From Clostridia bacterium (GTDB lineage: Bacteria > Bacillota > Clostridia > Oscillospirales > Acutalibacteraceae): a DNA stretch of 64,000 nucleotides. The DNA lies in assembly GCA_017521925.1 (NCBI GenBank), contig JAFXBG010000001.1, forward strand, positions 51,504-115,503, in the 5' to 3' direction. This document shows, piece after piece, positions 1 to 64,000 of the stretch (position 1 is the stretch's first letter; the number at the start of each line of letters is the position of its first letter). The notes under the pieces are model-generated. The model was not told where the DNA came from, ran no database searches, and was given only the letters and a program-made list of their open reading frames with translations. The position numbers and the translations under genes were made by a program.

Positions 1-1677
1 ACCGAGTACAGCGAGTATGAGCTGGAGTCATTGCGTTCAGGCGATTTTCTTGATTTGGGAGTTTACTCAACGGCTGAGGAATATATAAAAGCATTTGCAG
101 AACGTTACGACGTTGAGGAAATAACCGACAAAACTTTGCAGAGAAATATAATTTCTGTAAGATATAATATGGAGATAGAGGGTTTTTCTGCCACAACACC
201 CTATACATTTGCCGAGCATCTTGACGAAGACACTGTGGCCATTATTTCTGAAATATCTCAGAACAAGCCTTATCTGGATATTGTCACAACCTACGACAGA
301 GTTTGTGTGGACGGTACATTGATGCCTCACCTTCTGGGCAATACGGGTCCTCTTACTGCAGAAGAATATGAGGAAAACTCTGATAAAGGTTACGCGTACA
401 ATGACATTATAGGTAAGTACGGCATCGAGCTTGCCGCTGAGGACTACCTTAAGGGTCATTCGGGTACAAAAACAGTTTCTAAAACCTCTGACGGTACGGT
501 GGTAAGCGTTGTGGATGTTGAACCTGCAAAGCCCGGTAATACGGTTTACCTTACTATTGATAACAGGTTGCAGAGGGTGGCAAATCAGAGCCTTGCCGAG
601 AATATTGTTGCCGCAAGACAAAACGGTATTGATACCTGCATAGAGCGTGGCGATAAATTAAACGGCGAGGACTGTACTGCAGGTGCGGCGGTTATGCTTT
701 CTGTAAAGGACTTTTCGGTGCTTGCCTGTGCATCTCACCCCACCTTTGACTTAACAAGATATTCTGACGGTGATTATTATACCACCCTTTTAAATGATAA
801 AACCCTTCCCCTTTATGACAGAGCCTTGTCAGGTGCCTTTGCTCCCGGTTCGGTAGTAAAGCCTATTGTAGCACTTGCGGCTTTGGAGGAAGGGGTAGTC
901 AGCGAGTATACTCCTATTTACTGCTCTCAGACCTACGACTACTATCCCTCTAACGTAGTAAACTGTATGTTTTATCACGGCAGTGTGGATATGGCAAGTG
1001 CTATTATGCAGTCCTGCAACTACTATTTTGCAGATTTGGGCAGACAGCTTGGTATTGACACTATGTACCTTTATTTTGAAAAGGTAGGTCTTGGTGAATA
1101 CACAGGCGTAGAGGTAGGCGAATCCAAGGGAACGTTAGCAGGACGTGACAGCTATTCCTGGACAGCAGGTAATACTGTACAGGCGGCTATCGGTCAGTCT
1201 GACAATAACTTTACCCCAATGCAACTTGCAACCTACTGTGCAACCATTGCAAATGACGGTGTAAGATACCGCACACATATGATTAATAAAATCACTACCT
1301 ATGACAGAAGCCGGGTTGTGCTTTACAACGACCCCAAAAAGCCTGAGGTTGTGGAAAAGCTTGACGTTAACAGCTACAACTTAAGTGTGGTTCAGAATGC
1401 TATGCGTAATGTTGTGGCCAGCGACTACGGTACAGCTTACTATTCTTTCCTTGATTTCCCCCTTGATGTTGCCGGTAAGACAGGTACAGCCGAAAACTCA
1501 GGTTCGGACCATTGTGTATTCATCTGCTACGCGCCTTTTGATAAGCCTGAGGTAGCCGTGGCGGTGCTTCTTGAGCACGGTGCAAAGGGTGTGTACGCAA
1601 TGGATGTTGCCAAGGATTTATTAAATGCCTACTTTTTCCCTGATGAAGTTACAAAGACAACAATAGCCACAGAATGA
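1..1677 (+). CDS. Penicillin-binding protein 2-like transpeptidase, 5'-truncated by the window edge
   Basis: This is the C-terminal part of a class B penicillin-binding protein that cross-links peptidoglycan on the outer face of the membrane. The frame is open from base 1, so the start codon, membrane anchor and N-terminal part lie upstream of the window. All three penicillin-binding motifs are visible: SVVK with the acylated Ser at bases 850-852, SCN in the YYFADL context, and KTGTAE near base 1480. The region before them matches the PBP dimerisation domain. The neighbours are minD and an mgsA homologue, the order found in mre/pbp2/min cell-shape clusters of Clostridia, which favours the elongation PBP (PBP2/MrdA type) over a division PBP; that assignment is inference. 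No clear terminator separates it from minD, but minD appears to have its own promoter. Confidence 0.9.
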   Translation, partial: TEYSEYELESLRSGDFLDLGVYSTAEEYIKAFAERYDVEEITDKTLQRNIISVRYNMEIEGFSATTPYTFAEHLDEDTVAIISEISQNKPYLDIVTTYDRVCVDGTLMPHLLGNTGPLTAEEYEENSDKGYAYNDIIGKYGIELAAEDYLKGHSGTKTVSKTSDGTVVSVVDVEPAKPGNTVYLTIDNRLQRVANQSLAENIVAARQNGIDTCIERGDKLNGEDCTAGAAVMLSVKDFSVLACASHPTFDLTRYSDGDYYTTLLNDKTLPLYDRALSGAFAPGSVVKPIVALAALEEGVVSEYTPIYCSQTYDYYPSNVVNCMFYHGSVDMASAIMQSCNYYFADLGRQLGIDTMYLYFEKVGLGEYTGVEVGESKGTLAGRDSYSWTAGNTVQAAIGQSDNNFTPMQLATYCATIANDGVRYRTHMINKITTYDRSRVVLYNDPKKPEVVEKLDVNSYNLSVVQNAMRNVVASDYGTAYYSFLDFPLDVAGKTGTAENSGSDHCVFICYAPFDKPEVAVAVLLEHGAKGVYAMDVAKDLLNAYFFPDEVTKTTIATE

Positions 1678-1754
1678 GTCAAAATTTGCTTTTTTGTCAC
1701 AGATTTTATGAGTTTTATACAAAGAATCGCCAAGAATTTTTACAACCGAGATTC

Positions 1755-1783
1755 TTGTCGAGTAAAAAAACTTGTGGTAAAAT
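1755..1783 (+). promoter_or_regulatory. Candidate sigma-A promoter for minD
   Basis: TTGTCG (1755-1760) and TAAAAT (1778-1783) are separated by 17 bases and lie 19 bases before the minD start. The -35 match is only moderate. Confidence 0.45.
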
Positions 1784-1802
1784 GTATTAGAGGTATAATT
1801 TT

Positions 1803-2555
1803 ATGAGTAGAGTTATTGTCCTTGCCTCGGGCAAGGGAGGTACAGGAAAGTCTACTGTTACAGTGGGCTTGGCAGTGCAACTTGTAAAACTTAATAAAAG
1901 AGTTCTCCTTGTAGACTGTGACAGCGGTATGCGTGGTCTTGACCTTATGCTGGGCGTGGAAAACGAGCTTGTGTATGATGTGTCTGATGCTGTGGAAGGC
2001 GGTTGTGACACTGAGGCCGCAATTTATTCTGCACAGAATATGTATGGTCTTTATCTTATGCCTGCTCCCCTTTCTGCTGAGGATGAGGTTAGCCCATCGG
2101 TTATGAAGGAGCTTATTGATTCTGTTAAAAGTAACTATGATTATGTGCTTATAGATTCGCCTGCAGGTACAGGCTCAGGCTTTGATGCCGCTGCTGCTGC
2201 TGCGGATATGGCGTTAATTGTTGTAAATCCCGAACCCACAAGCGTAAGAGGTGCGGTTAACATCCGTATGAAGCTCAGCAAGCTTAAAAAGGATGACGCA
2301 CGTCTGGTAATTAATCGCTTCTCTTTAAAGCGTTTCCGTTCTTTAGGAGTTTATAAGGACCTGGACCATGTAATTGATGCCTGTCAGACACAGCTTATTG
2401 CTGTTGTGCCTGAGGATATGCAGATTGCATCTGTCGCACAGCGCGGTGAAGCAGGTAAGGCTCAGCCCAAATCAGCGGTAACCTTTAAGAACCTTGCTTT
2501 AAGGCTTGAGGGTGAAAATGTTCCCGTTGCCAAAAAGATTCTTGGCATAAAATAA
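1803..2555 (+). CDS. minD: Septum site-determining ATPase MinD
   Basis: This is a deviant Walker-A ATPase of the MinD/ParA family. It begins with the signature GKGGTGKST (residues 10-18), followed by LVDCDSGMRGLDLMLG, which is characteristic of MinD rather than ParA or Mrp. A switch-II-like LIDSPAG lies near residue 117. MinD binds the membrane as an ATP dimer and places the division-site inhibitor MinC. At 250 residues it is slightly short, and the C-terminus (NVPVAKKILGIK) would have to act as the amphipathic membrane-targeting helix. No minC or minE lies next to it in this window; minC could precede the PBP gene upstream. The ATG at 1803 follows an AGAGGT ribosome site. Confidence 0.92.
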   Translation: MSRVIVLASGKGGTGKSTVTVGLAVQLVKLNKRVLLVDCDSGMRGLDLMLGVENELVYDVSDAVEGGCDTEAAIYSAQNMYGLYLMPAPLSAEDEVSPSVMKELIDSVKSNYDYVLIDSPAGTGSGFDAAAAAADMALIVVNPEPTSVRGAVNIRMKLSKLKKDDARLVINRFSLKRFRSLGVYKDLDHVIDACQTQLIAVVPEDMQIASVAQRGEAGKAQPKSAVTFKNLALRLEGENVPVAKKILGIK

Positions 2556-2631
2556 TATTATATAGTGTTCGGACTTGTTCCGATTTTCATATTGCAATTT
2601 CCCAAAATTTGAGGAAAATGGAGGTAAACAG

Positions 2632-3027
2632 ATGAATATTGCACTTATTGCACACGACGAGAAAAAAGAATTGATGGTACAGTTTTGTATTGCTTATTGC
2701 GGAATTTTAAGCAGACATAATCTTTGTGCCACAGGCACAACCGGCAAGATGGTTTCTGAGACAACAGGTCTTGAGATTAAGACTTTTCTTAGCGGTGCTC
2801 AGGGCGGCGGACAGCAGATTGCTGCTTGCATTGCATGTAACGAAATTGATATGCTTTTGTTCTTCCGTGACCCCCTTACTCCCAAGCCTTCAGAGCCAAA
2901 TGATATGAACCTTTTAAGACAGTGCGATATGCACAACATCCCCGTTGCTACCAATATTGCAACTGCTGAGGTACTTATCCACGGTCTTGAGCGTGGCGAC
3001 CTTGATTGGAGAAACATTCTTAAATAA
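2632..3027 (+). CDS. Methylglyoxal synthase family protein, catalytic Asp replaced by Gly
   Basis: The 131-residue protein aligns along its whole length with methylglyoxal synthase (MgsA), which converts dihydroxyacetone phosphate to methylglyoxal. Conserved blocks are IALIAHD at the start, ATGTTG (residues 33-38, phosphate binding), FFRDPL and [10 protein letters not shown]. The family block SGPxGGDQQ, whose Asp is the catalytic base (Asp71 in E. coli), here reads SGAQGGGQQ, with Gly60 in the Asp position (codon at 2809-2811). Activity is therefore uncertain. I chose ATG 2632 because GGAGG lies directly upstream and homology starts there; the frame is open further upstream, to 2575. A strong terminator follows. 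I leave the symbol blank because the active site differs. Confidence 0.85.
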
Positions 3028-3044
3028 TTTTAAAGAAACATTAA

Positions 3045-3080
3045 GGACAGACGCCATAATTGCGTCTGTCTTTCATTTTG
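3045..3080 (+). terminator. Rho-independent terminator after the mgsA homologue
   Basis: A perfect 9-bp stem (GACAGACGC at 3046-3054, GCGTCTGTC at 3062-3070) with a 7-base loop is followed by TTTCATTTT. Confidence 0.85.
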
Positions 3081-3200
3081 TGTGTTGAGGCTTACTGTCC
3101 TTCGAATTTTAAGCACGAGCTGTAATTTACCGAACATAGCTGAATTGCAGGAGTGCGATACAAACTCAAAGGACAAGCAGTAAGCAACGAGGCATAATAT
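3081..3200 (+). repeat. Dispersed folded repeat element, copy A (diverged)
   Basis: This is a 120-bp palindromic unit between a terminator and the next gene. The outer arms GCTTACTG and CAGTAAGC pair, and inside them TCCTT pairs with AAGGA. It ends in CAACGAGGCATAATATAG. Its layout (GAGGC, outer arm, inner arm, a GTGCGA block, then the reverse arms and GAGGC) matches copies B (13878-14010) and C (24631-24764), although the primary sequence has diverged strongly. No reading frame was found in it. A short sequence directly after it (3204-3231) resembles the two ends of the same element joined together. Confidence 0.55.
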
Positions 3201-3256
3201 AGTTTGTGCGCCGTGGCGTGACACTTGATAACATATAGATATACGGAGGAATGAAA

Positions 3257-3706
3257 ATGACAAAAGCAGAAAAAGCAAAAAGCTTATTTTTACAGGGATA
3301 TAACTGTGCACAGGCGACATTTGGTGCCTTTGCAGAGGATTACGGTCTTGATTTTAATGTTGCCATGACCCTTTCAGCAGGACTTGGCGGAGGTATTGGC
3401 AGATTAAGAGAAACCTGCGGTGCCGTTACAGGCGCAACTTTAGCTGTATCCCTTGCAATGGGCAGTTTTGACCTTAACAACCCTGATGCTAAAACAAAGG
3501 TTTACGAGGAAATCCGCAAGGTGGTTGAGATTTTCGAAAGCGAAACAGGCACAATTGTCTGCGCAGATATGCTTGGTGTAAATCGCCGCGGCGACGATGC
3601 CAACGCCGAACCCCGTACATCCGAATACTATAAAAAGCGTCCTTGTGCGGATTTGGTTTATCTTGCCGCTGATGCCGCCGATAAGATTATTTCAAATCTT
3701 CAATAA
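3257..3706 (+). CDS. C_GCAxxG_C_C family redox protein
   Basis: The 149-residue protein belongs to the small Cys-rich family named after its C-GCAxxG-C-C pattern, found in anaerobes. Visible hallmarks are GYNCAQA near residue 17, LGGGIGRLRETCGAVTGA in the middle, and later single Cys residues in IVCADMLG and RPCADLV. The family is thought to be redox-linked or metal-linked, but no reaction is established. There are two ATGs, at 3251 and 3257. The GGAGG at 3245-3249 ends one base before the first, so 3257 (seven-base spacing) is the better start. A clear paralogue lies at 55185-55628 with an almost identical N-terminus (MTKxEKA). Confidence 0.85.
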   Translation: MTKAEKAKSLFLQGYNCAQATFGAFAEDYGLDFNVAMTLSAGLGGGIGRLRETCGAVTGATLAVSLAMGSFDLNNPDAKTKVYEEIRKVVEIFESETGTIVCADMLGVNRRGDDANAEPRTSEYYKKRPCADLVYLAADAADKIISNLQ

Positions 3707-3746
3707 TTTATACTTTCCTGCATAGAGTATTGCAGGAGGTATTATT

Positions 3747-4571
3747 TTGAGAACTTGTTACGGATACACAGAGCTTCTGGAGGACTTGCTTAAGCTATCT
3801 GAAGTATACAAAGATAAGATAAGTATAAAAATAACAGGCACCTCGGTAAAGGGCAGACTTTTGCCCCTTATTAAAATGGGGGGCGGCAATAAAAAGCTGT
3901 TGGTTGCAGGTGCAGTTCACGGCAGAGAGTCCGTAACCTCCGCTTTTATTATGAAAAGCCTGGAAGAGCTTTTGAAAAGCGGTTGTGAATTTGCGGAAAA
4001 AAGCCTTTATGTTCTGCCTATGGTTAATCCTGACGGAGTGGAAATTTTTTTAAAAAGAGACTTGCCACAGGTTACGGTCAAGGATTTCAAAGGTGAGCTT
4101 TTCAAGAACAATGCAAATAATATTAATTTAAACGCAAACTTTCCTTTCTGTTTTTCCAAGGTACCGCCAAAACGTCAGGGCGGAGCAAAATCCGCTTCAG
4201 AGCCTGAAGTAAAATCACTTATAAAGCTTTGCGAAAAAGAAAGGTTTGAGTCGGCTGTTTCGCTTCACGCAAGAGGAAATTGCATTTTCTGGCGTGATTA
4301 TGGAAATAAAGCTGTCAAAGGCGATTTGGAGCTTGCAAAAAGCTTTGAGCAAAACTGCTGCTTTGAGATTATTTCTCCAACCCAAAAAGTAGAGGATTAC
4401 TCAGGCGGGTTTGAAAACTGGTTTCGTTGCAGGTACAGAAAGCCTGCACTTTGTATTGAACTTGTAAAAGACGAGGACATAAGTTTTTCGGATATGATTA
4501 TAAATTTTGAAGAAGCGGTTATCTGGGAGAAAACCAAGAATCTTTTGATTACTTATCTTAATTTTTCATAA
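3747..4571 (+). CDS. M14-family zinc carboxypeptidase-like protein
   Basis: The 274-residue protein has the M14 metallopeptidase layout. HGRE (the HxxE zinc-ligand pair) sits in AGAVHGRESVTSAFI, NPDG follows, the third zinc ligand is probably the His in SLHARGN, and the catalytic Glu is in ALCIELV. Members of this group often cleave peptide bonds in cell-wall stem peptides (gamma-D-Glu-diamino acid bonds). The canonical DLNRNF segment is NLNANF here, so the carboxylate-binding Arg is Ala, which may change specificity. There is no signal peptide, so it is probably cytoplasmic and could act in wall-peptide recycling (inference). It starts with TTG at 3747, seven bases after GGAGGT. Confidence 0.8.
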   Translation: MRTCYGYTELLEDLLKLSEVYKDKISIKITGTSVKGRLLPLIKMGGGNKKLLVAGAVHGRESVTSAFIMKSLEELLKSGCEFAEKSLYVLPMVNPDGVEIFLKRDLPQVTVKDFKGELFKNNANNINLNANFPFCFSKVPPKRQGGAKSASEPEVKSLIKLCEKERFESAVSLHARGNCIFWRDYGNKAVKGDLELAKSFEQNCCFEIISPTQKVEDYSGGFENWFRCRYRKPALCIELVKDEDISFSDMIINFEEAVIWEKTKNLLITYLNFS

Positions 4572-4584
4572 AATTTAGGTTATA

Positions 4585-4613
4585 TTCAAAAAGCTGTCAC
4601 AAAATGGTATTAT
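4585..4613 (+). promoter_or_regulatory. Candidate promoter of the two-component operon
   Basis: TTCAAA (4585-4590) and TATTAT (4608-4613) are separated by 17 bases, 55 bases before the response-regulator start. Confidence 0.4.
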
Positions 4614-4667
4614 TAATAGTATAGAAAATTCGGGGAAAAGATGTTCAAAGTCAGGGGAGGTATAAAT

Positions 4668-5339
4668 ATGAGCAGGATTTTAGTTGTTGATGATGAATTT
4701 GGTATAAGAGAAATTATAAAGAAATACGCAAGCTTTGAAGGTTACGAGGTCAGGGAAGCCGCCAGCGGAATGGAAGCTCTGGATATGGTTATGGCTGAGG
4801 ACTTTGACCTTATTATTATGGATGTTATGATGCCTGAGCTTGACGGTTTTTCAGCTTGCAAAGAAATCAGAAAGCACAAGAAAACTCCTATTATTATGCT
4901 TTCGGCACGTGGCGAGGAGTACGACCGTATACACGGCTTTGAGCTGGGTGTGGACGATTATGTTGTAAAGCCCTTTTCGCCCCGTGAGCTTATGATGCGT
5001 GTAGCTGCAGTTATTAAAAGAAGTCAGAACGGCAGAGATGCCTCTGATGTTTTTACCTACAAAGGACTTGTGGTTGATTTTTCTGCAAGAATTGTAACTG
5101 TAGACAATGAAAGGGTAAGTATGACCCCTAAAGAGTATGACCTTTTCTTTTATATGGTAAAAAACCGAGGTCTTGCATTAACCCGAGAAACTCTTATCAG
5201 CAAGGTCTGGGGTTACGACTTTTTCGGTGATGACCGTACACTGGATACTCACATAAAGCTTTTAAGAAAGTCATTGGGTGAGTACAGCTCCTGTGTTGTT
5301 ACCCTGAGAGGAGTTGGCTACCGCTTTGAAGCAGAATAA
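4668..5339 (+). CDS. OmpR/PhoB-family response regulator
   Basis: This 223-residue DNA-binding response regulator has an N-terminal receiver with acidic residues D8-D9, phospho-acceptor Asp52 (IIMDVMMPELDG), Ser79 and Lys101 (DDYVVKPFS). Its C-terminal winged helix contains LTPKEYDLFFYMV-type and RTLDTHIKLLRKSL segments typical of OmpR/PhoB. ATG 4668 follows GGGGAGGT; an in-frame ATG at 4641 has no good ribosome site. The gene overlaps the start of the sensor kinase, so the two are co-transcribed. The stimulus cannot be read from the sequence. Confidence 0.93.
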   Translation: MSRILVVDDEFGIREIIKKYASFEGYEVREAASGMEALDMVMAEDFDLIIMDVMMPELDGFSACKEIRKHKKTPIIMLSARGEEYDRIHGFELGVDDYVVKPFSPRELMMRVAAVIKRSQNGRDASDVFTYKGLVVDFSARIVTVDNERVSMTPKEYDLFFYMVKNRGLALTRETLISKVWGYDFFGDDRTLDTHIKLLRKSLGEYSSCVVTLRGVGYRFEAE

Positions 5340-6795
5340 CACACGAAAGCCCTCGAAGAGATTAAGGCAGAAGCTTCTTATCTACTTTCTGGGCTTTTCT
5401 GCCATTATATTAGGTGCGTTGTGGCTGATGCAGACGGTGTTTCTTGACGATGTATACCGCATAATCAAAACCATAGGAATAGAGCAGAGTGCGGATTATA
5501 TCAGCGAGAATATTGACAACTATAACATTACGGCTATTCTGGATGATATTCACCGCCAGAACGATATGCATATAGATGTTTATGATACCACGCAACGGGT
5601 GAACTTTTACCACCTTTATACATCCCGTGAGGAAAGAGATTTAAGCACAGATTATATGCCTCATCAGCTTCGTAATTATTATAACGATGCCAAAGAAAAA
5701 GGCGGAGAAAAGCTTTTTCTTGAGGAGTATACATCAGTAAAAGGAGGCAAAAAAACTCCGCATATGCCACAGTCAGAGCATCTCCGCGTTAAGAATATGA
5801 CCTGCGTAAGAATCCTGCAAGATGGTGATATGGAGCTTATGGTAGTACTGAGGTGGGCTATTACACCCTCGGCAAGCACGGTTGCAACCTTACGTTTTAT
5901 ACTTATAATTATAACCATTTTGCTGGCACTGCTTTCTGTTACCATGTCGCTGATTATTTCGTGGAAGTTTGCAAAGCCTCTTAAAGATACCAACGAAACA
6001 GCCAAAAGACTGGCACGAGAGGATTATTCGGTTTCTTTTGAAAGCTACGGCTACAGAGAGGTTGAGGAGCTTAACTCTACACTTAATTTTGCGGCAACGG
6101 AGCTTGGAGTTGCATCTAAATTACGCAAAGAGCTTATTGCAAATGTTTCTCACGATTTGCGTACACCGCTGACTATGATTAAAGGCTATGCTGAGGTTAT
6201 GCGAGATATACCGGGAGAAATGAACGAGGAAAACCTTACCGCCATTGTAGATGAAAGCACCAGACTTTCTAATCTGGTAAGTGATTTGCTGGATATTTCA
6301 AAGCTTCAGAGCGGAGCAATGCCTATTGATAAAAAGATTTTTTCTCTTACAACCTGTATCTCTGATATTCTGAGCAGGTTTACAAGCCTTTCTTTGCAAC
6401 AAGGGTATAGTCTTAGCTTTGAAAGCTCAGAAGAAGTGTTTGTTTTTGCCGATAAGGCAAGAATTGAGCAGGTGCTTTACAATCTTATTTCAAACGCCGT
6501 AAACTATTCAGGAGAGCGAAAAGAGGTAATAGTCTGTGAAAAGCTTGCAGATGGCATTGTCAGGGTCGAAGTAACCGACAGCGGCAAAGGCATTGAACCC
6601 GAAAAACTCAAAAATATATGGGACAGATACTACAGAGCCGACAAAAATCATCAGCGTGCGGTGGTTGGCACGGGACTGGGGCTTTCTATTGTTAAAGAAA
6701 TCCTGGATTTGCATGGTGCTCACTTTGGCGTTTTCAGCAAAGTGGGCGAGGGAAGTACCTTCTGGTTTGAGCTGCCTGTATATAATGAAAATTAA
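5326..6795 (+). CDS. Sensor histidine kinase
   Basis: This is the membrane-bound kinase partner of the preceding regulator. It has a basic N-terminus, a first membrane helix (about residues 16-35), an extracellular region to about residue 185, a second helix (residues 190-210), HAMP, a HisKA domain with His276 in SHDLRTPLT, and a HATPase domain with N box NLISNAVNY, G1 GKGIEPEK and G2 GTGLGLSIVKEI. The start is uncertain: there is no ATG, and TTG occurs at 5314 and 5326. The AGGAG at 5309-5313 directly abuts the first, so I prefer 5326. The start lies inside the 3' end of the regulator gene. A terminator follows. Confidence 0.9.
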   Translation: MKQNNTRKPSKRLRQKLLIYFLGFSAIILGALWLMQTVFLDDVYRIIKTIGIEQSADYISENIDNYNITAILDDIHRQNDMHIDVYDTTQRVNFYHLYTSREERDLSTDYMPHQLRNYYNDAKEKGGEKLFLEEYTSVKGGKKTPHMPQSEHLRVKNMTCVRILQDGDMELMVVLRWAITPSASTVATLRFILIIITILLALLSVTMSLIISWKFAKPLKDTNETAKRLAREDYSVSFESYGYREVEELNSTLNFAATELGVASKLRKELIANVSHDLRTPLTMIKGYAEVMRDIPGEMNEENLTAIVDESTRLSNLVSDLLDISKLQSGAMPIDKKIFSLTTCISDILSRFTSLSLQQGYSLSFESSEEVFVFADKARIEQVLYNLISNAVNYSGERKEVIVCEKLADGIVRVEVTDSGKGIEPEKLKNIWDRYYRADKNHQRAVVGTGLGLSIVKEILDLHGAHFGVFSKVGEGSTFWFELPVYNEN

Positions 6796-6805
6796 ATATT
6801 TTCTC

Positions 6806-6842
6806 AAAACGTCTCTGAAAAAACAGGGGCGTTTTGTTATAA
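6806..6842 (+). terminator. Terminator after the histidine kinase
   Basis: AAACGTCTCTG pairs with CAGGGGCGTTT (with G-U pairs) across an AAAAAA loop and is followed by TGTTATAAT. Confidence 0.65.
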
Positions 6843-6951
6843 TAAAAGTATACTTTATTGTTAGATATTGAGTTTTTTGAAAAGATATTTGACATATCTG
6901 CGTTTTATGTGCAATACTTTGCCACTATAAAATGTGAAAGAAGAAATTAAA

Positions 6952-7148
6952 ATGACAAACAAAACTTATTCTAAGATTTTGCGTTTGTACTTGCATTAAT
7001 GATTGTAATGTCTTCAATGGTAGCTGCATTTGCTCTTACCAACGATGAAGGCTACGCATCCGTTATTGCTACTGCTGACTAAGTAACTGAGGACGAGGCT
7101 ACATTGGATATAACTACAATCCAGAAGAAAATTGCTGAATTAATCTGA
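6952..7148 (+). pseudogene. Decayed secreted dockerin-like gene
   Basis: Starting at ATG 6952 the frame reads MTNKTYSKILR and then stops. One frame over it continues as a signal-peptide-like FVLALMIVMSSMVAAFALT and runs to a TAA near 7080. In the same frame after that stop comes DEATLDITTIQKKIAELI and a TGA, which matches the second half of a dockerin repeat (DATxIQKxxA). The unit has therefore suffered a frameshift and an in-frame stop, and most of the mature protein is missing. It is followed by its own terminator. The intact relatives are the dockerin proteins at 22783, 25101, 46655 and 48898. Confidence 0.6.
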
Positions 7149-7152
7149 TTTA

Positions 7153-7198
7153 TTAACCGCAGATAAGGTTTTATCGCCTTTTCTGCGGTTTTTTCTTT
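7153..7198 (+). terminator. Terminator after the dockerin pseudogene
   Basis: AACCGCAGATAAGG pairs with CCTTTTCTGCGGTT and is followed by TTTTCTTTATAAT. It insulates the tRNA operon downstream. Confidence 0.8.
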
Positions 7199-7224
7199 AT
7201 AATAAAAAAATTTTAATAAAACCC

Positions 7225-7253
7225 TTGACAAAACAAAACATATATACTATAAT
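7225..7253 (+). promoter_or_regulatory. Consensus sigma-A promoter of the tRNA operon
   Basis: TTGACA (7225-7230) and TATAAT (7248-7253) are both perfect matches with a 17-base spacer, 33 bases before the first tRNA. Confidence 0.9.
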
Positions 7254-7286
7254 CACTATTGCTACTTTTGCGGTAGTTATATAGAT

Positions 7287-7363
7287 GGCGGAATAGCTCA
7301 GTTGGCTAGAGCATTCGGTTCATACCCGAAGTGTCGTAGGTTCAAGTCCTATTTCCGCTACCA
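7287..7363 (+). tRNA. tRNA-Met (CAT), probably elongator
   Basis: The 77-base cloverleaf has acceptor arm GGCGGAA/TTCCGCT, anticodon loop TTCATAC with CAT at 7321-7323, T-arm GGTTCAAGTCC and an encoded CCA. The anticodon stem lacks the three G-C pairs of the initiator, which favours elongator Met. It is the first gene of a three-tRNA operon. Confidence 0.93.
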
Positions 7364-7366
7364 TAT

Positions 7367-7441
7367 GGCCCGGTGGTCAAGAGGTTAAGACACCGCCCTT
7401 TCACGGCGGTAACACGAGTTCGATTCTCGTCCGGGTCACCA
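7367..7441 (+). tRNA. tRNA-Glu (TTC)
   Basis: The 75-base tRNA has acceptor arm GGCCCGG/CCGGGTC, anticodon stem CCGCC/GGCGG with loop CTTTCAC giving TTC at 7400-7402, and an encoded CCA. It lies three bases after tRNA-Met. Confidence 0.95.
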
Positions 7442-7454
7442 TTTTTCTTTTTCT

Positions 7455-7540
7455 GCCGGTGTGGTGGAATGGCAGACACAAGGGACTTAAAATCCCTCGG
7501 TAGCAATACCGTACCGGTTCAAGTCCGGTCACCGGCACCA
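7455..7540 (+). tRNA. tRNA-Leu (TAA)
   Basis: The 86-base tRNA has acceptor arm GCCGGTG/CACCGGC, anticodon loop CTTAAAA with TAA at 7488-7490, the long variable arm expected for a class II tRNA, and an encoded CCA. Confidence 0.95.
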
Positions 7541-7590
7541 TTTCCCTGGTCTGCGTACTCTCGGCAATTTACCGCAAAAGTTTTTGGATA

Positions 7591-7620
7591 AGTCTTCCTT
7601 CAGGGAAGGCTGTTTTTTGT
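7591..7620 (+). terminator. Terminator of the tRNA operon
   Basis: AGTCTTCC pairs with GGAAGGCT across a short loop and is followed by GTTTTTTGTTTT. Confidence 0.8.
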
Positions 7621-7653
7621 TTTATAGACAAAATTCTTACAAAAAGTGACAAT

Positions 7654-7695
7654 TATCCTGCCTTTGTTGACATAGGCAGGATTTTTTTATATAAT
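7654..7695 (+). promoter_or_regulatory. Promoter of the GH13 gene embedded in a terminator-like hairpin
   Basis: TTGACA (7667-7672) and TATAAT (7690-7695) are perfect matches with a 17-base spacer. The -35 box sits in the loop of the hairpin ATCCTGCC (7655-7662) / GGCAGGAT (7675-7682), whose 3' arm is followed by seven T residues. The same bases could therefore end read-through from the tRNA operon and start the next transcript. Confidence 0.75.
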
Positions 7696-7739
7696 AATAA
7701 CCTATATGTTTTTACACAATTACACTATGGAGTGGTATA

Positions 7740-9620
7740 ATGTTTCCTCATTTTGATTCACGCAATCCTTTTTACAAATCACCTTTTGGCGCAGTAGAGG
7801 AGGGTACAAAGGTTCATTTCAGAATTCTTCTGCCCAGAGACCTCAGATGCAGTCAGGCGGAGCTTGCCGTAAAGTATGACTACAGCTATGACTGGGTTTT
7901 CGTAAAACTGTTCTGGACAGGTGCCTTTGATAACGATACAGGTATATGGGAATGCGACTTTACACCTAAGAATATGGGTCTTTATTGGTATAGCTTCAAG
8001 CTTCAGACAGCAGAGGGTACACGTTTTCTTGTACCTGCTGATGTTGACAGAAAAAGTTCTATTGAGCGTTCTCCCGGAAGAAGCTGGCAGATTACCGCTT
8101 ACAAAAAGGGATTTAAAACCCCTGACTGGCCTGTTGGCGGCGTAATGTACCAGATTTTCCCTGACCGCTTTAATTTCAGCGGCGAGGAAAAGGATATTAA
8201 ACGTACAGATTTAAAAATTCAGCAGGATTGGTACCAGTGCCCTGATTGGATGCCCAACGAACACGGCGAAATTACCAACACCGACTTCTTTAAGGGCGAC
8301 CTTAAGGGTATTACTCAGAAGCTTCCTTATTTAAAGGATTTAGGCGTAAGCTGTATTTATCTTAATCCTATATGCGAGGCATACTCAAACCACCGTTATG
8401 ACACAGGTAACTACGATGCCGTTGACCCTATGTTGGGTTCTATGGAGGATTTCGAGGAGCTTTGTAAAGAAGCTAAGAAGCTAGATATCAGAGTTATCAA
8501 CGACGGTGTATTCAGCCATACCGGTGCTGACAGCATTTACTTTAACCGTTCAGGCAGATACGGCAACGGCGGTGCTTACAGAGACCAGAACTCTCCTTAT
8601 TCAAGCTGGTACAAATTCCACCATTGGCCTGACCACTATAACTCCTGGTGGGGTTTCTATACTTTGCCTGAGGTTAACGAGAACGACCCTGCATATAACG
8701 AGTATATCAACGGCGAGAAGGGCGTTGTAAGAAACTATATGCGTAAGGGTAATTCAGGCTGGCGACTTGATGTTGCCGATGAACTTCCCGACGAGTTCCT
8801 TGAAAACTTACGCAAAGCCGTAAAGGAGCAGGACCCTGAAGGTATTGTTATCGGTGAGGTCTGGGAGGATGCTTCCAATAAGGAAAGCTACGGAGCCAGA
8901 CGTCGTTTCCTTTTAGGCGAACAGCTTGACTCTGTTATGAACTATGTGTTCAGAAACGCAATTTTAGAATTTATCCGCGGAACAGATTCAAAGTACGTTA
9001 TGGACCAGATTATGTCTGTAGTAGAAAATTACCCAAGACCGGTGCTCCGTGTTCTTATGAATCTGCTTTCAACTCACGATACAGAGCGTGCTCTAACAGT
9101 TATGGCAGGCGAGCCCTTAAACGGCAGAGACCGCTGGTGGCAGGCTAATCAGAAGCTTACTCCTGAGCAGAGAAATCGCGGTATTAAGCTTATGAAGCTG
9201 GCAGTAGGTATTCAGTATACTTTGCCCGGTTTCCCCTGTGTTTATTATGGTGACGAGGCAGGTATGGAGGGTTACCGTGACCCCTTTAATCGTGCTTGCT
9301 ACCCTTGGGGCAGAGAGAATAACGAGCTTATTAAGTGGCACAAAGACCTCGGCGAGCTGAGAAGAAGCAGCGAAACCCTCTGGGACGGTAACTTTATTAA
9401 TGTATATTCTCAGGGCAGACTACTGTCTTATTTAAGAACTACCGAAAGCGAAGGCTTGTTCTGTGCATTTAACTCAGGCTTCTCTGATATAATCATTGAT
9501 ATTCCTCCGGGATTCACTGCAGGAATGGGCAAGCCTTTGTTTGATACACGCACCGAAGGCGGTAAGCTGGTAATTCCTTCTTTAGGATATGCTTTTATGA
9601 TTTCTAAGCGAGAAATGTAA
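7740..9620 (+). CDS. Glycoside hydrolase family 13 enzyme (neopullulanase/cyclomaltodextrinase type)
   Basis: This 626-residue alpha-amylase superfamily protein has an N-terminal immunoglobulin-like region (about residues 1-120), a catalytic barrel and a C-terminal beta domain. The four GH13 regions are visible: region I as DGVFSHTG, region II GWRLDVADEL with nucleophile Asp344, region III VIGEVWED with acid/base Glu373, and region IV LLSTHDTER with Asp447. It lacks a signal peptide, so it should act inside the cell on maltodextrins or cyclodextrins delivered by transporters outside this window. It could supply the malQ-glgP pair at 42660-46512 (inference). Exact specificity (neopullulanase, maltogenic amylase or alpha-glucosidase) cannot be decided here. 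Confidence 0.9.
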   Translation: MFPHFDSRNPFYKSPFGAVEEGTKVHFRILLPRDLRCSQAELAVKYDYSYDWVFVKLFWTGAFDNDTGIWECDFTPKNMGLYWYSFKLQTAEGTRFLVPADVDRKSSIERSPGRSWQITAYKKGFKTPDWPVGGVMYQIFPDRFNFSGEEKDIKRTDLKIQQDWYQCPDWMPNEHGEITNTDFFKGDLKGITQKLPYLKDLGVSCIYLNPICEAYSNHRYDTGNYDAVDPMLGSMEDFEELCKEAKKLDIRVINDGVFSHTGADSIYFNRSGRYGNGGAYRDQNSPYSSWYKFHHWPDHYNSWWGFYTLPEVNENDPAYNEYINGEKGVVRNYMRKGNSGWRLDVADELPDEFLENLRKAVKEQDPEGIVIGEVWEDASNKESYGARRRFLLGEQLDSVMNYVFRNAILEFIRGTDSKYVMDQIMSVVENYPRPVLRVLMNLLSTHDTERALTVMAGEPLNGRDRWWQANQKLTPEQRNRGIKLMKLAVGIQYTLPGFPCVYYGDEAGMEGYRDPFNRACYPWGRENNELIKWHKDLGELRRSSETLWDGNFINVYSQGRLLSYLRTTESEGLFCAFNSGFSDIIIDIPPGFTAGMGKPLFDTRTEGGKLVIPSLGYAFMISKREM

Positions 9621-9840
9621 TAAGACCTGTAAATTCAGTATTATTATACTTATATTATAGAAATTATAACAAAATGCATACACAATATGTTGTATTCAGA
9701 AAAATTTTATTTACCTGATTGACCAAAGGTTAAACAGGTAATTTATGAAAATTGTATAATATTGTGGCAAAGCATATTGTTTTTTGTGTTACATTATGAT
9801 ATTATAAGAAATAAAACTTTTTGTAAGGAACGGGAAAATC

Positions 9841-10767
9841 ATGGACAAAAAATTTCTTTTCTACATATTGAAAAGACTTGCATTGGCTGTAGTTACCATA
9901 TTCCTGGTAATTACTATCACTTTCTTTATAATGAACTTTATCCCCGGCGGTCCCTTCATGAGTGAAAAATCAGTAACTCCTGAGACTATGGCAGCTCTTG
10001 AGGCAAAGTTCGGTCTGGACAAGCCTCTTTGGGAGCAGTATCTTAACTACCTTAAAGGTGCAGTGCGTCTTGACTTTGGCCCTTCTATGAAGATGGACGG
10101 CAGAAATGTTATGGACGTTATTATGGAAGGTTTTGCATCCAGTGCTAAGTTAGGTCTTATTGCGGCTGCAGGTGCCATTGTGCTTGGTCTTGTTTTCGGC
10201 TCATTGGCTGCTGTTTTCCACAACAAGCTTATTGACCGTATAATAATGGTTGTTTCAACGGCCTTTGTTGCGATGCCGTCGTTTATTGTGGCAACGCTTC
10301 TGTTGTGGCTGTTCTGTATTGAGATGAACGTATTCCCGGCAAACGGACAAACGGCGGCGGGTCTTGTTCTTCCCATTATTTCGCTTATGCTGTATCCTAT
10401 GGCATATATCATCCGTCTTACACGTTCAAGTATGCTTGACGTTTTAAGCCAGGACTATATCCGTACAGCACGTGCTAAGGGTGTTGCACCTTCTAAGGTG
10501 CTTTTTAAGCACGCACTTAAAAATGCAGTTACTCCCGTAATTACCTATGCAGGTCCTATGGTAGCCTTTATTTTAACAGGTTCTCTGGTTGTTGAGCAGA
10601 TTTTTGCTGTTCCCGGTTTAGGTAAATACTTTGTATCTTCTATTATTAACCGTGACTACACAATGATTATGGGTACTACAATTTTCCTTGCTATCATTGT
10701 TACTATTATGATGCTCTTGTCGGATGTTCTTTACAAGCTCTTCGACCCCAGAGTAGATCTTTCTTAA
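9841..10767 (+). CDS. oppB: Oligopeptide ABC transporter permease OppB
   Basis: This is the inner-membrane permease of a peptide importer (308 residues). It opens with a first helix (residues 10-33) ending in NFIPGGPF, typical of OppB/DppB. A large extracytoplasmic segment and five further helices follow. The EAA loop reads YIRTARAKGVAPSKVLFKHALKNA, which contacts the ATPases. It is the first gene of oppBCDF, with 15 bases to oppC. The preceding 220-bp spacer holds no gene; a weak promoter (TTGTTT, 17 bases, TATTAT near 9777-9805) is possible. Confidence 0.93.
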   Translation: MDKKFLFYILKRLALAVVTIFLVITITFFIMNFIPGGPFMSEKSVTPETMAALEAKFGLDKPLWEQYLNYLKGAVRLDFGPSMKMDGRNVMDVIMEGFASSAKLGLIAAAGAIVLGLVFGSLAAVFHNKLIDRIIMVVSTAFVAMPSFIVATLLLWLFCIEMNVFPANGQTAAGLVLPIISLMLYPMAYIIRLTRSSMLDVLSQDYIRTARAKGVAPSKVLFKHALKNAVTPVITYAGPMVAFILTGSLVVEQIFAVPGLGKYFVSSIINRDYTMIMGTTIFLAIIVTIMMLLSDVLYKLFDPRVDLS

Positions 10768-10782
10768 GGAGGTAAGTTTACA

Positions 10783-11865
10783 ATGAATAATTATGATGTA
10801 AATAAGCTTCCCAAGAAAAACCCCTTAAGCTTTCAGCTTGACCTTAAAAAGTGGGAAAAGGCAAGTTCTGCTGACAAAGAACAGCAGATTATTGAAAGAG
10901 AAAGCGTAACCTTCTTCAAGGATGGTATGCGTCGCCTCTTTAAAAACAAGGTTGCAATTACCTGTGCAATACTTCTTCTTCTGATTATTGTTGCAGTAAT
11001 CGTTGTTCCTATGGTTTATCCCTACACATATGATACTCAGCTGAGCTTACAGGGTGATTTACCCGACCCCAGCTACAACAACTTAAAGCCTTTTGAGTAT
11101 GGCTCAACCGAGCTTGAGCGTATTGAAGCAGGCGAGAGTGTGTTCCCTCATATTTTAGGTACAGACTCTTTGGGCCGTGACTACTTTATCCGTGTGGTTT
11201 ACGGTACAAGAATTTCACTTTCTGTTGGTCTTTTTGCTTCTATTATCGTTCTTATTATCGGTACACTTTACGGTTCAATCGCAGGCTACGCAGGCGGCAA
11301 GGTTGACCTTGCAATGATGAGAATTGTTGATATTATCTATTCTCTGCCTGATATGCTGATGGTTATTCTGTTCTCTGTTGTATTCAAGCAGACTCTGGCT
11401 CCTGCTATTGAGGGTACGATTCTTGAGAAACTGGGTACAGGTATGATTTCTATCTTCCTTGTATTCGCACTTCTTTACTGGGTTTCTATGGCTCGTCTTA
11501 TCCGCGGTCAGATTCTTTCCATAAAGCAGCAGGAATTCGTTCTTACAGCTAAGGCACTTGGTGCATCCCCTGCAAGAATTATCCGCAAGCACCTTCTTCC
11601 CAACTGCATCAGCGTTATGGTTATCTCCACCGCTTTGCAGATTCCCAATGCTATTTTCACAGAGAGTTTCCTTTCATTCTTAGGTCTTGGTGTTTCTATC
11701 CCCATGCCTTCTCTGGGCTCTCTTGCTTCCGAGAACCTTTCTTACATCTACTCTGATGTTTACAGACTTCTGGTTCCCGCTATTACAATTTGTATTATTG
11801 TTCTTTCCCTTAACCTTTTGGGCGACGGCCTCAGAGATGCTTTCGACCCCAAACAGAAAAAGTAA
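10783..11865 (+). CDS. oppC: Oligopeptide ABC transporter permease OppC
   Basis: This is the second permease (360 residues). It has a long cytoplasmic N-terminus (about 65 residues), a first helix near residues 63-83, an external loop with HILGTDSLGRDYF, and the EAA motif FVLTAKALGASPARIIRKHLLPN. The HxLGTDxLGRD block is diagnostic for OppC/DppC. It begins with ATG after AAGGAGG and is followed 15 bases later by oppD. It pairs with OppB to form the channel. Confidence 0.93.
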   Translation: MNNYDVNKLPKKNPLSFQLDLKKWEKASSADKEQQIIERESVTFFKDGMRRLFKNKVAITCAILLLLIIVAVIVVPMVYPYTYDTQLSLQGDLPDPSYNNLKPFEYGSTELERIEAGESVFPHILGTDSLGRDYFIRVVYGTRISLSVGLFASIIVLIIGTLYGSIAGYAGGKVDLAMMRIVDIIYSLPDMLMVILFSVVFKQTLAPAIEGTILEKLGTGMISIFLVFALLYWVSMARLIRGQILSIKQQEFVLTAKALGASPARIIRKHLLPNCISVMVISTALQIPNAIFTESFLSFLGLGVSIPMPSLGSLASENLSYIYSDVYRLLVPAITICIIVLSLNLLGDGLRDAFDPKQKK

Positions 11866-11880
11866 GGAGGTTATCTTAAA

Positions 11881-12909
11881 ATGAGTTTATTATCAGTAAA
11901 AGACCTTAAAACCTCCTTCTTTACTCCCTCAGGTGAGGTAAAAGCCGTTAACGGCGTTTCCTATGAGGTAGAAAAGGGTAAGGTTTTAGGTATTGTTGGT
12001 GAATCGGGCTCAGGTAAGTCCGTTTCAGCTTACTCAGTTCTTCAGATTCTTGCAAATCCCGGCAAAATTGTCGGCGGTAGTATTGAGCTTGAAGGCGAAG
12101 AGCTTGTAGGTATCAAAGAAAAAGGTATGGCAAAAATCAGAGGTAACAAGATTTCTATAATCTTCCAGGACCCTATGACAAGCCTTAACCCTGTTTTCAC
12201 CATAGGCGACCAGCTTATGGAAGCCATTATGCTTCACACCAACCGTAACCGTAAAGAAGCTAAAGAGCGTGCCATTGAAATGCTCAAGCTTGTTGGTGTT
12301 AACGAACCCAAGAAGCGTATCAAGCAGTATCCCCACGAGTTTTCAGGCGGTATGCGTCAGCGTGTTATGATTGCTATGGCTCTTGCCTGCGAACCCGACA
12401 TTCTGATTGCAGACGAGCCTACAACGGCTCTTGACGTTACAATTCAGGCTCAGATTCTTGACCTTATGAAGGACCTTCAGAAAAAGCTTGGTATGGCAAT
12501 TATCCTTATCACTCATGACCTTGGCGTTGTTGCTGAAATGTGTGACGAGGTTATCGTTATGTATGCAGGCCAGATTTGCGAAAGAGGTACTGCTGAGGAG
12601 ATTTTCTACAATCCCAAGCACGAGTACACACTGGGCCTTATGCGTTCAATTCCCACAGTAAGTGATGAAAAAACAAAGCTCCAGCCCATTGGCGGTAATG
12701 CAGTTGACCTTTTGAATCTTCCTCCCGGCTGTCCCTTCGCACCCAGATGCGATGCAGCTATGAAGGTTTGCCTCGAGGTTAACCCCAAGCTTGTTTGCGA
12801 GGGCGGTACACACTACGCCAGATGCTGGAATCATGTTAAGAAAAATATTGAAGAGGGCAAATTTACCGCTGAGGAAATTGAGGCTCTTTACAATGAGGAG
12901 GCAAAATAA
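11881..12909 (+). CDS. oppD: Oligopeptide ABC transporter ATPase OppD
   Basis: This ATP-binding subunit (342 residues) has Walker [10 protein letters not shown]-loop [10 protein letters not shown], signature FSGGMRQRV, Walker [13 protein letters not shown] and switch His in ITHDLG. The C-terminal oligopeptide-transporter extension contains the conserved Cys cluster [15 protein letters not shown] and a later CWN, which in this family can bind an Fe-S cluster. Its stop overlaps the oppF start by one base (TAATG), indicating translational coupling. Confidence 0.94.
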
Positions 12910-13877
12910 TGAGTGAAGAAAAGTATTTGCTTGAAGTCAAAGACTTAAAGCAGCACTTTAATATTCCCAACGGCCTCTTCGGAAGCAAAAAGCTCAAGGC
13001 TGTTGACGGCGTTTCATTTGCCATTAAAAAGGGCGAAACTTTAGGTCTTGTTGGTGAGTCAGGCTGCGGTAAAACAACTGTTGGCCGAAGCATCCTTCAC
13101 CTTTATCAGCCCACAAGCGGTGAGGTTATTTACGACGGCAAGGTTATTAAAACCAAAAAAGACGTCAATGAAATGAGAAAAAAGGTTCAGATGGTTTTCC
13201 AGGACCCTTACTCATCTCTTGACCCCAGAATGACAGTTGCCGATATTATCGGCGAGCCTCTTGATATCCACAAGCTTTGCAAAACAAAGGCAGAGCGTGA
13301 GGCAAGAATTCAGGAGCTTTTAAAAATTGTTGGTTTAAACCCTGAGCATGGAACCCGTTATGCTCACGAGTTCTCAGGCGGTCAGCGCCAGAGAATCGGT
13401 ATCGCACGTGCTCTTGCGGTTAATCCTGATTGTATTATCTGTGACGAACCGGTTTCGGCACTTGACGTTTCGATTCAGGCACAGATTATCAATATGTTTG
13501 AAGAGCTTCAGGAGACTTTAGGTCTTACTTACCTCTTCATCGCTCACGACCTTTTGGTTGTTAAGCATATTTCAGACAGAATTGCAGTTATGTACTTAGG
13601 TCACATTGTTGAGATGGGTCCTGCTAACGAGATTTACAATCATCCCACACACCCCTACTCAATTTCTCTGCTTTCTGCTGTTCCTATTCCCGACCCTGAT
13701 TACGCTAAGAATCACAAGCGTATCGTATTGGAGGGTGACGTTCCTTCTCCCCTTAATATGCCTTCAGGCTGTCCCTTCCGCACACGTTGCCCCAGAGCAA
13801 CTGCAAAATGTGCCGAGGAAACACCTGAGCTTAAGGAGATTGCACCCGAGCATTTTGTTGCTTGCTTTAATCTTTAA
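12909..13877 (+). CDS. oppF: Oligopeptide ABC transporter ATPase OppF
   Basis: This is the partner ATPase (322 residues), with Walker [23 protein letters not shown], signature [10 protein letters not shown], Walker [13 protein letters not shown] and switch IAHDL, followed by the Cys cluster [15 protein letters not shown]. The [11 protein letters not shown] block separates OppF from OppD. The stop codon TAA (13875-13877) is directly followed by the first base of the dispersed folded repeat, copy B. Confidence 0.94.
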
Positions 13878-14010
13878 TGTGCGCCGAGCATTGTTGCATT
13901 TCAATTTTCAAGCTCGAACACAAAATCGAAAAAGCCGATTTATCGGCTGTGCGATTTAGTTTAGGGCGTGGAAAACTCGAAATGTCAGCAACAATGAACG
14001 AGGCGTGACA
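13878..14010 (+). repeat. Dispersed folded repeat element, copy B
   Basis: This 133-bp element starts immediately after the oppF stop codon. The outer arm CATTGTTGC pairs with GCAACAATG, the inner ATTTC pairs with GAAAT, and a central hairpin AGCCGA-TTTA-TCGGCT is nested in an AAATCG/CGATTT stem. It is by eye about 80 percent identical to the reverse complement of copy C. No coding frame was found in it. Confidence 0.75.
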
Positions 14011-14029
14011 GATGATTTGAGTTTCTCAA

Positions 14030-14092
14030 ATCAGTGAAGAGTGAATAATGAATAGTGTTGGTGGCGGCTTCGCCGCAATTAATATTTGTTTA
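14030..14092 (+). repeat. Short interspersed repeat with GC hairpin (class 2)
   Basis: An AT-rich lead (GTGAAGAGTGAATAATG) is followed by GGTGGCGGCTTCGCCGC and CAATTAAT. The hairpin GCGGC-TTC-GCCGC is near perfect. The layout recurs at 16031-16094 with a different but still self-complementary hairpin. It fills the spacer before oppA, and no gene was found in it. Confidence 0.4.
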
Positions 14093-14192
14093 CTATCACT
14101 TCTATTAATCAGAAATCAATAACGTTGATTTATATTCAGTCTCTGCGTCTGGTTGCAGAATGACAAACAAATTTTGACAGGAGGAAAACTCT

Positions 14193-15953
14193 ATGAAAAA
14201 GTCTCTTGCACTTATCCTTGCAGTTGTTATGATTCTTTGTCTTGGCCTTGTAGCTTGTGACAATGGCGCAACTACTGCTTCCGAAATGACCATTTGCGTT
14301 GGTCCTTATCCTGACACAATCGACCCCGCACTCAACTCCGCAGTTGACGGTGCAACTTATGTTATCCATGCTTTCGCAGGTCTTGTTGGCTACGAGCAGG
14401 CTGAGGATGGTTCCTTAAAGCTCGTTCCTGACTGTGCTAAGGAGTTCCCTGAAGCTACAGCTACAGAAGACGGCAAGGTAGCTTACACATTCGAGCTCAA
14501 AGACGACCTTAAGTGGTCTGACGGTTCTGCTCTTACAGCAGCAGACTTCGTTTGGGCTTGGAACAGAGCAGTTGCTCCTGCAACAGCTGCTGACTATGGC
14601 TACATGTTCGACGTTGTTGACGGCTACGCTGCAGCTGCTGCAGGCGAAGGCGAGCTCAACGTAACAGCTTCTGAGGACGGCAAGTCCCTTACAGTTGTTC
14701 TTAACAACGATGTTCCTTACTTCTTCGAGCTTTGCGCATTCCCCACATATATGCCCGTTAAGAAGGACGTAGTTGACGGCAACGATGCTTGGGCTACAAA
14801 GGCTGAGACATACGTTGGTAACGGTCCCTACAAGGTAACAGAGCTTAACCAGAGCCAGATGGTAATGGAAAAGAACGAGAACTACCACAACGCTGATGCA
14901 GTTGTTACAGACAAGATCGTATGGCCCTTCAACGAAGATGACAGCTCACTTCTTGCTAACTACAAGAACGGCTCTTACCTCTTCATTGACTCCGTTCCCA
15001 ACGATCAGATTAAGACAATCAAGGCTGATTATCCCACAGAGTATCAGGTAATGGGTCAGTTAGGTACATACTATGTATCCTTCAACATGAACGATCCCGC
15101 TCTTGCTGACTTTACACCTGAGGAGCAGATTTCTATCCGTAAGGCTCTTGGTCTTATGCTTGAGAGAAACTACATCTGCGCTGAAATCGGTCTTGCAGAC
15201 CAGCAGCCCGCTAACTCCTTCGTTCCCATCGACATGACAGATGCTGACGGCGTTACAGAGTTCGTTGCTACAAACGGCGTAAACCGTGACGGTAAGGGTT
15301 ACTTCAGCGTTGCTGAGGCTGACTACGCTGCAAACTGTGACGAGGCTCTTGCTCTCTTAGAGGCAGTTGCTCAGTCCAGCGGCAAGTTCACAGTTGCTGA
15401 CGGCAAGGTTACAGGCTTCCCCACAATGACTTATATCACAAACGAGGGTACAGGTCATGAGGCTCTTGCAACTTATATGCAGGGTGTTTATGCTAAGTAC
15501 GGCATCACAATGCAGATCGAAGTTCAGGAGTGGAACACATTCCTTGATACAAGAAAAGCAGGCGACTACTCCTTCGCACGTAACGGCTGGCTCTCCGACT
15601 ACAACGATCCCATTTCCTTCCTTGATATGTGGATTTCTGAGTCCGGTAACAACGACTGCCAGTTCGGTAAGGATGGTCATGCAACATACGCTGCATACTC
15701 TTACAACGGTAAGGACGGTCTCACATGGGCAGAGTCTTATGACAAGCTCATTGCTGACATCAAGGCAAGCAATGATCCTGCAGTAAGATTCGAGCTTATG
15801 CATCAGGCTGAGGATATGATTATGTCCACAGGCGCAATCTGCCCCATCTACTACTACACAGACCAGTATATGTGCTCTGATAGCATCGACGGCTTCTTCG
15901 CAAGCCCCCTCGGCTACAAGTACTTTATGTATGCAGGTATTAAGGCTGAATAA
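14193..15953 (+). CDS. oppA: Oligopeptide-binding lipoprotein OppA
   Basis: This 586-residue solute-binding protein of family 5 has a lipoprotein signal peptide ending in the lipobox LVAC at residues 19-22, so it is anchored on the outer face of the membrane by Cys22. The body shows the family features LNSAVDGATYVIHAFAGL, an LKWSDGSALTAADFVWAWNRAVAP-type segment and a YVGNGPYKVTEL-type segment. It delivers peptides to OppBCDF. It lies 315 bp after oppF beyond two repeat elements, so it may be transcribed separately and at a higher level. Codon choice is very restricted (many ACA, AAG, GTT, CTT), as expected for a highly expressed gene. A strong terminator follows. Confidence 0.93.
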   Translation: MKKSLALILAVVMILCLGLVACDNGATTASEMTICVGPYPDTIDPALNSAVDGATYVIHAFAGLVGYEQAEDGSLKLVPDCAKEFPEATATEDGKVAYTFELKDDLKWSDGSALTAADFVWAWNRAVAPATAADYGYMFDVVDGYAAAAAGEGELNVTASEDGKSLTVVLNNDVPYFFELCAFPTYMPVKKDVVDGNDAWATKAETYVGNGPYKVTELNQSQMVMEKNENYHNADAVVTDKIVWPFNEDDSSLLANYKNGSYLFIDSVPNDQIKTIKADYPTEYQVMGQLGTYYVSFNMNDPALADFTPEEQISIRKALGLMLERNYICAEIGLADQQPANSFVPIDMTDADGVTEFVATNGVNRDGKGYFSVAEADYAANCDEALALLEAVAQSSGKFTVADGKVTGFPTMTYITNEGTGHEALATYMQGVYAKYGITMQIEVQEWNTFLDTRKAGDYSFARNGWLSDYNDPISFLDMWISESGNNDCQFGKDGHATYAAYSYNGKDGLTWAESYDKLIADIKASNDPAVRFELMHQAEDMIMSTGAICPIYYYTDQYMCSDSIDGFFASPLGYKYFMYAGIKAE

Positions 15954-15997
15954 TCCTTATACCCGTACAGTTTAAATCAACCAGATAAAGACTGAGA

Positions 15998-16036
15998 CTA
16001 AAGTCCGTCACCCTACAGGGTGGCGGACTTTTAAGT
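15998..16036 (+). terminator. Terminator after oppA
   Basis: AAAGTCCGTCACCC pairs with GGGTGGCGGACTTT across a TACA loop, followed by TTAAG. Confidence 0.85.
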
Positions 16037-16094
16037 AATAAATAATAGTGAACAAGTAATAAGTACGGTGGCACGCGTTGCGTGCAAATTAAAA
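16031..16094 (+). repeat. Short interspersed repeat with GC hairpin (class 2), second copy
   Basis: AAGTAATAAATAATAGTGAAC is followed by GGTGGCACGCG-TT-GCGTGCAAATTAA. The hairpin GCACGC/GCGTGC replaces the one at 14060-14080 but keeps its position after GGTG. Confidence 0.4.
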
Positions 16095-16132
16095 TGCCCT
16101 TCCGAATTTTAATCGGAAGGGCATTATATTTA
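16091..16132 (-). terminator. Terminator after aspS (can act on both strands)
   Basis: A 13-bp perfect stem AATGCCCTTCCGA / TCGGAAGGGCATT is flanked by T-rich sequence on the minus strand, 10 bases after the aspS stop. Confidence 0.8.
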
Positions 16133-16143
16133 GATATGATATT

Positions 16144-17934
16144 TTAAGCTTCGTCAGTTGCTTTTGCCACAACAGCAATGCCTAAAGCTTCTAAGCTTTC
16201 TGCATCAACGGGTGAGGGACATTGGCTCATAAGTTCACTTGCATTCTGAACCTTGGGGAAAGCTGTAACGTCACGTAAACTCTCAGCACCTGAGAGAATC
16301 ATTGCAAGTCTGTCTAAGCCGATACCCATACCGCCGTGGGGAGGAGCACCGTATTTGTAAGCCTCTACCAGGAAGCCAAACTTTGCTTCAATCTCTTCGT
16401 CAGTAAGCTTCAAAGCTCTGAACATTCTCTGCTGTAATTCGTAATCGGTAATACGGATAGAGCCTGATGAAAGTTCTGTGCCGTTAAGTGTAAGGTCATA
16501 AGCCTTTGCAATTACCTTGCCGGGGTCGGTGTCAAGGAACTCAAGGCATTCTTCCTTAGGCATAGTAAAGGGATGGTGCATTGCAACCCACTCTCCGCTT
16601 TCTTCGTCTTTTTCGAAGAAGGGGAAGTCAACAATCCAAAGGAACTTAAAGATGTCGGGGATAATGTCGAGCTTCTTTGCAACTGTAAGTCTTAAAGCAC
16701 CTAAGGTTGAAAGAACAGTGCTGGTTTTATCTGCAACAAAGAGCACTACGTCGCCTTTTTCTGCTCCTACCCTGTCAAGGATAGCTTCAAGCTCGCCTTC
16801 CTTCATAAACTTTGCAAAGGAGCAAGCGGGAGCATCATCAAGCCAACGTACAAAAGCAAGACCCTTTGCACCGATACCTCTGACAAACTCGGTTAATTTA
16901 TCAATCTCTTTTCTTGTAAGAGTTGCGGCGGAATTCTTAGCAACAATTGCACGAACAGAACCGCCGTTTTCAATAGCAGAAGCAAATACGCCGAATTCAG
17001 AATCTTTAACCAGGTCGGAAACATCCTGTATTTCCATACCAAAGCGGATGTCGGGTTTATCAGAGCCGAAACGCTCCATAGCCTCTTTGTATGTCATACG
17101 CTCAAAGGGAGTCTCAAGGTCTTTGCCTAAAACGTCCTTGAAAACTCGCTTCATAAGGCCTTCGTTAAGCTCAAGGATATCTTCAACATCAACAAAGGAA
17201 AGTTCCATATCTATCTGAGTAAACTCAGGCTGACGGTCAGCACGTAAATCCTCGTCTCTGAAGCAACGTGCAAGCTGAATATAGCGGTCAAAGCCTGAAA
17301 GCATTAAAAGCTGTTTGTAAATCTGAGGGGACTGGGGCAGAGCATAGAACTTGCCCTGATGAATTCTAGAGGGAACAAGATAGTCGCGGGCACCTTCGGG
17401 AGTTGACTTAATCATCATAGGGGTTTCAATCTCGATAAAGCCGTTTTCATAGAAGTAATCTCTTGCGGACTTTGCCAATACTGAACGCATCATAATATTA
17501 TCCTGTAAAGGCTTGCGTCTTAAATCAAGATAACGGTACTTAAGTCTTAATTCCTCGTTGGTATTGAGGTTGTCAACAATCTCAAAGGGAGGAGTATGAG
17601 CTGCACTTAAGATTCTTAAGTCTGTAACTGCAACCTCAATGTCGCCTGTGGGGATGTCGGGGTTTTTAGAGCTTCTTTCCCTTACTTCACCAACTGCACA
17701 AAGTACATATTCGCTTCGACAACTGAAAGCCTTGTCGAAAACAGCTCTGTCGGTGTTGTCGTCAAAAGCAAGCTGAGAAATACCTGTGCGGTCTCTTAAA
17801 TCGATAAAGATAAGAGAGCCAAGGTCGCGCTGACGCTGAACCCAACCGCAAAGGGTAACAACCTTGCCAATATCAGAACTGCGAAGTTCGCCGCAGTAGT
17901 TTGTTCTTTTAAGTCCTTTCATAAATTCTGCCAT
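16144..17934 (-). CDS. aspS: Aspartyl-tRNA synthetase
   Basis: This 596-residue bacterial-type AspRS starts with the anticodon-binding OB fold (GELRSSDIGKVVTLCGWVQRQRD) and continues into the class II core with motif 2 (ARCFRDEDLRADRQPEFTQ), a bacterial GAD insertion (about residues 300-420) and motif 3 near the C-terminus (GGMGIGLDRLAMIL). It charges tRNA-Asp. Whether it also charges tRNA-Asn cannot be judged. ATG follows AAGGAGG. It is the second gene after hisS (20-bp gap), a common pairing in Firmicutes. Confidence 0.96.
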   Translation of the reverse strand: MAEFMKGLKRTNYCGELRSSDIGKVVTLCGWVQRQRDLGSLIFIDLRDRTGISQLAFDDNTDRAVFDKAFSCRSEYVLCAVGEVRERSSKNPDIPTGDIEVAVTDLRILSAAHTPPFEIVDNLNTNEELRLKYRYLDLRRKPLQDNIMMRSVLAKSARDYFYENGFIEIETPMMIKSTPEGARDYLVPSRIHQGKFYALPQSPQIYKQLLMLSGFDRYIQLARCFRDEDLRADRQPEFTQIDMELSFVDVEDILELNEGLMKRVFKDVLGKDLETPFERMTYKEAMERFGSDKPDIRFGMEIQDVSDLVKDSEFGVFASAIENGGSVRAIVAKNSAATLTRKEIDKLTEFVRGIGAKGLAFVRWLDDAPACSFAKFMKEGELEAILDRVGAEKGDVVLFVADKTSTVLSTLGALRLTVAKKLDIIPDIFKFLWIVDFPFFEKDEESGEWVAMHHPFTMPKEECLEFLDTDPGKVIAKAYDLTLNGTELSSGSIRITDYELQQRMFRALKLTDEEIEAKFGFLVEAYKYGAPPHGGMGIGLDRLAMILSGAESLRDVTAFPKVQNASELMSQCPSPVDAESLEALGIAVVAKATDEA

Positions 17935-17954
17935 ATTAAAACCTCCTTAAAGGA

Positions 17955-19250
17955 TTATAAGTTCATACTTGTTTTACCGTCAAGATAAATTGCAGTAAAC
18001 TGAGAAACAAAATCTTCGCCCAAAGTAATTTCTACCTGTTCGCCTGTGGTCATATTTTTAAGGTTTGCCTTGTTTTCCTCTATTTCATTGTCGCCGATAA
18101 CAAGTGAGTACTGAGCACCGATTTTGTTTGCATACTTCATCTGTGCCTTTAAACCTCTGCCCACAATGTCGTACTGAGCGTGCAGGGAAGCATCTCTTAA
18201 GTCCTTAACTAAAGAGAAAGCCTTTGCCTCAGCATTTTCGCCCAAAGCCGCAACATAAAGTGCACAGGGTTCGGGTTTAGGGATTTCAATACCCTTGCTG
18301 TCAAGAAGCAAGAGGAGTCGCTCCATACCCAAGGCAAATCCCAAAGAGGGTAAGGGCTGACCGCCCAGCTCCTCAATAAGACCGTCGTATCGACCGCCGC
18401 CGCAAACCGTGGACTGAGAGCCGATACTGCCGCTTACAAATTCAAATACAGTCTTAGTATAGTAATCAAGACCGCGGACTATTCTGGGGTTTACTGTGTA
18501 TTTCATACCTGCACCGTCAAGGCAAGCCTTAACACCCTTAAAGTGCTCCTCGCACTCGTCACAGAGGTAGTCAAGGATTACAGGTGCATCCTTTGCAATT
18601 CCTGAGCAAACCTTGCTTTTGCAATCAAGAATACGCATAGGGTTACGCTCAAGTCTGCCTTTGCAGGTGTCGCAAAGCTCTTCTTCGTGGGATGCAAAGT
18701 ATTCCTTAAGTGCTGCGTGGTATTTTGCACGGCAAGTGGGACAGCCGATAGAGTTAATCTCAAGGCTTAAATCGTCAATGCCAAGCCTGTCAAAAATTGA
18801 AGCAGCGGCACAGATAAGCTCGGCATCTGCCACAGGCTTTGATGTGCCGTAAACCTCTAAGCCAAACTGGTGGAATTCCCTGAGTCTGCCTGCCTGAGGC
18901 TTTTCATAGCGATAGCAGGATACAAAGTAGCTTGCCTTAACGGGTAAGCCGTCATTGTATACGCCGTGCTCAAGTAAAGCACGGGCGGCACCTGCTGTAC
19001 CCTCGGGACGCAGAGTTACGGACTCACCGCCCTTGGTGTCGAAAGTGTACATTTCTTTCTGTACAACGTCTGTAGTTTCGCCAACGCTACGCTTAAAAAG
19101 CTGTGTATTTTCAAAAACAGGAGTGCGGATTTCAGCAAAGCCGTAAACTCTTGCCTGCTCACGCATAATCTCCTCTAAAAACTGCCAACGATAGCTCTCA
19201 GCGGGCAGAACGTCCTCGGTGCCCCTGAGCTTTTTGGTGATAAGAGCCAC
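17955..19250 (-). CDS. hisS: Histidyl-tRNA synthetase
   Basis: This class II synthetase has the HisRS signatures TLRPEGTAGAARALLEHG, a motif-2 CYRYEKPQAGRLREFHQFGLEVYG segment and RGLDYYTKTVFEF, plus a C-terminal anticodon-binding domain (ALYVAALGENA onward). I use the GTG at 19250 because GGGGAG lies six bases upstream; an in-frame TTG at 19268 would put the ribosome site inside the gene. A Cys-rich insertion (CPTCRAKY, CDTCKGR, CDECEEH) near residues 175-240 is present in some clostridial HisRS. No T-box leader is visible in the 100 bp upstream, which hold only the terminator of the upstream gene. Confidence 0.95.
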   Translation of the reverse strand: MALITKKLRGTEDVLPAESYRWQFLEEIMREQARVYGFAEIRTPVFENTQLFKRSVGETTDVVQKEMYTFDTKGGESVTLRPEGTAGAARALLEHGVYNDGLPVKASYFVSCYRYEKPQAGRLREFHQFGLEVYGTSKPVADAELICAAASIFDRLGIDDLSLEINSIGCPTCRAKYHAALKEYFASHEEELCDTCKGRLERNPMRILDCKSKVCSGIAKDAPVILDYLCDECEEHFKGVKACLDGAGMKYTVNPRIVRGLDYYTKTVFEFVSGSIGSQSTVCGGGRYDGLIEELGGQPLPSLGFALGMERLLLLLDSKGIEIPKPEPCALYVAALGENAEAKAFSLVKDLRDASLHAQYDIVGRGLKAQMKYANKIGAQYSLVIGDNEIEENKANLKNMTTGEQVEITLGEDFVSQFTAIYLDGKTSMNL

Positions 19251-19324
19251 TTTAAGCTCCCCTTTCAAGTAGATAAATCTTTAATAATTTATTTTATCAT
19301 ATTTTCATCTGCATTTCAACACCT

Positions 19325-19362
19325 CAAAAAGCAAAAATCCCCTGCATTTATGCAGGGGATGA
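19325..19362 (-). terminator. Terminator after the anti-sigma gene
   Basis: On the minus strand ATCCCCTGCAT pairs with ATGCAGGGGAT and is followed by TTTTTGCTTTTTG. Confidence 0.88.
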
Positions 19363-19371
19363 GGAACTAAG

Positions 19372-20574
19372 TTATACCAAAGGTGTTGTGTAGATGTAGC
19401 TTACGTTTTCGTTTTTGCTAATTCTGAGAATTTCGTCTTTTGTAGCAGTAACTACAAAGCCATAGGTGTAAATTCCGTGTTCTTCTATGCTTTCCATAAG
19501 GGTAACAAATTGACCATCCGAGGAGTGATATCCAACCATTTCAAAGAAATCTTTATTCTCCAGCATATATCTGAGCATACTTGTCATGTGAGTTTCCATA
19601 ACTTCAGCTGAAGGCTTATTGAGAGAGTAATCGCCCTCGACGGAGTCTATTACGTCAAAAAAGTTCAGATAGGGATATTTTTCATTGTCATAAGCATGTT
19701 CACTTGCGTTGCCATGGAAGTTAAAGCCTGTAATTCCGCCTGTTAAGTAGTAATCGTTGCCTAAATGTTCGCAAACTGCACACCATTCGGGAGTGATATT
19801 GCTTTTTTTGCTCCAGTTTACCATTTCGTCGTAAGTCATAACCTTGTCAAAGGTAACGTAGGCAACGTAGTAGTCGTGTTCGTCAAGCTCGGTAAGCTTT
19901 CTTAATGCATCCTCAGGAGTACCTGCGGCGGCGGTTCCGCCCTGTCCTGTAAGACCTTCAACGCCCTCATACCAGAATGCGTTGTGTGCAGGCATATTCA
20001 GAATTGTGTCGTCAAAAAGGTTCAGCCAGTTTTTGTCTATGGTTCCATGAACATTGTTGAACTGCCCTGTAAAGCTGAAGTTTTTTAATATCTGGATATC
20101 GTATTTGCCGAAACCGTTACGGTTTGCATAGGTACTGAAGCGATAGTACCCCGGAGTAAACAGCTCTGAGTAAACCATAGTATCAATATCCAGCTGAAGT
20201 GAAGCAGCTCCGCTTTCGGTTCTTCCTACAATTTGGGCAGGGTCATAATAGAAAGAGTCAACAATATTTGGCAGGGCGGTGTTTGCAACAATTACAAGTG
20301 CCAGCACTATTATGCCTACCCCTATGCCAAGTTTAAGAAAAGCCCTGCGGATAGATTTTTTAATCATTTTCTGAAAACGTTTTTCGTCAAAACCGCTGTT
20401 GTCATCAGAGATTTCCGCCTCAAGGCAGGAGTTTTCAAGCTCAGGGATTTCGTCATTTTCAAATAAAAATTCGCTTATGGCTTCCTGCTTTTCAATGTCA
20501 GCCTTTATTTCTTTTTTCTGTTCTTGTGAAAGCTCGCCTTTTTTGTATAAATTTAAAAGCTCTTTATATGTCAT
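19372..20574 (-). CDS. Membrane-anchored anti-sigma / sigma-regulatory protein
   Basis: This 400-residue protein is encoded directly after, and overlapping by 11 bases, an ECF-type sigma factor. The first 85 residues are charged and cytoplasmic, with a conserved N-terminal MTYKELLNLYKKGELS. One membrane helix follows (about residues 83-107, LGIGVGIIVLALVIVANTALP), then a large extracytoplasmic domain (residues 110-400) resembling the sigma-factor regulator N and C domains. By its position and topology it probably holds the sigma factor inactive until an envelope signal arrives (inference). The signal is unknown. Confidence 0.75.
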   Translation of the reverse strand: MTYKELLNLYKKGELSQEQKKEIKADIEKQEAISEFLFENDEIPELENSCLEAEISDDNSGFDEKRFQKMIKKSIRRAFLKLGIGVGIIVLALVIVANTALPNIVDSFYYDPAQIVGRTESGAASLQLDIDTMVYSELFTPGYYRFSTYANRNGFGKYDIQILKNFSFTGQFNNVHGTIDKNWLNLFDDTILNMPAHNAFWYEGVEGLTGQGGTAAAGTPEDALRKLTELDEHDYYVAYVTFDKVMTYDEMVNWSKKSNITPEWCAVCEHLGNDYYLTGGITGFNFHGNASEHAYDNEKYPYLNFFDVIDSVEGDYSLNKPSAEVMETHMTSMLRYMLENKDFFEMVGYHSSDGQFVTLMESIEEHGIYTYGFVVTATKDEILRISKNENVSYIYTTPLV

Positions 20575-21061
20575 AGCCGTGTACCTCCATAAATTTTCTA
20601 AGTTCTTTTTTACCTCTGAAGCTCAACACCCTTACGTTTTCAGGGGTAATGTGCAAAATTGCGGCAATCTCTTTTTGAGAAAGCCCGCTGAAATACTGCA
20701 GAATAAGAACCTCTCGTTTTATTCCTCCAAGGCTTTGCAAAGCCTCAAAACAAAGCCGCCTGCGTTCATTTTCTATGATTTTTTCTATCATAGGCGGTGA
20801 GTCAGAAGGGGAATCTTTAAGGTTTTCAAAGCTTTCTTTCTTCTTTTCTTTTTTAATGAGGTTATAGTAAAGATTCCTCGCCACCATATATAGCCACGCA
20901 CGCATATTGCCGTGACTGTCGGGTAATGAAAGAATCGCTTTAAGGAAAGTTTCCTGCACCAAGTCCTCGGTAACTTCCCGATTGCGACAAAGGGAGTAAA
21001 TGTAAAGATATATTTCTTTGTAGTATTTCTGATAAAGCTCATTAAGCAGTTTTTTGTCCAT
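20564..21061 (-). CDS. ECF-type RNA polymerase sigma factor
   Basis: This 165-residue sigma-70-family protein has region 2 LYIYSLCRNREVTEDLVQETFLKAI and AWLYMVARNLYYN, and region 4 LGGIKREVLILQYFSGLSQKEIAAILHITPENVRVLSFRGKKEL, which forms the HTH. It is a typical ECF size without sigma-1 or sigma-3. ATG 21061 follows GGGGGAG; upstream in-frame starts have no ribosome site. The start of the downstream membrane protein overlaps its last codons, so the two are translationally coupled. Confidence 0.9.
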   Translation of the reverse strand: MDKKLLNELYQKYYKEIYLYIYSLCRNREVTEDLVQETFLKAILSLPDSHGNMRAWLYMVARNLYYNLIKKEKKKESFENLKDSPSDSPPMIEKIIENERRRLCFEALQSLGGIKREVLILQYFSGLSQKEIAAILHITPENVRVLSFRGKKELRKFMEVHGYDI

Positions 21062-21104
21062 TTTACTCCCCCTTTCCTTAAGTCTCGAAGTACTTCTACA
21101 CATA

Positions 21105-21131
21105 TAACAACTCGGTGCAAAAAATGTTACA
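21105..21131 (-). promoter_or_regulatory. Possible autoregulated ECF promoter upstream of the sigma gene
   Basis: On the minus strand TGTAAC (complement of 21126-21131) lies about 65 bases before the sigma start and resembles ECF-type -35 boxes with an AAC core. The -10 region is not clear. Confidence 0.3.
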
Positions 21132-21147
21132 CTTTATTTTACCACAA

Positions 21148-21180
21148 AATAAAAAAGAGCGGAAAATTCCGCCCTTTTAA
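21148..21180 (-). terminator. Terminator after the Fic gene
   Basis: On the minus strand GGGCGGAA pairs with TTCCGCTC (one G-U pair) and is followed by TTTTTTATTTTG. Confidence 0.8.
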
Positions 21181-21186
21181 GATTTG

Positions 21187-22398
21187 TTAAGTTTTTGCGA
21201 TTATTTCGTCTACCACATTTAAGTTTAGTGTAAAGAATTTTTCGTTACCGTTTTTCTTTTCTGCTAATAAACCGTTGCTTTCTATAGTCGCGAGCCTTTT
21301 TTTGATAGTATTACGACTTTCGCCTGTGTTTTCTATTAATTCTTTAGTTGAGATACCATGTTCTGCAAATAGGGTTGCCTGTACAAGATAGTCGTACACA
21401 TTACTTAGCTTTTGATTAGTACCCTCAGGCAAGTAAGGGATAGCTTTAAGGTAATGATTCATAGCACTTACCCTGTTAGAGAGGGCTTGGGCTAATTGGT
21501 ACATCGACTTGTAAACTATATTTGTAAACATATATAAAAACGGAGTTAAATCACCTTTGTTGCGGGGATCGTTGCAGGTTTTAAAAGCTTCGTAATATTC
21601 TTTTATATTTTCCTGAATAGTATAAGATATCCGATAACCAATCAGTGGTTCTAATTGTTTTGATAACAGATAGCTGCTTATAAATCGCGAGGTACGACCG
21701 TTTCCGTCATAAAAAGGATGAATGTACCCGAAAAGGTAGTGGAAAATAGAAACTCTGAATAAATCTACAATTTGGTCGTCGTTTAATATATTGATTGCGC
21801 TATTCATTGCTTCTATAATTTTTTCTTCGGGTAATAGTCCTGTATGGATTTCTTTACCGGTTGGCGAAAGGACGCTTACACTGTTTTTTCTGAAAATCTT
21901 ACCGTCAGGGAAGTTGCTCGGGTCATCTTCAATTACTTCAGGAAGAGCTAATTCATCGTAAATATCGCGAATGTCTTTTGCCGATTCTATATCTATAGTC
22001 TCGTTATACATAAGCATAATATATTTATTTACTAAGCCCTTGAACCTTTTTTTAGAATCGCTTTTTTGTAAATCGGTCAGCACGCTGTCGATTTCTTTTC
22101 GGGTGCTGTGAACACCCTCTATATTATTTGATAAAACAATTTCGTCAATAAGACATCGTTTGGTAAATTGAGTTATTGATAAATTAGGGAGATAAGCTAC
22201 AAAGGATTGTATGTCCTTATCTAATTTTTGTATAGAAATAATTATCTTTAACAGTTCGGGTGTTTCGATAAAAAAAGCTTTGTTTTGATGAATTGTAAAA
22301 TCAAGGTGAACGGCAGAATCCGAGCCGAATCTGCTTTCATAAATTTTGTTGTAGTTTTCTATATCGCTGTGAAATATTTTTAGTAATGAATCGTACAT
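21187..22398 (-). CDS. Fic-domain AMPylase-type protein with N-terminal autoinhibitory motif
   Basis: This 403-residue Fic protein has the core motif HPFYDGNGR at residues 227-235, with the catalytic His227 and the anion-binding GNGR. An inhibitory helix motif SNNIEG (S/TxxxE/N-G type, residues 90-95) lies N-terminal to the Fic core, which places it in the self-inhibited class II. The Glu94 side chain would block productive ATP binding. A C-terminal winged-helix segment (about residues 335-400, STKELIENTGESRNTIKKRLATIE) may bind DNA. Such proteins usually transfer AMP to protein targets; the target is unknown. No separate antitoxin gene is adjacent. It starts with ATG after GAGGTGAG and sits at the edge of the AT-rich accessory block. 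Confidence 0.88.
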   Translation of the reverse strand: MYDSLLKIFHSDIENYNKIYESRFGSDSAVHLDFTIHQNKAFFIETPELLKIIISIQKLDKDIQSFVAYLPNLSITQFTKRCLIDEIVLSNNIEGVHSTRKEIDSVLTDLQKSDSKKRFKGLVNKYIMLMYNETIDIESAKDIRDIYDELALPEVIEDDPSNFPDGKIFRKNSVSVLSPTGKEIHTGLLPEEKIIEAMNSAINILNDDQIVDLFRVSIFHYLFGYIHPFYDGNGRTSRFISSYLLSKQLEPLIGYRISYTIQENIKEYYEAFKTCNDPRNKGDLTPFLYMFTNIVYKSMYQLAQALSNRVSAMNHYLKAIPYLPEGTNQKLSNVYDYLVQATLFAEHGISTKELIENTGESRNTIKKRLATIESNGLLAEKKNGNEKFFTLNLNVVDEIIAKT

Positions 22399-22594
22399 AT
22401 GCTCACCTCTAAATTATTATGCGTTTTTTGAAAACAATATACCCTTATTTTGAATATGATTTTCAAAAACAGTACAATTTGAAAATGCTATAATTAATAC
22501 TAGCATATAAATTGTCAAAAATCAAGGAAATTGACAATGAAATTTAGAAAAATCTAAAAGATATTTAAAAATTTCTGTATTTTAAAAGGACTTT

Positions 22595-22695
22595 AAAAAT
22601 GCAGAAAATTTGCAATGCCCACAATAAAAACAGGGTTTGAAGTTCTTGACTTCAAACCCTGTAATTATATACTTTGAGAAAAACCTTGATTTAAT
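22595..22695. repeat. 101-bp direct repeat, left copy
   Basis: This block is identical to 24515-24615 at 98 of 101 positions (offset exactly 1920). It contains a 14-bp-stem hairpin, ACAGGGTTTGAAGT/ACTTCAAACCCTGT, which on the minus strand is followed by TTTTTATTGTG and could act as a terminator. The two copies bracket the CAP/dockerin gene. The rest of the 384-bp spacer 22399-22782 holds no gene that I can see. Confidence 0.9.
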
Positions 22696-22730
22696 GACAT
22701 ACATAGAAAATAAATCATAATATTATTACA

Positions 22731-22771
22731 AAAAAAGAAACCGAATCGTAAGATTCGGTTTCTTTTTTTTT
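22731..22771 (-). terminator. Terminator after the CAP/dockerin gene (bidirectional)
   Basis: GAAACCGAATC pairs with GATTCGGTTTC across a GTAA loop, with long A/T runs on both sides. Confidence 0.85.
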
Positions 22772-22782
22772 GAATTAAGTTT

Positions 22783-24168
22783 TTATTTTTTTGCTGCTCC
22801 TAACATATGTGCTATACAAATTACAATTTCTCCATATTTATTATACTCATAGGAAATTCCTATTCCCATATTTTCGTAACCTGCATCCAACATATTAGCA
22901 TAATGCTCATCGCTTTTCTTGAAAGCCTCAAATGCATGTTTTGCCAAAGCCTTTAATTGCTCTTTCGACCCTGTAAATTCTCCTTCTACACCAGAATAAC
23001 CAGCAACATCGAAACGGTAAATGTTTTCACCTAAAGCAGTGCTATTATAGCCCTCAATGACCGAAGACCACTTACTGCCATCTGGTCTGATGTGGTCATA
23101 CACAATAGTCAGGTCTTTACTTCTAATTTGTGCACCGTTATCTAATATCTTATTATATGTGAGAACCGTACCACTCCAAGAAACAGCAAGTCTCTCTTCA
23201 TTTACAAGACGGAAAAATTCTTCTTCAATCTTCCAAAGCATTTCAGCAGTAAGAATATCTCCCTCAATAGGGTCAATCGGACCATAGGTTTCTATATTAG
23301 GAATGATAGGCTCAGTAGGCTCAGGTTCGATAGGGGTTTCAGTAGGCATCTCTGTTGTAGACTCTGTGGGTTCAGGCTCAGTAGGCATCTCGGTAGGAAC
23401 TTCTGTTGGTTTCTCTGTCGGGCCTTCTGTTACATCGGGCTCAGTAGGGTCAACAAGGTCTGTTGTGGGTTCTGTAGGTCTTTCAATAGGAACTTCTGTT
23501 GGTTCTTCTGTAGCTGGCTCTGTTGGCTTTTCAGTAGGCATCTCTGTTGTAGGCTCAGTAGGGTCTTCAACAGGTTCTGTGGTAGGCACTGTAGGAATCT
23601 CAGTAGGAACCTTTGTTGGCTCTTCTGTAGCTGGTTCTGTGGGCTTTTCAGTAGACATCTCTGTTGTAGGCTCAGTAGGGTCTTCAACAGGTTCTGTGGT
23701 AGGCACTGTAGGAATCTCAGTAGGAACTTCTGTTGGCTCTTCTGTCGGACCTTCTGTTACATCAGGTTCAGTAATCTCGGGTTCTGTCGGAACTTCTGTC
23801 GTAGGTATTGTTGTGTCTTCTGGTTTTGTGTTTTCAGGTGTTGTCGGAATTTCATCCATAGTTGTTTCTTTCTCGACAGGGAAAACATGAATGAAAGAAG
23901 CAATATACTTCTGAATCATTGTAGCATCAGTAATATCTACTTTGTTATTACCTCCTACATCTGCCACACACTTCTGAATATCTGTCAACTCTGTAAGTCT
24001 AGCAATGTGCTTTTGAATGATGGTAGCATCTTTAATAGTAATATGACCATCTAAATTAACATCACCGAAAGCATATTCAGGAATATTATTATATTCAACA
24101 GCCATTGCAGGCACGATACTAATAGCGAACAAACAAATAGTTAATAAAATAGATAAAAACTTTTTCAT
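22783..24168 (-). CDS. Secreted CAP-domain protein with N-terminal dockerin and Pro/Thr/Glu-rich linker
   Basis: This 461-residue exported protein has a signal peptide (residues 1-23) followed by a two-repeat dockerin-like module (GDVNLDGHITIKDATIIQKHIA and a second repeat VDITDATMIQKYIA, about residues 35-92). A low-complexity PTEP-type linker (about residues 98-300) leads to a C-terminal CAP/SCP domain with FFRLVNEERLA, LGENIYRF and HYANMLDAGYENMGIG. Dockerins are usually C-terminal, so this order is unusual. The linker contains a 39-residue tandem duplication. The protein probably docks on a cell-surface cohesin; the CAP domain function is unknown. ATG follows AGGAGG. It lies between the two copies of the 101-bp repeat. 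Confidence 0.85.
   Translation of the reverse strand: MKKFLSILLTICLFAISIVPAMAVEYNNIPEYAFGDVNLDGHITIKDATIIQKHIARLTELTDIQKCVADVGGNNKVDITDATMIQKYIASFIHVFPVEKETTMDEIPTTPENTKPEDTTIPTTEVPTEPEITEPDVTEGPTEEPTEVPTEIPTVPTTEPVEDPTEPTTEMSTEKPTEPATEEPTKVPTEIPTVPTTEPVEDPTEPTTEMPTEKPTEPATEEPTEVPIERPTEPTTDLVDPTEPDVTEGPTEKPTEVPTEMPTEPEPTESTTEMPTETPIEPEPTEPIIPNIETYGPIDPIEGDILTAEMLWKIEEEFFRLVNEERLAVSWSGTVLTYNKILDNGAQIRSKDLTIVYDHIRPDGSKWSSVIEGYNSTALGENIYRFDVAGYSGVEGEFTGSKEQLKALAKHAFEAFKKSDEHYANMLDAGYENMGIGISYEYNKYGEIVICIAHMLGAAKK
23544..23777 (-). repeat. 117-bp tandem repeat in the linker of the CAP protein
   Basis: Two nearly identical 117-bp units begin at 23544 and 23661 (39 codons each, differing for example in Met-Ser versus Met-Pro and Lys versus Glu). 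The second unit decays towards its end. The period is a multiple of three and keeps the frame. Confidence 0.7.
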
Positions 24169-24269
24169 AATTTTTCCCTCCTTGTTTCAATAATAATTAT
24201 TATAATTATGATTGTCAATATTATTATTTTAAATCATTATAAAATTCATACTTGGGTGGAAAAGAAGTT

Positions 24270-24383
24270 GTGTTTAACCAAGTTATTGAGAAACTAAATT
24301 CCAAAAGGAAAGTAGATGATATTCTAAAATCACTGTCGGCAGAAGAAATAAAAGAACTTTCAGAAAAACTTAATGTCGCTTAA
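24270..24383 (+). pseudogene. Short Lys/Glu-rich ORF, probably the 3' end of a lost gene
   Basis: From GTG 24270 the frame reads VFNQVIEKLNSKRKVDDILK and ends ELSEKLNVA, stopping at 24383. The frame is open upstream only to 24243. There is no ribosome site at the GTG, and a good terminator follows directly, so it looks like the C-terminal coiled remnant of a larger gene. I do not recognise the family. Confidence 0.35.
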
Positions 24384-24387
24384 ACAA

Positions 24388-24428
24388 GATAACCGAAGAG
24401 AGTTTTCTCTTCGGTTATTTTTTATGTC
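24388..24428 (+). terminator. Terminator after the short ORF remnant
   Basis: AACCGAAGAG pairs with CTCTTCGGTT and is followed by ATTTTTTAT. Confidence 0.8.
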
Positions 24429-24514
24429 CTAAGATTAAGGTATGAGAAAGAAATCTCTGCATATCTATTTTCAAAAAACGGCCTATTTTCAAAGGCTTTT
24501 GGAACAAATGTTGA

Positions 24515-24615
24515 AAAAATGCAGAAAATTTGCAATGCCCACAATAAAAACAGGGTTTGAAGTTCTTGACTTCAAACCCTGTAATTATATAATTTGGTAA
24601 AAACCTTGATTTAAT
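24515..24615. repeat. 101-bp direct repeat, right copy
   Basis: This is the second copy of the block at 22595-22695; the three mismatches correspond to 22672, 22677 and 22678. It is followed 15 bp later by the dispersed folded repeat copy C. Confidence 0.9.
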
Positions 24616-24630
24616 CAGGCTTTTATTATA

Positions 24631-24764
24631 TCACGCCTCGCTTGCTTGTTGCTGACCTTCCGAGTTTTCCGCGTTCTCAACCAAATCGCACAGCCGATAA
24701 ATCGGCTTTACCGATTTTGTGTTCGAACTCGAAAATCGAAAGGCAACAAGCCTCGGACGCACAT
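24631..24764 (-). repeat. Dispersed folded repeat element, copy C
   Basis: Read on the minus strand, the element begins directly at a TAA stop codon (TAATGTGCGTCCGAGG) and ends in GCGAGGCGTGATATAATA. The outer arms GCTTGTTGC/GCAACAAGC, the inner CCTT/AAGG and the central AGCCGA-TTTA-TCGGCT hairpin inside AAATCG/CGATTT are all intact. Relative to copy B the outer arm differs at two positions on both sides with pairing preserved. Confidence 0.75.
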
Positions 24765-24835
24765 TACTTATTCATTGCTTCAAAAACTGCAACTGCACAA
24801 GCAACTGTAGCCGAAACCTCGGGGTTGTTACCCAC
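24764..24835 (-). pseudogene. 3'-terminal remnant of a GGGtGRT-family gene
   Basis: On the minus strand 24 codons read VGNNPEVSATVACAVAVFEA and then MNK-stop. They match the last codons of the intact gene at 26478-27482 (GNNPMVGATVACAVAVFEAMNK). The rest of the gene is absent. The stop codon of the remnant joins folded repeat copy C. Substitutions such as PMVGA to PEVSA suggest a diverged paralogue rather than a recent copy. Confidence 0.7.
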
Positions 24836-25057
24836 TTAATCAAAACATGGTTTTTCCTTCCTCATATCTTTTTTTCTGCCTCATAGCCTTTTTTACCCGA
24901 AAAAACGGTGTTTTTGGGGTGTTTTTAAAATCCCGAATCCTTATTTGTCCCTATCTGTCCTGATATAATGTAGAAAAAATGTTGAAAATTTTATTTTCTA
25001 CATTTATCAAAAAAGTTATGTAGAAAATCTTTACTCATAAGTAAGTTTTGCTGTATC
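24836..25057. other. Non-coding AT-rich spacer with repeated TGTAGAAAA words
   Basis: No convincing reading frame was found. ATGTAGAAAA near 24969, its inverse TTTTCTACAT near 24992 and a third copy ATGTAGAAAA near 25018 lie within 60 bp. They could form a small inverted-repeat operator or be chance in AT-rich DNA. Confidence 0.3.
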
Positions 25058-25094
25058 ACAAAAGCCCTGTAATTAACTACAGGGCTTTTAATAA
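25058..25094 (-). terminator. Terminator after the CHAP/dockerin gene
   Basis: AAAAGCCCTGTA pairs with TACAGGGCTTTT, seven bases after the stop codon. The T-run is short on the minus strand. Confidence 0.75.
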
Positions 25095-25100
25095 AATTTA

Positions 25101-26231
25101 TTAGAGTTCTGGAATAAGAGCGGCTAAGAATTTTTGAATGCGTGTTGCATCTTTGACTGTTATCTTATTGTCTTTATCTGTATCAGCACACACAAACTTT
25201 TCTTCATCAATTACAATCAGACTTGCTACGTGCTTTTGAATTGCAGTTGCATCTTTAATAGTAACTTTTCCGTCATCATCAGTATCGCCGAGTACTTTCA
25301 TGCTTTCTGCGAAGCATTCATTACAAGAAGAGATGTGCTTTGTTTGTGTGTAATCTGTACTTACTTTATCGCACAAAGAACATTTGAACATTAAGTAATG
25401 AGGATGAGCTTCCCAATAGGAATATTCTATGTCCTTGTTACAGTTGTGACTTTGACATTCCTCGCAAGTAGAGATGTGCCTTGTTTGTGTGTAATCTGTA
25501 CTTACTTTATCGCACAAAGAACATTTGAACATTAAGTAATGAGGATGAGCTTCCCAATAGGAATATTCTATGTCTTTGTTACAGGTATGACTTTGACACT
25601 CTACACAAGAATCAATATACGTAGTTTCTTCTTTGTTCGTTATTACTTCACCGCAAAAACACTGATAACATTTGTAGTGGGGATGTGCATCCCAATTATA
25701 TACATAAGTATCATAACTGTGGGTGGTGTGGGTGTTATTGCTAAAATGTGGTCTTAGTACACCATAATAAGGAGCAATCCCTCCATCACGATAAGTAAGT
25801 CCACTTGTGTATGATTCTGTTAATGCTTTTACAAATCGTCCTTGATAATTCTGATGATAATATTTACCGCTATTACCACAAATAGCAACATGACCAGCAT
25901 TAAACGGACCATCAATCCATATTAAAATATCACCTGGTTGTGGGGTAGCACCTGCTATTCTTGTTAAATAGTTAGTATCATAATTATTTGTAGCCCAATC
26001 TTTAGCAAAATAGGCACCATCTGGCTTTCTAAGACCTAAATACTGCAAATATGCATTAGTCAAAGCGACGCATTCACCATCTCCTACTGGTTGACCTTCT
26101 TTCGATTCAAGCCATGCCATTGCTTCGGTTAATGTTTTTGAACATGTTGCAGCACTCACATTAATTGGTGCTACAAGTATTACACTCACCATCATAATAA
26201 CCGCAAGTAATAATGACAGAAACTTTTTCAC
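25101..26231 (-). CDS. Secreted CHAP-domain amidase-like protein with Cys/His modules and C-terminal dockerin
   Basis: This 376-residue protein has a signal peptide (residues 1-27). A CHAP domain follows (about residues 40-160), with the Cys of DGECVALTNAYL as likely nucleophile and the His of AGHVAICGN as partner. CHAP enzymes cut peptidoglycan amide bonds. Next come a Cys/His-rich stretch HTCNKDIEYSYWEAHPHYL...KCSLCDK that is duplicated exactly (47 residues each), and a C-terminal dockerin (GDTDDDGKVTIKDATAIQKHVA and ADTDKDNKITVKDATRIQKFLA). The Cys/His units look metal-binding. It starts with GTG at 26231 after GAGGAGG. Its position beside the CAP protein suggests a shared surface complex. 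Confidence 0.85.
   Translation of the reverse strand: MKKFLSLLLAVIMMVSVILVAPINVSAATCSKTLTEAMAWLESKEGQPVGDGECVALTNAYLQYLGLRKPDGAYFAKDWATNNYDTNYLTRIAGATPQPGDILIWIDGPFNAGHVAICGNSGKYYHQNYQGRFVKALTESYTSGLTYRDGGIAPYYGVLRPHFSNNTHTTHSYDTYVYNWDAHPHYKCYQCFCGEVITNKEETTYIDSCVECQSHTCNKDIEYSYWEAHPHYLMFKCSLCDKVSTDYTQTRHISTCEECQSHNCNKDIEYSYWEAHPHYLMFKCSLCDKVSTDYTQTKHISSCNECFAESMKVLGDTDDDGKVTIKDATAIQKHVASLIVIDEEKFVCADTDKDNKITVKDATRIQKFLAALIPEL
25331..25612 (-). repeat. 141-bp tandem duplication encoding Cys/His modules
   Basis: Two units with a 141-bp period (25331 and 25472) are almost identical at DNA level, indicating a recent in-frame duplication of 47 codons. Confidence 0.85.
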
Positions 26232-26283
26232 AGCAATTCCTCCTCAAGCAAGATGCTATATTTCGTACTTCTATTCTATAACA

Positions 26284-26312
26284 AAAAAGAGGGGTTAGCA
26301 ACCCCTCTTTAA
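26284..26312 (-). terminator. Terminator after the HTH remnant
   Basis: AAAGAGGGGTT pairs with AACCCCTCTTT and, on the minus strand, is followed by TTTTGTTATAG. Confidence 0.8.
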
Positions 26313-26316
26313 CAAT

Positions 26317-26406
26317 TTATGGTAACTCCAAAAGAGAAATGTATTTATAGACTGTGGTACTGCTGAGGTCGCAGACTCTCGCAAGCTCCGACACATTCAG
26401 ACTGCA
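26317..26406 (-). pseudogene. Remnant of a helix-turn-helix protein C-terminus
   Basis: On the minus strand the stop-bounded frame (stops at 26407-26409 and 26317-26319) reads CSLNVSELARVCDLSSTTVY followed by KYISLLELP-stop. This is a textbook HTH (LARxxxLSxTTVYKYIxLLE) as found at the end of serine recombinases or small regulators. There is no start codon, and an in-frame stop lies directly upstream. A terminator follows. It sits between inverted AAATACAT/ATGTATTT words. Probably a relic of a mobile-element gene. Confidence 0.5.
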
Positions 26407-26423
26407 TTAAATACATAGCAATA

Positions 26424-26458
26424 ACAAAAGGCTTCCGATTACTCGGAAGCCTTTTGAA
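26424..26458 (-). terminator. Terminator after the GGGtGRT gene
   Basis: AAAAGGCTTCCGA pairs with TCGGAAGCCTTTT; on the minus strand it is followed by GTTATTG. Confidence 0.8.
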
Positions 26459-26477
26459 TTATTACACCGAAAGGTGA

Positions 26478-27482
26478 TTATTTATTCATTGCTTCAAAAA
26501 CTGCAACTGCGCAAGCAACTGTTGCACCAACCATGGGGTTGTTACCCATACCGATAAGGCCCATCATCTCAACGTGAGCAGGAACGGAAGAAGAACCTGC
26601 AAACTGAGCGTCGCCGTGCATACGGCCCATGGAGTCTGTAAGACCGTAGGAAGCAGGACCTGCACCCATGTTATCGGGGTGAAGTGTACGGCCTGTGCCG
26701 CCGCCGGATGCTACTGAGAAGTACTTAACGCCGTTCTCAAGAGCCCACTTCTTGTAAGTACCTGCAACGAGGTGCTGGAATCTTGTGGGGTTAGTGGAGT
26801 TACCTGTGATGGAAACGCCAACATCTTCCTTCTGCATGATTGCAACGCCCTCACGAACGTCGTCTGCACCGTAGCAACGAACTGCTGCTCTCTCGCCATC
26901 GGAGAAAGCTCTCTCCTCAACGATGTTAAGCTCGCCTGTGAAGTAGTCAAACTCTGTCTTTACGTATGTAAAGCCGTTGATTCTGGAGATGATGTATGCA
27001 GCATCCTTACCAAGACCGTTAAGGATAACTCTGAGGGGCTCTTTACGAGCCTTGTTAGCACTTCTTGCGATACCGATAGCACCTTCAGCAGCTGCGAAGG
27101 ACTCGTGGCCTGCAAGGAATGCGAAGCACTTTGTCTCGTCACGAAGGAGCATTGCGCCTAAGTTACCGTGGCCAAGACCAACGTTTCTCTGCTCTGCTAC
27201 GGAGCCGGGGATACAGAAAGCTTCAAGGCCGATACCGATAGCCTCAGCAGCCTCTGCTGCTGTTTTTGTGCCCTTCTTAAGAGCAACTGCACAACCCAGT
27301 GTATATGCCCAGGATGCGTTCTCAAATGCGATAGGCTGAACGCCCTTAACGATTTCGTCGGGGTCAAAGCCGTTGTCAAGACAAAGCTGACGTGCTGCCT
27401 CTAAATCTGCAATACCGTACTCAGCAAGGCATTTGTTGATTTTAGGCATTCTTCTGTCCATACTTTCAAATGTTACTGCCAT
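26478..27482 (-). CDS. GGGtGRT family protein
   Basis: The 334-residue protein carries the name-giving motif GGGTGRT at residues 260-266 (SVASGGGTGRTLHPDN). The family is widespread in anaerobic Firmicutes and is nearly always next to a NifU-like protein, as here, where it is the second gene with an 18-bp gap. Function is unknown; the gene context suggests a role in Fe-S cluster handling or in a cofactor-dependent enzyme system. It is rich in Gly/Ala and has no signal peptide or membrane helix. ATG follows AGGAGG. A 24-codon remnant of a related gene lies 1.6 kb downstream (24764-24835). Confidence 0.88.
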   Translation of the reverse strand: MAVTFESMDRRMPKINKCLAEYGIADLEAARQLCLDNGFDPDEIVKGVQPIAFENASWAYTLGCAVALKKGTKTAAEAAEAIGIGLEAFCIPGSVAEQRNVGLGHGNLGAMLLRDETKCFAFLAGHESFAAAEGAIGIARSANKARKEPLRVILNGLGKDAAYIISRINGFTYVKTEFDYFTGELNIVEERAFSDGERAAVRCYGADDVREGVAIMQKEDVGVSITGNSTNPTRFQHLVAGTYKKWALENGVKYFSVASGGGTGRTLHPDNMGAGPASYGLTDSMGRMHGDAQFAGSSSVPAHVEMMGLIGMGNNPMVGATVACAVAVFEAMNK

Positions 27483-27500
27483 TTCTAAAATCCTCCTTGC

Positions 27501-28193
27501 TTATTCTTCACGGGGGTCAATGTACTTAGCAGCGCCGTCAAAGCGACCGTACTGACCGATATTGTTTTTGTAAGCCTCATCAGGGCTCATACCGTGACGG
27601 ATATCCTCCATCATCTTGCCGAGCTTAACGAACTGATAGCCGATAACCTCGTTGTTCTCATCAAGAGCTGTCTTAAGAACATAGCCTTCTGCCATTTCCA
27701 TGTAACGAACGCCCTTTTCTTTTGTAGAGAACATTGTACCAACCTGTGAACGTAAGCCCTTACCAAGGTCCTCAAGACCTGCACCGATGGGAAGACCGTC
27801 CTCAGAGAATGCTGTCTGGCTTCTGCCGTAAGCAAGCTGCTCGAAGATGTTTCTCATAGCTGTGTTGATAGCGTCACAAACTAAGTCTGTGTTAAGGCAC
27901 TCTAAGAGTGTTTTGCCGGGAAGAATCTCAGCAGCCATAGCTGCGGAGTGAGTCATACCGGAGCATCCGAGAGTCTCAACGAGAGCCTCTTCAACAATAC
28001 CGTCCTTAACGTTGAGTGTCAGCTTACATGTACCCTGCTGAGGTGCACACCAGCCTACACCGTGAGAAAGACCGGAAATATCACTGATCTGATAAGATTT
28101 TACCCATTTGCCCTCTTCGGGAATAGGTGCAGGACCATGGTGGGGTCCCTTTGCAACTACGCACATTTTCTGTACTTCATGAGAATAATTCAT
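27501..28193 (-). CDS. NifU/IscU-like Fe-S cluster assembly scaffold protein
   Basis: The 230-residue protein has a central IscU-like fold: GWCAPQQGTCKLTLNVKDGIVEEA, then LVETLGCSGMTHSAAMAAE and LLECLN provide the conserved Cys/Thr positions. It is longer than IscU and has a C-terminal extension (residues 140-230) typical of the form paired with GGGtGRT proteins. It probably carries or inserts an Fe-S cluster for the partner (inference). ATG follows AAAGGAG. A promoter and a perfect inverted repeat lie upstream. Confidence 0.85.
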   Translation of the reverse strand: MNYSHEVQKMCVVAKGPHHGPAPIPEEGKWVKSYQISDISGLSHGVGWCAPQQGTCKLTLNVKDGIVEEALVETLGCSGMTHSAAMAAEILPGKTLLECLNTDLVCDAINTAMRNIFEQLAYGRSQTAFSEDGLPIGAGLEDLGKGLRSQVGTMFSTKEKGVRYMEMAEGYVLKTALDENNEVIGYQFVKLGKMMEDIRHGMSPDEAYKNNIGQYGRFDGAAKYIDPREE

Positions 28194-28229
28194 TGTGTGT
28201 TGCTACTCCTTTCGGTAATTAAATTTGAG

Positions 28230-28243
28230 GTGTACTCATACAC
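28230..28243. promoter_or_regulatory. Perfect inverted repeat, candidate operator
   Basis: GTGTA-CTCA-TACAC lies four bases downstream of the minus-strand -10 box, a position where a bound repressor would block transcription of the Fe-S pair. Confidence 0.4.
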
Positions 28244-28247
28244 TATG

Positions 28248-28276
28248 ATTATATGACTTTTTTCGATAATAAGCAA
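28248..28276 (-). promoter_or_regulatory. Promoter of the NifU-like/GGGtGRT operon
   Basis: On the minus strand TTGCTT (28271-28276) and TATAAT (28248-28253) are separated by 17 bases. Confidence 0.55.
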
Positions 28277-28350
28277 GTGTTTTTTGAAGTGTATGAAAAA
28301 TTTTGTTGTAATCAGGAAATATAGATGAGATGTTTTGGTGTTTATTGTGA

Positions 28351-28378
28351 TTGACAGCTTTTAAAGACTTTGTATAAT
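28351..28378 (+). promoter_or_regulatory. Promoter of the membrane-anchored hypothetical gene
   Basis: TTGACA (28351-28356) and TATAAT (28373-28378) are perfect matches with a 16-base spacer, 23 bases before the start. Confidence 0.75.
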
Positions 28379-28400
28379 GATAAGTAAAGGAGTGATATAG

Positions 28401-29120
28401 TTGAAAATTATACGATGTTTTACAGTTGTAATTTTTTTACTGGTTTTACTGCTTAGCCAATCTGTAGCTGTGTTTGCTATGAATACGGGTTTTTCTACAG
28501 TTGATTTATCAAAAGAGGATGAAAAGACTTTCCTTAAAAACATGTCGGTTTCTGTGTTGGAAGAAGAGCAGCAGGAATGGGCAATAGATTGTTTTGATGT
28601 AGCCGAAAATGGTGACATAGCAATAGGATGCAGTAATATTAACGACAAAAAGGTATACATATATTCAAGTGAAGGAGAATATAAGCGAGGCTATAGCTTT
28701 GATTGTATGGGGAGTTATGGCGTTGAGTTTGAAGACGATATTTTACTTGTATATTTCGTCCGCAGTGATATAGCTATGGCACTTGACCCTGTGGGGAATA
28801 TTGTAGAGCTTGCAGAAATTGAAAATACGATAGAAAACAATTCATATTGGAATAACACCGTTAATGCCAAAAAACGAATAGTTGCGGATAAAGAATATAA
28901 AGTTAAGAATAATCTGGGTATTTTAAATATTTTTGCTTCCTCTTATTCTCAGTTGGTTGTTACCGACCAAACAGGTGCTGAAAAGGTTATATATGATGTC
29001 AGTGCGCTTAAGCTCAGACAAGTGATTGGTAACTGCAGCATTTTTGTAGTAATATCCTGTTGTGTTCTGTGCGGCATTGTATGGCAATTCAAAAAAAATA
29101 TCAAAAATGATGCGAATTAA
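28401..29120 (+). CDS. Exported, C-terminally membrane-anchored protein of unknown function
   Basis: The 239-residue protein has a signal peptide (residues 1-25, FTVVIFLLVLLLSQSVAVFA), an extracytoplasmic body and one C-terminal membrane helix (about residues 207-227, IFVVISCCVLCGIVW) followed by a Lys/Asn-rich cytoplasmic tail. The body has beta-propeller-like spacing (DVAENGDIAIGCSN, KVYIYSSEGEYKRGYSFDC). I do not recognise the family. It starts with TTG at 28401 after AAAGGAGTG. It is a single-gene unit with its own promoter and terminator. Confidence 0.75.
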   Translation: MKIIRCFTVVIFLLVLLLSQSVAVFAMNTGFSTVDLSKEDEKTFLKNMSVSVLEEEQQEWAIDCFDVAENGDIAIGCSNINDKKVYIYSSEGEYKRGYSFDCMGSYGVEFEDDILLVYFVRSDIAMALDPVGNIVELAEIENTIENNSYWNNTVNAKKRIVADKEYKVKNNLGILNIFASSYSQLVVTDQTGAEKVIYDVSALKLRQVIGNCSIFVVISCCVLCGIVWQFKKNIKNDAN

Positions 29121-29152
29121 TAAAGAGAGTCCTAAGGGACTCTCTTTTTGTG
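29121..29152 (+). terminator. Terminator after the membrane-anchored hypothetical gene
   Basis: AAAGAGAGTCC pairs with GGACTCTCTTT and is followed by TTGTG. Confidence 0.8.
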
Positions 29153-29172
29153 TAAACGGCAATAAGTTTTAG

Positions 29173-29211
29173 GGAAAATAAAACAAGGCATAGCTGTGCT
29201 ATACCTTGTCA
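29173..29211 (-). terminator. Terminator after the small membrane protein
   Basis: On the minus strand ACAAGGTATAGC pairs with GCTATGCCTTGT and is followed by TTTATTTTCC. Confidence 0.75.
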
Positions 29212-29236
29212 ATAACAGATTAAGTTTTAACGCAGA

Positions 29237-29389
29237 TTACATAATTGCGTTATCGAGATACTCCTCAAGCTCTGCGTTGTCCTTGTCCTTCTTCTTCTTG
29301 AAAAGGTAAAGGGTTGTAAGAGCAGCTGAAACTGCCACGATAGCGGAAACCAAAGCGATTACCCAACCTAAAGAACTGTTCTTTTTCAT
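29237..29389 (-). CDS. Small single-pass membrane protein (50 aa)
   Basis: This frame starts at ATG 29389, eight bases after GGAGG. It encodes MKKNSSLGW, one hydrophobic helix (about residues 9-30, VIALVSAIVAVSAALTTLYLF), a KKKKDKDN stretch and an acidic tail ending in EEYLDNAIM. The ribosome site, the clear topology and the own terminator support a real gene. Function unknown. It resembles in design, but not in sequence, the small protein at 39700. Confidence 0.7.
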   Translation of the reverse strand: MKKNSSLGWVIALVSAIVAVSAALTTLYLFKKKKDKDNAELEEYLDNAIM

Positions 29390-29490
29390 TTTGCATACCT
29401 CCGATTTATGAGAATTTAAAAATCTCTGTTTCTTTAATAAATAATATCAGTTGTAAGTAAAAATGTCAACCGATATCACTAAAAAAAGAC

Positions 29491-29523
29491 AACAAAAAAA
29501 GCAGAGAAGGCTCTGCTTTTAAG
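29491..29523 (-). terminator. Terminator after rpsT
   Basis: On the minus strand AAAAGCAGAG pairs with CTCTGCTTTT and is followed by TTTGTTGTC. Confidence 0.85.
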
Positions 29524-29545
29524 GTCGGTATTAAGAAAATATTAA

Positions 29546-29806
29546 TCAAGCAGAGGCGTTGAGACGCTTTACGAGATTAGACTTGCTTCTGGCTGCTGTG
29601 TTCTTATGAAGAATACCCTTAGAAACAGACTGGTCGATTTTCTTAACAGCAAGACGAACTGCCTCAGCTTTGTTGTCGGCATTGGTGTCGATAGCGTTGT
29701 ATGCTTTCTTAACTGCTGTTCTGAGTGCAGACTTAAGAGCCTTGTTCTGAGCAGTTTTGGTTGCGATAACCTTAACGCGCTTCTTTGCTGATTTAATGTT
29801 TGGCAT
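29546..29806 (-). CDS. rpsT: 30S ribosomal protein S20
   Basis: This 86-residue, Lys/Ala-rich protein binds 16S rRNA early in 30S assembly. The N-terminus MPNIKSAKKRVKVIATKTAQN and the C-terminal GILHKNTAARSKSNLVKRLNA are diagnostic for S20. ATG lies after AGGAGGTGAG. It is divergent from hrcA, and its 5' spacer of 321 bp to hrcA also holds the heat-shock promoter. Confidence 0.97.
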   Translation of the reverse strand: MPNIKSAKKRVKVIATKTAQNKALKSALRTAVKKAYNAIDTNADNKAEAVRLAVKKIDQSVSKGILHKNTAARSKSNLVKRLNASA

Positions 29807-30036
29807 TGTCTCACCTCCTTATTATATGCGGATATGCACTGTTTACGCGATTATGCATTGGTTATCATAACATTAATTTCTGAAAAAATCAAGCATTTTG
29901 TTGAATTTAAAGCGAATTTTTTTTATTTTCTTTATTTTGCCACTGTATACCACTATATATAGGTAGAGGTACCTTATAATGCCACAAGAGCCCTACAGTG
30001 TTCACATAATTTTAACAGTACGTATGCAAATTACTC

Positions 30037-30065
30037 TTGACAAATTCTGGTTTCAGGTGTAATCT
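30037..30065 (+). promoter_or_regulatory. Promoter of the hrcA-grpE-dnaK operon
   Basis: TTGACA (30037-30042) is perfect; a weak -10 TAATCT (30060-30065) follows after 17 bases, directly before the CIRCE operator. TATATA at 30065-30070 is an alternative -10. Confidence 0.6.
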
Positions 30066-30075
30066 ATATACAGAG

Positions 30076-30102
30076 TTAGCACTCTACACACGAGAGTGCT
30101 AA
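30076..30102 (+). promoter_or_regulatory. CIRCE operator (HrcA binding site)
   Basis: TTAGCACTC, nine bases, GAGTGCTAA: a perfect match to the CIRCE consensus. HrcA binds it and represses the operon until heat or misfolded protein titrates GroEL away. Confidence 0.97.
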
Positions 30103-30127
30103 TCTTTTGAAAGGCAGGTGACACACA

Positions 30128-31150
30128 GTGCTTGCTGACAGAAAAAAGTTAATACTTAAGGCTTTGGTTGAAAGCTTTTTAAGCACAGGCGAGCCTGTGG
30201 GTTCAAAGACTCTTATGAATTTAGAAGGTCTTAACTGCTCATCGGCAACAATCCGAAACGATATGGCGGACTTAACAGCCCGTGGATATCTTACTCAGCC
30301 TCATACATCGGCAGGCAGAATTCCTACCGTTAAAGGTTGCAGGTATTATATAGATAACCTGATGCCGTATGTACCGATTAACCCCAGACTCAGGGATTAT
30401 ATTGATGCAAGGCTTATGAAGGCAGGGGACACACCTGAGAAGATTTTACGTGAAGCGTCCTCGGTACTTTCTGAAATAAGCGGTATGGCGGCAGTAACTA
30501 CCACACCACCTTCTGAGGATGCAAGAATTCACCGTATCCGAATTGTGGGTATAGGCAGGCACACCGCCATGGCAATTGTGGTAACCACTACAGGCGACGT
30601 TAAAAGCAGTCTTTTCCGCACAAGCTTTATTGTAACTGAGGAAATTACCGAAATGTTCGACCTGACTCTTAACAGAGCATTGGGCGGAGTTCCCCTTTCG
30701 GAAATCACAAGGGGTTTTATGCAGACCCTGGCGGCTTCTTTTAAAGAGCTGGCATTATTTCTCCCCGAGGTGCTTATAGTTATAATGGAAATTGCCGAAA
30801 GGGCGCAGGTTACCGAGCTTTGTATAAGCGGTACAGCAAAACTTTTGTTTATGCCTGAGCTTGACCCTGTACTGGCAAGAGGCGCTATAAGCTTTCTGAC
30901 TGATACCAAAAGTGTGGCAAGGCTACTGGGGAAATCTAAGGAAAACCGTATATATATGGGGGCTGAGAGCGGCTACACTGAGCTTTCGGGTGTTTCGGCA
31001 ATTACTTTGAGGTATACTATAGGCGGTATGCCGGCAGGCTCTATTGCCCTGTTTACACCCTTAAGGGCAGATTACCCGCAGCTTATTTCCTTAGTAAAAT
31101 ACACAGCAGAGATTGTCTCAAGCTTAATTGACGAGCTTGTTGATATATAA
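30128..31150 (+). CDS. hrcA: Heat-inducible transcription repressor HrcA
   Basis: The 340-residue repressor of class I heat-shock genes starts with the winged HTH (ADRKKLILKALVESFLSTGEPVGSKTLM and CSSATIRNDMADLTARGYLTQPHTSAGRIPT), followed by the GAF-like dimerisation core. It binds the CIRCE element upstream of itself and so autoregulates. It starts with GTG at 30128 after GGCAGGTG. It is the first gene of hrcA-grpE-dnaK. Confidence 0.96.
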   Translation: MLADRKKLILKALVESFLSTGEPVGSKTLMNLEGLNCSSATIRNDMADLTARGYLTQPHTSAGRIPTVKGCRYYIDNLMPYVPINPRLRDYIDARLMKAGDTPEKILREASSVLSEISGMAAVTTTPPSEDARIHRIRIVGIGRHTAMAIVVTTTGDVKSSLFRTSFIVTEEITEMFDLTLNRALGGVPLSEITRGFMQTLAASFKELALFLPEVLIVIMEIAERAQVTELCISGTAKLLFMPELDPVLARGAISFLTDTKSVARLLGKSKENRIYMGAESGYTELSGVSAITLRYTIGGMPAGSIALFTPLRADYPQLISLVKYTAEIVSSLIDELVDI

Positions 31151-31189
31151 TTAGTTAAATACTTCTTAATATAAAGGAAGGAGAAAGAT

Positions 31190-31729
31190 ATGAGCAAGGA
31201 AAAAACCAAAAAGGAAAATCCACAGGAGCTTCCCGAAGAAGAGGCAGAAACTCAGGAAGCAGTTGAAGCCGAAGAAGTAAAGACAGAAACCCCTGAGGAA
31301 AAGCTTACTAAAGAGCTTGAAGCTCAGAAGGATATGTATTTACGCCTTCGTGCCGAGTATGACAACTACCGCAAGCGTACACAGCAGGAAAAACTTAACA
31401 TCTATGCAGACGCTACAGCAAAGGCGGTAGAGGAGCTTTTACCTTTAGCTGACAGTCTGGTAGCGGCTATGAACGCACAGAATGCAGAGACAGACACAAA
31501 GGGCATAGAGCTTATTTCCAATCAGTTCTTTACTTGCCTTGATAAGCTTAACGTTAAGGCTTTTGGCGAAGTAGGCGACGAGTTCAACCCCGAAATTCAC
31601 AACGCAGTTTCTATGACAGAAAACCCCGACCTTGAGAAAAATGCCGTTGCGGCAGTTTTCCAGAAGGGATTTAAAATCGGCGACAAGGTAATCAGACCTG
31701 CAATGGTAGTGGTTGCCAACTGTAACTGA
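31190..31729 (+). CDS. grpE: Nucleotide exchange factor GrpE
   Basis: The 179-residue DnaK co-chaperone has an acidic, disordered N-terminus (residues 1-45) and a long coiled coil with the GrpE signature LRAEYDNYRKRTQQEK. The C-terminal beta-wing domain (GDEFNPEIHNAVSM and VFQKGFKIGDKVIRPAMVVVA) contacts DnaK. It releases ADP from DnaK. ATG follows AAGGAGAAAG. Confidence 0.96.
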   Translation: MSKEKTKKENPQELPEEEAETQEAVEAEEVKTETPEEKLTKELEAQKDMYLRLRAEYDNYRKRTQQEKLNIYADATAKAVEELLPLADSLVAAMNAQNAETDTKGIELISNQFFTCLDKLNVKAFGEVGDEFNPEIHNAVSMTENPDLEKNAVAAVFQKGFKIGDKVIRPAMVVVANCN

Positions 31730-31779
31730 TAACAACATCTTATATATAAACATTTGATTTAATTTGGAGGAAAATTATT

Positions 31780-33627
31780 ATGGCAAAGACAATTGGTATT
31801 GATTTAGGTACAACTAACTCTTGTGTAGCAGTTATCGAAGGCGGCGAGCCTGTAGTTATTGCTAACGCAGAAGGTGCAAGAACAACTCCCTCAGTAGTAG
31901 CTTTTGCAGCTAACGGCGAAAGACTTGTTGGTCAGGTTGCAAAGCGTCAGGCTATTACAAACCCCAAGGGCACAGTTGCTTCTATCAAAAGAGAAATGGG
32001 TACTGACTACAAAGTAAACATTAACGGCAAGGGTTACACACCTCAGGAGATTTCTGCAATGATTCTCCAGAAGCTTAAGAGTGATGCTGAGGCTTACCTT
32101 GGCGAAACAGTAACATCCGCTGTTATCACAGTTCCCGCATACTTTACTGATGCTCAGCGTCAGGCTACAAAAGACGCAGGTAAGATTGCAGGTCTTGATG
32201 TAAAGAGAATTATCAACGAGCCTACAGCTGCTGCACTTTCTTACGGTATTGACAAAGAGAACGACCAGAAGGTTCTTGTTTACGACCTCGGCGGTGGTAC
32301 ATTCGACGTTTCCATTATCGAAATGGGCGACGGTGTTCAGGAGGTTTTAGCAACAGCAGGTAACAACCGTCTCGGCGGTGACGACTTCGACCAGAGAATT
32401 ATCAACTGGATTGTTACAACTTACAAGACAGAGTCAGGTGTGGATTTAAGTGGTGACTCTATGGCTATGCAGAGACTTAAGGAAGCTGCAGAGAAGGCTA
32501 AGATTGAGCTTTCAGGCGTTACTTCCACACAGATTAACCTTCCTTACATTACCGCTGATGCTACAGGCCCCAAGCACCTTGATATGACTTTAACAAGAGC
32601 TAAGTTTAATGAGCTTACAGCTGATTTGGTTGAAAAGACAATCGTTCCTGTACGTCAGGCTCTTAAAGACTCAGGTCTTTCCATTGGCGAGATTGACAAG
32701 GTTCTTATGGTTGGCGGTTCTTCCAGAATTCCCGCTGTTCAGGAAGCTGTAAAGGCTCTTATCGGCAAGGAACCCTTCAAGGGTATTAACCCCGACGAGT
32801 GCGTTGCTATCGGTGCTGCTATTCAGGCAGGTGTTCTCGGCGGCGAGGTTGACGGCTTACTTCTCCTTGACGTTACTCCTCTTTCTCTCGGTGTTGAGAC
32901 AATGGGCGGCGTTATGACAAAGATTATCGACAGAAACACAACTATCCCCACAAAGAAGAGCCAGATTTTCTCTACTGCTGCTGACAACCAGACTCAGGTT
33001 GAGATTAATGTTCTTCAGGGTGAGCGTGAGTTTGCAAGAGATAACAAACAGCTTGGTCTCTTTGCCCTCACAGGTATTGCTCCTGCTCCCCGTGGTATTC
33101 CTCAGATTGAGGTTACATTCGACATCGATGCTAACGGTATTGTAAATGTTAGTGCTAAGGACCTTGGCACAGGTGCAGAGCAGAAGATTACAATTTCTTC
33201 TTCCACAAATATGTCCAAGGATGACATTGACAAGGCTGTTAAGGAAGCCGAGCAGTTTGCTGCTGAGGATAAGAAGAGAAGAGAAACTGTTGACGCAAAG
33301 AACGAGGCAGAAAACCTTTCTTATCAGGCAGAAAAGCTTGTTAACGAAAACGGCGATAAGCTTTCTGAGGATGACAAAAATGCAATTAACACAAAGGTAG
33401 CTGCTGTTAAGGATGCCCTCACAAAGGATGACAAGGACATCATCACTGCTGCTAAGGATGACCTGCAGAAAACTTTAAGCGACATCGGCACAAAGCTTTA
33501 TCAGGCTGCACAGGCTCAGGGTGCTGCTCCCGATATGGGCGGTTTCAACCCTGATATGGGCAACGCAGGCGGTGCAAACGGTGCTGACGGCAACGTTTAC
33601 GATGCAGATTTCACAGACGTTAACTAA
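31780..33627 (+). CDS. dnaK: Chaperone DnaK (Hsp70)
   Basis: The 615-residue Hsp70 has the phosphate-1 motif [26 protein letters not shown], and the [11 protein letters not shown] motif in the ATPase half. The substrate-binding domain ([19 protein letters not shown]) and a helical lid follow, and it ends with a Gly/Asn-rich tail and a DADFTDVN terminus. The length fits Gram-positive DnaK, which lacks the extra N-terminal loop of proteobacterial forms. ATG follows TTGGAGG. The gene ends in a terminator, so dnaJ may be uncoupled from it. Confidence 0.97.
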
Positions 33628-33651
33628 TTTAATATAAATAATAATTTCACT

Positions 33652-33686
33652 AAGCTGCCCTGATTTTTTCGGGGCAGCCTTTCCCC
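33652..33686 (+). terminator. Terminator after dnaK
   Basis: GCTGCCC pairs with GGGGCAGC across a T-rich loop and is followed by CTTTCCCC. Confidence 0.6.
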
Positions 33687-33689
33687 TGT

Positions 33690-33862
33690 ATGGCAATATC
33701 GCCGTTGTCGATATTGCAGTGATATATCTGCTTCGCAGATGTGATATTCGCCTTGTGGCGAGTGATGTTTTGCTTAAAGCAAAGTTAAGGGTCTGCGACG
33801 CAATTTATAGTGGGGAATGGATTTATGCATTCCAAATCAGAATGCATAAATGCGTTCCCTAC
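33690..33862 (+). repeat. Cluster of palindromic repeats between dnaK and dnaJ
   Basis: Five hairpins follow each other without a gene: GCAATATCG/CGATATTGC (33693-33717), ATCTGC-TTC-GCAGAT (33726-33740) flanked by GATAT, TCGCC/GGCGA (33748-33761), TTTGC/GCAAA near 33770, and a long nested stem ATTTATGCATTC/GAATGCATAAAT inside GGGAA/TTCCC (33812-33859). This looks like an interspersed hairpin array. Confidence 0.6.
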
Positions 33863-33895
33863 AAATTAAATCCTAAGTGAAAAGAGGGATATGTT

Positions 33896-35041
33896 TTGGC
33901 AAATAAAAGAGATTACTATGAGGTCCTTGGTGTTTCCAAGGGTGCAAGTGATGACGAAATAAAAAAGGCTTACCGTCAGGCGGCAAAAAAATACCATCCT
34001 GACTTAAACCCCGACAACAAAGAAGCCGAGGCAAAGTTTAAAGAGGTAAATGAAGCCTACGAGGTTCTTTCGGATAAAGATAAACGAGCAAGATATGACC
34101 AGTTCGGTCACGCAGGTGTTGACCCTAGCTACGGCGGCGGTGCAGGCGGCGGTAGTCCTTTCGGCGTTGATATGGACTTCGGTGATATTTTCTCAAGCGT
34201 TTTCGGCGGTTTTGGCGGATTTGGCGGAAGAAGAAACGCAAACCCCAATGCACCCCGCCGTGGTGCTGATGTTGAAACCTCGGTTACCATAAGTTTTGAT
34301 GAAGCCGCAAAGGGCTGTAAAAAGGAGATTTCCTATAATTCAGTTGTAACCTGTACTGAGTGTGGCGGAAGCGGTGCTCAGAAGGGCACAAGTCCCAAAA
34401 CTTGTTCTGTCTGCGGCGGCCGCGGACAGGTTATGGTTAACCAGCGTACACCTTTTGGTGTGGTACAGACTTCCCGTGTGTGCGATGCCTGTAAGGGTAC
34501 AGGTAAGGTTATAGAAAATCCTTGTAAGGCTTGCTCAGGAAACGGCAGAGTAAAGAAAAACCGTAAAATCGAAATCAACATTCCTGCAGGTATCAACGAC
34601 GAGCAGATGCTCAACGTTTCGGGTCAGGGCTCAAGTGGTACTAACGGCGGTCCTGCAGGCGATGTTCATGTATATGTAAATGTTCGTCCTCATCAGATTT
34701 TTGACAGACGAGGCGACGATGTATGGTGCGAGCTTCCCATAACCTTTGCACAGGCGGCGATGGGTGCCGAGGTTGTAGTACCTACCATTGACGGCAAAGT
34801 AAGTTACAACGTTCACGAGGGCACTCAGCCCGGTGATGTCTTTAAGCTTAAGGGCAAGGGTATACCCCACATAAACGGCAGAGGCAGAGGTGACCAGTAT
34901 GTTAAGGTTACCGTTGAAGTTCCTAAGAATTTAAATTCCAAGCAGAAGGAAATCCTTAAGCAGTTTGAGGCAGCTACCACAGACAAAAACTACGCAAAAC
35001 GCAAAGGTTTCTTTGATGTAATCAAAAAGCTTTTTGATTAA
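33896..35041 (+). CDS. dnaJ: Chaperone DnaJ (Hsp40)
   Basis: The 381-residue type I DnaJ has an N-terminal J domain with the HPD tripeptide ([10 protein letters not shown]) that stimulates DnaK ATPase, and a Gly/Phe linker. A zinc domain of four CxxCxGxG repeats follows ([32 protein letters not shown]), then the C-terminal peptide-binding region. It starts with TTG at 33896 (AGAGGGA upstream). It is separated from dnaK by a terminator and 170 bp of hairpin repeats, with no CIRCE of its own. Confidence 0.96.
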
Positions 35042-35053
35042 GGAGTCGGAATT

Positions 35054-35974
35054 ATGCAGTGGACAGAGCTTACCGTAAAGGTTAATCATACTGACACCGA
35101 TGTAGCATCGGACATTTTAAGTTTTGCGGCAGAGGGCGGTATTTACGTTGAGGATTACTCATCTCTTGAAGAAGACGTTTATGAGGTTATCCCCTGGGGA
35201 ATGATTGACGACGAGCTACTCACAAAAGACAGAGAGTCAGTACTTATTCACATATACATCAAGCCAGAGTCAAATCCTGTTGAGGTTAAGGCATTTATTG
35301 ACGAAAGGCTTAATGCGGCAGATATTGCCCACGAAATCGACCTTGTTTTAAAGGAAGAGGACGAATGGCTTAATAACTGGCGTCAGTATTATCAGCCCAT
35401 TGAGGTTGGTGAAAATTTACTTATTCAGCCTGTTTTCAGAGATGAAGTAAAGGATACAGACCGTACAGTTATTAAAATCGAGCCGGGCCTTGCATTCGGC
35501 ACAGGCAACCACGAGTCTACCCGTCTTTGTTTAGAGGCTGTGGAAAAGTATACTGAAAAGGGTATGCGTGTGCTTGACGTAGGTTGCGGCAGCGGAATTC
35601 TGGGTATTGCTTCAACACTTTTAGGTGCAAAGGAAGCCTACGGAGTTGATATTGACGAAACCGCTGTGCGTATTGCCAATGAAAATGCAGAGCTTAACTC
35701 TGTTGTAGGCAAATTTACTGCTGAGTGCGGTGATTTAACAGAGCACGCCAAGGGTAAATTTAATTTGGTGCTTGCAAATATTGTTGCAGATGTTATAATC
35801 AGTCTTACAGAGAATATCAAAACCTATATGGCGGATGATGCGGTCTTTGTTATGAGCGGTATTATCGATACAAGAGAGCAGGATGTTCTTGCGGCTTTAG
35901 ACAAAAACGGTTTTGATATTATCGAGCGTAAACCCGAAAATGGTTGGGTTTGCTTAGTTTCAAAAAGCAGGTAA
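35054..35974 (+). CDS. prmA: Ribosomal protein L11 methyltransferase
   Basis: The 306-residue protein has an N-terminal substrate-recognition domain (WTELTVKVNHTDTDVASDILS) and a SAM-binding domain with EPGLAFGTGNHESTRLCLEA, VLDVGCGSGILGIAS and NLVLANIVADVI, which together identify PrmA. It trimethylates L11 at several residues. It lies 12 bp after dnaJ, a conserved clostridial order, so it is probably co-transcribed. Confidence 0.95.
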   Translation: MQWTELTVKVNHTDTDVASDILSFAAEGGIYVEDYSSLEEDVYEVIPWGMIDDELLTKDRESVLIHIYIKPESNPVEVKAFIDERLNAADIAHEIDLVLKEEDEWLNNWRQYYQPIEVGENLLIQPVFRDEVKDTDRTVIKIEPGLAFGTGNHESTRLCLEAVEKYTEKGMRVLDVGCGSGILGIASTLLGAKEAYGVDIDETAVRIANENAELNSVVGKFTAECGDLTEHAKGKFNLVLANIVADVIISLTENIKTYMADDAVFVMSGIIDTREQDVLAALDKNGFDIIERKPENGWVCLVSKSR

Positions 35975-36040
35975 AATTCATACAGACGTCACATAGGTGT
36001 TTTAGAATTTATCTGTAAAATTTTTCGGAGGTTGATTTTA

Positions 36041-36736
36041 ATGAAAAAGCCCACAAAAAGAGAAACACTTAACTTAATTCTTTCTGCATTTTTAATTTTA
36101 GGCTACATTGTCTGCACCTACTTTTTCCTGACATTTGCGGCAAGCACTGCACCTCAGCTTGAGCCTTATGTTCAGGTTTTGGTATTTGTGATTTTTGGTC
36201 TTGTTGTTTTCTATGCAACCAGAATCGGCGACGGCAAGCAGGTAAAGCGTTTTAGCATTGCTACACTTGTTATTCTTGATATTCCTGCACTTTACGCAAT
36301 TTTAGCTTACTTTATGCCCAATATGCCTTTGCACAATTTTGTTGCAAATTTAGGCGGTGCATCTGCTCTTGCATACAGTCCTTTGCTTATTCTTGCCTGT
36401 ATTGCTTTAGGTTACGGTATTCCTTATACCTTCTTAAGCGGTTATGAGGAGAAGTCTGAGGACGAGGCAGAAGCTCTTGCAGTTCTTGATAAAGCACTTG
36501 AAGCTTTCGAGGAAGAAGGCGAGCCTGTTATCTTTGCAGTTTGCGACAAGGATGACGAGGGTGCACTTTTAGTTGTTGACGACCTTGACCCCGAGCTTTC
36601 AGAGGAAAAGGAAATCCGCCAGATGTATGCTATTACTCTTGATGGCGTTGCTCCTGTAGGAAGTTTTGTAAAGTTAGTTGAAACCGACTGTGCAGAGCTT
36701 GATATTGAGGATAGTTCTGCTGAGGTTGAGGAATAA
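36041..36736 (+). CDS. Polytopic membrane protein of unknown function with acidic tail
   Basis: The 231-residue protein has four predicted membrane helices (about residues 10-35, 43-60, 72-92 and 105-130) and an acidic cytoplasmic C-terminal half (from about residue 135, YEEKSEDEAEALAVLDKALEAFEEE onward). ATG 36041 lies ten bases after CGGAGG; an in-frame ATA-preceded start at 36032 overlaps the ribosome site. I do not recognise the family. It sits between prmA and the Mrp-type ATPase. Confidence 0.75.
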   Translation: MKKPTKRETLNLILSAFLILGYIVCTYFFLTFAASTAPQLEPYVQVLVFVIFGLVVFYATRIGDGKQVKRFSIATLVILDIPALYAILAYFMPNMPLHNFVANLGGASALAYSPLLILACIALGYGIPYTFLSGYEEKSEDEAEALAVLDKALEAFEEEGEPVIFAVCDKDDEGALLVVDDLDPELSEEKEIRQMYAITLDGVAPVGSFVKLVETDCAELDIEDSSAEVEE

Positions 36737-36773
36737 TATTAATATAAATTGTAATAAAAAGAGGAATCATTAA

Positions 36774-37601
36774 ATGGGTTGTACACACAATTGTGAGACT
36801 TGCGGCTCCAACTGTAACTCCGCAAAAGAAAACGAAATAAAAAAAGAAGCTTTGAATAATCAAAGCTCCGTTAAAAAGGTTATCGGTGTTGTATCGGGCA
36901 AAGGCGGCGTCGGCAAAAGCCTTGTTACCTCTGCTTTAGCAGTAACAATGAACCGCCGAGGTTTTAAGACTGCTATTCTTGATGCTGATATTACAGGCCC
37001 CTCTATCCCCAAGGCTTTCGGTTTAAAGGACAAGTGTATGGGTTCTGAGTTCGGTATTCTGCCTGTTACTACAAAGACAGGTATCGACGTGGTTTCCATT
37101 AACCTTCTTTTAGAAAACGACACCGACCCCGTTGTATGGCGTGGCCCTATTATTGCAGGTACTGTAAAGCAGTTCTGGACAGAGGTTGTATGGCGAAATG
37201 AAGATTATATGTTTATAGATATGCCTCCCGGAACAGGCGACGTTCCCCTTACTGTTTTCCAGAGCTTACCCCTTGACGGTATTGTGGTTGTAACTTCTCC
37301 CCAGGAGCTTGTTTCAATGATTGTTGAAAAGGCTGCAAAAATGGCTGACCTTATGCAGGTTCCTATTTTAGGTGTTGTTGAGAATATGAGCTACTTCAAG
37401 TGCGATGAGTGCGGTAAAGAGCATAAGATTTACGGCGAAAGCAACATCGATGCCGTTGCCGCAAAATACGGCACAGAGGTTATTGCAAAGCTTCCCATTG
37501 ACCCTTCTCTTGCACTTTGCACAGACACAGGTTCTATGGAGCTTTTCGTAGGCGATTATTTCGAAAATGCCGCCGACGTTATCGAAGCAAAAACAAAATA
37601 A
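36774..37601 (+). CDS. Mrp/NBP35-family Fe-S cluster carrier ATPase
   Basis: The 275-residue P-loop ATPase has deviant Walker A SGKGGVGKS, then DADITGPSIPKAFG, DMPPGTGDVPLTV and VENMSYFKCDECGKEH, whose CxxC pair bridges an Fe-S cluster in the dimer. An N-terminal Cys-rich segment (CTHNCETCGSNCNS) resembles that of NBP35-type proteins. It probably carries Fe-S clusters to apo-enzymes. ATG 36774 follows AAAGAGGAATC. A strong terminator shared with trxA follows. Confidence 0.92.
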   Translation: MGCTHNCETCGSNCNSAKENEIKKEALNNQSSVKKVIGVVSGKGGVGKSLVTSALAVTMNRRGFKTAILDADITGPSIPKAFGLKDKCMGSEFGILPVTTKTGIDVVSINLLLENDTDPVVWRGPIIAGTVKQFWTEVVWRNEDYMFIDMPPGTGDVPLTVFQSLPLDGIVVVTSPQELVSMIVEKAAKMADLMQVPILGVVENMSYFKCDECGKEHKIYGESNIDAVAAKYGTEVIAKLPIDPSLALCTDTGSMELFVGDYFENAADVIEAKTK

Positions 37602-37605
37602 TCCA

Positions 37606-37652
37606 AAAAAATTACACCCTTGCGAAACTAATCGCAAGGGTGTTTGTACTTT
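37606..37652. terminator. Bidirectional terminator between the Mrp gene and trxA
   Basis: ACACCCTTGCGA pairs with TCGCAAGGGTGT, with A/T-rich flanks on both sides, between two convergent genes. Confidence 0.85.
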
Positions 37653-37660
37653 TTAAAAGG

Positions 37661-37975
37661 TTATGCGTTGTCTATCATTTCAATAATCTGATTTTTGGCT
37701 CGCATTCCGATTGCCTTGTCAACGGCTTTGCCGTTTTTGATTACGATTAAAGTAGGAATGCTGGTGATACCGAAGCTCATTGCTAATTCCTGCTCCTCAT
37801 CTACGTCGATTTTGCCGACGGTGATGTCGGGACATTCCTCGGCAACCTCGTTTAAAATAGGTGCAATCATCTGGCAGGGACCGCACCAGGTTGCCCAGAA
37901 GTCTAAAAGTACAACCTTCTCGGTTTCCATAACTTCTTTATTAAAATTATCCTTTGTAATATGAACAAGTGCCAT
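37661..37975 (-). CDS. trxA: Thioredoxin
   Basis: The 104-residue thioredoxin has the active site WCGPC (Cys31, Cys34) after LLDFWATW, the cis-Pro segment GITSIPTLIVIKNG and the buried Asp of LLDF. It reduces protein disulfides. ATG 37975 follows AAAGGAG; the longer upstream frame overlaps the neighbour and is not needed. The FTR-like protein lies immediately upstream on the same strand (16 bp), suggesting electrons reach this thioredoxin from ferredoxin. Confidence 0.95.
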   Translation of the reverse strand: MALVHITKDNFNKEVMETEKVVLLDFWATWCGPCQMIAPILNEVAEECPDITVGKIDVDEEQELAMSFGITSIPTLIVIKNGKAVDKAIGMRAKNQIIEMIDNA

Positions 37976-37991
37976 ATATAAAACTCCTTTC

Positions 37992-38192
37992 TTAGTCTTT
38001 GGATTTGTAGTAGAGCATACAGTGGCAATAGCCTTCAAAATCGGGGTCTGCCATCTGTTCTTTAAACTCTTTGCAGATGCATTTGTTTTCTTCGGTTTTA
38101 GGGAGTCTGCAGGGGCAGTATCCGCCCTTTGCCTTTAAGCCTGCTTTGATTTTTTCAACAATTTCCTTATTTTCGTTAAGTCTTATTGCCAT
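37992..38192 (-). CDS. Ferredoxin-thioredoxin reductase catalytic-chain-like protein
   Basis: The 66-residue protein has three Cys pairs: CPC (26-28), CIC (38-40) and CHC (56-58). They match the CPC/CPC/CHC pattern of the FTR catalytic beta chain, whose 4Fe-4S cluster and disulfide pass single electrons from ferredoxin to thioredoxin. Plant FTR spaces the motifs by 16 and 8 residues; here they are 9 and 15, so the total is the same but the middle pair is shifted. ATG 38192 follows AGGTGAT. There is no variable alpha chain nearby. Co-transcription with trxA supports the function. Confidence 0.85.
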   Translation of the reverse strand: MAIRLNENKEIVEKIKAGLKAKGGYCPCRLPKTEENKCICKEFKEQMADPDFEGYCHCMLYYKSKD

Positions 38193-38237
38193 ATGTATCA
38201 CCTCTTAAATATATTATAAATTAATCTCTTCGATTAA

Positions 38238-39530
38238 TCAATAGTAAGAAATAGCAGTTTCGATTTCTTCCTCGTAAAAATCGTCTTCGTACTCGTTTTC
38301 GGGGTAATATTCTTCATCGGCGTTTGTTTCTTCTTCGTAATACTCCTCGGTGTAAATTTCGGTTTCTTCAGGGTAGTAAATCTCTTCGGTTTCTGCCTCA
38401 GTTTCAGCCTCGGTTTTTGGTGCTGTGGTGGTAGTAGGCTCTGTTTCAACCTTATAGTCCACAGGAACCTTAAGCATATTTAAAATTTCCTGTTTGTCAG
38501 CTTCGTCCTCTATAACCGCTGGCTGAAAGCTGTTTATGTCCCCTGTGTAAACATAGCAAGGGGTTATGTTTGTTTCAGCGGTTATTTTTCCTGAGTCGTC
38601 TTTTGTAAGATTTACCCCGTATATAACGGTTTTATTTTCGGGGTAGTTGTTGCCTGCAAAGCAGAAATTGCCAAGAGAATAAAAAATGGGGACATTGTTT
38701 ACAACCTCAATTGGTTGTAGCACGTGGGGATGAGCACCTACAATAAGGTCGCAAAGTCCCGAGTTTGCAAGGTCACGGCAAGCATCAATCTTGAAGTTGT
38801 CAGGCTCGTGCTGACCTTCTTCTCCGCCGTGGAAGAATACAACTTTGAAGTCGCATTTGTCCTGCATTTCTTCGAGAGCATCAAAAATATCATTCACCTG
38901 ATAATAACCCCACAGGTGGGCATACACAACGCCTACCTTGATGCCGTTTTTCTCAAAATACAGGGGTATGCAGTCCTCACCTACCAAAAGCCCTGCATCC
39001 TCAAGAGCATTGACGGTGTCATTATAGCCTTCGTCACCGAAGTCATAGGTATGATTATTTACAACACCTGCAATTTCTACGGAACCCTCGGTTAAAATCT
39101 CTGCATTTTTTGTTTTTGCCATAAACCAAAAGGCTGGGCCGTCGTCGCCTTTATCAACAGGGCGGAGCTTCATATTGTCAGAAAGTACGGTTTCCATATT
39201 TGCTAAAGTAAAGTCGTCCTGCTCTAAAACTCCTTTAACCTTCTCAAAAAAGTAGCTTAAAGGCTTATTTTCAGAGTACCATATAAAAGATTCGTACCCA
39301 TAGTCTACAGGGTCACCGCCTATTACGCAGTCACCGATAAAGGACATCTTAAGGGTGTTTTCCTTTTTTGGTGCGGTGGTGGCGATTACTGGTGCGGCTT
39401 CGGTTGTTTCTATAGGAGTTGCGGTCGGGGGTTTTTGGGGGTCTGATGTAAGTCCTAAAACCAGAAATACTATTATAACCGCCATAAAAGCAGAAACTAA
39501 GGGAATAAGAATTTTCTTGTTTATTTTCAT
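38238..39530 (-). CDS. CapA-family (poly-gamma-glutamate synthesis type) metallophosphatase-like protein
   Basis: The 430-residue protein has an N-terminal membrane anchor (about residues 5-26), a short Thr/Pro linker and a CapA domain with SFIGDCVIGGD, ANMETVLSD, AGVVNNHTYDFGDEG, VVFFHGGEE and VGAHPHVLQPIEVV, the metallophosphoesterase-like metal ligands. The C-terminal 60 residues are extremely rich in Glu/Tyr (EEYYEEETNADEEYYPENEY). The family was first linked to poly-gamma-glutamate capsule, but no capBC partners are here, so the substrate is unknown. ATG 39530 follows AGGTGAT. Confidence 0.88.
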   Translation of the reverse strand: MKINKKILIPLVSAFMAVIIVFLVLGLTSDPQKPPTATPIETTEAAPVIATTAPKKENTLKMSFIGDCVIGGDPVDYGYESFIWYSENKPLSYFFEKVKGVLEQDDFTLANMETVLSDNMKLRPVDKGDDGPAFWFMAKTKNAEILTEGSVEIAGVVNNHTYDFGDEGYNDTVNALEDAGLLVGEDCIPLYFEKNGIKVGVVYAHLWGYYQVNDIFDALEEMQDKCDFKVVFFHGGEEGQHEPDNFKIDACRDLANSGLCDLIVGAHPHVLQPIEVVNNVPIFYSLGNFCFAGNNYPENKTVIYGVNLTKDDSGKITAETNITPCYVYTGDINSFQPAVIEDEADKQEILNMLKVPVDYKVETEPTTTTAPKTEAETEAETEEIYYPEETEIYTEEYYEEETNADEEYYPENEYEDDFYEEEIETAISYY

Positions 39531-39638
39531 AATTATCACCTTTAATCACTTTATATCACAAATGATTTTTTCATTCAACAACATAAATGTTACAAAAGCA
39601 GGAAACTTTTGTATTTTGCAGAAAATAGTGTTATCAGG

Positions 39639-39667
39639 TTGACTTTTAGATTTTATATAACTATAAT
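39639..39667 (+). promoter_or_regulatory. Promoter of the small membrane protein at 39700
   Basis: TTGACT (39639-39644) and TATAAT (39662-39667) are separated by 17 bases, 32 bases before the start codon. Confidence 0.8.
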
Positions 39668-39699
39668 TAAGTAAGAAAAATTTAAAAGGAGTTTTAAAA

Positions 39700-39903
39700 A
39701 TGGTTATTTTAAACTTAGCATATCTTGACCCCTCTGTTATTACAATCGCCTTTTCAGCAGTTGCAGGTGTAGCAGTTACAATCGGTGCTGCAGTTGCAGT
39801 TTATTACCACAAGGTTAAGAAAAAGGTTAACGACAAGCTTGGCATTGACGAGAACGCCAAGAAGGAAGTTGAAGAGGACGTAACAGGTTCTTTCGGCGAA
39901 TAA
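39700..39903 (+). CDS. Small membrane protein (67 aa)
   Basis: The protein has one hydrophobic segment (about residues 14-37, ITIAFSAVAGVAVTIGAAVAVYY) followed by a charged Lys-rich then Glu-rich cytoplasmic tail (KVKKKVNDKLGIDENAKKEVEEDV). It has a strong promoter, a ribosome site (AAAAGGAG) and a terminator, so it is a single-gene unit. Function unknown. Confidence 0.75.
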   Translation: MVILNLAYLDPSVITIAFSAVAGVAVTIGAAVAVYYHKVKKKVNDKLGIDENAKKEVEEDVTGSFGE

Positions 39904-39917
39904 TCAATAACAGTAAA

Positions 39918-39961
39918 TGAGGTTGTGTCACTAATTCCGTGGGGCAACCTCTTTTGTTTTC
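39918..39961 (+). terminator. Terminator after the 67-aa protein
   Basis: GAGGTTG pairs with CAACCTC across a 19-base loop and is followed by TTTTGTTTTC. Confidence 0.7.
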
Positions 39962-40049
39962 TTATGCTGATAAGATACTTGTTGGCACAGCAAGTAAGAA
40001 ATCTTAAATATATAAAGAGCAGTTCCGAATTTTGAAAGGGGAAGGTGTA

Positions 40050-40388
40050 GTGAAAAGAAAAAATCATTTCTCAACATTATCTGTCGTTTTTACTGCGTTG
40101 ACTTCGGTTTGCTTTATGTTTATGGCATTGGATTGTATTTACATAATAAATCTTGAGAAAGAGCTTGTGTCGGTGCTTATTGCCTTTGGTTTTGCTTTTG
40201 CGGCGGTTGTGTTGGCATTTCTTGTAATTGTTTTCGGAGTCCTTGGTGTTGTATTTGCCGTGTTGGCATTTAAAAGGCAAGGAAATAAAACTTTGAATAT
40301 TATTACTCTTACTATGGCGGCTGTTTTGGTTGCGGTTACTATAGGTTTATTTGTGTTTGTTTATTGTTGGTCTTTGTCAGGGAGCTAA
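40050..40388 (+). CDS. Small polytopic membrane protein of unknown function
   Basis: The 112-residue protein has three hydrophobic segments (about residues 8-30, 36-66 and 76-105) and few charged residues between them (KRQGNK). GTG 40050 follows GGGGAAGG; an in-frame TTG at 40032 lies upstream of the ribosome site. I do not recognise the family. Confidence 0.65.
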   Translation: MKRKNHFSTLSVVFTALTSVCFMFMALDCIYIINLEKELVSVLIAFGFAFAAVVLAFLVIVFGVLGVVFAVLAFKRQGNKTLNIITLTMAAVLVAVTIGLFVFVYCWSLSGS

Positions 40389-40401
40389 GAGAGAATAAAA
40401 A

Positions 40402-40450
40402 TAAAAAACGGTGCTGTCTCACTAATTCAGTAAGTCAGCACCGTTTTTCT
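40402..40450. terminator. Bidirectional terminator between the small membrane protein and mtnN
   Basis: AAAAACGGTGCTG pairs with CAGCACCGTTTTT, 13 bp perfect, between convergent genes. Confidence 0.85.
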
Positions 40451-40462
40451 TGCAAAAATATG

Positions 40463-41158
40463 TTACATTTCATTTATAAATTCAGACAAAACCGTAGTTG
40501 TTTTTGCGGCGGCAAAGGCTTTGAAACTTTCGTAGTCCATGGATGTAGAGTTTGTCAGGTCGTCTGAAATGCATCTTAAAATTGCAAATGGTACATTATT
40601 GCGGTAGCAAGTATGGCCGACGGCACCGCCCTCCATTTCGCAGGCAAGGGCACTAAATTCTTTGCCCAAGGCAAGGCGTTTTTCGGTGTCGCTTATAAAT
40701 TGGTCGCCTGTGGCGATTCTGCCTTTTAATACAGTTGTGTTTTCTAAGGTTTCGCAGACTTTTAAAAGAGCTTTACAAAGCTTTTTGTCAGCAGGAAGGT
40801 CTACTCTCTGCTCGTCTTTAAAGCAGATAAGTCCTTTGGGGTCGCCGAAAGCGGTGGTGTCGTAGTCATGCTCTACAGCATCCGTGCTGATTACAATATC
40901 GCCAACCTTGAGCTTTTCTGAAAGGGCACCGCCTACTCCGCTGTTAATAAGAGCGGCGGGGGAGAATTTGTCTATCATTACCTGAGTAGTAACGGCGGCG
41001 TTTACCTTGCCTATACCGCACTCGGTTACTACTACGTCTTTGCCGTGAATTGTGCCCTTTGTAAAAGTGGCACCTGCCTTTCTGATTTCTTCTTTGTTTT
41101 CCATAAGATTAAGGATACCCTCAACCTCAACAGCCATTGCACAAATAATTCCTAACAT
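40463..41158 (-). CDS. mtnN: 5'-methylthioadenosine/S-adenosylhomocysteine nucleosidase
   Basis: The 231-residue enzyme cleaves the glycosidic bond of MTA and SAH in the methionine and activated-methyl cycle. Family features are IICAMAVEVEGIL at the start, VVTECGIGKVNAAV, NSGVGGALSEKLKVGDIVIS, ALACEMEGGAVGHTCYRNNVPF (substrate-binding MEGAA-like block) and ILRCISDD with the catalytic Asp. It is encoded 11 bp after rsmE on the same strand. Confidence 0.95.
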   Translation of the reverse strand: MLGIICAMAVEVEGILNLMENKEEIRKAGATFTKGTIHGKDVVVTECGIGKVNAAVTTQVMIDKFSPAALINSGVGGALSEKLKVGDIVISTDAVEHDYDTTAFGDPKGLICFKDEQRVDLPADKKLCKALLKVCETLENTTVLKGRIATGDQFISDTEKRLALGKEFSALACEMEGGAVGHTCYRNNVPFAILRCISDDLTNSTSMDYESFKAFAAAKTTTVLSEFINEM

Positions 41159-41169
41159 ATTAATACTCC

Positions 41170-41892
41170 TTAATTCATATTACCGGTAAAAAACATTATT
41201 GCTGAAAGTGCCGCCAAAGGTGCGGTTTCGGCACGCAGGATTCTCTTGCCCAATGTTGCGTTTGTAACTCCTTTTGACAAAAGATATTTTATTTCGCTTT
41301 CTTCAAAACCGCCCTCACTGCCGATAAAAATGCTGACGGTTTTCGGATTGTCTTTTAAAAGGGAAGCTATGGTTTTGCCGCCGCCTTCGTAAAATACTAT
41401 GGAAACGTCGTCGTACTTTGCTTTTTCTGCGGCTTCCTTTAAAGTAAGCAAGGATTTAACCTCAGGTGTTTTGCCTCGTCTGGATTGCTGAGCGGCACCT
41501 AAGGCGATTTTCTGCCAGCGTTCGCATTTCTTTTTTATGGATTTTTCGTCAGGTCGGGAAATACAGCGGTCGGTAAGGGTTGGCACAATTTCGGTTACAC
41601 CAAGCTCTACCGCTTTCTGAACGATAAAGTCCATTTTATCCCCTTTGGTAAGTCCCTGATAAAGAGTAACCTTGACTGTGGGTTCCTGCTGACAAGGCTT
41701 TGAAGAAACAACCTTTACCTCTACACCTTCCGAAAAGCCTTCGATAACACAGCTGTGTTCTGTGCCGTCGGGAGATACAAGGGTAAGCTCTTCGCCTTCT
41801 TTCATCCTCAGGGATTTTCTGATGTGCTGTGCGTCGTCGCCCTCAATAATGTATTTGTCTGTAAAGTTTCTGTCAGCAAAAAACCAAGCCAT
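41170..41892 (-). CDS. rsmE: 16S rRNA (uracil-1498-N3)-methyltransferase
   Basis: The 240-residue SPOUT methyltransferase has an N-terminal PUA-like domain (DDAQHIRKSLRMKEGEELTLVSPDG). The C-terminal knot carries VQKAVELGVTEIVPTLTDRCI, AAQQSRRGKTPEV, IGSEGGFEESEI and TLGKRILRAETAPLAALS, all RsmE hallmarks. In many Firmicutes it follows prmA in the dnaJ cluster; here it is separate and paired with mtnN, which recycles the SAH that such enzymes release. Confidence 0.95.
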   Translation of the reverse strand: MAWFFADRNFTDKYIIEGDDAQHIRKSLRMKEGEELTLVSPDGTEHSCVIEGFSEGVEVKVVSSKPCQQEPTVKVTLYQGLTKGDKMDFIVQKAVELGVTEIVPTLTDRCISRPDEKSIKKKCERWQKIALGAAQQSRRGKTPEVKSLLTLKEAAEKAKYDDVSIVFYEGGGKTIASLLKDNPKTVSIFIGSEGGFEESEIKYLLSKGVTNATLGKRILRAETAPLAALSAIMFFTGNMN

Positions 41893-42001
41893 AGTTATTC
41901 TCCTAAAACGTTCTTTTTAAAATATAACAAATATCGGGGAATATTGCAATAAATAACTTTAAATGATAATATATATTCAAGATTATAATGGGGTGATATG
42001 G

Positions 42002-42553
42002 GTGACTTTAAGTGAATTTTTAAATGAACTTGAAAGTAATAATATATGTATGGAGTCTTTGCCTGAGGAACTTGTAAAGGCTCTTAATGAAAAGGGGCTG
42101 AAAATTGCCACTGCCGAAAGCTGTACAGGGGGACTTATCAGCAAGATGATTACCGATGTGTCGGGAGCAAGTGCTGTTTTTGACTGCGGTGTGTGCAGTT
42201 ATGCCAACGAGATTAAAGAAAAGGTGCTTGGCGTAAGTTCAGAGGATTTAAAGAGTAAGGGTGCCGTAAGCAAAGAAGTAGCAATGCAGATGGCAGAAGG
42301 TGTCAGAAAACTATCGGGTGCTGACATAGGAATTTCCACCACAGGTATAGCAGGACCCACAGGCGGAACAGATTCAAAACCTGTGGGAACAGTTTATATC
42401 GGAGTGTCTACTATATCCAAAAATTATTATTTGTTGGCAAATCTTGCGTTAATAGATGATGCAAAAAACGCCACACGGGATAAAATTCGCCAATCAGCCG
42501 CACTTCTTGCCATTTATTGTGGATTTATAGAGGCAAAAGCCGAAAACTATTGA
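42002..42553 (+). CDS. pncC: CinA C-terminal-type nicotinamide-nucleotide amidase
   Basis: The 183-residue stand-alone CinA C-terminal domain has KIATAESCTGGLISKMITDVSGAS, VCSYANEIKEKVLGV and GADIGISTTGIAGPTGG, which include the Ser of SCTGG. It deamidates nicotinamide mononucleotide to nicotinate mononucleotide in NAD recycling. GTG 42002 follows GGGGTGAT; the frame is open to 41963. The first 28 residues (VTLSEFLNELESNN) are a short extension before the domain. Confidence 0.9.
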   Translation: MTLSEFLNELESNNICMESLPEELVKALNEKGLKIATAESCTGGLISKMITDVSGASAVFDCGVCSYANEIKEKVLGVSSEDLKSKGAVSKEVAMQMAEGVRKLSGADIGISTTGIAGPTGGTDSKPVGTVYIGVSTISKNYYLLANLALIDDAKNATRDKIRQSAALLAIYCGFIEAKAENY

Positions 42554-42659
42554 TATTTCTAAAGATTTGTGATACAATCTATCTACATAGTTGTAATTTA
42601 TAATGCGGAATTATACATATCAAAAGGATTTTTGAAAAATTTTTACAGGAGTTGATTTT

Positions 42660-44153
42660 ATGCCCAGACAGGCAGGCATTCTTATGCCAATTACATCGCT
42701 TCCCTCACCTTACGGTATTGGTACCATTGGTAAGGAAGCTTACAAATTTGCCGACTTTCTGAAAAAATCAGGTCAGAAGATCTGGCAGATTCTTCCCGTT
42801 GGCCCTACAAGCTACGGTGACTCACCTTATCAGTCTTTTTCAACCTATGCAGGTAACCCTTATATGATTGACCTCGATACTTTAGTTGCTGAGGGTTTAC
42901 TTAAAAAGGCTGAGCTTAAAAAGTACGAGTGGGGCTCTAACCCCGGCTATGTAGATTATGAGAAAATCTACAACTCAAGATTTGAAGTTTTAAGAATCGC
43001 TTACGACCGCTTTAAGGAGCAGGAAGACCAGAAAGCATTTACTTCCTTTAAGAGAAAGAACTGCAAATGGCTTAAGAACTATGCTCTTTATATGGCTGTT
43101 AAGAAAGCTAACGGTATGAAAGCCTGGACAGAGTGGGAAGACGAAGAAATCCGTGTTCGCGAGCCTAAGGCAGTTGACCGTTACACAAGAAAGTTCAAGG
43201 ATGAAATCGGCTTCTGGAGCTGGATTCAGTATAAATTCTATGAGCAGTGGGAGAAGTTCCGTGCTTACGTTAACTCCAAGGGCATCAAGATTTTAGGCGA
43301 TATGCCTATCTATGTTGCTATGGACAGCGCTGACACATGGGCAAACCCTGAGGTGTTCTGGCTTACAGAAGACCGTCAGCCCGTATGCGTTGCAGGTTGT
43401 CCTCCCGATTATTTCTCTGCTACAGGTCAGCTTTGGGGCAACCCCCTTTACAACTGGGAATACCTCAAGAGCACAAACTACGCTTGGTGGTTTGACCGCA
43501 TCAAGGCAGCAGATGCACTTTTTGACATTACAAGAATCGACCATTTCCGTGCATTTGACAGCTACTGGGCAATTCCTTTCCCTGCTGAGAATGCTATTGG
43601 CGGCAGCTGGCTTGAAGGTCCCGGAATTGAGTTCTTCAATAAGATGAAAGAGGCTATCGGCGATATCGAAATCGTAGCCGAAGACCTTGGTACACTTACT
43701 CCCGGTGTTATTCAGCTTCTTAAGGACAGCGGTTACCCCGGTATGAAGGTTCTTGAGTTTGCATTTGACAGCGGCGAAGAAAATGACTACCTTCCCCACA
43801 AGTACCCTGAGAACTGCGTAGTATACTCAGGTACTCACGATAACGATACCCTTATGGGCTGGCACGACAACACAGCTTCTGACTCTGACAAGGCTCACGC
43901 ATGGAGCTACTGCCAGATTACTCCTGAAGAGGGCTTTAACTGGGGTATCATCCGTACAGCTTACGAAAGCCGTGCTAACTACGCTATTATTCAGATTCAG
44001 GATATCCTCGGACTTGGTTCCGAAGCAAGAATAAATACTCCCTCAACTTTAGGCGGCAACTGGGAGTGGAGAATTGACTCATCAGCCCTTACTAAGGAGC
44101 TTGCCGCAAAATTAAAAGATTTAGCTACCAGAACAGGTAGAACGGAGGACTAA
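42660..44153 (+). CDS. malQ: 4-alpha-glucanotransferase (amylomaltase)
   Basis: The 497-residue GH77 enzyme transfers maltooligosaccharyl units and releases glucose. Signatures are QILPVGPTSYGDSPYQSFSTYAGNPYMID at the N-terminus, ITRIDHFRAF (nucleophile Asp), EDLGTLTPGV (acid/base Glu) and YSGTHDNDT (third acid). It lies four bases before the phosphorylase gene, so they form an operon for maltodextrin/glycogen use. ATG follows ACAGGAG. Codons are strongly biased, as in oppA and dnaK, suggesting high expression. Confidence 0.96.
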   Translation: MPRQAGILMPITSLPSPYGIGTIGKEAYKFADFLKKSGQKIWQILPVGPTSYGDSPYQSFSTYAGNPYMIDLDTLVAEGLLKKAELKKYEWGSNPGYVDYEKIYNSRFEVLRIAYDRFKEQEDQKAFTSFKRKNCKWLKNYALYMAVKKANGMKAWTEWEDEEIRVREPKAVDRYTRKFKDEIGFWSWIQYKFYEQWEKFRAYVNSKGIKILGDMPIYVAMDSADTWANPEVFWLTEDRQPVCVAGCPPDYFSATGQLWGNPLYNWEYLKSTNYAWWFDRIKAADALFDITRIDHFRAFDSYWAIPFPAENAIGGSWLEGPGIEFFNKMKEAIGDIEIVAEDLGTLTPGVIQLLKDSGYPGMKVLEFAFDSGEENDYLPHKYPENCVVYSGTHDNDTLMGWHDNTASDSDKAHAWSYCQITPEEGFNWGIIRTAYESRANYAIIQIQDILGLGSEARINTPSTLGGNWEWRIDSSALTKELAAKLKDLATRTGRTED

Positions 44154-44157
44154 TCCA

Positions 44158-46512
44158 ATGAGTAAGATTATTGAGAATTTAGAGACTATTTCCAAAAGTG
44201 CTTATAGCGTAAAGCCCAAGGAGCTTAATGCTGAGCAGCTTCACCTTGTTTTAGGTAAGGCTGTTATGTCTGAAATTGCAGACCGTTGGGAAAAGAGCAA
44301 GAAGACCCACGCAAAGAACCGCAGAGCTTACTACTTCTCTGCTGAGTTCTTAATGGGCAGAATGATTTACAACAACCTTTACTGCTTAGGCGTACTTGAC
44401 GAGGTTAAGGCTATGCTTAAGTCCAAGGGTATTGACATCAACGCATTTGAAGATATCGACGATGCAGCATTAGGCAACGGCGGTCTTGGTCGTCTTGCAG
44501 CTTGTTTCCTTGATTCTGCTGCTACTCACGACGTTCCCCTTGACGGTTACGGCATCCGCTACAAGTACGGTCTTTTCAAGCAGAAGATTGAAAATGGCAG
44601 ACAGGTAGAGGTAGCTGACGACTGGCAGAAGTTCGGTGACCCCTGGTGCATCAGACGCATCGACGAGGCTGTTGAGGTTAAGTTTGCGGACCAGACAGTT
44701 GTAGCTGTTCCTTACGATATGGCTATTATCGGCTACGGCACAAAGAACATCAACACTCTCCGCTTATGGCAGGCAGAGGCAGTTGAGGAGTTTGACTTCT
44801 TACAGTTTAATGACGGCAGATACGACGCTGCTATCAAGGCTAAGAACGATGCTGAGAACATCTCTAAGGTTCTCTATCCCAACGATAACTCCCGTGAGGG
44901 TAAGGTTTTAAGACTTAAGCAGCAGTATTTCTTCTGCTCTGCTTCCTTACAGGATATCCTTAAGAAGTATAAGGCTAAGCACGGCAATGACTTCAGCTTC
45001 TTTGCTAAGGAAAATGCAATTCAGCTTAACGATACACACCCCATATGCTGTATTCCTGAGCTTATCAGACTTCTCTCTCTTGAGGGTGTAGGTTTTGATG
45101 AGGCTTTCGAGATTGCACAGAAGACATTTGCATATACAAACCACACAGTTATGGCAGAGGCTCTTGAGAAGTGGAGCATCTCCCTTATGCGTGAAGTTAT
45201 CCCCGAGATTTTTGATATCATCTGCAAGATTAACGACCGCGAGGTTGCTGATTTCCATGCTAAGGGTATGCCCGAGGATATGATCAACCGAATGAGAATT
45301 ATCGAGGGTGAGCAGATTCATATGGCTCGTCTCGGTGTTTATGCTACAAGCTACGTAAACGGTGTTGCTTGGATTCACACAGAAATCCTCAAGAACGACG
45401 TTCTTAACGACTGGTATAAGATTTATCCCGAGAGATTCCAGAACAAGACAAACGGTATCACTCAGAGAAGATGGCTTGGCCTTTGCAACCCTGAGCTTTC
45501 CGCTTTCTTAACAGAGAAGGTTGGCGACGGTTGGCAGAAGGACCTTTCCAAGCTTTCTGCTCTTAACGATATGATTGATGCTAAGGCTGTTAAGGAATTC
45601 AACAAGATTAAAGCTAAGAAGAAGAAGCAGCTTGCTCAGTACGTTAAGAAGATGGATAACTTTGACCTTAACCCTGACTTCATCTTTGACATTCAGGTTA
45701 AGAGACTTCACGAGTATAAGAGACAGCTCCTCAACGCTTTCTCTATCCTTGCTATCTACTTCCGCATTAAAGACGGCACATTAACTGACTGGAACCCCAC
45801 AGCATTCATCTTCGGTGCTAAGGCTGCTCCCGGTTACAGACGTGCTAAGGCTATTATCAAGTTCATTAATGAGATTGCAAACCTCGTTAACAATGACCCC
45901 GATACAAAGGACAAGCTCCAGGTTATCTTTGTTTCCAACTACAACGTATCTTACGCAGAGAAGATTGTTGTTGCTGCTGATGTTTCTGAGCAGATTTCCA
46001 CAGCAGGTACAGAGGCTTCAGGTACAGGTAACATGAAGTTTATGCTCAACGGTGCAGTAACACTTGGTACTTACGACGGTGCTAACGTTGAGATTGCTCA
46101 GCAGGCAGGTGAAGAGAACGAGTATATCTTCGGTGCAAGAGTTGAGGAGATTGACTCTCTTAAGGCTGGCGGCTACTGGCCCAGAGGTATCTATGATACC
46201 AACGCTGAGGTAAGAAGAGTTATCGACTGTCTCGTTAACGGTATGTTCAATGACGACGGCGCTCAGGGCGAAGGCAGCTTCCGTGAGCTCTGGGAGGGCT
46301 TACTCGACGGCAAGAGCTGGCATGCTCCTGACCATTACTTCATCCTCAGAGACCTTCCCGATTATATCGAGACAAAGATTCGCTGCAACAAGGAGTATTC
46401 TGACAGAATCGCATTTGGTACAAAGTGCTTAAAGAATGTTGCCAACGCAGGCAAGTTCAGCTCTGACAGAACAATCCTCCAGTATGCAACTGAGCTCTGG
46501 CACGTAAAGTAA
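44158..46512 (+). CDS. glgP: Glycogen/maltodextrin phosphorylase
   Basis: The 784-residue GT35 phosphorylase releases glucose-1-phosphate from alpha-1,4-glucans. It shows ALGNGGLGRLAACFLDS, the substrate and phosphate segments QLNDTHP and DIQVKRLHEYKRQLLN, and the pyridoxal-phosphate block EASGTGNMKFMLNGAVTLGTYDGANVEI containing the PLP lysine. Whether glycogen or maltodextrin is the main substrate cannot be told, hence glgP/malP. It ends in a strong terminator. Confidence 0.96.
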   Translation: MSKIIENLETISKSAYSVKPKELNAEQLHLVLGKAVMSEIADRWEKSKKTHAKNRRAYYFSAEFLMGRMIYNNLYCLGVLDEVKAMLKSKGIDINAFEDIDDAALGNGGLGRLAACFLDSAATHDVPLDGYGIRYKYGLFKQKIENGRQVEVADDWQKFGDPWCIRRIDEAVEVKFADQTVVAVPYDMAIIGYGTKNINTLRLWQAEAVEEFDFLQFNDGRYDAAIKAKNDAENISKVLYPNDNSREGKVLRLKQQYFFCSASLQDILKKYKAKHGNDFSFFAKENAIQLNDTHPICCIPELIRLLSLEGVGFDEAFEIAQKTFAYTNHTVMAEALEKWSISLMREVIPEIFDIICKINDREVADFHAKGMPEDMINRMRIIEGEQIHMARLGVYATSYVNGVAWIHTEILKNDVLNDWYKIYPERFQNKTNGITQRRWLGLCNPELSAFLTEKVGDGWQKDLSKLSALNDMIDAKAVKEFNKIKAKKKKQLAQYVKKMDNFDLNPDFIFDIQVKRLHEYKRQLLNAFSILAIYFRIKDGTLTDWNPTAFIFGAKAAPGYRRAKAIIKFINEIANLVNNDPDTKDKLQVIFVSNYNVSYAEKIVVAADVSEQISTAGTEASGTGNMKFMLNGAVTLGTYDGANVEIAQQAGEENEYIFGARVEEIDSLKAGGYWPRGIYDTNAEVRRVIDCLVNGMFNDDGAQGEGSFRELWEGLLDGKSWHAPDHYFILRDLPDYIETKIRCNKEYSDRIAFGTKCLKNVANAGKFSSDRTILQYATELWHVK

Positions 46513-46528
46513 TTTAAAACTTAAAGTA

Positions 46529-46564
46529 TACACGGCGACGGATTTTCCGTCGCCGTTTTTGTGT
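46529..46564 (+). terminator. Terminator of the malQ-glgP operon
   Basis: ACGGCGACGGA pairs with TCCGTCGCCGT and is followed by TTTTGTGTG. Confidence 0.9.
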
Positions 46565-46584
46565 GTCAATTGAACTAAAATAAG

Positions 46585-46613
46585 TTGACAGCATTAGACT
46601 TATATGGTACTAT
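46585..46613 (+). promoter_or_regulatory. Promoter of the leucine-rich-repeat gene pair
   Basis: TTGACA (46585-46590) and TACTAT (46608-46613) are separated by 17 bases. Confidence 0.7.
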
Positions 46614-46654
46614 TGTTGTAGAAAATATCAACAATTCATAAAGGAGGCATTTTT

Positions 46655-48883
46655 ATGAGAAGCAAAATAACCAAAGTGACGGCAATACTGCTGGGAGTGC
46701 TGATGTTGATTTGCACTTTGCCAATCTCGGTTTCTGCCGCTTCCAACTCAATGGTTACATATAAGAAAAGCAACGGTGAAATTATTATTACCGGCTGTAA
46801 GGATAAAGTAAAGAGCATTATTATCCCGGAAAAAATCGACGGTCTGCCTGTTACCACTATTGCAGAAGAGGCATTTAAAGACGGTAAGTTTGAGTACATC
46901 AGTATTCCTGATACTATCAAAAAAATAGGTGCAGATGCGTTTAAGGGGTGCTATACCCTTAAAGTTGTTGATATTGAGGATATAGCTTCCTGGTGCAAAA
47001 TTGATTTTGGAAACGAAAGCTCTTGTCCCACAGTCCTCACCTATGCAAACCTTTGCATAGACGGAGTAGTGCTTACAAGCCTTTACATCCCTGACGGAGT
47101 AAATAAAATCGGTGCCTTTGCTTTTTGTGGCAACAACGATATAGAAGCCGTGTTTATTCCTCAGTCGGTAAAGTCAATAGGACAGAGGGCGTTCAGCGGT
47201 GCTGTAAATATAAAAAATGTATACTGCGTTTCAACGGCAAAAGACTGGGAAACTATGACATCCAAAAAGCCTATATATTTAAGGGATAAGGCTAAGGTAT
47301 GGCTTATTAATCCCAAGGAAACTGTTCTTGACGGACTTGAATACACAGAGGAAAACGGCGGTATTATCATAACAGGTTATGAAGGCAACCTTTTTAAGCT
47401 TGAGATTCCTGAAAAAATAGACGGGAAGCCTGTAGTAAGAATCGACAGCTACGCCTTTGAGGAAAAAAACACTATTGCAGAGGTTATTCTTCCCTCAACG
47501 GTAAAGGAAATTTATCCCGGTGCGTTTTTTGGGTGTAAATATCTTACAAAGGTAAACATTCCCAAAAACGTGCAGGTTCTTCATGAGGGTGTGTTTGAAA
47601 AGTGCGACAGCCTCAGAAATATAAAGTTTTCAAACAACTTAAAAGAAATCGGATTTTACGCATTTTCAGGGTGTAATTCAATTACAAAGGTAGAAATTCC
47701 TGAGGGTACAGAGTCTCTTTTAGAGCATGCTTTCGGCGATTGCCGCAATCTTCGAGAGATTAAGATTCCTGATACGCTGAAAGTATTTTCAGGTACAGCT
47801 TTTTACAATACCGCCTTTTATAATGACGAAAGCAACTGGGTAAACGGTGCGTTGTATATTGGCAATTACTTTTGCCGTGTGAACGAAAATGCAAAGGGAA
47901 AAATTGTTGTAAAAGACGGCACACAAATTATTCCTGCCCAAGCCTTTGAAGGAAACTTAGGAATAACTGAGATTGTTCTTCCCGATTCTGTTACTACCAT
48001 AAGGGAATCCGCTTTTTCGGGTTGTGAAAATCTTAAAAGTGTAAACCTTCCTGAGGGTATTACCGAAATTTACCAGAGTACTTTTTCAGGATGCTCATCT
48101 CTTGAACAAATAGAGCTTCCCTCAGGGCTTAAAAAAATCGGCGAAAGTGCTTTTAACGGATGCAAAAGCTTAGGTAAAATTGATATCCCGGAAGGTGTTA
48201 CCGAAATAGCTGAAGGTGCCTTTGCTTTATGCGGAATTGAAAGTATAACTTTACCTGAGGGCGTTACAAGAATAGAGCATAATACCTTCAGATATTGTAA
48301 AAAGCTTTCAGAGGTTAACCTTGGCCCAAATGTAAAATACATAAGCAGTCTGGCGTTTACCGATACTGAAATGTATCCCGAATACGATTGGGACCGTGAA
48401 TATTTCTACATTGATTACTGTCTGCTGTCTTATGAGAATATCCTTGCAAAAGAATACACAGTAAACGACGGCACAAGGGTAATCGGTTACGATGCATTCA
48501 GAAATGCTTACAACCTTGAGGTTCTTAATATTCCCGAAAGTGTAGAGAGTATCTGCGACTCTGCTTTCAGCGGTCCTACAGACCTGAAAACCATTAATTT
48601 CGGCGGTTCTGAGCTTCAGTTCAACAGTATGATTCAGGGTGCTGATACAAAGCTTAGTAAGAATACTGTTGTAAACTTTGCCAAGGAAAGCGAATATATC
48701 GTGGGCGACGCCAATCTTGACGGTAAAGTTAACATAAGAGATGCTACGGCTATTCAGAAGCACACCGCAAAAATTGATATTCTTGAGGGCAAAGCCCTTG
48801 AACTGGCAGATTTTAACCTTGACAATAATGTTAATATCAAGGACGCAACTGCTGTTCAGAAGAAAACAGCAGGACTTATTTAA
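46655..48883 (+). CDS. Secreted BspA-type leucine-rich-repeat protein with C-terminal dockerin
   Basis: The 742-residue exported protein has a signal peptide (residues 1-28, ending VSAA) and about a dozen LRR_5 (Treponema/BspA-type) repeats such as IPDTIKKIGADAFKGCYTL, LPSTVKEIYPGAFFGCKYL and IPEGTESLLEHAFGDCRNL. The C-terminal dockerin has two Ca-binding repeats (GDANLDGKVNIRDATAIQKHTA and ADFNLDNNVNIKDATAVQKKTA, about residues 680-742). LRR_5 proteins bind host or microbial surfaces; the dockerin should place it on a cohesin scaffold. RBS AAAGGAGG. The second LRR gene follows after 14 bp. Confidence 0.88.
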   Translation: MRSKITKVTAILLGVLMLICTLPISVSAASNSMVTYKKSNGEIIITGCKDKVKSIIIPEKIDGLPVTTIAEEAFKDGKFEYISIPDTIKKIGADAFKGCYTLKVVDIEDIASWCKIDFGNESSCPTVLTYANLCIDGVVLTSLYIPDGVNKIGAFAFCGNNDIEAVFIPQSVKSIGQRAFSGAVNIKNVYCVSTAKDWETMTSKKPIYLRDKAKVWLINPKETVLDGLEYTEENGGIIITGYEGNLFKLEIPEKIDGKPVVRIDSYAFEEKNTIAEVILPSTVKEIYPGAFFGCKYLTKVNIPKNVQVLHEGVFEKCDSLRNIKFSNNLKEIGFYAFSGCNSITKVEIPEGTESLLEHAFGDCRNLREIKIPDTLKVFSGTAFYNTAFYNDESNWVNGALYIGNYFCRVNENAKGKIVVKDGTQIIPAQAFEGNLGITEIVLPDSVTTIRESAFSGCENLKSVNLPEGITEIYQSTFSGCSSLEQIELPSGLKKIGESAFNGCKSLGKIDIPEGVTEIAEGAFALCGIESITLPEGVTRIEHNTFRYCKKLSEVNLGPNVKYISSLAFTDTEMYPEYDWDREYFYIDYCLLSYENILAKEYTVNDGTRVIGYDAFRNAYNLEVLNIPESVESICDSAFSGPTDLKTINFGGSELQFNSMIQGADTKLSKNTVVNFAKESEYIVGDANLDGKVNIRDATAIQKHTAKIDILEGKALELADFNLDNNVNIKDATAVQKKTAGLI

Positions 48884-48897
48884 AAGGATGACGTAAT

Positions 48898-50502
48898 ATG
48901 AAAAGAATTATTTCTCTGGTGCTTGTTGTCATAAGCCTTATCAGCATAAGCACAGTAAGTTTTTGTGCTGAAAGCACAGAGACTCTGACTATAGGTGATT
49001 TCGTGGCCGAAAAAATCGGTGATGGCAAAATTAAAATCACAGGCTATAACGGTAAATCAGAGGAGCTTACAATTCCTGCAGAGCTGGATGGCTTTAAGGT
49101 TACGGCAATAGCCGACAATGCCTTTAAAAACAATACGGTAATCCGTACCCTTACAATTTCTGAGGGTATTGAGGAAATCGGCGATTATGCCTTTGCATAT
49201 TGCCACGGACTTGAAAGTGTAACGCTTCCCGAATCTCTTAAGTCAGTGGGCGAGGGTGGTTTTTACTACTGCCCTCAGATGTATACGGTATCTGTACCTG
49301 CAAGTGTAGAACACATTGGCAAAGAGGCTTTCGGTTACAACTACAGAAAGTTTGACCTTGAAACAAAAAGCTATGTCTATTCCGTGACCAATGTTTTTGT
49401 TATGTATGCATCTTCGGGTTGCGCAGCCTATGAGTATGCTTTGAGCAACAGAATTCTGCTTAATGTGGTACACGATACAGAGTTTGATGAGTATTTCGAC
49501 TGCTGGTTTGAGATTCCGCCTGAATGGGTCGATGCCAAGGAAATTTACTGCTATATACGTGAGATTGCTGAAGAGGGTGTTGAGATTACAAAGTGGCAGA
49601 GCGAGCAGTCGAAAATGCATATCAGCAATGACGGCTCAGCAGCCTTTACATCCTATATTACTGACCGTATAAGCTATGGAACAGTATGTGAAGTGATTTT
49701 CAGCACCGACACAGGCCAGCAGACTTATCCTGCAATTTTTCATTATCCCAACGGCTCTTATTTTTACTGCAACGGTAAATATGCAGTCAGCGACAATGTG
49801 AAGGTTCCCTCGTTGGTAGGTACCTGGTGCGACGGAAGAGATACCGACGCAGAGCTTGCCGAGTATTTTGGCTTGAACAAAGGATATAAAGAAGTAAAAC
49901 CTGAGGATTACACACCGCCTTTTGAAGATGATGACACAAGCTGGCTTCAGTATGTGTCTGAGGATATTCTGATGCACGGAGACGTAAACTGCGACGGCAA
50001 GGTTAATGTCCGTGATGCTACCGAGGTGCAGAAGTACCTGGCTTTCTTTGACGGTATGGAAATAGGCTTTACAGGCGAAATGCTTATGGATGTATACCGT
50101 GACAGCTGTTACAATATCAAAATCGCCACACAGATTCAGAAGTACGCGGCAAAGTTTGAAACTGACAGTTATGTAGGCGAGCCTGCGGTTTATAAGGTGT
50201 ATATTACAAGCAATATGGTTATTGAAGAAGAGCTGACTTTTGAATATACAGAAAAATATTCTGACTTTACAGGCAAAGGAAAATTATATGATGACCCCGA
50301 AAGAAAAAATATAAGGTTCTTTTATGTTCCTGTTTATGCTGATGAGGTGTATGTATGTGCAGGTGAAAATTGCCGCGGGGTGGTAAGTTATGATTTTAAC
50401 ACAGATACTACCACCGACGGAGTGTTCAACGAACTGCTTTGCATTGAGAAAATCAGCGAAGACGGCACAATGTATATATATGCTAAAAATCCCTTGAATT
50501 AA
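48898..50502 (+). CDS. Secreted leucine-rich-repeat protein with internal dockerin-like module
   Basis: The 534-residue protein has a signal peptide (residues 1-24), a short LRR_5 block (about residues 45-170: EGIEEIGDYAFAYCHGLESVTLPESL), and a region of unknown fold (170-355). An internal dockerin-like module follows (about residues 358-420) whose first repeat is good (GDVNCDGKVNVRDATEVQKYLA) and whose second is eroded (YNIKIATQIQKYAA). The C-terminal beta-rich domain is about 110 residues. It is the second gene after the larger LRR protein and is probably co-transcribed. The dockerin in the middle rather than at an end is unusual. Confidence 0.8.
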   Translation: MKRIISLVLVVISLISISTVSFCAESTETLTIGDFVAEKIGDGKIKITGYNGKSEELTIPAELDGFKVTAIADNAFKNNTVIRTLTISEGIEEIGDYAFAYCHGLESVTLPESLKSVGEGGFYYCPQMYTVSVPASVEHIGKEAFGYNYRKFDLETKSYVYSVTNVFVMYASSGCAAYEYALSNRILLNVVHDTEFDEYFDCWFEIPPEWVDAKEIYCYIREIAEEGVEITKWQSEQSKMHISNDGSAAFTSYITDRISYGTVCEVIFSTDTGQQTYPAIFHYPNGSYFYCNGKYAVSDNVKVPSLVGTWCDGRDTDAELAEYFGLNKGYKEVKPEDYTPPFEDDDTSWLQYVSEDILMHGDVNCDGKVNVRDATEVQKYLAFFDGMEIGFTGEMLMDVYRDSCYNIKIATQIQKYAAKFETDSYVGEPAVYKVYITSNMVIEEELTFEYTEKYSDFTGKGKLYDDPERKNIRFFYVPVYADEVYVCAGENCRGVVSYDFNTDTTTDGVFNELLCIEKISEDGTMYIYAKNPLN

Positions 50503-50506
50503 AAGT

Positions 50507-50545
50507 AAGACGGCGAAAAAATCGCCGTCTCTTTCTTTTTGCCTT
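50507..50545 (+). terminator. Terminator after the LRR gene pair
   Basis: AGACGGCGA pairs with TCGCCGTCT and is followed by CTTTCTTTTTG. Confidence 0.85.
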
Positions 50546-50608
50546 GCCGAAACTTAAAAATTGTAGTAACATATAAACATATATATTATTTGAATTTCGG
50601 TGAGGAAA

Positions 50609-52366
50609 ATGAAGAATAAAAACAATGTTAAAAAATCATCTTTAAGGCGGTTTTTACCATACTATAAAAAGTACAGAGGTACAATGGTGAAAGACCTTTT
50701 GTGTGCAGCACTTACCACAATCTGCGAGATTATGCTGCCCTTATTGGTTCGTGAAATTACAGGCAGAATTTCTGACGACCCCGTAAGCCTTACTGTGGGT
50801 TTTGTGCTTACCGTTGGTGCGGCGTATCTGGCAATGCGTATTGTTGACGGACTTGCTTACTATTATATGGCAAGTGTGGGTCATATTATGGGTACAAAAA
50901 TCGAAACAGATATGCGAAAAGAGCTTTTCTCACATCTTCAGAAGCTTCATATGGGTTATTATGACAACGCAAAGGTTGGTACTCTTATGAGCCGTATCAC
51001 AGGCGACCTTTTTGATGTTACCGAGTTTGCCCATCACTGCCCTGAGGAGTTCTTTATTGCAGGCATCAAGATTGTCGTTGCATTTATAATCCTCTGTACC
51101 TTCAATGTTCCTTTAACACTTCTTGTGTTCCTTGTAATTCCTCCTATGATAATTGCCCTTACTCTTTTTAACCGTAAAATCAAAAAAGGTTTTCGCCAGC
51201 AGAGAGTGGAAATAGGCGAGCTGAACAGTCAGGTAGAGGACAGTCTTTTAGGTATCCGCGTGGTTAAATCCTTTGCTAATGAGGATATCGAAAACGCAAA
51301 ATTCGACCAAGGCAACAAAAGGTTTTTTGAGATAAAGGCAAAGAACTACAAGTATATGGGTCTTTATGCTTCTACCACACGGTTTTTCGAAGGCTTTATG
51401 TATATAATCGTTGTGGTAGCAGGTACATTGTTTATGATGAACGGTCACATTGACCCTGCGGATTTTGTGGCTTATCTTTTGTTTGTTTCAACCCTTCTGA
51501 CATCTGTAAGGCGAATTGTAGAGTTTGCCGAGCAGTTCCAGCGCGGTATGACGGGTATCGAAAGATTTTACGAAGTCCTTGATACAATCCCTGAAATTAC
51601 CGACAAAGATAACGCCGAAGCCTTAGGAAAGATCAAAGGCGAAATTGAGTTTAAAAATGTTACCTTCCGCTATTCTGAGGAAAACGAGGACGTTTTAGAA
51701 AATATGTCCTTTAAAATCAAAAGCGGCGAAAAGGTGGCTCTTGTAGGCCCCTCAGGCGGCGGTAAAACTACAATCTGCTCACTTATTCCGCGTTTTTACG
51801 AGGTTGACGAGGGTGACATTCTCATTGACAATAAGAGTATAAAAGACGTTACCATAAAAAGCTTAAGGGATAAAATCGGCATTGTTCAGCAGGACGTTTA
51901 CCTTTTCTCAGGCTCCGTTAAAAGCAATATTGCCTACGGCAAAATGGATGCAAGCGATGAAGAAGTTGTTGAGGCGGCAAAGCTTGCAGGTGCTCACGAA
52001 TTTATAATGAGCCTGCCTGACGGTTACGAAACCTATGTAGGCGAAAGAGGCGTTAAGCTTTCGGGCGGACAGAAGCAGAGAATTTCTATAGCAAGGGTGT
52101 TCTTAAAGAATCCCCCTGTGCTTTTACTTGACGAGGCAACCTCGGCGCTTGATAACGAGTCCGAGCTTGTGGTGCAGAAGTCCCTTGAGAAACTTTCAAA
52201 GGGAAGAACCACCATAACGGTTGCCCACAGACTTACAACCATAAAGAATGCCGACCGCATCTTTGTTATCAACAGAAACGGAATTGCAGAAGAAGGCAGT
52301 CACAAAGAGCTTATCGAGAAAAACGGGATTTACAAAGAGCTTTACAGTGCCTATACATCAGTTTAA
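50609..52366 (+). CDS. ABC exporter half-transporter (fused permease and ATPase)
   Basis: The 585-residue type IV ABC exporter has six membrane helices (about residues 25-310) followed by an ATPase domain with Walker A GPSGGGKTT, Q-loop VQQDVYLFSGS, signature LSGGQKQR, Walker B VLLLDEATSALD and switch His VAHRL. As a single gene it would work as a homodimer, probably exporting lipid-like or drug substrates; the substrate is unknown. ATG 50609 is preferred over GTG 50600, which overlaps the GGTGAGG ribosome site. Confidence 0.92.
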   Translation: MKNKNNVKKSSLRRFLPYYKKYRGTMVKDLLCAALTTICEIMLPLLVREITGRISDDPVSLTVGFVLTVGAAYLAMRIVDGLAYYYMASVGHIMGTKIETDMRKELFSHLQKLHMGYYDNAKVGTLMSRITGDLFDVTEFAHHCPEEFFIAGIKIVVAFIILCTFNVPLTLLVFLVIPPMIIALTLFNRKIKKGFRQQRVEIGELNSQVEDSLLGIRVVKSFANEDIENAKFDQGNKRFFEIKAKNYKYMGLYASTTRFFEGFMYIIVVVAGTLFMMNGHIDPADFVAYLLFVSTLLTSVRRIVEFAEQFQRGMTGIERFYEVLDTIPEITDKDNAEALGKIKGEIEFKNVTFRYSEENEDVLENMSFKIKSGEKVALVGPSGGGKTTICSLIPRFYEVDEGDILIDNKSIKDVTIKSLRDKIGIVQQDVYLFSGSVKSNIAYGKMDASDEEVVEAAKLAGAHEFIMSLPDGYETYVGERGVKLSGGQKQRISIARVFLKNPPVLLLDEATSALDNESELVVQKSLEKLSKGRTTITVAHRLTTIKNADRIFVINRNGIAEEGSHKELIEKNGIYKELYSAYTSV

Positions 52367-52384
52367 AATACAGGAGCGATAATT

Positions 52385-53488
52385 ATGTTCGGTGCAAAAA
52401 AGAATTTCGGATTTGGCTGTATGCGTATGCAGATGAATGGCGATGAGGTTGACCACAAGGAGTTTACCAAAATGGTAGACGCCTTTATGGATGCAGGCTT
52501 TAATTATTTTGACACAGCCCACGTTTATATTAATGGCAAAAGCGAAACCGCTTTAAAGGCTTGTCTTACATCCCGTTATCCCAGGGAAAGCTATGTTCTT
52601 ACCAACAAATTAAGTCCAAGCAATTTTAACTCTCAGGAAGAAATCCGCCCTCTTCTGGAGTTACAGCTTTCTGCCTGCGGTGTTGAGTATTTCGACTTCT
52701 GGCTTATGCACGCAATGAACACTGAGCTTTTCGAAAAATATAAAAAGTGCCGTGCTTTTGAAACTGCCCTGGAGCTTAAAGCTGAGGGTAAAATAAAGCA
52801 TCTCGGCATTTCTTTTCACGATAAGGCAGAGGTTTTAAGGCAAATCCTCACCGAATATCCTCAAATTGAGGCGGTGCAGATTCAGTTTAACTACGCGGAT
52901 TTTGAGGATGAAAATATTGAAAGCCGCAAGTGCTACGAGGTTTGCAGGGAATTTAATAAGCCTATTATTGTTATGGAGCCTGTCAAAGGCGGTGCTTTAG
53001 TAAATCTTCCTAAAGAAGCAAGCGAAGTTCTCCAAAACCTCGGCGGTGGCTCAAATGCAAGCTATGCCATACGTTTTGCCGCAGGCTTTGAGGGCGTTTT
53101 TATGGTGCTTTCGGGTATGGGCAATATGGCGATGATGCAGGATAATTTAAGCTTTATGACCGACTTTAAACCTTTAAACGAAACCGAGCGTAAAGCTGTA
53201 GAAAAGGTTTGCGAAATTTTAAAAAAGCAGGATATCGTTCCTTGTACTGACTGCAAATACTGTGTTGAGGGTTGCCCTGTTAATATTAATATTCCTCAGC
53301 TTTTCTCCCTTTTTAACGGCAAAAAACAGCTTAAAGAAAACTCCTCGAAGGCAGACTATGAAAAAGCAACAAAAGACAGCGGCAAAGCGTCAGACTGCAT
53401 TGAGTGCGGTAACTGCGAAAGTGCTTGTCCTCAGCACCTTTCTATAAGAGAGCTTTTAAAAGAAGTTGCAAAAGAATTTGAGGCATAA
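52385..53488 (+). CDS. Aldo/keto reductase with C-terminal 4Fe-4S ferredoxin domain
   Basis: The 367-residue protein has an aldo/keto reductase barrel with the catalytic Asp and Tyr in NYFDTAHVYINGKSE, Lys in VLTNKL and His in FWLMHAMN. A C-terminal region follows with two Fe-S motifs, CTDCKYCVEGCPVNI and CIECGNCESACPQHL, so two 4Fe-4S clusters could feed electrons to the active site. The substrate is unknown. It lies 18 bp after the ABC exporter and 6 bp before the EamA transporter. Confidence 0.9.
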   Translation: MFGAKKNFGFGCMRMQMNGDEVDHKEFTKMVDAFMDAGFNYFDTAHVYINGKSETALKACLTSRYPRESYVLTNKLSPSNFNSQEEIRPLLELQLSACGVEYFDFWLMHAMNTELFEKYKKCRAFETALELKAEGKIKHLGISFHDKAEVLRQILTEYPQIEAVQIQFNYADFEDENIESRKCYEVCREFNKPIIVMEPVKGGALVNLPKEASEVLQNLGGGSNASYAIRFAAGFEGVFMVLSGMGNMAMMQDNLSFMTDFKPLNETERKAVEKVCEILKKQDIVPCTDCKYCVEGCPVNINIPQLFSLFNGKKQLKENSSKADYEKATKDSGKASDCIECGNCESACPQHLSIRELLKEVAKEFEA

Positions 53489-53494
53489 TTTAAT

Positions 53495-54373
53495 ATGAAG
53501 TTTATAGAGAAGAATCCTATAATTATGATTGTAATTGGTGTTTTGGGCATATCCCTTTCATCAATCTTCGTCAAGTTTTCCTCTGCACCCTCGGCGGTAA
53601 CTGCCGCCTACAGGCTGTTGTGGACGGTTCTTATTTTAACTCCCGTGGTTTTTTCAAAAAAGGATACCCGTAAAGAGCTTAAAACCCTTTCTAAAAAAAG
53701 CGTGATTTTAAGTATAGTAAGCGGAGTGTTTCTTGCCGTTCACTTTGTCTTGTGGTTTGAGTCACTAAGCCACACATCCGTTGCAAGCTCTACCACCATT
53801 GTTTGCACTGAGGTTATCTGGGTGGCGTTGGGATACCTTTTTGTGCTTAAGGGTAAGCTTAACGCAAAAGCGATAATCGCAATTGCGGTTACCCTTTTGG
53901 GCAGTGTGCTTATTGCGTACTCCGACTCAGGCGGTGAAACAGGACTTTACGGCGATATTCTGGCACTTTTGGCGGCGGTAGCAGTAGCGGTTTACACCCT
54001 TATCGGAGGTGTGGTCAGAGAAAAGGTAAGCACCACAGTGTATACATACATTGTTTATGTTTCTTGTGCCGTGGTGCTTCTTGGCACCTGCCTTGTGCAG
54101 GGGCATAATCTTTTTGCTTTCGGCATCAGTGCTCCTGTAGTTGGACTTTTGCTGTCCCTGTTTTCTACAATTTTGGGTCACAGCATATTCAGTTGGTGTT
54201 TAAAGTATTTTTCGCCTTCCTTTGTGTCTGCCTCAAAGCTTTGCGAGCCTGTGGTGTCGGCACTTTTTGCGGCTTTTATCTTTACCGAAATCCCGACACT
54301 TCTGCAAATTGCAGGTGCGGTGCTGGTTTTGGGCGGAGTGCTTTTTTACTCCCTTATCGAAACAAAAAAGTAA
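53495..54373 (+). CDS. EamA/DMT-family transporter
   Basis: The 292-residue protein has ten predicted membrane helices in two five-helix EamA repeats, with GVLGISLSSIFVKFSSAPSAVTAAYRLLW at the start of the first and LFAFGISAPVVGLLLSLFSTILGHSIFSW in the second. The family moves small metabolites or drugs across the membrane; no substrate can be assigned. Confidence 0.9.
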   Translation: MKFIEKNPIIMIVIGVLGISLSSIFVKFSSAPSAVTAAYRLLWTVLILTPVVFSKKDTRKELKTLSKKSVILSIVSGVFLAVHFVLWFESLSHTSVASSTTIVCTEVIWVALGYLFVLKGKLNAKAIIAIAVTLLGSVLIAYSDSGGETGLYGDILALLAAVAVAVYTLIGGVVREKVSTTVYTYIVYVSCAVVLLGTCLVQGHNLFAFGISAPVVGLLLSLFSTILGHSIFSWCLKYFSPSFVSASKLCEPVVSALFAAFIFTEIPTLLQIAGAVLVLGGVLFYSLIETKK

Positions 54374-54400
54374 GTGTATAACAATACCGGGAGGTAAGCT

Positions 54401-54775
54401 TTGACCGGGAAAATTCTTGAATATATAAAGGACTATTATGGTGTTGAGGTTGAGTACCTATGGGAGTCAACCCCCGAAAACGGAGCTTTAAGAAATCCAA
54501 ATAATAAAAAGTGGTTTGCTGTGCTTTTAGGTTCTTTGCCAAAAAGCAAGTTGGGTGTAAAATCAGATGAAAAAGCAGATGTACTAAACCTTAAGTGTGA
54601 CCCTCTTTTTACCTTTACGGTGGTAGATAATGTTCGTATTTTTCCGGGGTTTCATATGAATAAGGAGCATTGGATTTCTGTTCTTTTAGACGGTTCGGTA
54701 GATATCGACGAGCTAAAAATGCTTGTGGATATGAGCTTTGAGCTTGTAAATTCCTTAAGCAAAAAGAAAAAATAA
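54401..54775 (+). CDS. MmcQ/YjbR-family protein
   Basis: The 124-residue protein matches the MmcQ/YjbR double-stranded DNA-binding-like fold: PENGALRNPNNKKWFAVLLGSL, LNLKCDPLF, FPGFHMNKEHWISVLLDG and LKMLVDMSFELVN. The molecular role is unknown. It starts with TTG at 54401 directly after GGGAGGTAAGC. A terminator separates it from the ArsR-led operon. Confidence 0.88.
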   Translation: MTGKILEYIKDYYGVEVEYLWESTPENGALRNPNNKKWFAVLLGSLPKSKLGVKSDEKADVLNLKCDPLFTFTVVDNVRIFPGFHMNKEHWISVLLDGSVDIDELKMLVDMSFELVNSLSKKKK

Positions 54776-54776
54776 A

Positions 54777-54822
54777 ACTTCCCGAGGCTTTGAGTTTTTG
54801 CTCGCCTCGGGAATATTTTCAC
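54777..54822 (+). terminator. Terminator after the MmcQ/YjbR gene
   Basis: TTCCCGAGGC pairs with GCCTCGGGAA and is followed by TATTTTC. Confidence 0.8.
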
Positions 54823-54830
54823 AAAACATA

Positions 54831-54859
54831 TTGACAACTATCTATGTGTGGTTTATAAT
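54831..54859 (+). promoter_or_regulatory. Consensus promoter of the ArsR-led operon
   Basis: TTGACA (54831-54836) and TATAAT (54854-54859) are perfect matches with a 17-base spacer. Confidence 0.9.
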
Positions 54860-54861
54860 GT

Positions 54862-54883
54862 CATATAGACAAACATCTATGTG
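54862..54883. promoter_or_regulatory. Candidate ArsR operator
   Basis: CATATAGA-CAAACA-TCTATGTG is an imperfect palindrome between the -10 box and the ArsR start. The half site TCTATGTG also occurs inside the promoter spacer at 54841-54848, so two sites may flank the -10 box. Confidence 0.5.
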
Positions 54884-54892
54884 AGGTGCAAA

Positions 54893-55192
54893 ATGGAAAC
54901 TTATGAGAAAAACACAGCTTTGGTTTTCAAGGCTTTTTGTGATGAAAACCGCATTAAAATTCTTAACATCTTATCTTCAGGCGAAAAGTGTGCCTGCAAG
55001 CTTTTAGAGGCGTTAAGCGTTACTCAGCCTACACTTTCCCACCATATGAAAATCCTCTGTGATGCAGGGGTTGTAAAGGCCAGAAAAGACGGCAAGTGGA
55101 TGTACTACAGTCTTTCTTATGAGGGATTGAGGGTGGCAGAGGAATATCTCTGCACTCTAAAAAACACAGGAAAGGAAAATGAAAATGACTAA
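54893..55192 (+). CDS. ArsR/SmtB-family metalloregulator
   Basis: This 99-residue winged-helix repressor has the DNA-reading helix LSVTQPTLSHHMKILCDAGVV and the wing KARKDGKWMYYSLS. The alpha-3 sensing position carries Cys33-x-Cys35 (EKCACKLLEAL), like the ELCVCDL motif of arsenic/antimony-sensing ArsR, with an additional Cys56. It should leave DNA when a thiol-reactive metalloid binds (inference). ATG 54893 follows GAGGTG. It is the first gene of a seven-gene run and overlaps the next gene. Confidence 0.92.
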   Translation: METYEKNTALVFKAFCDENRIKILNILSSGEKCACKLLEALSVTQPTLSHHMKILCDAGVVKARKDGKWMYYSLSYEGLRVAEEYLCTLKNTGKENEND

Positions 55193-55628
55193 ATCAGAAA
55201 AAGCGCTTGACCTTTTTGCAAATAATTTTAACTGTTCTCAGGCGGTGCTTACCGCCTTTGCCTCCGATTTCGGCATTGACGAGGAGCTTGCCCTTAAGCT
55301 TGGCACATCCTTCGGAGGCGGTGCACGAAACGGCGAAATCTGCGGTGCGGTTTCGGGTGCACTTCTTGTTTTGGGCTTAAAGTACGGCCACTACATTGCA
55401 TCGGACAACGAGCAGAAGTCACGCTCCTATGCCATTGCCGTTGATTATACAAACCGCTTCAAAGAGGCAAACGGGTCTATAGTCTGCCGCAATTTGTTAG
55501 GATATGACCTGACAATTCCCGAAGAAGCAGCTTGCATTAAGGAGAAGTGTCTCTTTGCAGAGGTTTGCCCTAAAATGATTAAAAGTGCCGTGGATATCCT
55601 TGAAGATGTTTTAGGCGATTATCAGTAA
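55185..55628 (+). CDS. C_GCAxxG_C_C family redox protein (second paralogue)
   Basis: The 147-residue paralogue of the protein at 3257 has NFNCSQAV near residue 15, FGGGARNGEICGAVSGALLVLG, then single Cys residues in IVCRNLLG, AACIKEKC and EVCPKMI. The C-terminal half is richer in Cys than in the first copy. The start overlaps the arsR stop; ATG 55185 is favoured over 55179 by spacing from AGGAAAGG. Operon position suggests a role in handling thiol-reactive stress or metalloids. Confidence 0.85.
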   Translation: MTKSEKALDLFANNFNCSQAVLTAFASDFGIDEELALKLGTSFGGGARNGEICGAVSGALLVLGLKYGHYIASDNEQKSRSYAIAVDYTNRFKEANGSIVCRNLLGYDLTIPEEAACIKEKCLFAEVCPKMIKSAVDILEDVLGDYQ

Positions 55629-55642
55629 AAGGGGGTAGTATT

Positions 55643-56179
55643 ATGAATGATAAAAACATAGCGGCTCTGTGTCTTGCAGAAAAATCAAAAAATCCAGTAG
55701 AAATTCTCTTAAACCTTGCCAAGAGTCTTGACTGCCCTGTGCATAATCCCGTGCACCATATCCTTGTAGGCTCGGCATTGCTTACTGCCTACAAGAATTC
55801 AGGCGGTAATATTGACCTTGAGAAATCCCTTGCCGAGCTTAAAAACCGTGCAGAGCAGGTGCCCGGCGGAGCTTGCGGTTTTTGGGGAGCCTGCGGTGCA
55901 GGAATTTCAAGCGGAATGTTCATTTCAATTGTCACAGGTTCAAATCCCCTTTCAGGTAAAGTCTGGGGACTTTCAAATATGATGACGTCAAAATCTCTCG
56001 GTGCTATCGGCGAGGTTGGAGGACCCAGGTGCTGTAAGCGTAACTCTTACCTTGCTATAACTGAGGCAGTAAAATTTGCAAAAGATAATCTGGGCGTTGA
56101 AATGGAAATTGATAAAATCAAATGCACTCACTTTGCTCAGAATAATCAGTGCATAGGAGAGAGGTGCCCGTTCAGATGA
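55643..56179 (+). CDS. DUF5714-domain protein, Cys-rich
   Basis: The 178-residue protein has HNPVHHILVGSALLTAYKN, the Gly/Cys block GGACGFWGACGAGISSGMF, MTSKSLGAIGEVGGPRCCKRNSY and a C-terminal CTHFAQNNQCIGERCPF. These fit DUF5714, a family without a known reaction. At least nine Cys residues, many paired, suggest metal or Fe-S binding. GGGGG lies before ATG 55643. Its stop overlaps the ArsC-like start (ATGA), which indicates coupling. Confidence 0.8.
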   Translation: MNDKNIAALCLAEKSKNPVEILLNLAKSLDCPVHNPVHHILVGSALLTAYKNSGGNIDLEKSLAELKNRAEQVPGGACGFWGACGAGISSGMFISIVTGSNPLSGKVWGLSNMMTSKSLGAIGEVGGPRCCKRNSYLAITEAVKFAKDNLGVEMEIDKIKCTHFAQNNQCIGERCPFR

Positions 56180-56559
56180 AAAAGAAAATAGCCTTTATCT
56201 GTATACACAACTCCTGCCGAAGTCAGATTGCCGAGGCTTTGGGCAAGCACTTAAGAAGCGATGATTTTGACTTTTACTCTGCAGGAACAGAAACAAAGCC
56301 TCAGATAAACCGCGATGCAGTAAGGCTTATGAAAGAGCTTTACGGCATTGATATGGACTTATCTCAATATAGCAAAACTTTCGATAAAGTACCTGCTCCC
56401 GACGTAGCCATCTCAATGGGTTGCGATGTGGACTGCCCATTTATCGGCAGAGAGTTTGATGCAAACTGGGGACTTTCAGACCCCACAGGCAAAGCTGACG
56501 AGGAGTTTATCAAAGTCATAAAGCAGATTGAAGAAAATATAAAGACACTTACTTACTAA
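56176..56559 (+). CDS. ArsC-like arsenate reductase / low-molecular-weight phosphatase family
   Basis: The 127-residue protein has the P-loop CIHNSCR (Cys9 to Arg15), a second redox region MGCDVDCPF (Cys83, Cys87), and WGLSDPTGK with the general acid Asp. This layout matches thioredoxin-linked ArsC, in which three Cys relay electrons to arsenate, better than a pure tyrosine phosphatase, which lacks the Cys83/Cys87 pair. It starts with ATG overlapping the preceding stop. No arsenite pump (ArsB or Acr3) is in the operon, so arsenate reduction as the true role remains unproven. Confidence 0.85.
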   Translation: MKKKIAFICIHNSCRSQIAEALGKHLRSDDFDFYSAGTETKPQINRDAVRLMKELYGIDMDLSQYSKTFDKVPAPDVAISMGCDVDCPFIGREFDANWGLSDPTGKADEEFIKVIKQIEENIKTLTY

Positions 56560-56592
56560 TCTTAGAAATTGAATGCAGGAAAGGTGAGCTAT

Positions 56593-57123
56593 ATGAATTT
56601 TACAGAAATCGCAAATAACAGGCAGTCCTGCCGAGCATATAACAGTGAGCGTGAAGTAGAGCAGGAGAAGCTTAATGCTATCTTAGAGTCTGCAAGACTT
56701 TCGCCCTCTGCCTGTAACGGTCAGCCTTATCACATCACAGTATGCAAGGGAGAAAGTGCAGAGAAAGTGGCAAAGGCTACTCAGGGGTTGGGTATGAATA
56801 AGTTTGCCACTCAGGCTCCTGTGGTGTTGGTAATCTCCGAGATGCCCTATGTTAAGTCTGCCGCTTTAGGTGCGAAGGTGAAGCACAACGACTACCGTTC
56901 TATAGACATTGGAATTCTTTCTGCCTACATCACAGCAGAAGCTACCGCTCAGGGACTTTCAACTTGTATTCTCGGCTGGCTTGACGACCCCAAAATACGC
57001 GAAATCTGTGACCTTTCGGGACAGGTAAGATTGGTAATCACCCTAGGCTATGCAAAAGACGACGACAAACTCAGAGATAAGAAACGCAAGGATATGGACG
57101 AACTTGTAAGCTTTATTGAATAA
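56593..57123 (+). CDS. Nitroreductase-family FMN oxidoreductase
   Basis: The 176-residue flavoprotein has NRQSCRAYNSEREVEQEKLNAILESARLSPSACNGQPYHITV (FMN and N-terminal pattern), DIGILSAYITAEATAQGLSTCILGWLD and LGYAKDDDKLRDKKRKDMDELV at the end. It probably reduces a small electrophile with NAD(P)H and FMN. ATG 56593 follows AAAGGTGAG; an upstream in-frame start at 56569 has no ribosome site. Confidence 0.9.
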   Translation: MNFTEIANNRQSCRAYNSEREVEQEKLNAILESARLSPSACNGQPYHITVCKGESAEKVAKATQGLGMNKFATQAPVVLVISEMPYVKSAALGAKVKHNDYRSIDIGILSAYITAEATAQGLSTCILGWLDDPKIREICDLSGQVRLVITLGYAKDDDKLRDKKRKDMDELVSFIE

Positions 57124-57135
57124 GGGGCTAAGAAA

Positions 57136-57513
57136 ATGGATAAATACAAAAATGAAACAGCAAAGCGTTTCGGCAGCACTGATGCCTACAAGGAATTCGA
57201 GCAACGAACCGCTAGCTACACCGAGGCGGATTTTGCAACTTCTGCTGAAGGGTTAAATGAAGTTTTTGCAAAGTTTGCTAAGTGCAAAGCCAAGGGCAAT
57301 ACTCCTGATTCAGATAATGCTCAGATTCTTGTAAAAGAACTTCAAAACTACATAACAAACAACTTTTACACCTGCACCGATGAAATATTAAAGGGTTTAG
57401 GAGTAATGTACACCGCCGATGAAAGATTCAAAGAAAATATTGATGAAAACGGTTCTGATACAGCGGAGTTTGTAAGCAAGGCTGTTGAGATTTACTGCAA
57501 AGGACAGACATAA
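57136..57513 (+). CDS. Stand-alone TipAS-domain protein
   Basis: The 125-residue protein matches the TipAS antibiotic-recognition fold: YKNETAKRFGSTDAYKEFEQRTASYTEADF, then FAKCKAKGNTPDSDNAQILVKELQNYITNNFYTCTDEIL and LGVMYTADERFKENIDENG. In full TipA the domain follows a MerR-type HTH and traps thiopeptides; here the HTH is missing, as in the short TipAS form. Ligand unknown. Its stop TAA directly precedes the ATG of the SDR gene. Confidence 0.8.
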   Translation: MDKYKNETAKRFGSTDAYKEFEQRTASYTEADFATSAEGLNEVFAKFAKCKAKGNTPDSDNAQILVKELQNYITNNFYTCTDEILKGLGVMYTADERFKENIDENGSDTAEFVSKAVEIYCKGQT

Positions 57514-58323
57514 ATGATACCGTCAATACTTGTAACAGGTGCGTACGGAGGCATGGGCAAGGCCACCGTGAAACTTTTGAGAGACAACGGCTTTCGCGTT
57601 TTTGCCCTTGATAAAACCATAGGCGAAGCTGAAGAGAATATCGTCCCGATTAAGGCGGATATCACCGATGAGGCAAGTGTTAAGCTTGCATTTGAGCAGA
57701 CAAGAGCAATTACAAAAGAGCTGTTTGCCATTGTTCACTTTGCAGGGGTTTATATGCTTGACTCTTTGGTGGAAATAGAAAGTGATAGCTTTGAGCGGAT
57801 TTTTAAAATCAACGTGGAAGGTGCTTTTCTTGTGAACAAAGCCTTCCTTCCGCTTCTGGGTGAGGGCTCCCGTATTGTTATCACCACAAGTGAGCTTGCA
57901 CCTCTTGACCCTTTGCCATTTACGGGTATCTATGCGGTAACAAAATCTGCACTGGATAAATATGCCTATTCTCTCAGGATGGAGCTTCAGTTGAAAGATA
58001 TAAAGGTAAGTGTCCTACGTGCAGGGGCTGTACAGACAGGTATGCTTGGGGTTTCCACCGATGCCCTTGATAAGTTCTGCGAAAAAACAAAGCTTTACAA
58101 ATGCAACGCTGATAGATTCAAACGCATAGTAGACAGCGTAGAGGCAAGAAGCGTAGCCCCTGAGAAGATTGCTGAAAAGACACTCAGAATACTTAGTAAA
58201 AAATCTCCGAAATTCGCATACAAAATCAACCGAAATCCCTTACTGCTGATGCTTGATATATTGCCAAAAGGGTTACAGTTCTGGGTAATAAAACAAGTGC
58301 TTAAGAGCAAAGACGAAACTTAA
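57514..58323 (+). CDS. Short-chain dehydrogenase/reductase
   Basis: The 269-residue Rossmann-fold oxidoreductase has the cofactor motif TGAYGGMGKA at residues 7-16, an Asp in ALDKTIG that favours NAD(H), the catalytic Ser in VITTSELA and the YAVTK motif (Tyr and Lys). It is the last gene of the run and is followed by a strong terminator. Substrate unknown. Confidence 0.9.
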   Translation: MIPSILVTGAYGGMGKATVKLLRDNGFRVFALDKTIGEAEENIVPIKADITDEASVKLAFEQTRAITKELFAIVHFAGVYMLDSLVEIESDSFERIFKINVEGAFLVNKAFLPLLGEGSRIVITTSELAPLDPLPFTGIYAVTKSALDKYAYSLRMELQLKDIKVSVLRAGAVQTGMLGVSTDALDKFCEKTKLYKCNADRFKRIVDSVEARSVAPEKIAEKTLRILSKKSPKFAYKINRNPLLLMLDILPKGLQFWVIKQVLKSKDET

Positions 58324-58328
58324 TATAC

Positions 58329-58375
58329 ATAAAAAGCAACCTTGCATTTTAATCTTTGCAAGGTTGCTTTTTGGT
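58329..58375. terminator. Bidirectional terminator between the SDR gene and xpt
   Basis: AAAAAGCAACCTTGCA pairs with TGCAAGGTTGCTTTTT, a 16-bp perfect stem between convergent genes. Confidence 0.9.
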
Positions 58376-58390
58376 TATGTATTAAAATTT

Positions 58391-58975
58391 TCAGTTCTGC
58401 TCACGGAAGGTAATAGTACCTGTTTCGGCGTCCATTGCATCAATAATTGCCAAAGATTCCACCTGATAACCCATATTGCGGATTGCTCTGCCACCATACT
58501 GAAAGCCTTTTTCAATAGCGATACCGCAACCCTCAACTATAGCACCTGCGGATTCTGTAATGGAGATAAGTCCCTGTAATGCACAGCCGTTGGCAAGGAA
58601 ATCGTCGATAATTAAAACGTGCTCGCCCTCGCTTAAAAACTTTTTGGAAACGATAACTGTGTTCTTGTTTTTATGAGTGAAGGACTCAACTTCAGCAACG
58701 TACATTTCGCCGTCAAGATTTATGGACTTGGCTTTTTTCGCAAAAACCATGGGAACACCAAATTCCTTTGCAACAAAAGCGGCGATAGCAATACCTGATG
58801 CTTCAATTGTAAGAACCTTGGTAATATTCTTATCGCCAAAGCGGCGTTTGAATTCACGGCCGATTTCTTCCATCAGGGAAATGTCCATCTGATGGTTTAA
58901 GAAGCTGTCTACTTTCAGAACATTGCCGTGCTTAACAACTCCGTCTTTAGTGATTTTCTCTTCTAAAAAATTCAT
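58391..58975 (-). CDS. xpt: Xanthine phosphoribosyltransferase
   Basis: The 194-residue salvage enzyme converts xanthine and PRPP to XMP. Features are [31 protein letters not shown] at the start, [15 protein letters not shown], and the PRPP loop [21 protein letters not shown] 58975 follows AAAGGAG. It lies 40 bp downstream of the flavoprotein gene and is probably co-transcribed. No purine riboswitch is visible before the pair. Confidence 0.95.
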
Positions 58976-59015
58976 ATATCTGAGCTCCTTTATATAAGAA
59001 TAATTTTGCAATTAA

Positions 59016-60380
59016 TTACTTTGCAATACTTCTTGCCACATGCACACCGCTTGCAGATGCGTGGGAAAGCGAATGGGTAATGCCTGAGCCGTCGCCTATG
59101 ATGTAAAGACCGGGATAGCAGCTTTCAAGCTTCTTGCTTACTTCAACTTCCATATTGTAGAACTTAACTTCTACGCCATAAAGCAGTGTGTCGTCGTTGG
59201 CAGTACCTGGGGCAACTTTATCCAGAGCATAAATCATCTCGATAATACCGTCCAGAATTCGCTTGGGAAGCACAAGGCTCAAGTCACCGGGAGTAGCCTG
59301 TAAAGTGGGGGTTATAAATGCATCTTCTATTCTGCCCTCGGTTGAACGGCGGCCGCGTATAAGGTCGCCAAAACGCTGAACGATAACGCCGCCGCCCAGC
59401 ATATTTGAAAGTCGGGCAATAGATTCGCCGTAGCCGTTGGAGTCTTTAAAAGGCTCCGAGAAATGCTTTGAAACGAGCAAAGCAAAGTTTGTGTTCTCGG
59501 TCTGCATAGAGGGGTCTTCGTAGCTGTGTCCGTTAACCGTGATGATACCGTTGGTGTTTTCATTAACAACGGCACCTTTAGGATTCATACAGAAGGTACG
59601 GACCTTATCGCCGTACTTTTCGGTACGGTAAACAATCTTACTTTCATAAAGTTCGTCGGTAAGATGTGCAAACACAGCAGCAGGAAGCTCAACACGGACA
59701 CCGATATCAACACGGTTGGACTCGGTAGGAATGCTTAAATCCTTGCATACCTTTTCCATCCATTTGCTGCCGCTTCTGCCAACAGAAACAATGCATTTCT
59801 TACAGGGGTATGCACCTTTTTTGGTTCTGATTTCATAACCGCCGGGGATAATCTTGATAGCCTCAACAGGAGTGTCAAAGAAAAAGGTCACCTTATCTTT
59901 AAGCTCGTTATAGAGGTTTTCAAGAACTATATAATTTATGTCGGTACCTAAATGACGTACAGATGCATCAAGAAGATGCAGGTCGCTCTGGATACATAAG
60001 GTCTTGAAACGGGTACCTGCGGTAGAGTAAAGCTTACAGCCCTCACCGCCGAATCGCATATTGATTTCATCTACATAGTGCATCAGCTCCAAAGCGTGCT
60101 TTTTGCCGATGTACTCGTATAACGTACCGCCGAAATCGTTGGTAATATTATACTTACCGTCAGAGAAAGCTCCTGCACCGCCGAATCCGCTCATAATCGA
60201 GCAGCTCTTACAACCGATACAGGTTTTTATCTTATCACCGTCAATAGGACAGCGGCGTTTGCTGAGCTCGTGGCCTGCTTCAAATACCGCAACCTTTAGT
60301 TCAGGCTTGAGCTTGATAAGCTCAAAGGCAGCATATATACCGCCGGGACCTGCACCGATAATTACAACATCATATTTCAC
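59016..60380 (-). CDS. FAD-dependent oxidoreductase of the COG2509 type
   Basis: The 454-residue flavoprotein has an N-terminal FAD-binding GxGPGG motif (VVIIGAGPGGIYAAFEL), a Cys-bearing segment CPIDGDKIKTCIGCKSCSIMSGFGGAGAFSDGKYN and a C-terminal LYIIGDGSGITHSLSHASASG. It fits the uncharacterised COG2509 dehydrogenases of anaerobes; substrate and partner are unknown. The CIGCKSC pattern could hold an Fe-S cluster or act in redox. It starts with GTG at 60380 after CAGGAGGATC. Confidence 0.88.
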   Translation of the reverse strand: MKYDVVIIGAGPGGIYAAFELIKLKPELKVAVFEAGHELSKRRCPIDGDKIKTCIGCKSCSIMSGFGGAGAFSDGKYNITNDFGGTLYEYIGKKHALELMHYVDEINMRFGGEGCKLYSTAGTRFKTLCIQSDLHLLDASVRHLGTDINYIVLENLYNELKDKVTFFFDTPVEAIKIIPGGYEIRTKKGAYPCKKCIVSVGRSGSKWMEKVCKDLSIPTESNRVDIGVRVELPAAVFAHLTDELYESKIVYRTEKYGDKVRTFCMNPKGAVVNENTNGIITVNGHSYEDPSMQTENTNFALLVSKHFSEPFKDSNGYGESIARLSNMLGGGVIVQRFGDLIRGRRSTEGRIEDAFITPTLQATPGDLSLVLPKRILDGIIEMIYALDKVAPGTANDDTLLYGVEVKFYNMEVEVSKKLESCYPGLYIIGDGSGITHSLSHASASGVHVARSIAK

Positions 60381-60540
60381 GATAGATCCTCCTGTTTATA
60401 AGAAACATTCAATAGTAGTTTTGTATCAATATTAACTATATCACAAGGGTTTAAAAAAGTAAATAAACCATTGTACCAAGCAATAAATAAAATATTGGTA
60501 AATACGCTTTTAGCACATAAAAGAAAGTGAACAGGCTTGT

Positions 60541-60856
60541 GTGAACATTGCTTTACTTACACTCGGTGCAGATATGTTCAGAAACGGTATTTTCATTTAT
60601 AACCGACTCATAAAGCTTATACCCGCTTGCAACTCCACCGATAATCAATGTTCTTATATTCCTGATTCCAACTGCTAATGTTTTTATATTTATACCATAT
60701 TTATCTTCAGATAACAATCAGAGTTTCTTGATTGGTATAGTAAGCGAAATCGTTCTTCTCTGTTGCAAAAAAGCATTTGAAAAACATATTGAAAATGCAA
60801 CAGAGACCAGTGAACAAAATAAACTAATCGAGCTTCCGTTTGTGACTGTATCATAA
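60541..60856 (+). pseudogene. Frameshifted remnant of a membrane protein gene
   Basis: From 60541 one frame reads VNIALLTLGADMFRNGIFIY and then degenerates to a stop at 60678. An overlapping frame from 60614 continues as hydrophobic NVLIFLIPTANVFIFIPYL and later IGIVSEIVLLCCKKAFEKHI, stopping at 60856. Two adjoining frames with complementary hydrophobic content indicate a frameshift in a former membrane protein. I do not recognise the family. A terminator follows. Confidence 0.45.
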
Positions 60857-60869
60857 AAAGTTTTTTCTT

Positions 60870-60907
60870 AGCAGATTTTATCAGTTGCTGAGGTTTTTTA
60901 TTATCTT
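60870..60907 (+). terminator. Terminator after the membrane protein remnant
   Basis: CTTAGCA pairs with TGCTGAG and is followed by GTTTTTTATTATC. Confidence 0.65.
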
Positions 60908-60943
60908 TTCATGGTTTATTAAGATAGAATTACCTTAAAAATA

Positions 60944-60972
60944 TTGACACGGATTTTAAGAACATATAAAAT
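60944..60972 (+). promoter_or_regulatory. Promoter of the adhesin gene
   Basis: TTGACA (60944-60949) and TAAAAT (60967-60972) are separated by 17 bases. The remaining leader to 61152 is about 170 bases and shows no riboswitch that I recognise. Confidence 0.75.
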
Positions 60973-61152
60973 GATAAGTGTAATAATGGGTAAGTTTAAC
61001 GTGTGGCAGATTGCTTTGTTTTTAAGGCGAAAAGCTACCGTAAAATCTTGCTCATATTCTTAATTTCCAAGGGCTTTTTATTTTGCGTTTGTCCCCCTTT
61101 ACACAACTGCCCTTGTTTATATATATTTACAAAATAAAAGGAGGATTTTTAA

Positions 61153-64000
61153 TTGAAAACGAAGAAATTTTTTGGCAAAAGAGCCTTAAGCTTACTGCTT
61201 ACTCTCTTAATGGTGCTTTCCTTGGTGCCTATGTCGCTTTTCTCTGCTTTTGCGGCGGCTGATACCTCAGCTTATGCACCTACCCGAAGAGAGAACTATT
61301 ATAATGATGATGACGCTATTTTTGCAAACGGCACAGCTATCACCATTGAAGAAGCACCCAACGGCACAAGAATTTGGTATATGAGCGGAAGTACCAAAAA
61401 ATATGTAACTGCAAACGGTGAAAACGGCGAAGACCTGTCTGAGTGGCGTATATTCGCAGGTTCTAATAATCAGGACGGTATGAGGGGTGTTAACGGCTCC
61501 ATTACCATGACCGGCGGTACAGTTAGCCGTATTTATGCAGGTCAGCACTATGGTGGCTTCTCAGGAATATCAAACATCACGATTTTCGGCGGTACAGTTA
61601 AAGAAGCAATTGTTTGTAATTCAAGGGCAATGGTAAGTTCAAACGATTACATTAATACCGTAAATATTTTTGATGTAACGGGTGCCACAATCACAACGGC
61701 TGGTGGTAAAGCAGACAATGTTGTACAGAAGAAGGGGACTGTATGGAACGTTTCCGGTAATGGCGTTGTTCCTTCCGGTTTCACCTTAACAGTAAATGAG
61801 GGCGAAACCCTGACAGTGCCTGCAGGCAGTACCCTCACCAACAACGGTACAATTGTTAATAACGGCGGAACAATTAAATTGTATGGTCAGTTAAAGGGTA
61901 ATGCTCCACAGGGTTATGCTCCGCTTTCAGATGTTTCACTCTCTACCGAAGCAGTGCCTGCCAACTCATCAACAACATTATCTGCAACTTTAACTCCTGC
62001 TGATAACGTGATTATGCCCGTTGTTTCTTACGAGCTTATAGACGCAGGCACAACAGATGCAGTATTAAACGGAACAAACCTCTCGGTTTATGGCGAGGGT
62101 AAAGTAAAAATCAAGGTTACAGTTTCTGACGGCTACTGTACCCCTGTTGAAAAGATTTTTGAAATACCTGTGACCTTTACAAAGGTAACAGATATAACAG
62201 GCAACGTTCCCACAGAGTCTTGGGTAAACGTAAGCAATACCTTGCCTGCAATGACAGTAACCCCTGATAACGCAAGCTACAAAGCCCTTACTTGGTCTGT
62301 TTTAAATGCAGGCACAACAGGTGCACAAATAAACGGCAACAAGTTAATTGCAACCAGTTCAGGCACAGCAACAATCCGTGCAACAGTTGCCAACGGCTTA
62401 GCTTACGGTACTGATTTTGTTAAAGATTATACCGTAACCTTCAGCTCAACCGATAAGCTCGACATTTCTGTCGGTTCGATTACAATTTCAAAAAAGGACG
62501 ACTCTACATTAACTGTAAGCTTTTCCGGTTTTGATGGCGGCAGCAAAGATTACGCCGCTGACGAGCCTATTGAAATTACCGGCAGCACAACTGCTAATAA
62601 TATTGTTGTAGAAAGCGGTACAGTTGCAAACATTGTTCTGAACAATGTTGAGATTATTGGCGATGATAAATTAAGAGCAATAGAAATAAAATCGGGAGCC
62701 GAGGCTGACATTGCCTTGTTAGGAGAAAACACTCTTACAGGTCGTTCCGGTATTTACATAAATAGTAATTCTAAGGCTACAATAGGCGGCACAGGTGTGC
62801 TTAATGCAACTACTTTGTATGATGGAACCCATGGTGCTATTGGCGGTTTGGGTGAAGGCGAAATCGTCATCAACGGCGGTACAATTACTGCAACAGTAGA
62901 AAACACATGGAACAGCGGTATCGTCGGCACAAAAATCACTATTAACGATGGCATAGTTTCGGCAACAGCAGGTAGGGAAGGTGCCGGTATTGGTAGCCGA
63001 AGAGATGCCGATTATGCAACTGACGTTATTATTAACGGCGGTACTGTTACCGCAAGCGGTAGTGCAGGTATCGGCGGAGGATATATTTCTGACGAAACTT
63101 TCAGCGTTACCATTAACGATGGTATTGTTACAGCAAGTGGCAGAGGTGCTGGTGCCGGAATTGGTAGCGGATATTATGGTGTTGCCGGCAAAGTAATCAT
63201 AAACGGCGGCAACATTACATCAAGCTCTTTAAATTATGGTGCCGGAATTGGTAGCGGTCAATTAGGCAAAGCTGTTGATGTAACAATTAACGGCGGTACT
63301 GTAACCTCAACAAATACAGGTTATCGCTATGGTGCTGCAATAGGCGGCGGATATTATGCTGAAACCGGCAACATAGTCATTACCGGTGGTAATATAAAGG
63401 CGGATTCAGGCAGTACTTATTCCGAGGATATAGGTAAGGGATATTACGCTAAATCCGAAGGCACTCTTACAGACGGCAAGGGTAACAATGTATATCTTAA
63501 CACAATCACCCTTGATGGAGCCTCAGAACAGAAAGCTGTTACCGAAGTAAAGGGCGTTGAGAGCTACGGGCTTAATGACGTAATAACCCTCGACACAAAT
63601 ATGCTCTATTTCTATCTGCCTGAGACAGATAATCTTAACAGCCTTTATCTTGAAAACGATCTGTACACAGGTGCTTTAACAGGCACAACCGAAAAAACAG
63701 GCACATTCACACTCCACGCCCAGCATAATTGGGAAGACGGCAAGTGCCCTGTTTGCGGTGAGGAATGCGTGCATAACTTCGAAAACGGCAAATGTACAAT
63801 CTGCGGTATGGAAGATCCCAACGCAAAGGATAAGCTTTTGGGTCATACAATCAGCCTTGGCGACAAGATTGCCGTAAACTACTATATGAGCCTTACCTCT
63901 AAGACAATTGCTGATGCAAATGCAAAAATGGTATTCACAGTTCCCGACACAGGCTCAACATATACACTTGAAATTCCTGTAAGCGAAGTAACACCTAACA
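61153..64000 (+). CDS. Large secreted repeat adhesin / surface protein, 3'-truncated by the window end
   Basis: A continuous frame starts at TTG 61153 (ribosome site AAAGGAGG) and runs without a stop to the window end, giving at least 949 residues. Residues 1-36 form a signal peptide (FFGKRALSLLLTLLMVLSLV, ending FAAA). Bacterial-Ig-like regions follow (about residues 255-440). Gly-rich repeats come next (about 450-760), built on INGGTVTASG and AGIGSGYY units typical of parallel beta-helix surface proteins. Two short zinc-ribbon-like repeats (HNWEDGKCPVCGEEC and HNFENGKCTICGMED, about residues 857-890) are followed by the start of another domain. It probably mediates attachment to glycans or host surfaces; the anchoring end is outside the window. 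Confidence 0.85.
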   Translation, partial: MKTKKFFGKRALSLLLTLLMVLSLVPMSLFSAFAAADTSAYAPTRRENYYNDDDAIFANGTAITIEEAPNGTRIWYMSGSTKKYVTANGENGEDLSEWRIFAGSNNQDGMRGVNGSITMTGGTVSRIYAGQHYGGFSGISNITIFGGTVKEAIVCNSRAMVSSNDYINTVNIFDVTGATITTAGGKADNVVQKKGTVWNVSGNGVVPSGFTLTVNEGETLTVPAGSTLTNNGTIVNNGGTIKLYGQLKGNAPQGYAPLSDVSLSTEAVPANSSTTLSATLTPADNVIMPVVSYELIDAGTTDAVLNGTNLSVYGEGKVKIKVTVSDGYCTPVEKIFEIPVTFTKVTDITGNVPTESWVNVSNTLPAMTVTPDNASYKALTWSVLNAGTTGAQINGNKLIATSSGTATIRATVANGLAYGTDFVKDYTVTFSSTDKLDISVGSITISKKDDSTLTVSFSGFDGGSKDYAADEPIEITGSTTANNIVVESGTVANIVLNNVEIIGDDKLRAIEIKSGAEADIALLGENTLTGRSGIYINSNSKATIGGTGVLNATTLYDGTHGAIGGLGEGEIVINGGTITATVENTWNSGIVGTKITINDGIVSATAGREGAGIGSRRDADYATDVIINGGTVTASGSAGIGGGYISDETFSVTINDGIVTASGRGAGAGIGSGYYGVAGKVIINGGNITSSSLNYGAGIGSGQLGKAVDVTINGGTVTSTNTGYRYGAAIGGGYYAETGNIVITGGNIKADSGSTYSEDIGKGYYAKSEGTLTDGKGNNVYLNTITLDGASEQKAVTEVKGVESYGLNDVITLDTNMLYFYLPETDNLNSLYLENDLYTGALTGTTEKTGTFTLHAQHNWEDGKCPVCGEECVHNFENGKCTICGMEDPNAKDKLLGHTISLGDKIAVNYYMSLTSKTIADANAKMVFTVPDTGSTYTLEIPVSEVTPN

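What the first reader, a model, noticed from the sequence alone, without database searches (positions are those of the whole stretch)
3081..24764. Dispersed folded DNA element in three diverged copies with compensatory changes in its arms
Copies A (3081-3200, +), B (13878-14010, +) and C (24631-24764, -) share one layout: flank with GAGGC, outer arm, inner arm, central hairpin AGCCGA-TTTA-TCGGCT nested in AAATCG/CGATTT (B and C), then the reverse arms and a GAGGC-type tail. The outer arms are GCTTACTG/CAGTAAGC in A, CATTGTTGC/GCAACAATG in B and GCTTGTTGC/GCAACAAGC in C. The inner arms are TCCTT/AAGGA, ATTTC/GAAAT and CCTT/AAGG. In each copy both strands of the arm have changed so that pairing is kept. 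This indicates a structure under selection (structured RNA or REP/MITE-like DNA) rather than decaying junk. I know of no named element with this sequence.
Basis: partly seen in the sequence, partly recalled or inferred. Interest (0 to 1): 0.8.

Follow-up and report, generated by a model that had tools for sequence, protein, structure and literature searches.

The report
Mobile folded DNA hugging gene ends
Three similar 120-135 base hairpins in this gut bacterium belong to a large family of small mobile DNA elements in Ruminococcus and some relatives that keep one folded shape while changing their letters, and that often settle exactly where genes end.

Summary
Copies A, B and C fold alike (z -4.8 to -5.3) with compensatory changes. 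They belong to a large family: 56 of 100 genomes of the genus carry it, up to 25 copies each; two other genera hold divergent members. No Rfam family matches them.

In 59 aligned copies 97.7% of outer-stem cells pair; stem P2 uses all four Watson-Crick pairs; tandem G.A steps, a bulge and a G.T pair are conserved.

It is mobile: close relatives differ by filled and empty sites. Recent changes do not favour G.T over A.C mismatches (16 vs 18), while RNase P of the genus does (26 vs 4). So the fold seems needed for spreading, probably as DNA, not for an RNA job at each site.

Placement is striking: 38 of 84 distinct sites begin within -3..+8 nt of an upstream stop codon; others follow terminators, tRNA or 16S rRNA ends; about a third remain unexplained. 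Head-to-tail arrays and 5' partial copies are common.

Best reading: a non-autonomous, shape-conserved mobile element resembling YPAL, ERIC and MRSC-65-2. No mobilising enzyme was found.

The parts
3046..3079 (+). Intrinsic terminator hairpin (GACAGACGC/GCGTCTGTC) and T-rich tract directly before copy A; A starts where the T-tract ends
   Evidence: read by eye
3079..3199 (+). Copy A of the element (short apical part); site empty in close relative G026
3205..3223 (+). Mini version: P1 5' strand next to P1 3' strand (TGTGCGCC GT GGCGTGACA), probably an internal-deletion remnant
   Evidence: read by eye; part of it is a 1-mismatch hit
13875..13877 (+). TAA stop codon of the oligopeptide ABC-transporter ATPase gene (12909-13877), immediately before copy B
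13878..14010 (+). Copy B; G026 holds only a short mini-like remnant at this site (by eye)
24764..24766 (-). TAA stop codon of a 3' remnant of a GGGtGRT-protein gene, immediately before copy C; in G026 the same copy follows the stop of this gene
   Evidence: remnant read by eye and from the 72-bp overlap of two alignments
24629..24763 (-). Copy C; same site filled in G026 (L008)

Best explanation
A, B and C are insertions of one family of small non-autonomous mobile elements (full copies 121-152 nt, too short for a transposase gene). The unit is a rod: P1 (GCGCC/GGCGT), a tandem G.A step, P2 (4 bp of free sequence), a G.A-closed 3x3 or 2x2 loop, P3 (GC/GC), a 4-nt bulge on the 3' side, P4 and a variable apical hairpin (shown by covariation). 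A mobilising enzyme, not identified, most likely recognises this shape, probably in single-stranded or extruded DNA, so only well-folded copies spread; that keeps arms complementary while their letters drift (inferred). Copies lie, with a fixed polarity, mostly behind 3' ends of genes: stop codons, terminator T-tracts, tRNA and 16S rRNA ends (shown for somewhat over half of the sites). Once inserted, copies erode, shrink to minis, or are duplicated locally, giving head-to-tail arrays and 3'-truncated partial copies (arrays shown; hairpin-assisted slippage inferred). In transcripts they would form strong 3'-UTR or intercistronic hairpins and may alter mRNA stability (inferred by analogy with ERIC/YPAL).
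For: Mobility: G000 and G026 differ by presence/absence at site A and at a tRNA-operon terminator; the rplW-rplB spacer is filled in some species and empty in others; the nearest relative outside the same array lies in the same genome for 54 of 126 copies vs 4.2 expected. Shape: 97.7% of 998 cells paired, 12 of 17 pairs with double changes; tandem G.A 118 of 126 at each of its two positions, P3 126 and 124 of 126. Decay at site: G.T 16 vs A.C 18 in 14 close pairs vs 26:4 in 15 pairs of RNase P (Fisher p 0.001). Placement: 35 of 59 usable distinct sites hug the stop vs 3.7 expected; 65 same vs 11 opposite orientation of the 76 distinct sites with an upstream gene call. Arrays: 18 of 18 multi-copy arrays on one strand; 5' partial directly after 38 of 113 arrays, and 1 when the same arrays are tested 200 nt further on.
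Against: No mobilising enzyme: Y1_Tnp is in 7 of 12 copy-rich and 9 of 12 copy-free genomes, RVT_1 in 5 and 7. Target duplication is not clear: site A shows none, though linkers before partial copies repeat the local flank more than chance (61 vs 38.3 nt). Placement is not universal: 34 of 84 distinct sites pass neither the stop nor the terminator test; by eye some are missed stops, terminators or tRNA ends, others are not. At larger divergence G.T mildly exceeds A.C (118 vs 88, p 0.04), consensus stems show 38 G.T to 17 A.C (23 to 16 without one position), and P1 keeps a G.T pair in 117 of 126, which would suit RNA. Gene calls are my own crude ones. The RNase P control used a consensus fold, the element its own folds.
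Confidence: 0.68

Rival explanations
1. A structured RNA working in place: a 3'-UTR/intercistronic element kept at each site because the folded transcript controls mRNA end formation, stability or translation termination.
For: Strong covariation and non-canonical motifs; polarity mostly with the upstream gene and often 0-8 nt behind its stop; presence in ribosomal-protein and rRNA/tRNA operons; mild G.T excess at larger divergence.
Against: No G.T over A.C bias in close pairs, unlike RNase P; 44 of 100 genomes of the genus show none at E<=1e-5 with strict filters; orthologous sites often empty; the only repeatedly occupied gene I saw is rplW (11 of 114 arrays), though smaller clusters of 2 to 4 similar flanks exist.
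Confidence: 0.2
2. A special case of the best explanation: a REP-like element moved by an IS200/IS605-type tyrosine (HUH) transposase or RAYT acting on the single-stranded hairpin.
For: Hairpin with conserved mismatches and one-sided bulge, polarity of insertion, little target duplication; Y1_Tnp matches in 16 of 24 tested genomes.
Against: G039 (100% complete, 16 copies), G055, G045 and G014 have no Y1_Tnp match; 9 of 12 copy-free genomes do; no copy flanking a transposase was noticed in the fetched loci (a regular-expression scan).
Confidence: 0.25
3. A classical MITE derived from a DDE insertion sequence with terminal inverted repeats and a TA target.
For: Size, copy number, intergenic sites, A/T-rich target ends.
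Against: Only a 5-bp imperfect terminal helix; conserved by shape rather than sequence; no longer element with the same ends seen in 812,473 bases of loci, overlaps included; no constant target duplication. DDE transposases were not searched for.
Confidence: 0.15

Closest known systems
YPAL/RU-2 (Yersinia palindromic sequence)
   Same: Small (about 168 bp) structured repeat without TA termini, internal inverted repeats, mobile by filled/empty sites, target in or next to dyad symmetry, expressed with upstream genes (passages of PMC2229807).
   Different: Reported from Yersinia and Erwinia; target duplications of 3-26 bp reported, here unclear. I did not have or compare its sequence.
ERIC/IRU/RU-1
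   Same: 127-bp long stem-loop repeat, co-transcribed with neighbours, affects mRNA stability depending on orientation (passages of PMC2229807).
   Different: Terminal inverted repeats, TA termini and target duplications (table); enterobacteria.
MRSC-65-2 motif (mobile/repeat sequence candidate)
   Same: Single long stem with strong covariation, dozens of copies per genome, possibly relevant as DNA (passages of PMC11109978).
   Different: Diverse phyla, conserved UYCCGG repeat, which I do not see in the conserved blocks here (by eye; no sequence of it was compared).
REP/BIME with RAYT
   Same: Palindromic repeats, often transcribed (abstract, passages).
   Different: REPs are 20-40 bp and end with a GTAG or CGTC tag; here 121-152 nt and no link to Y1 transposases.

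Membership tests
Bacterial MITE | Non-autonomous mobile unit under 200 bp shown by filled and empty sites | tested here: met
Bacterial MITE | Terminal inverted repeats shared with an insertion sequence | tested here: not met
   only a 5-bp terminal helix with a G.T pair; no longer element with the same ends in the fetched loci (whole genomes not scanned for this)
Bacterial MITE | Target-site duplication | tested here: inconclusive
   none clear at site A; flank repeated in linkers more than chance
REP (RAYT-linked) | 20-40 bp palindrome with GTAG tag | tested here: not met
   length 121-152 nt
REP (RAYT-linked) | Y1 transposase present where copies are | tested here: not met
   7 of 12 copy-rich against 9 of 12 copy-free genomes
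YPAL/RU-2 | Sequence similarity to YPAL | not tested
   no YPAL sequence was compared
YPAL/RU-2 | Target in or next to dyad symmetry | tested here: inconclusive
   true for terminator sites and the rplW hairpin; not examined at the other stop-codon sites
Known Rfam RNA family | Match to a covariance model | tested here: not met
   no match over A, B, C at gathering scores; at E<=1 over five other loci a T-box model spans the copy in L033 (50.4 bits, cut-off 93) and a mir-95 model touches the edge of the one in L011 (26.4, cut-off 67.5); neither reaches its cut-off
Structured RNA under in-place selection | G.T tolerated over A.C in recent changes | tested here: not met
   16 vs 18 against 26 vs 4 for RNase P; mild excess at larger distance (118 vs 88)

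The most novel reading that the evidence does not exclude
The element targets the 3' ends of transcripts or genes as such: its copying starts at a free 3' end (stop codon, tRNA or 16S rRNA end, terminator tract), runs through one or more units and breaks off inside the next, leaving [full unit]n plus a 5' partial. That would be a new, polar, transcript-end-directed mode of spreading.
Probability: 0.12. Interest if true: 0.85.

Novelty: new variant of a known kind. Interest (0 to 1): 0.58.

Why it matters
It adds a large family, not in the Rfam copy searched, of shape-conserved mobile DNA in rumen and gut bacteria, sitting also in ribosomal-protein, tRNA and rRNA operons. It gives a case where strong covariation need not mean a functional RNA at each locus, with a simple test (G.T against A.C) to tell the two apart. 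The close hugging of gene 3' ends makes the targeting mechanism of such elements open to direct test.

Tried and rejected
Exact-pattern searches with the family's 5' end found nothing in genome contigs or viral contigs; a degenerate 3'-end pattern found 73 stretches in genome contigs, none in viral contigs. Blastn of single copies gave none in plasmids or phages. Circular-template copying as the source of arrays: weakened because linkers repeat the local host flank. Simple tandem duplication for all arrays: rejected, since of 27 pairs of copies lying within 320 nt 13 are 78-99% alike and 14 only 35-58% (a few of these pairs are near rather than adjacent). Arm-to-arm copying as the source of compensatory changes: not supported, single changes dominate at low divergence. 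Y1 transposase and reverse transcriptase links: not found. Autonomous parent element: none seen. A kink-turn reading of the P1/P2 junction was considered and dropped because the loop is not canonical (my judgement, no call). Literature: in the listings of searches I saw no paper on this repeat in Ruminococcus; the library is open-licence only, 1 to 12 titles were shown per search (none in 84), and De Gregorio 2005 and 2006 were seen only as cited.

Rows dropped: of 62 hits (two opposite-strand self hits, one 32-nt piece) were left out of the 59-copy alignment; of 168 hits short or cut ones were left out, then 24 duplicates; 126 unique copies of 121-152 nt were aligned. Two of the 60 rows (offset -22) have the stop inside the element and are not counted as adjacent. 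The copies studied are those in fetched loci, not every copy of every genome.
Full report
Check of the finding. Copies A (3079-3199 +), B (13878-14010 +) and C (24629-24763 -) are real. Each folds better than every one of 200 shuffles (z -4.95, -4.82, -5.33), and the three-copy consensus has 46 pairs with 13 double changes. The held genome, 1.41 Mb and 72.6% complete, has these three full copies and a 30-nt match to the 5' end elsewhere. Rfam at gathering scores shows nothing over them. At E<=1 over five other loci, a T-box model spans the copy in L033 at 50.4 bits (cut-off 93) and a mir-95 model touches one in L011; neither is found at gathering score for L033 or its look-alikes L084 and L115. 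The T-box match may be a real leader interrupted by the copy, which would be a site that is not a gene 3' end.

The wider family. A model from the three copies hit 29 of 100 genomes of the genus at E<=0.01. A second model from 59 copies hit 56 of 100 at E<=1e-5, with up to 25 matches in one genome; 44 show none. The 3'-end pattern occurs in 73 stretches of named records, titled Ruminococcus, other Clostridia or just 'bacterium', many from ruminant guts by isolate name. In the order, 1 of 197 genomes (the own one) matched; in the family, 6 of 200, three of them in two other genera. Both wide searches scored only 16 candidates per genome, so absences are soft. The 18 copies fetched from the other genera share the plan.

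Anatomy. Over 59 copies and 17 outer pairs, 97.7% of 998 cells pair; 207 cells are double changes against 54.5 after shuffling, covariation 0.556 against 0.155; slid structures pair 29-45%; the count of further pair types is not clearly above shuffles (35 vs 32.8). P2 pairs occur as GC 31, CG 15, UA 8, AU 3 at one position. Over 126 copies the tandem G.A step is kept in 118 at each position, P3 in 126 and 124, the loop after P2 opens with G.A in 100 and with a G-C or C-G fifth pair in 15, and the first P1 pair is G.T in 117.

RNA or DNA. If standing copies were kept by RNA selection, recent changes should favour G.T over A.C. With folds that forbid both, close pairs show 16 G.T and 18 A.C (up to 8 differences), 41 and 27 (up to 15), 86 and 61 (up to 25), 118 and 88 (up to 40). 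RNase P RNA from 30 loci (49 of 60 genomes had a match) gives 26 and 4; the differences are significant (Fisher p 0.001 to 0.010). The mild excess at larger distance (p 0.04), 38 to 17 in consensus stems (23 to 16 without one position) and the G.T in P1 leave some room for RNA. Compensatory pairs grow with divergence, and single steps dominate at first. I read this as selection on the fold over the family's history, at the moment of spreading, with decay afterwards.

Mobility. G000 and G026 are close relatives. Site A is empty in G026; site B there holds only a mini-like remnant; C is filled in both; G026 has a copy behind the terminator of the tRNA-Met/Glu/Leu cluster where G000 has none, and another near B. 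Behind rplW, 11 of 114 arrays carry the element. In the rplW-rplB spacer of 30 loci read, of 67 genomes with a match, two carry the full element by my rule (G012, G055) and one a shrunken one by eye (G094); element-rich genomes such as G056 and G099 have the bare hairpin GCCTGT..ACAGGC behind the stop; several others have different inserts there. In 54 of 126 copies the nearest relative outside the same array is in the same genome, against 4.2 expected (genome labels were merged by me from contig lengths).

Placement. After removing duplicates, 136 copies form 114 arrays: 96 single, 14 double, 4 triple, and all 18 multi-copy arrays have one strand. 58 of 114 arrays start within -3..+8 nt of a same-strand stop. 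Of 84 distinct upstream sites, 38 do; among 59 usable sites 35 do, against 3.7 under uniform placement (maximum 13 in 200,000 simulations); orientation is 65 same to 11 opposite, with 8 lacking an upstream call. Stops are mostly TAA. 12 more sites follow a terminator by an automatic test (13 of 114 arrays against 4 of 112 in a downstream control). The remaining 34 pass neither test; by eye some are missed small genes (rpmJ in L095), terminators (L109, L110, L119) or tRNA ends. Two copies in L035 sit 4 nt behind tRNA-Ile and tRNA-Ala inside an rRNA operon, one in L111 behind tRNA-Thr; those in L064 and the other in L111 follow what look like repeated tRNA 3' ends, ARAGORN's tRNA in L064 being about 200 nt away. 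L208 lies 12 nt behind the 16S rRNA end. Others fit none of these, for example L018, L028, L078. In the window, A follows a terminator tract, B the stop of the oligopeptide ABC ATPase gene, and C the stop of a 3' remnant of a GGGtGRT gene.

Arrays. Pairs of copies within 320 nt are either 78-99% (13) or 35-58% (14) identical, so both local duplication and repeated insertion seem to occur. A 3'-truncated 5' copy stands directly behind 38 of 113 arrays (1 in the control further on); in the 11 multi-copy cases it matches the first copy best in 8. In the other genera 8 of 18 copies have one. Over 49 junctions the linker repeats the host flank more than chance (61 vs 38.3, maximum of 2000 shuffles 56). 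I infer hairpin-assisted slippage.

What moves it. Y1_Tnp is in 7 of 12 copy-rich and 9 of 12 copy-free genomes, RVT_1 in 5 and 7; no longer element with the same ends was seen in the fetched loci; other transposase families were not searched. This is the main gap.

Comparison. Behaviour is closest to YPAL/RU-2 and ERIC (PMC2229807, passages) and to the mobile/repeat candidate MRSC-65-2 (PMC11109978, passages). Stem-loop repeats near gene 3' ends are known (PMC1590033, passages), and stem-loop families have been catalogued (PMC2267715, passages). None was shown to be the same family; membership in MITE or REP fails or is open on defining features.

Noticed in passing
window 24763-24834 and 26477-26548 (-): The last ~72 bp of the GGGtGRT-protein gene occurs twice in this genome, on either side of a dockerin/CHAP-domain gene (25101-26231); in G026 the stretch is single and carries copy C directly.
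   Followed up: partly
window 22623-22695 and 24543-24615: A short terminator-containing segment downstream of C is repeated about 1.9 kb away (both match one place in L133).
   Followed up: no
L083:2403-2591, L066:702-778, L114:3566-3666, L070 around 1239-1472, L092 downstream: What looks like a second repeat (GTCCTCAT..., GGGGACCCCGAT) is nested inside or next to copies of the element.
   Followed up: no
rplW-rplB spacers in L173-L182; window 14037-14090: Other palindromic inserts with GTGAATAGTGAA-like and GGCGGG..CCCGCACCCGAT tracts occupy the same place behind rplW; similar GTGAA-rich tracts lie behind copy B.
   Followed up: no
3' flanks of L016, L059, L101, L105, L117, L128: A recurring sequence like GATATCGCTGTCGCAGACC follows the element at several unrelated sites, perhaps a second module.
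   Followed up: no
L033:1381-1800: Sub-threshold T-box match (50.4 bits, cut-off 93, E 1.1e-8) that spans a copy of the element; perhaps a T-box leader interrupted by the insertion.
   Followed up: partly
L012:1371-1505: A SAM riboswitch (RF00162, above cut-off) ends in a terminator directly followed by a copy of the element.
   Followed up: no
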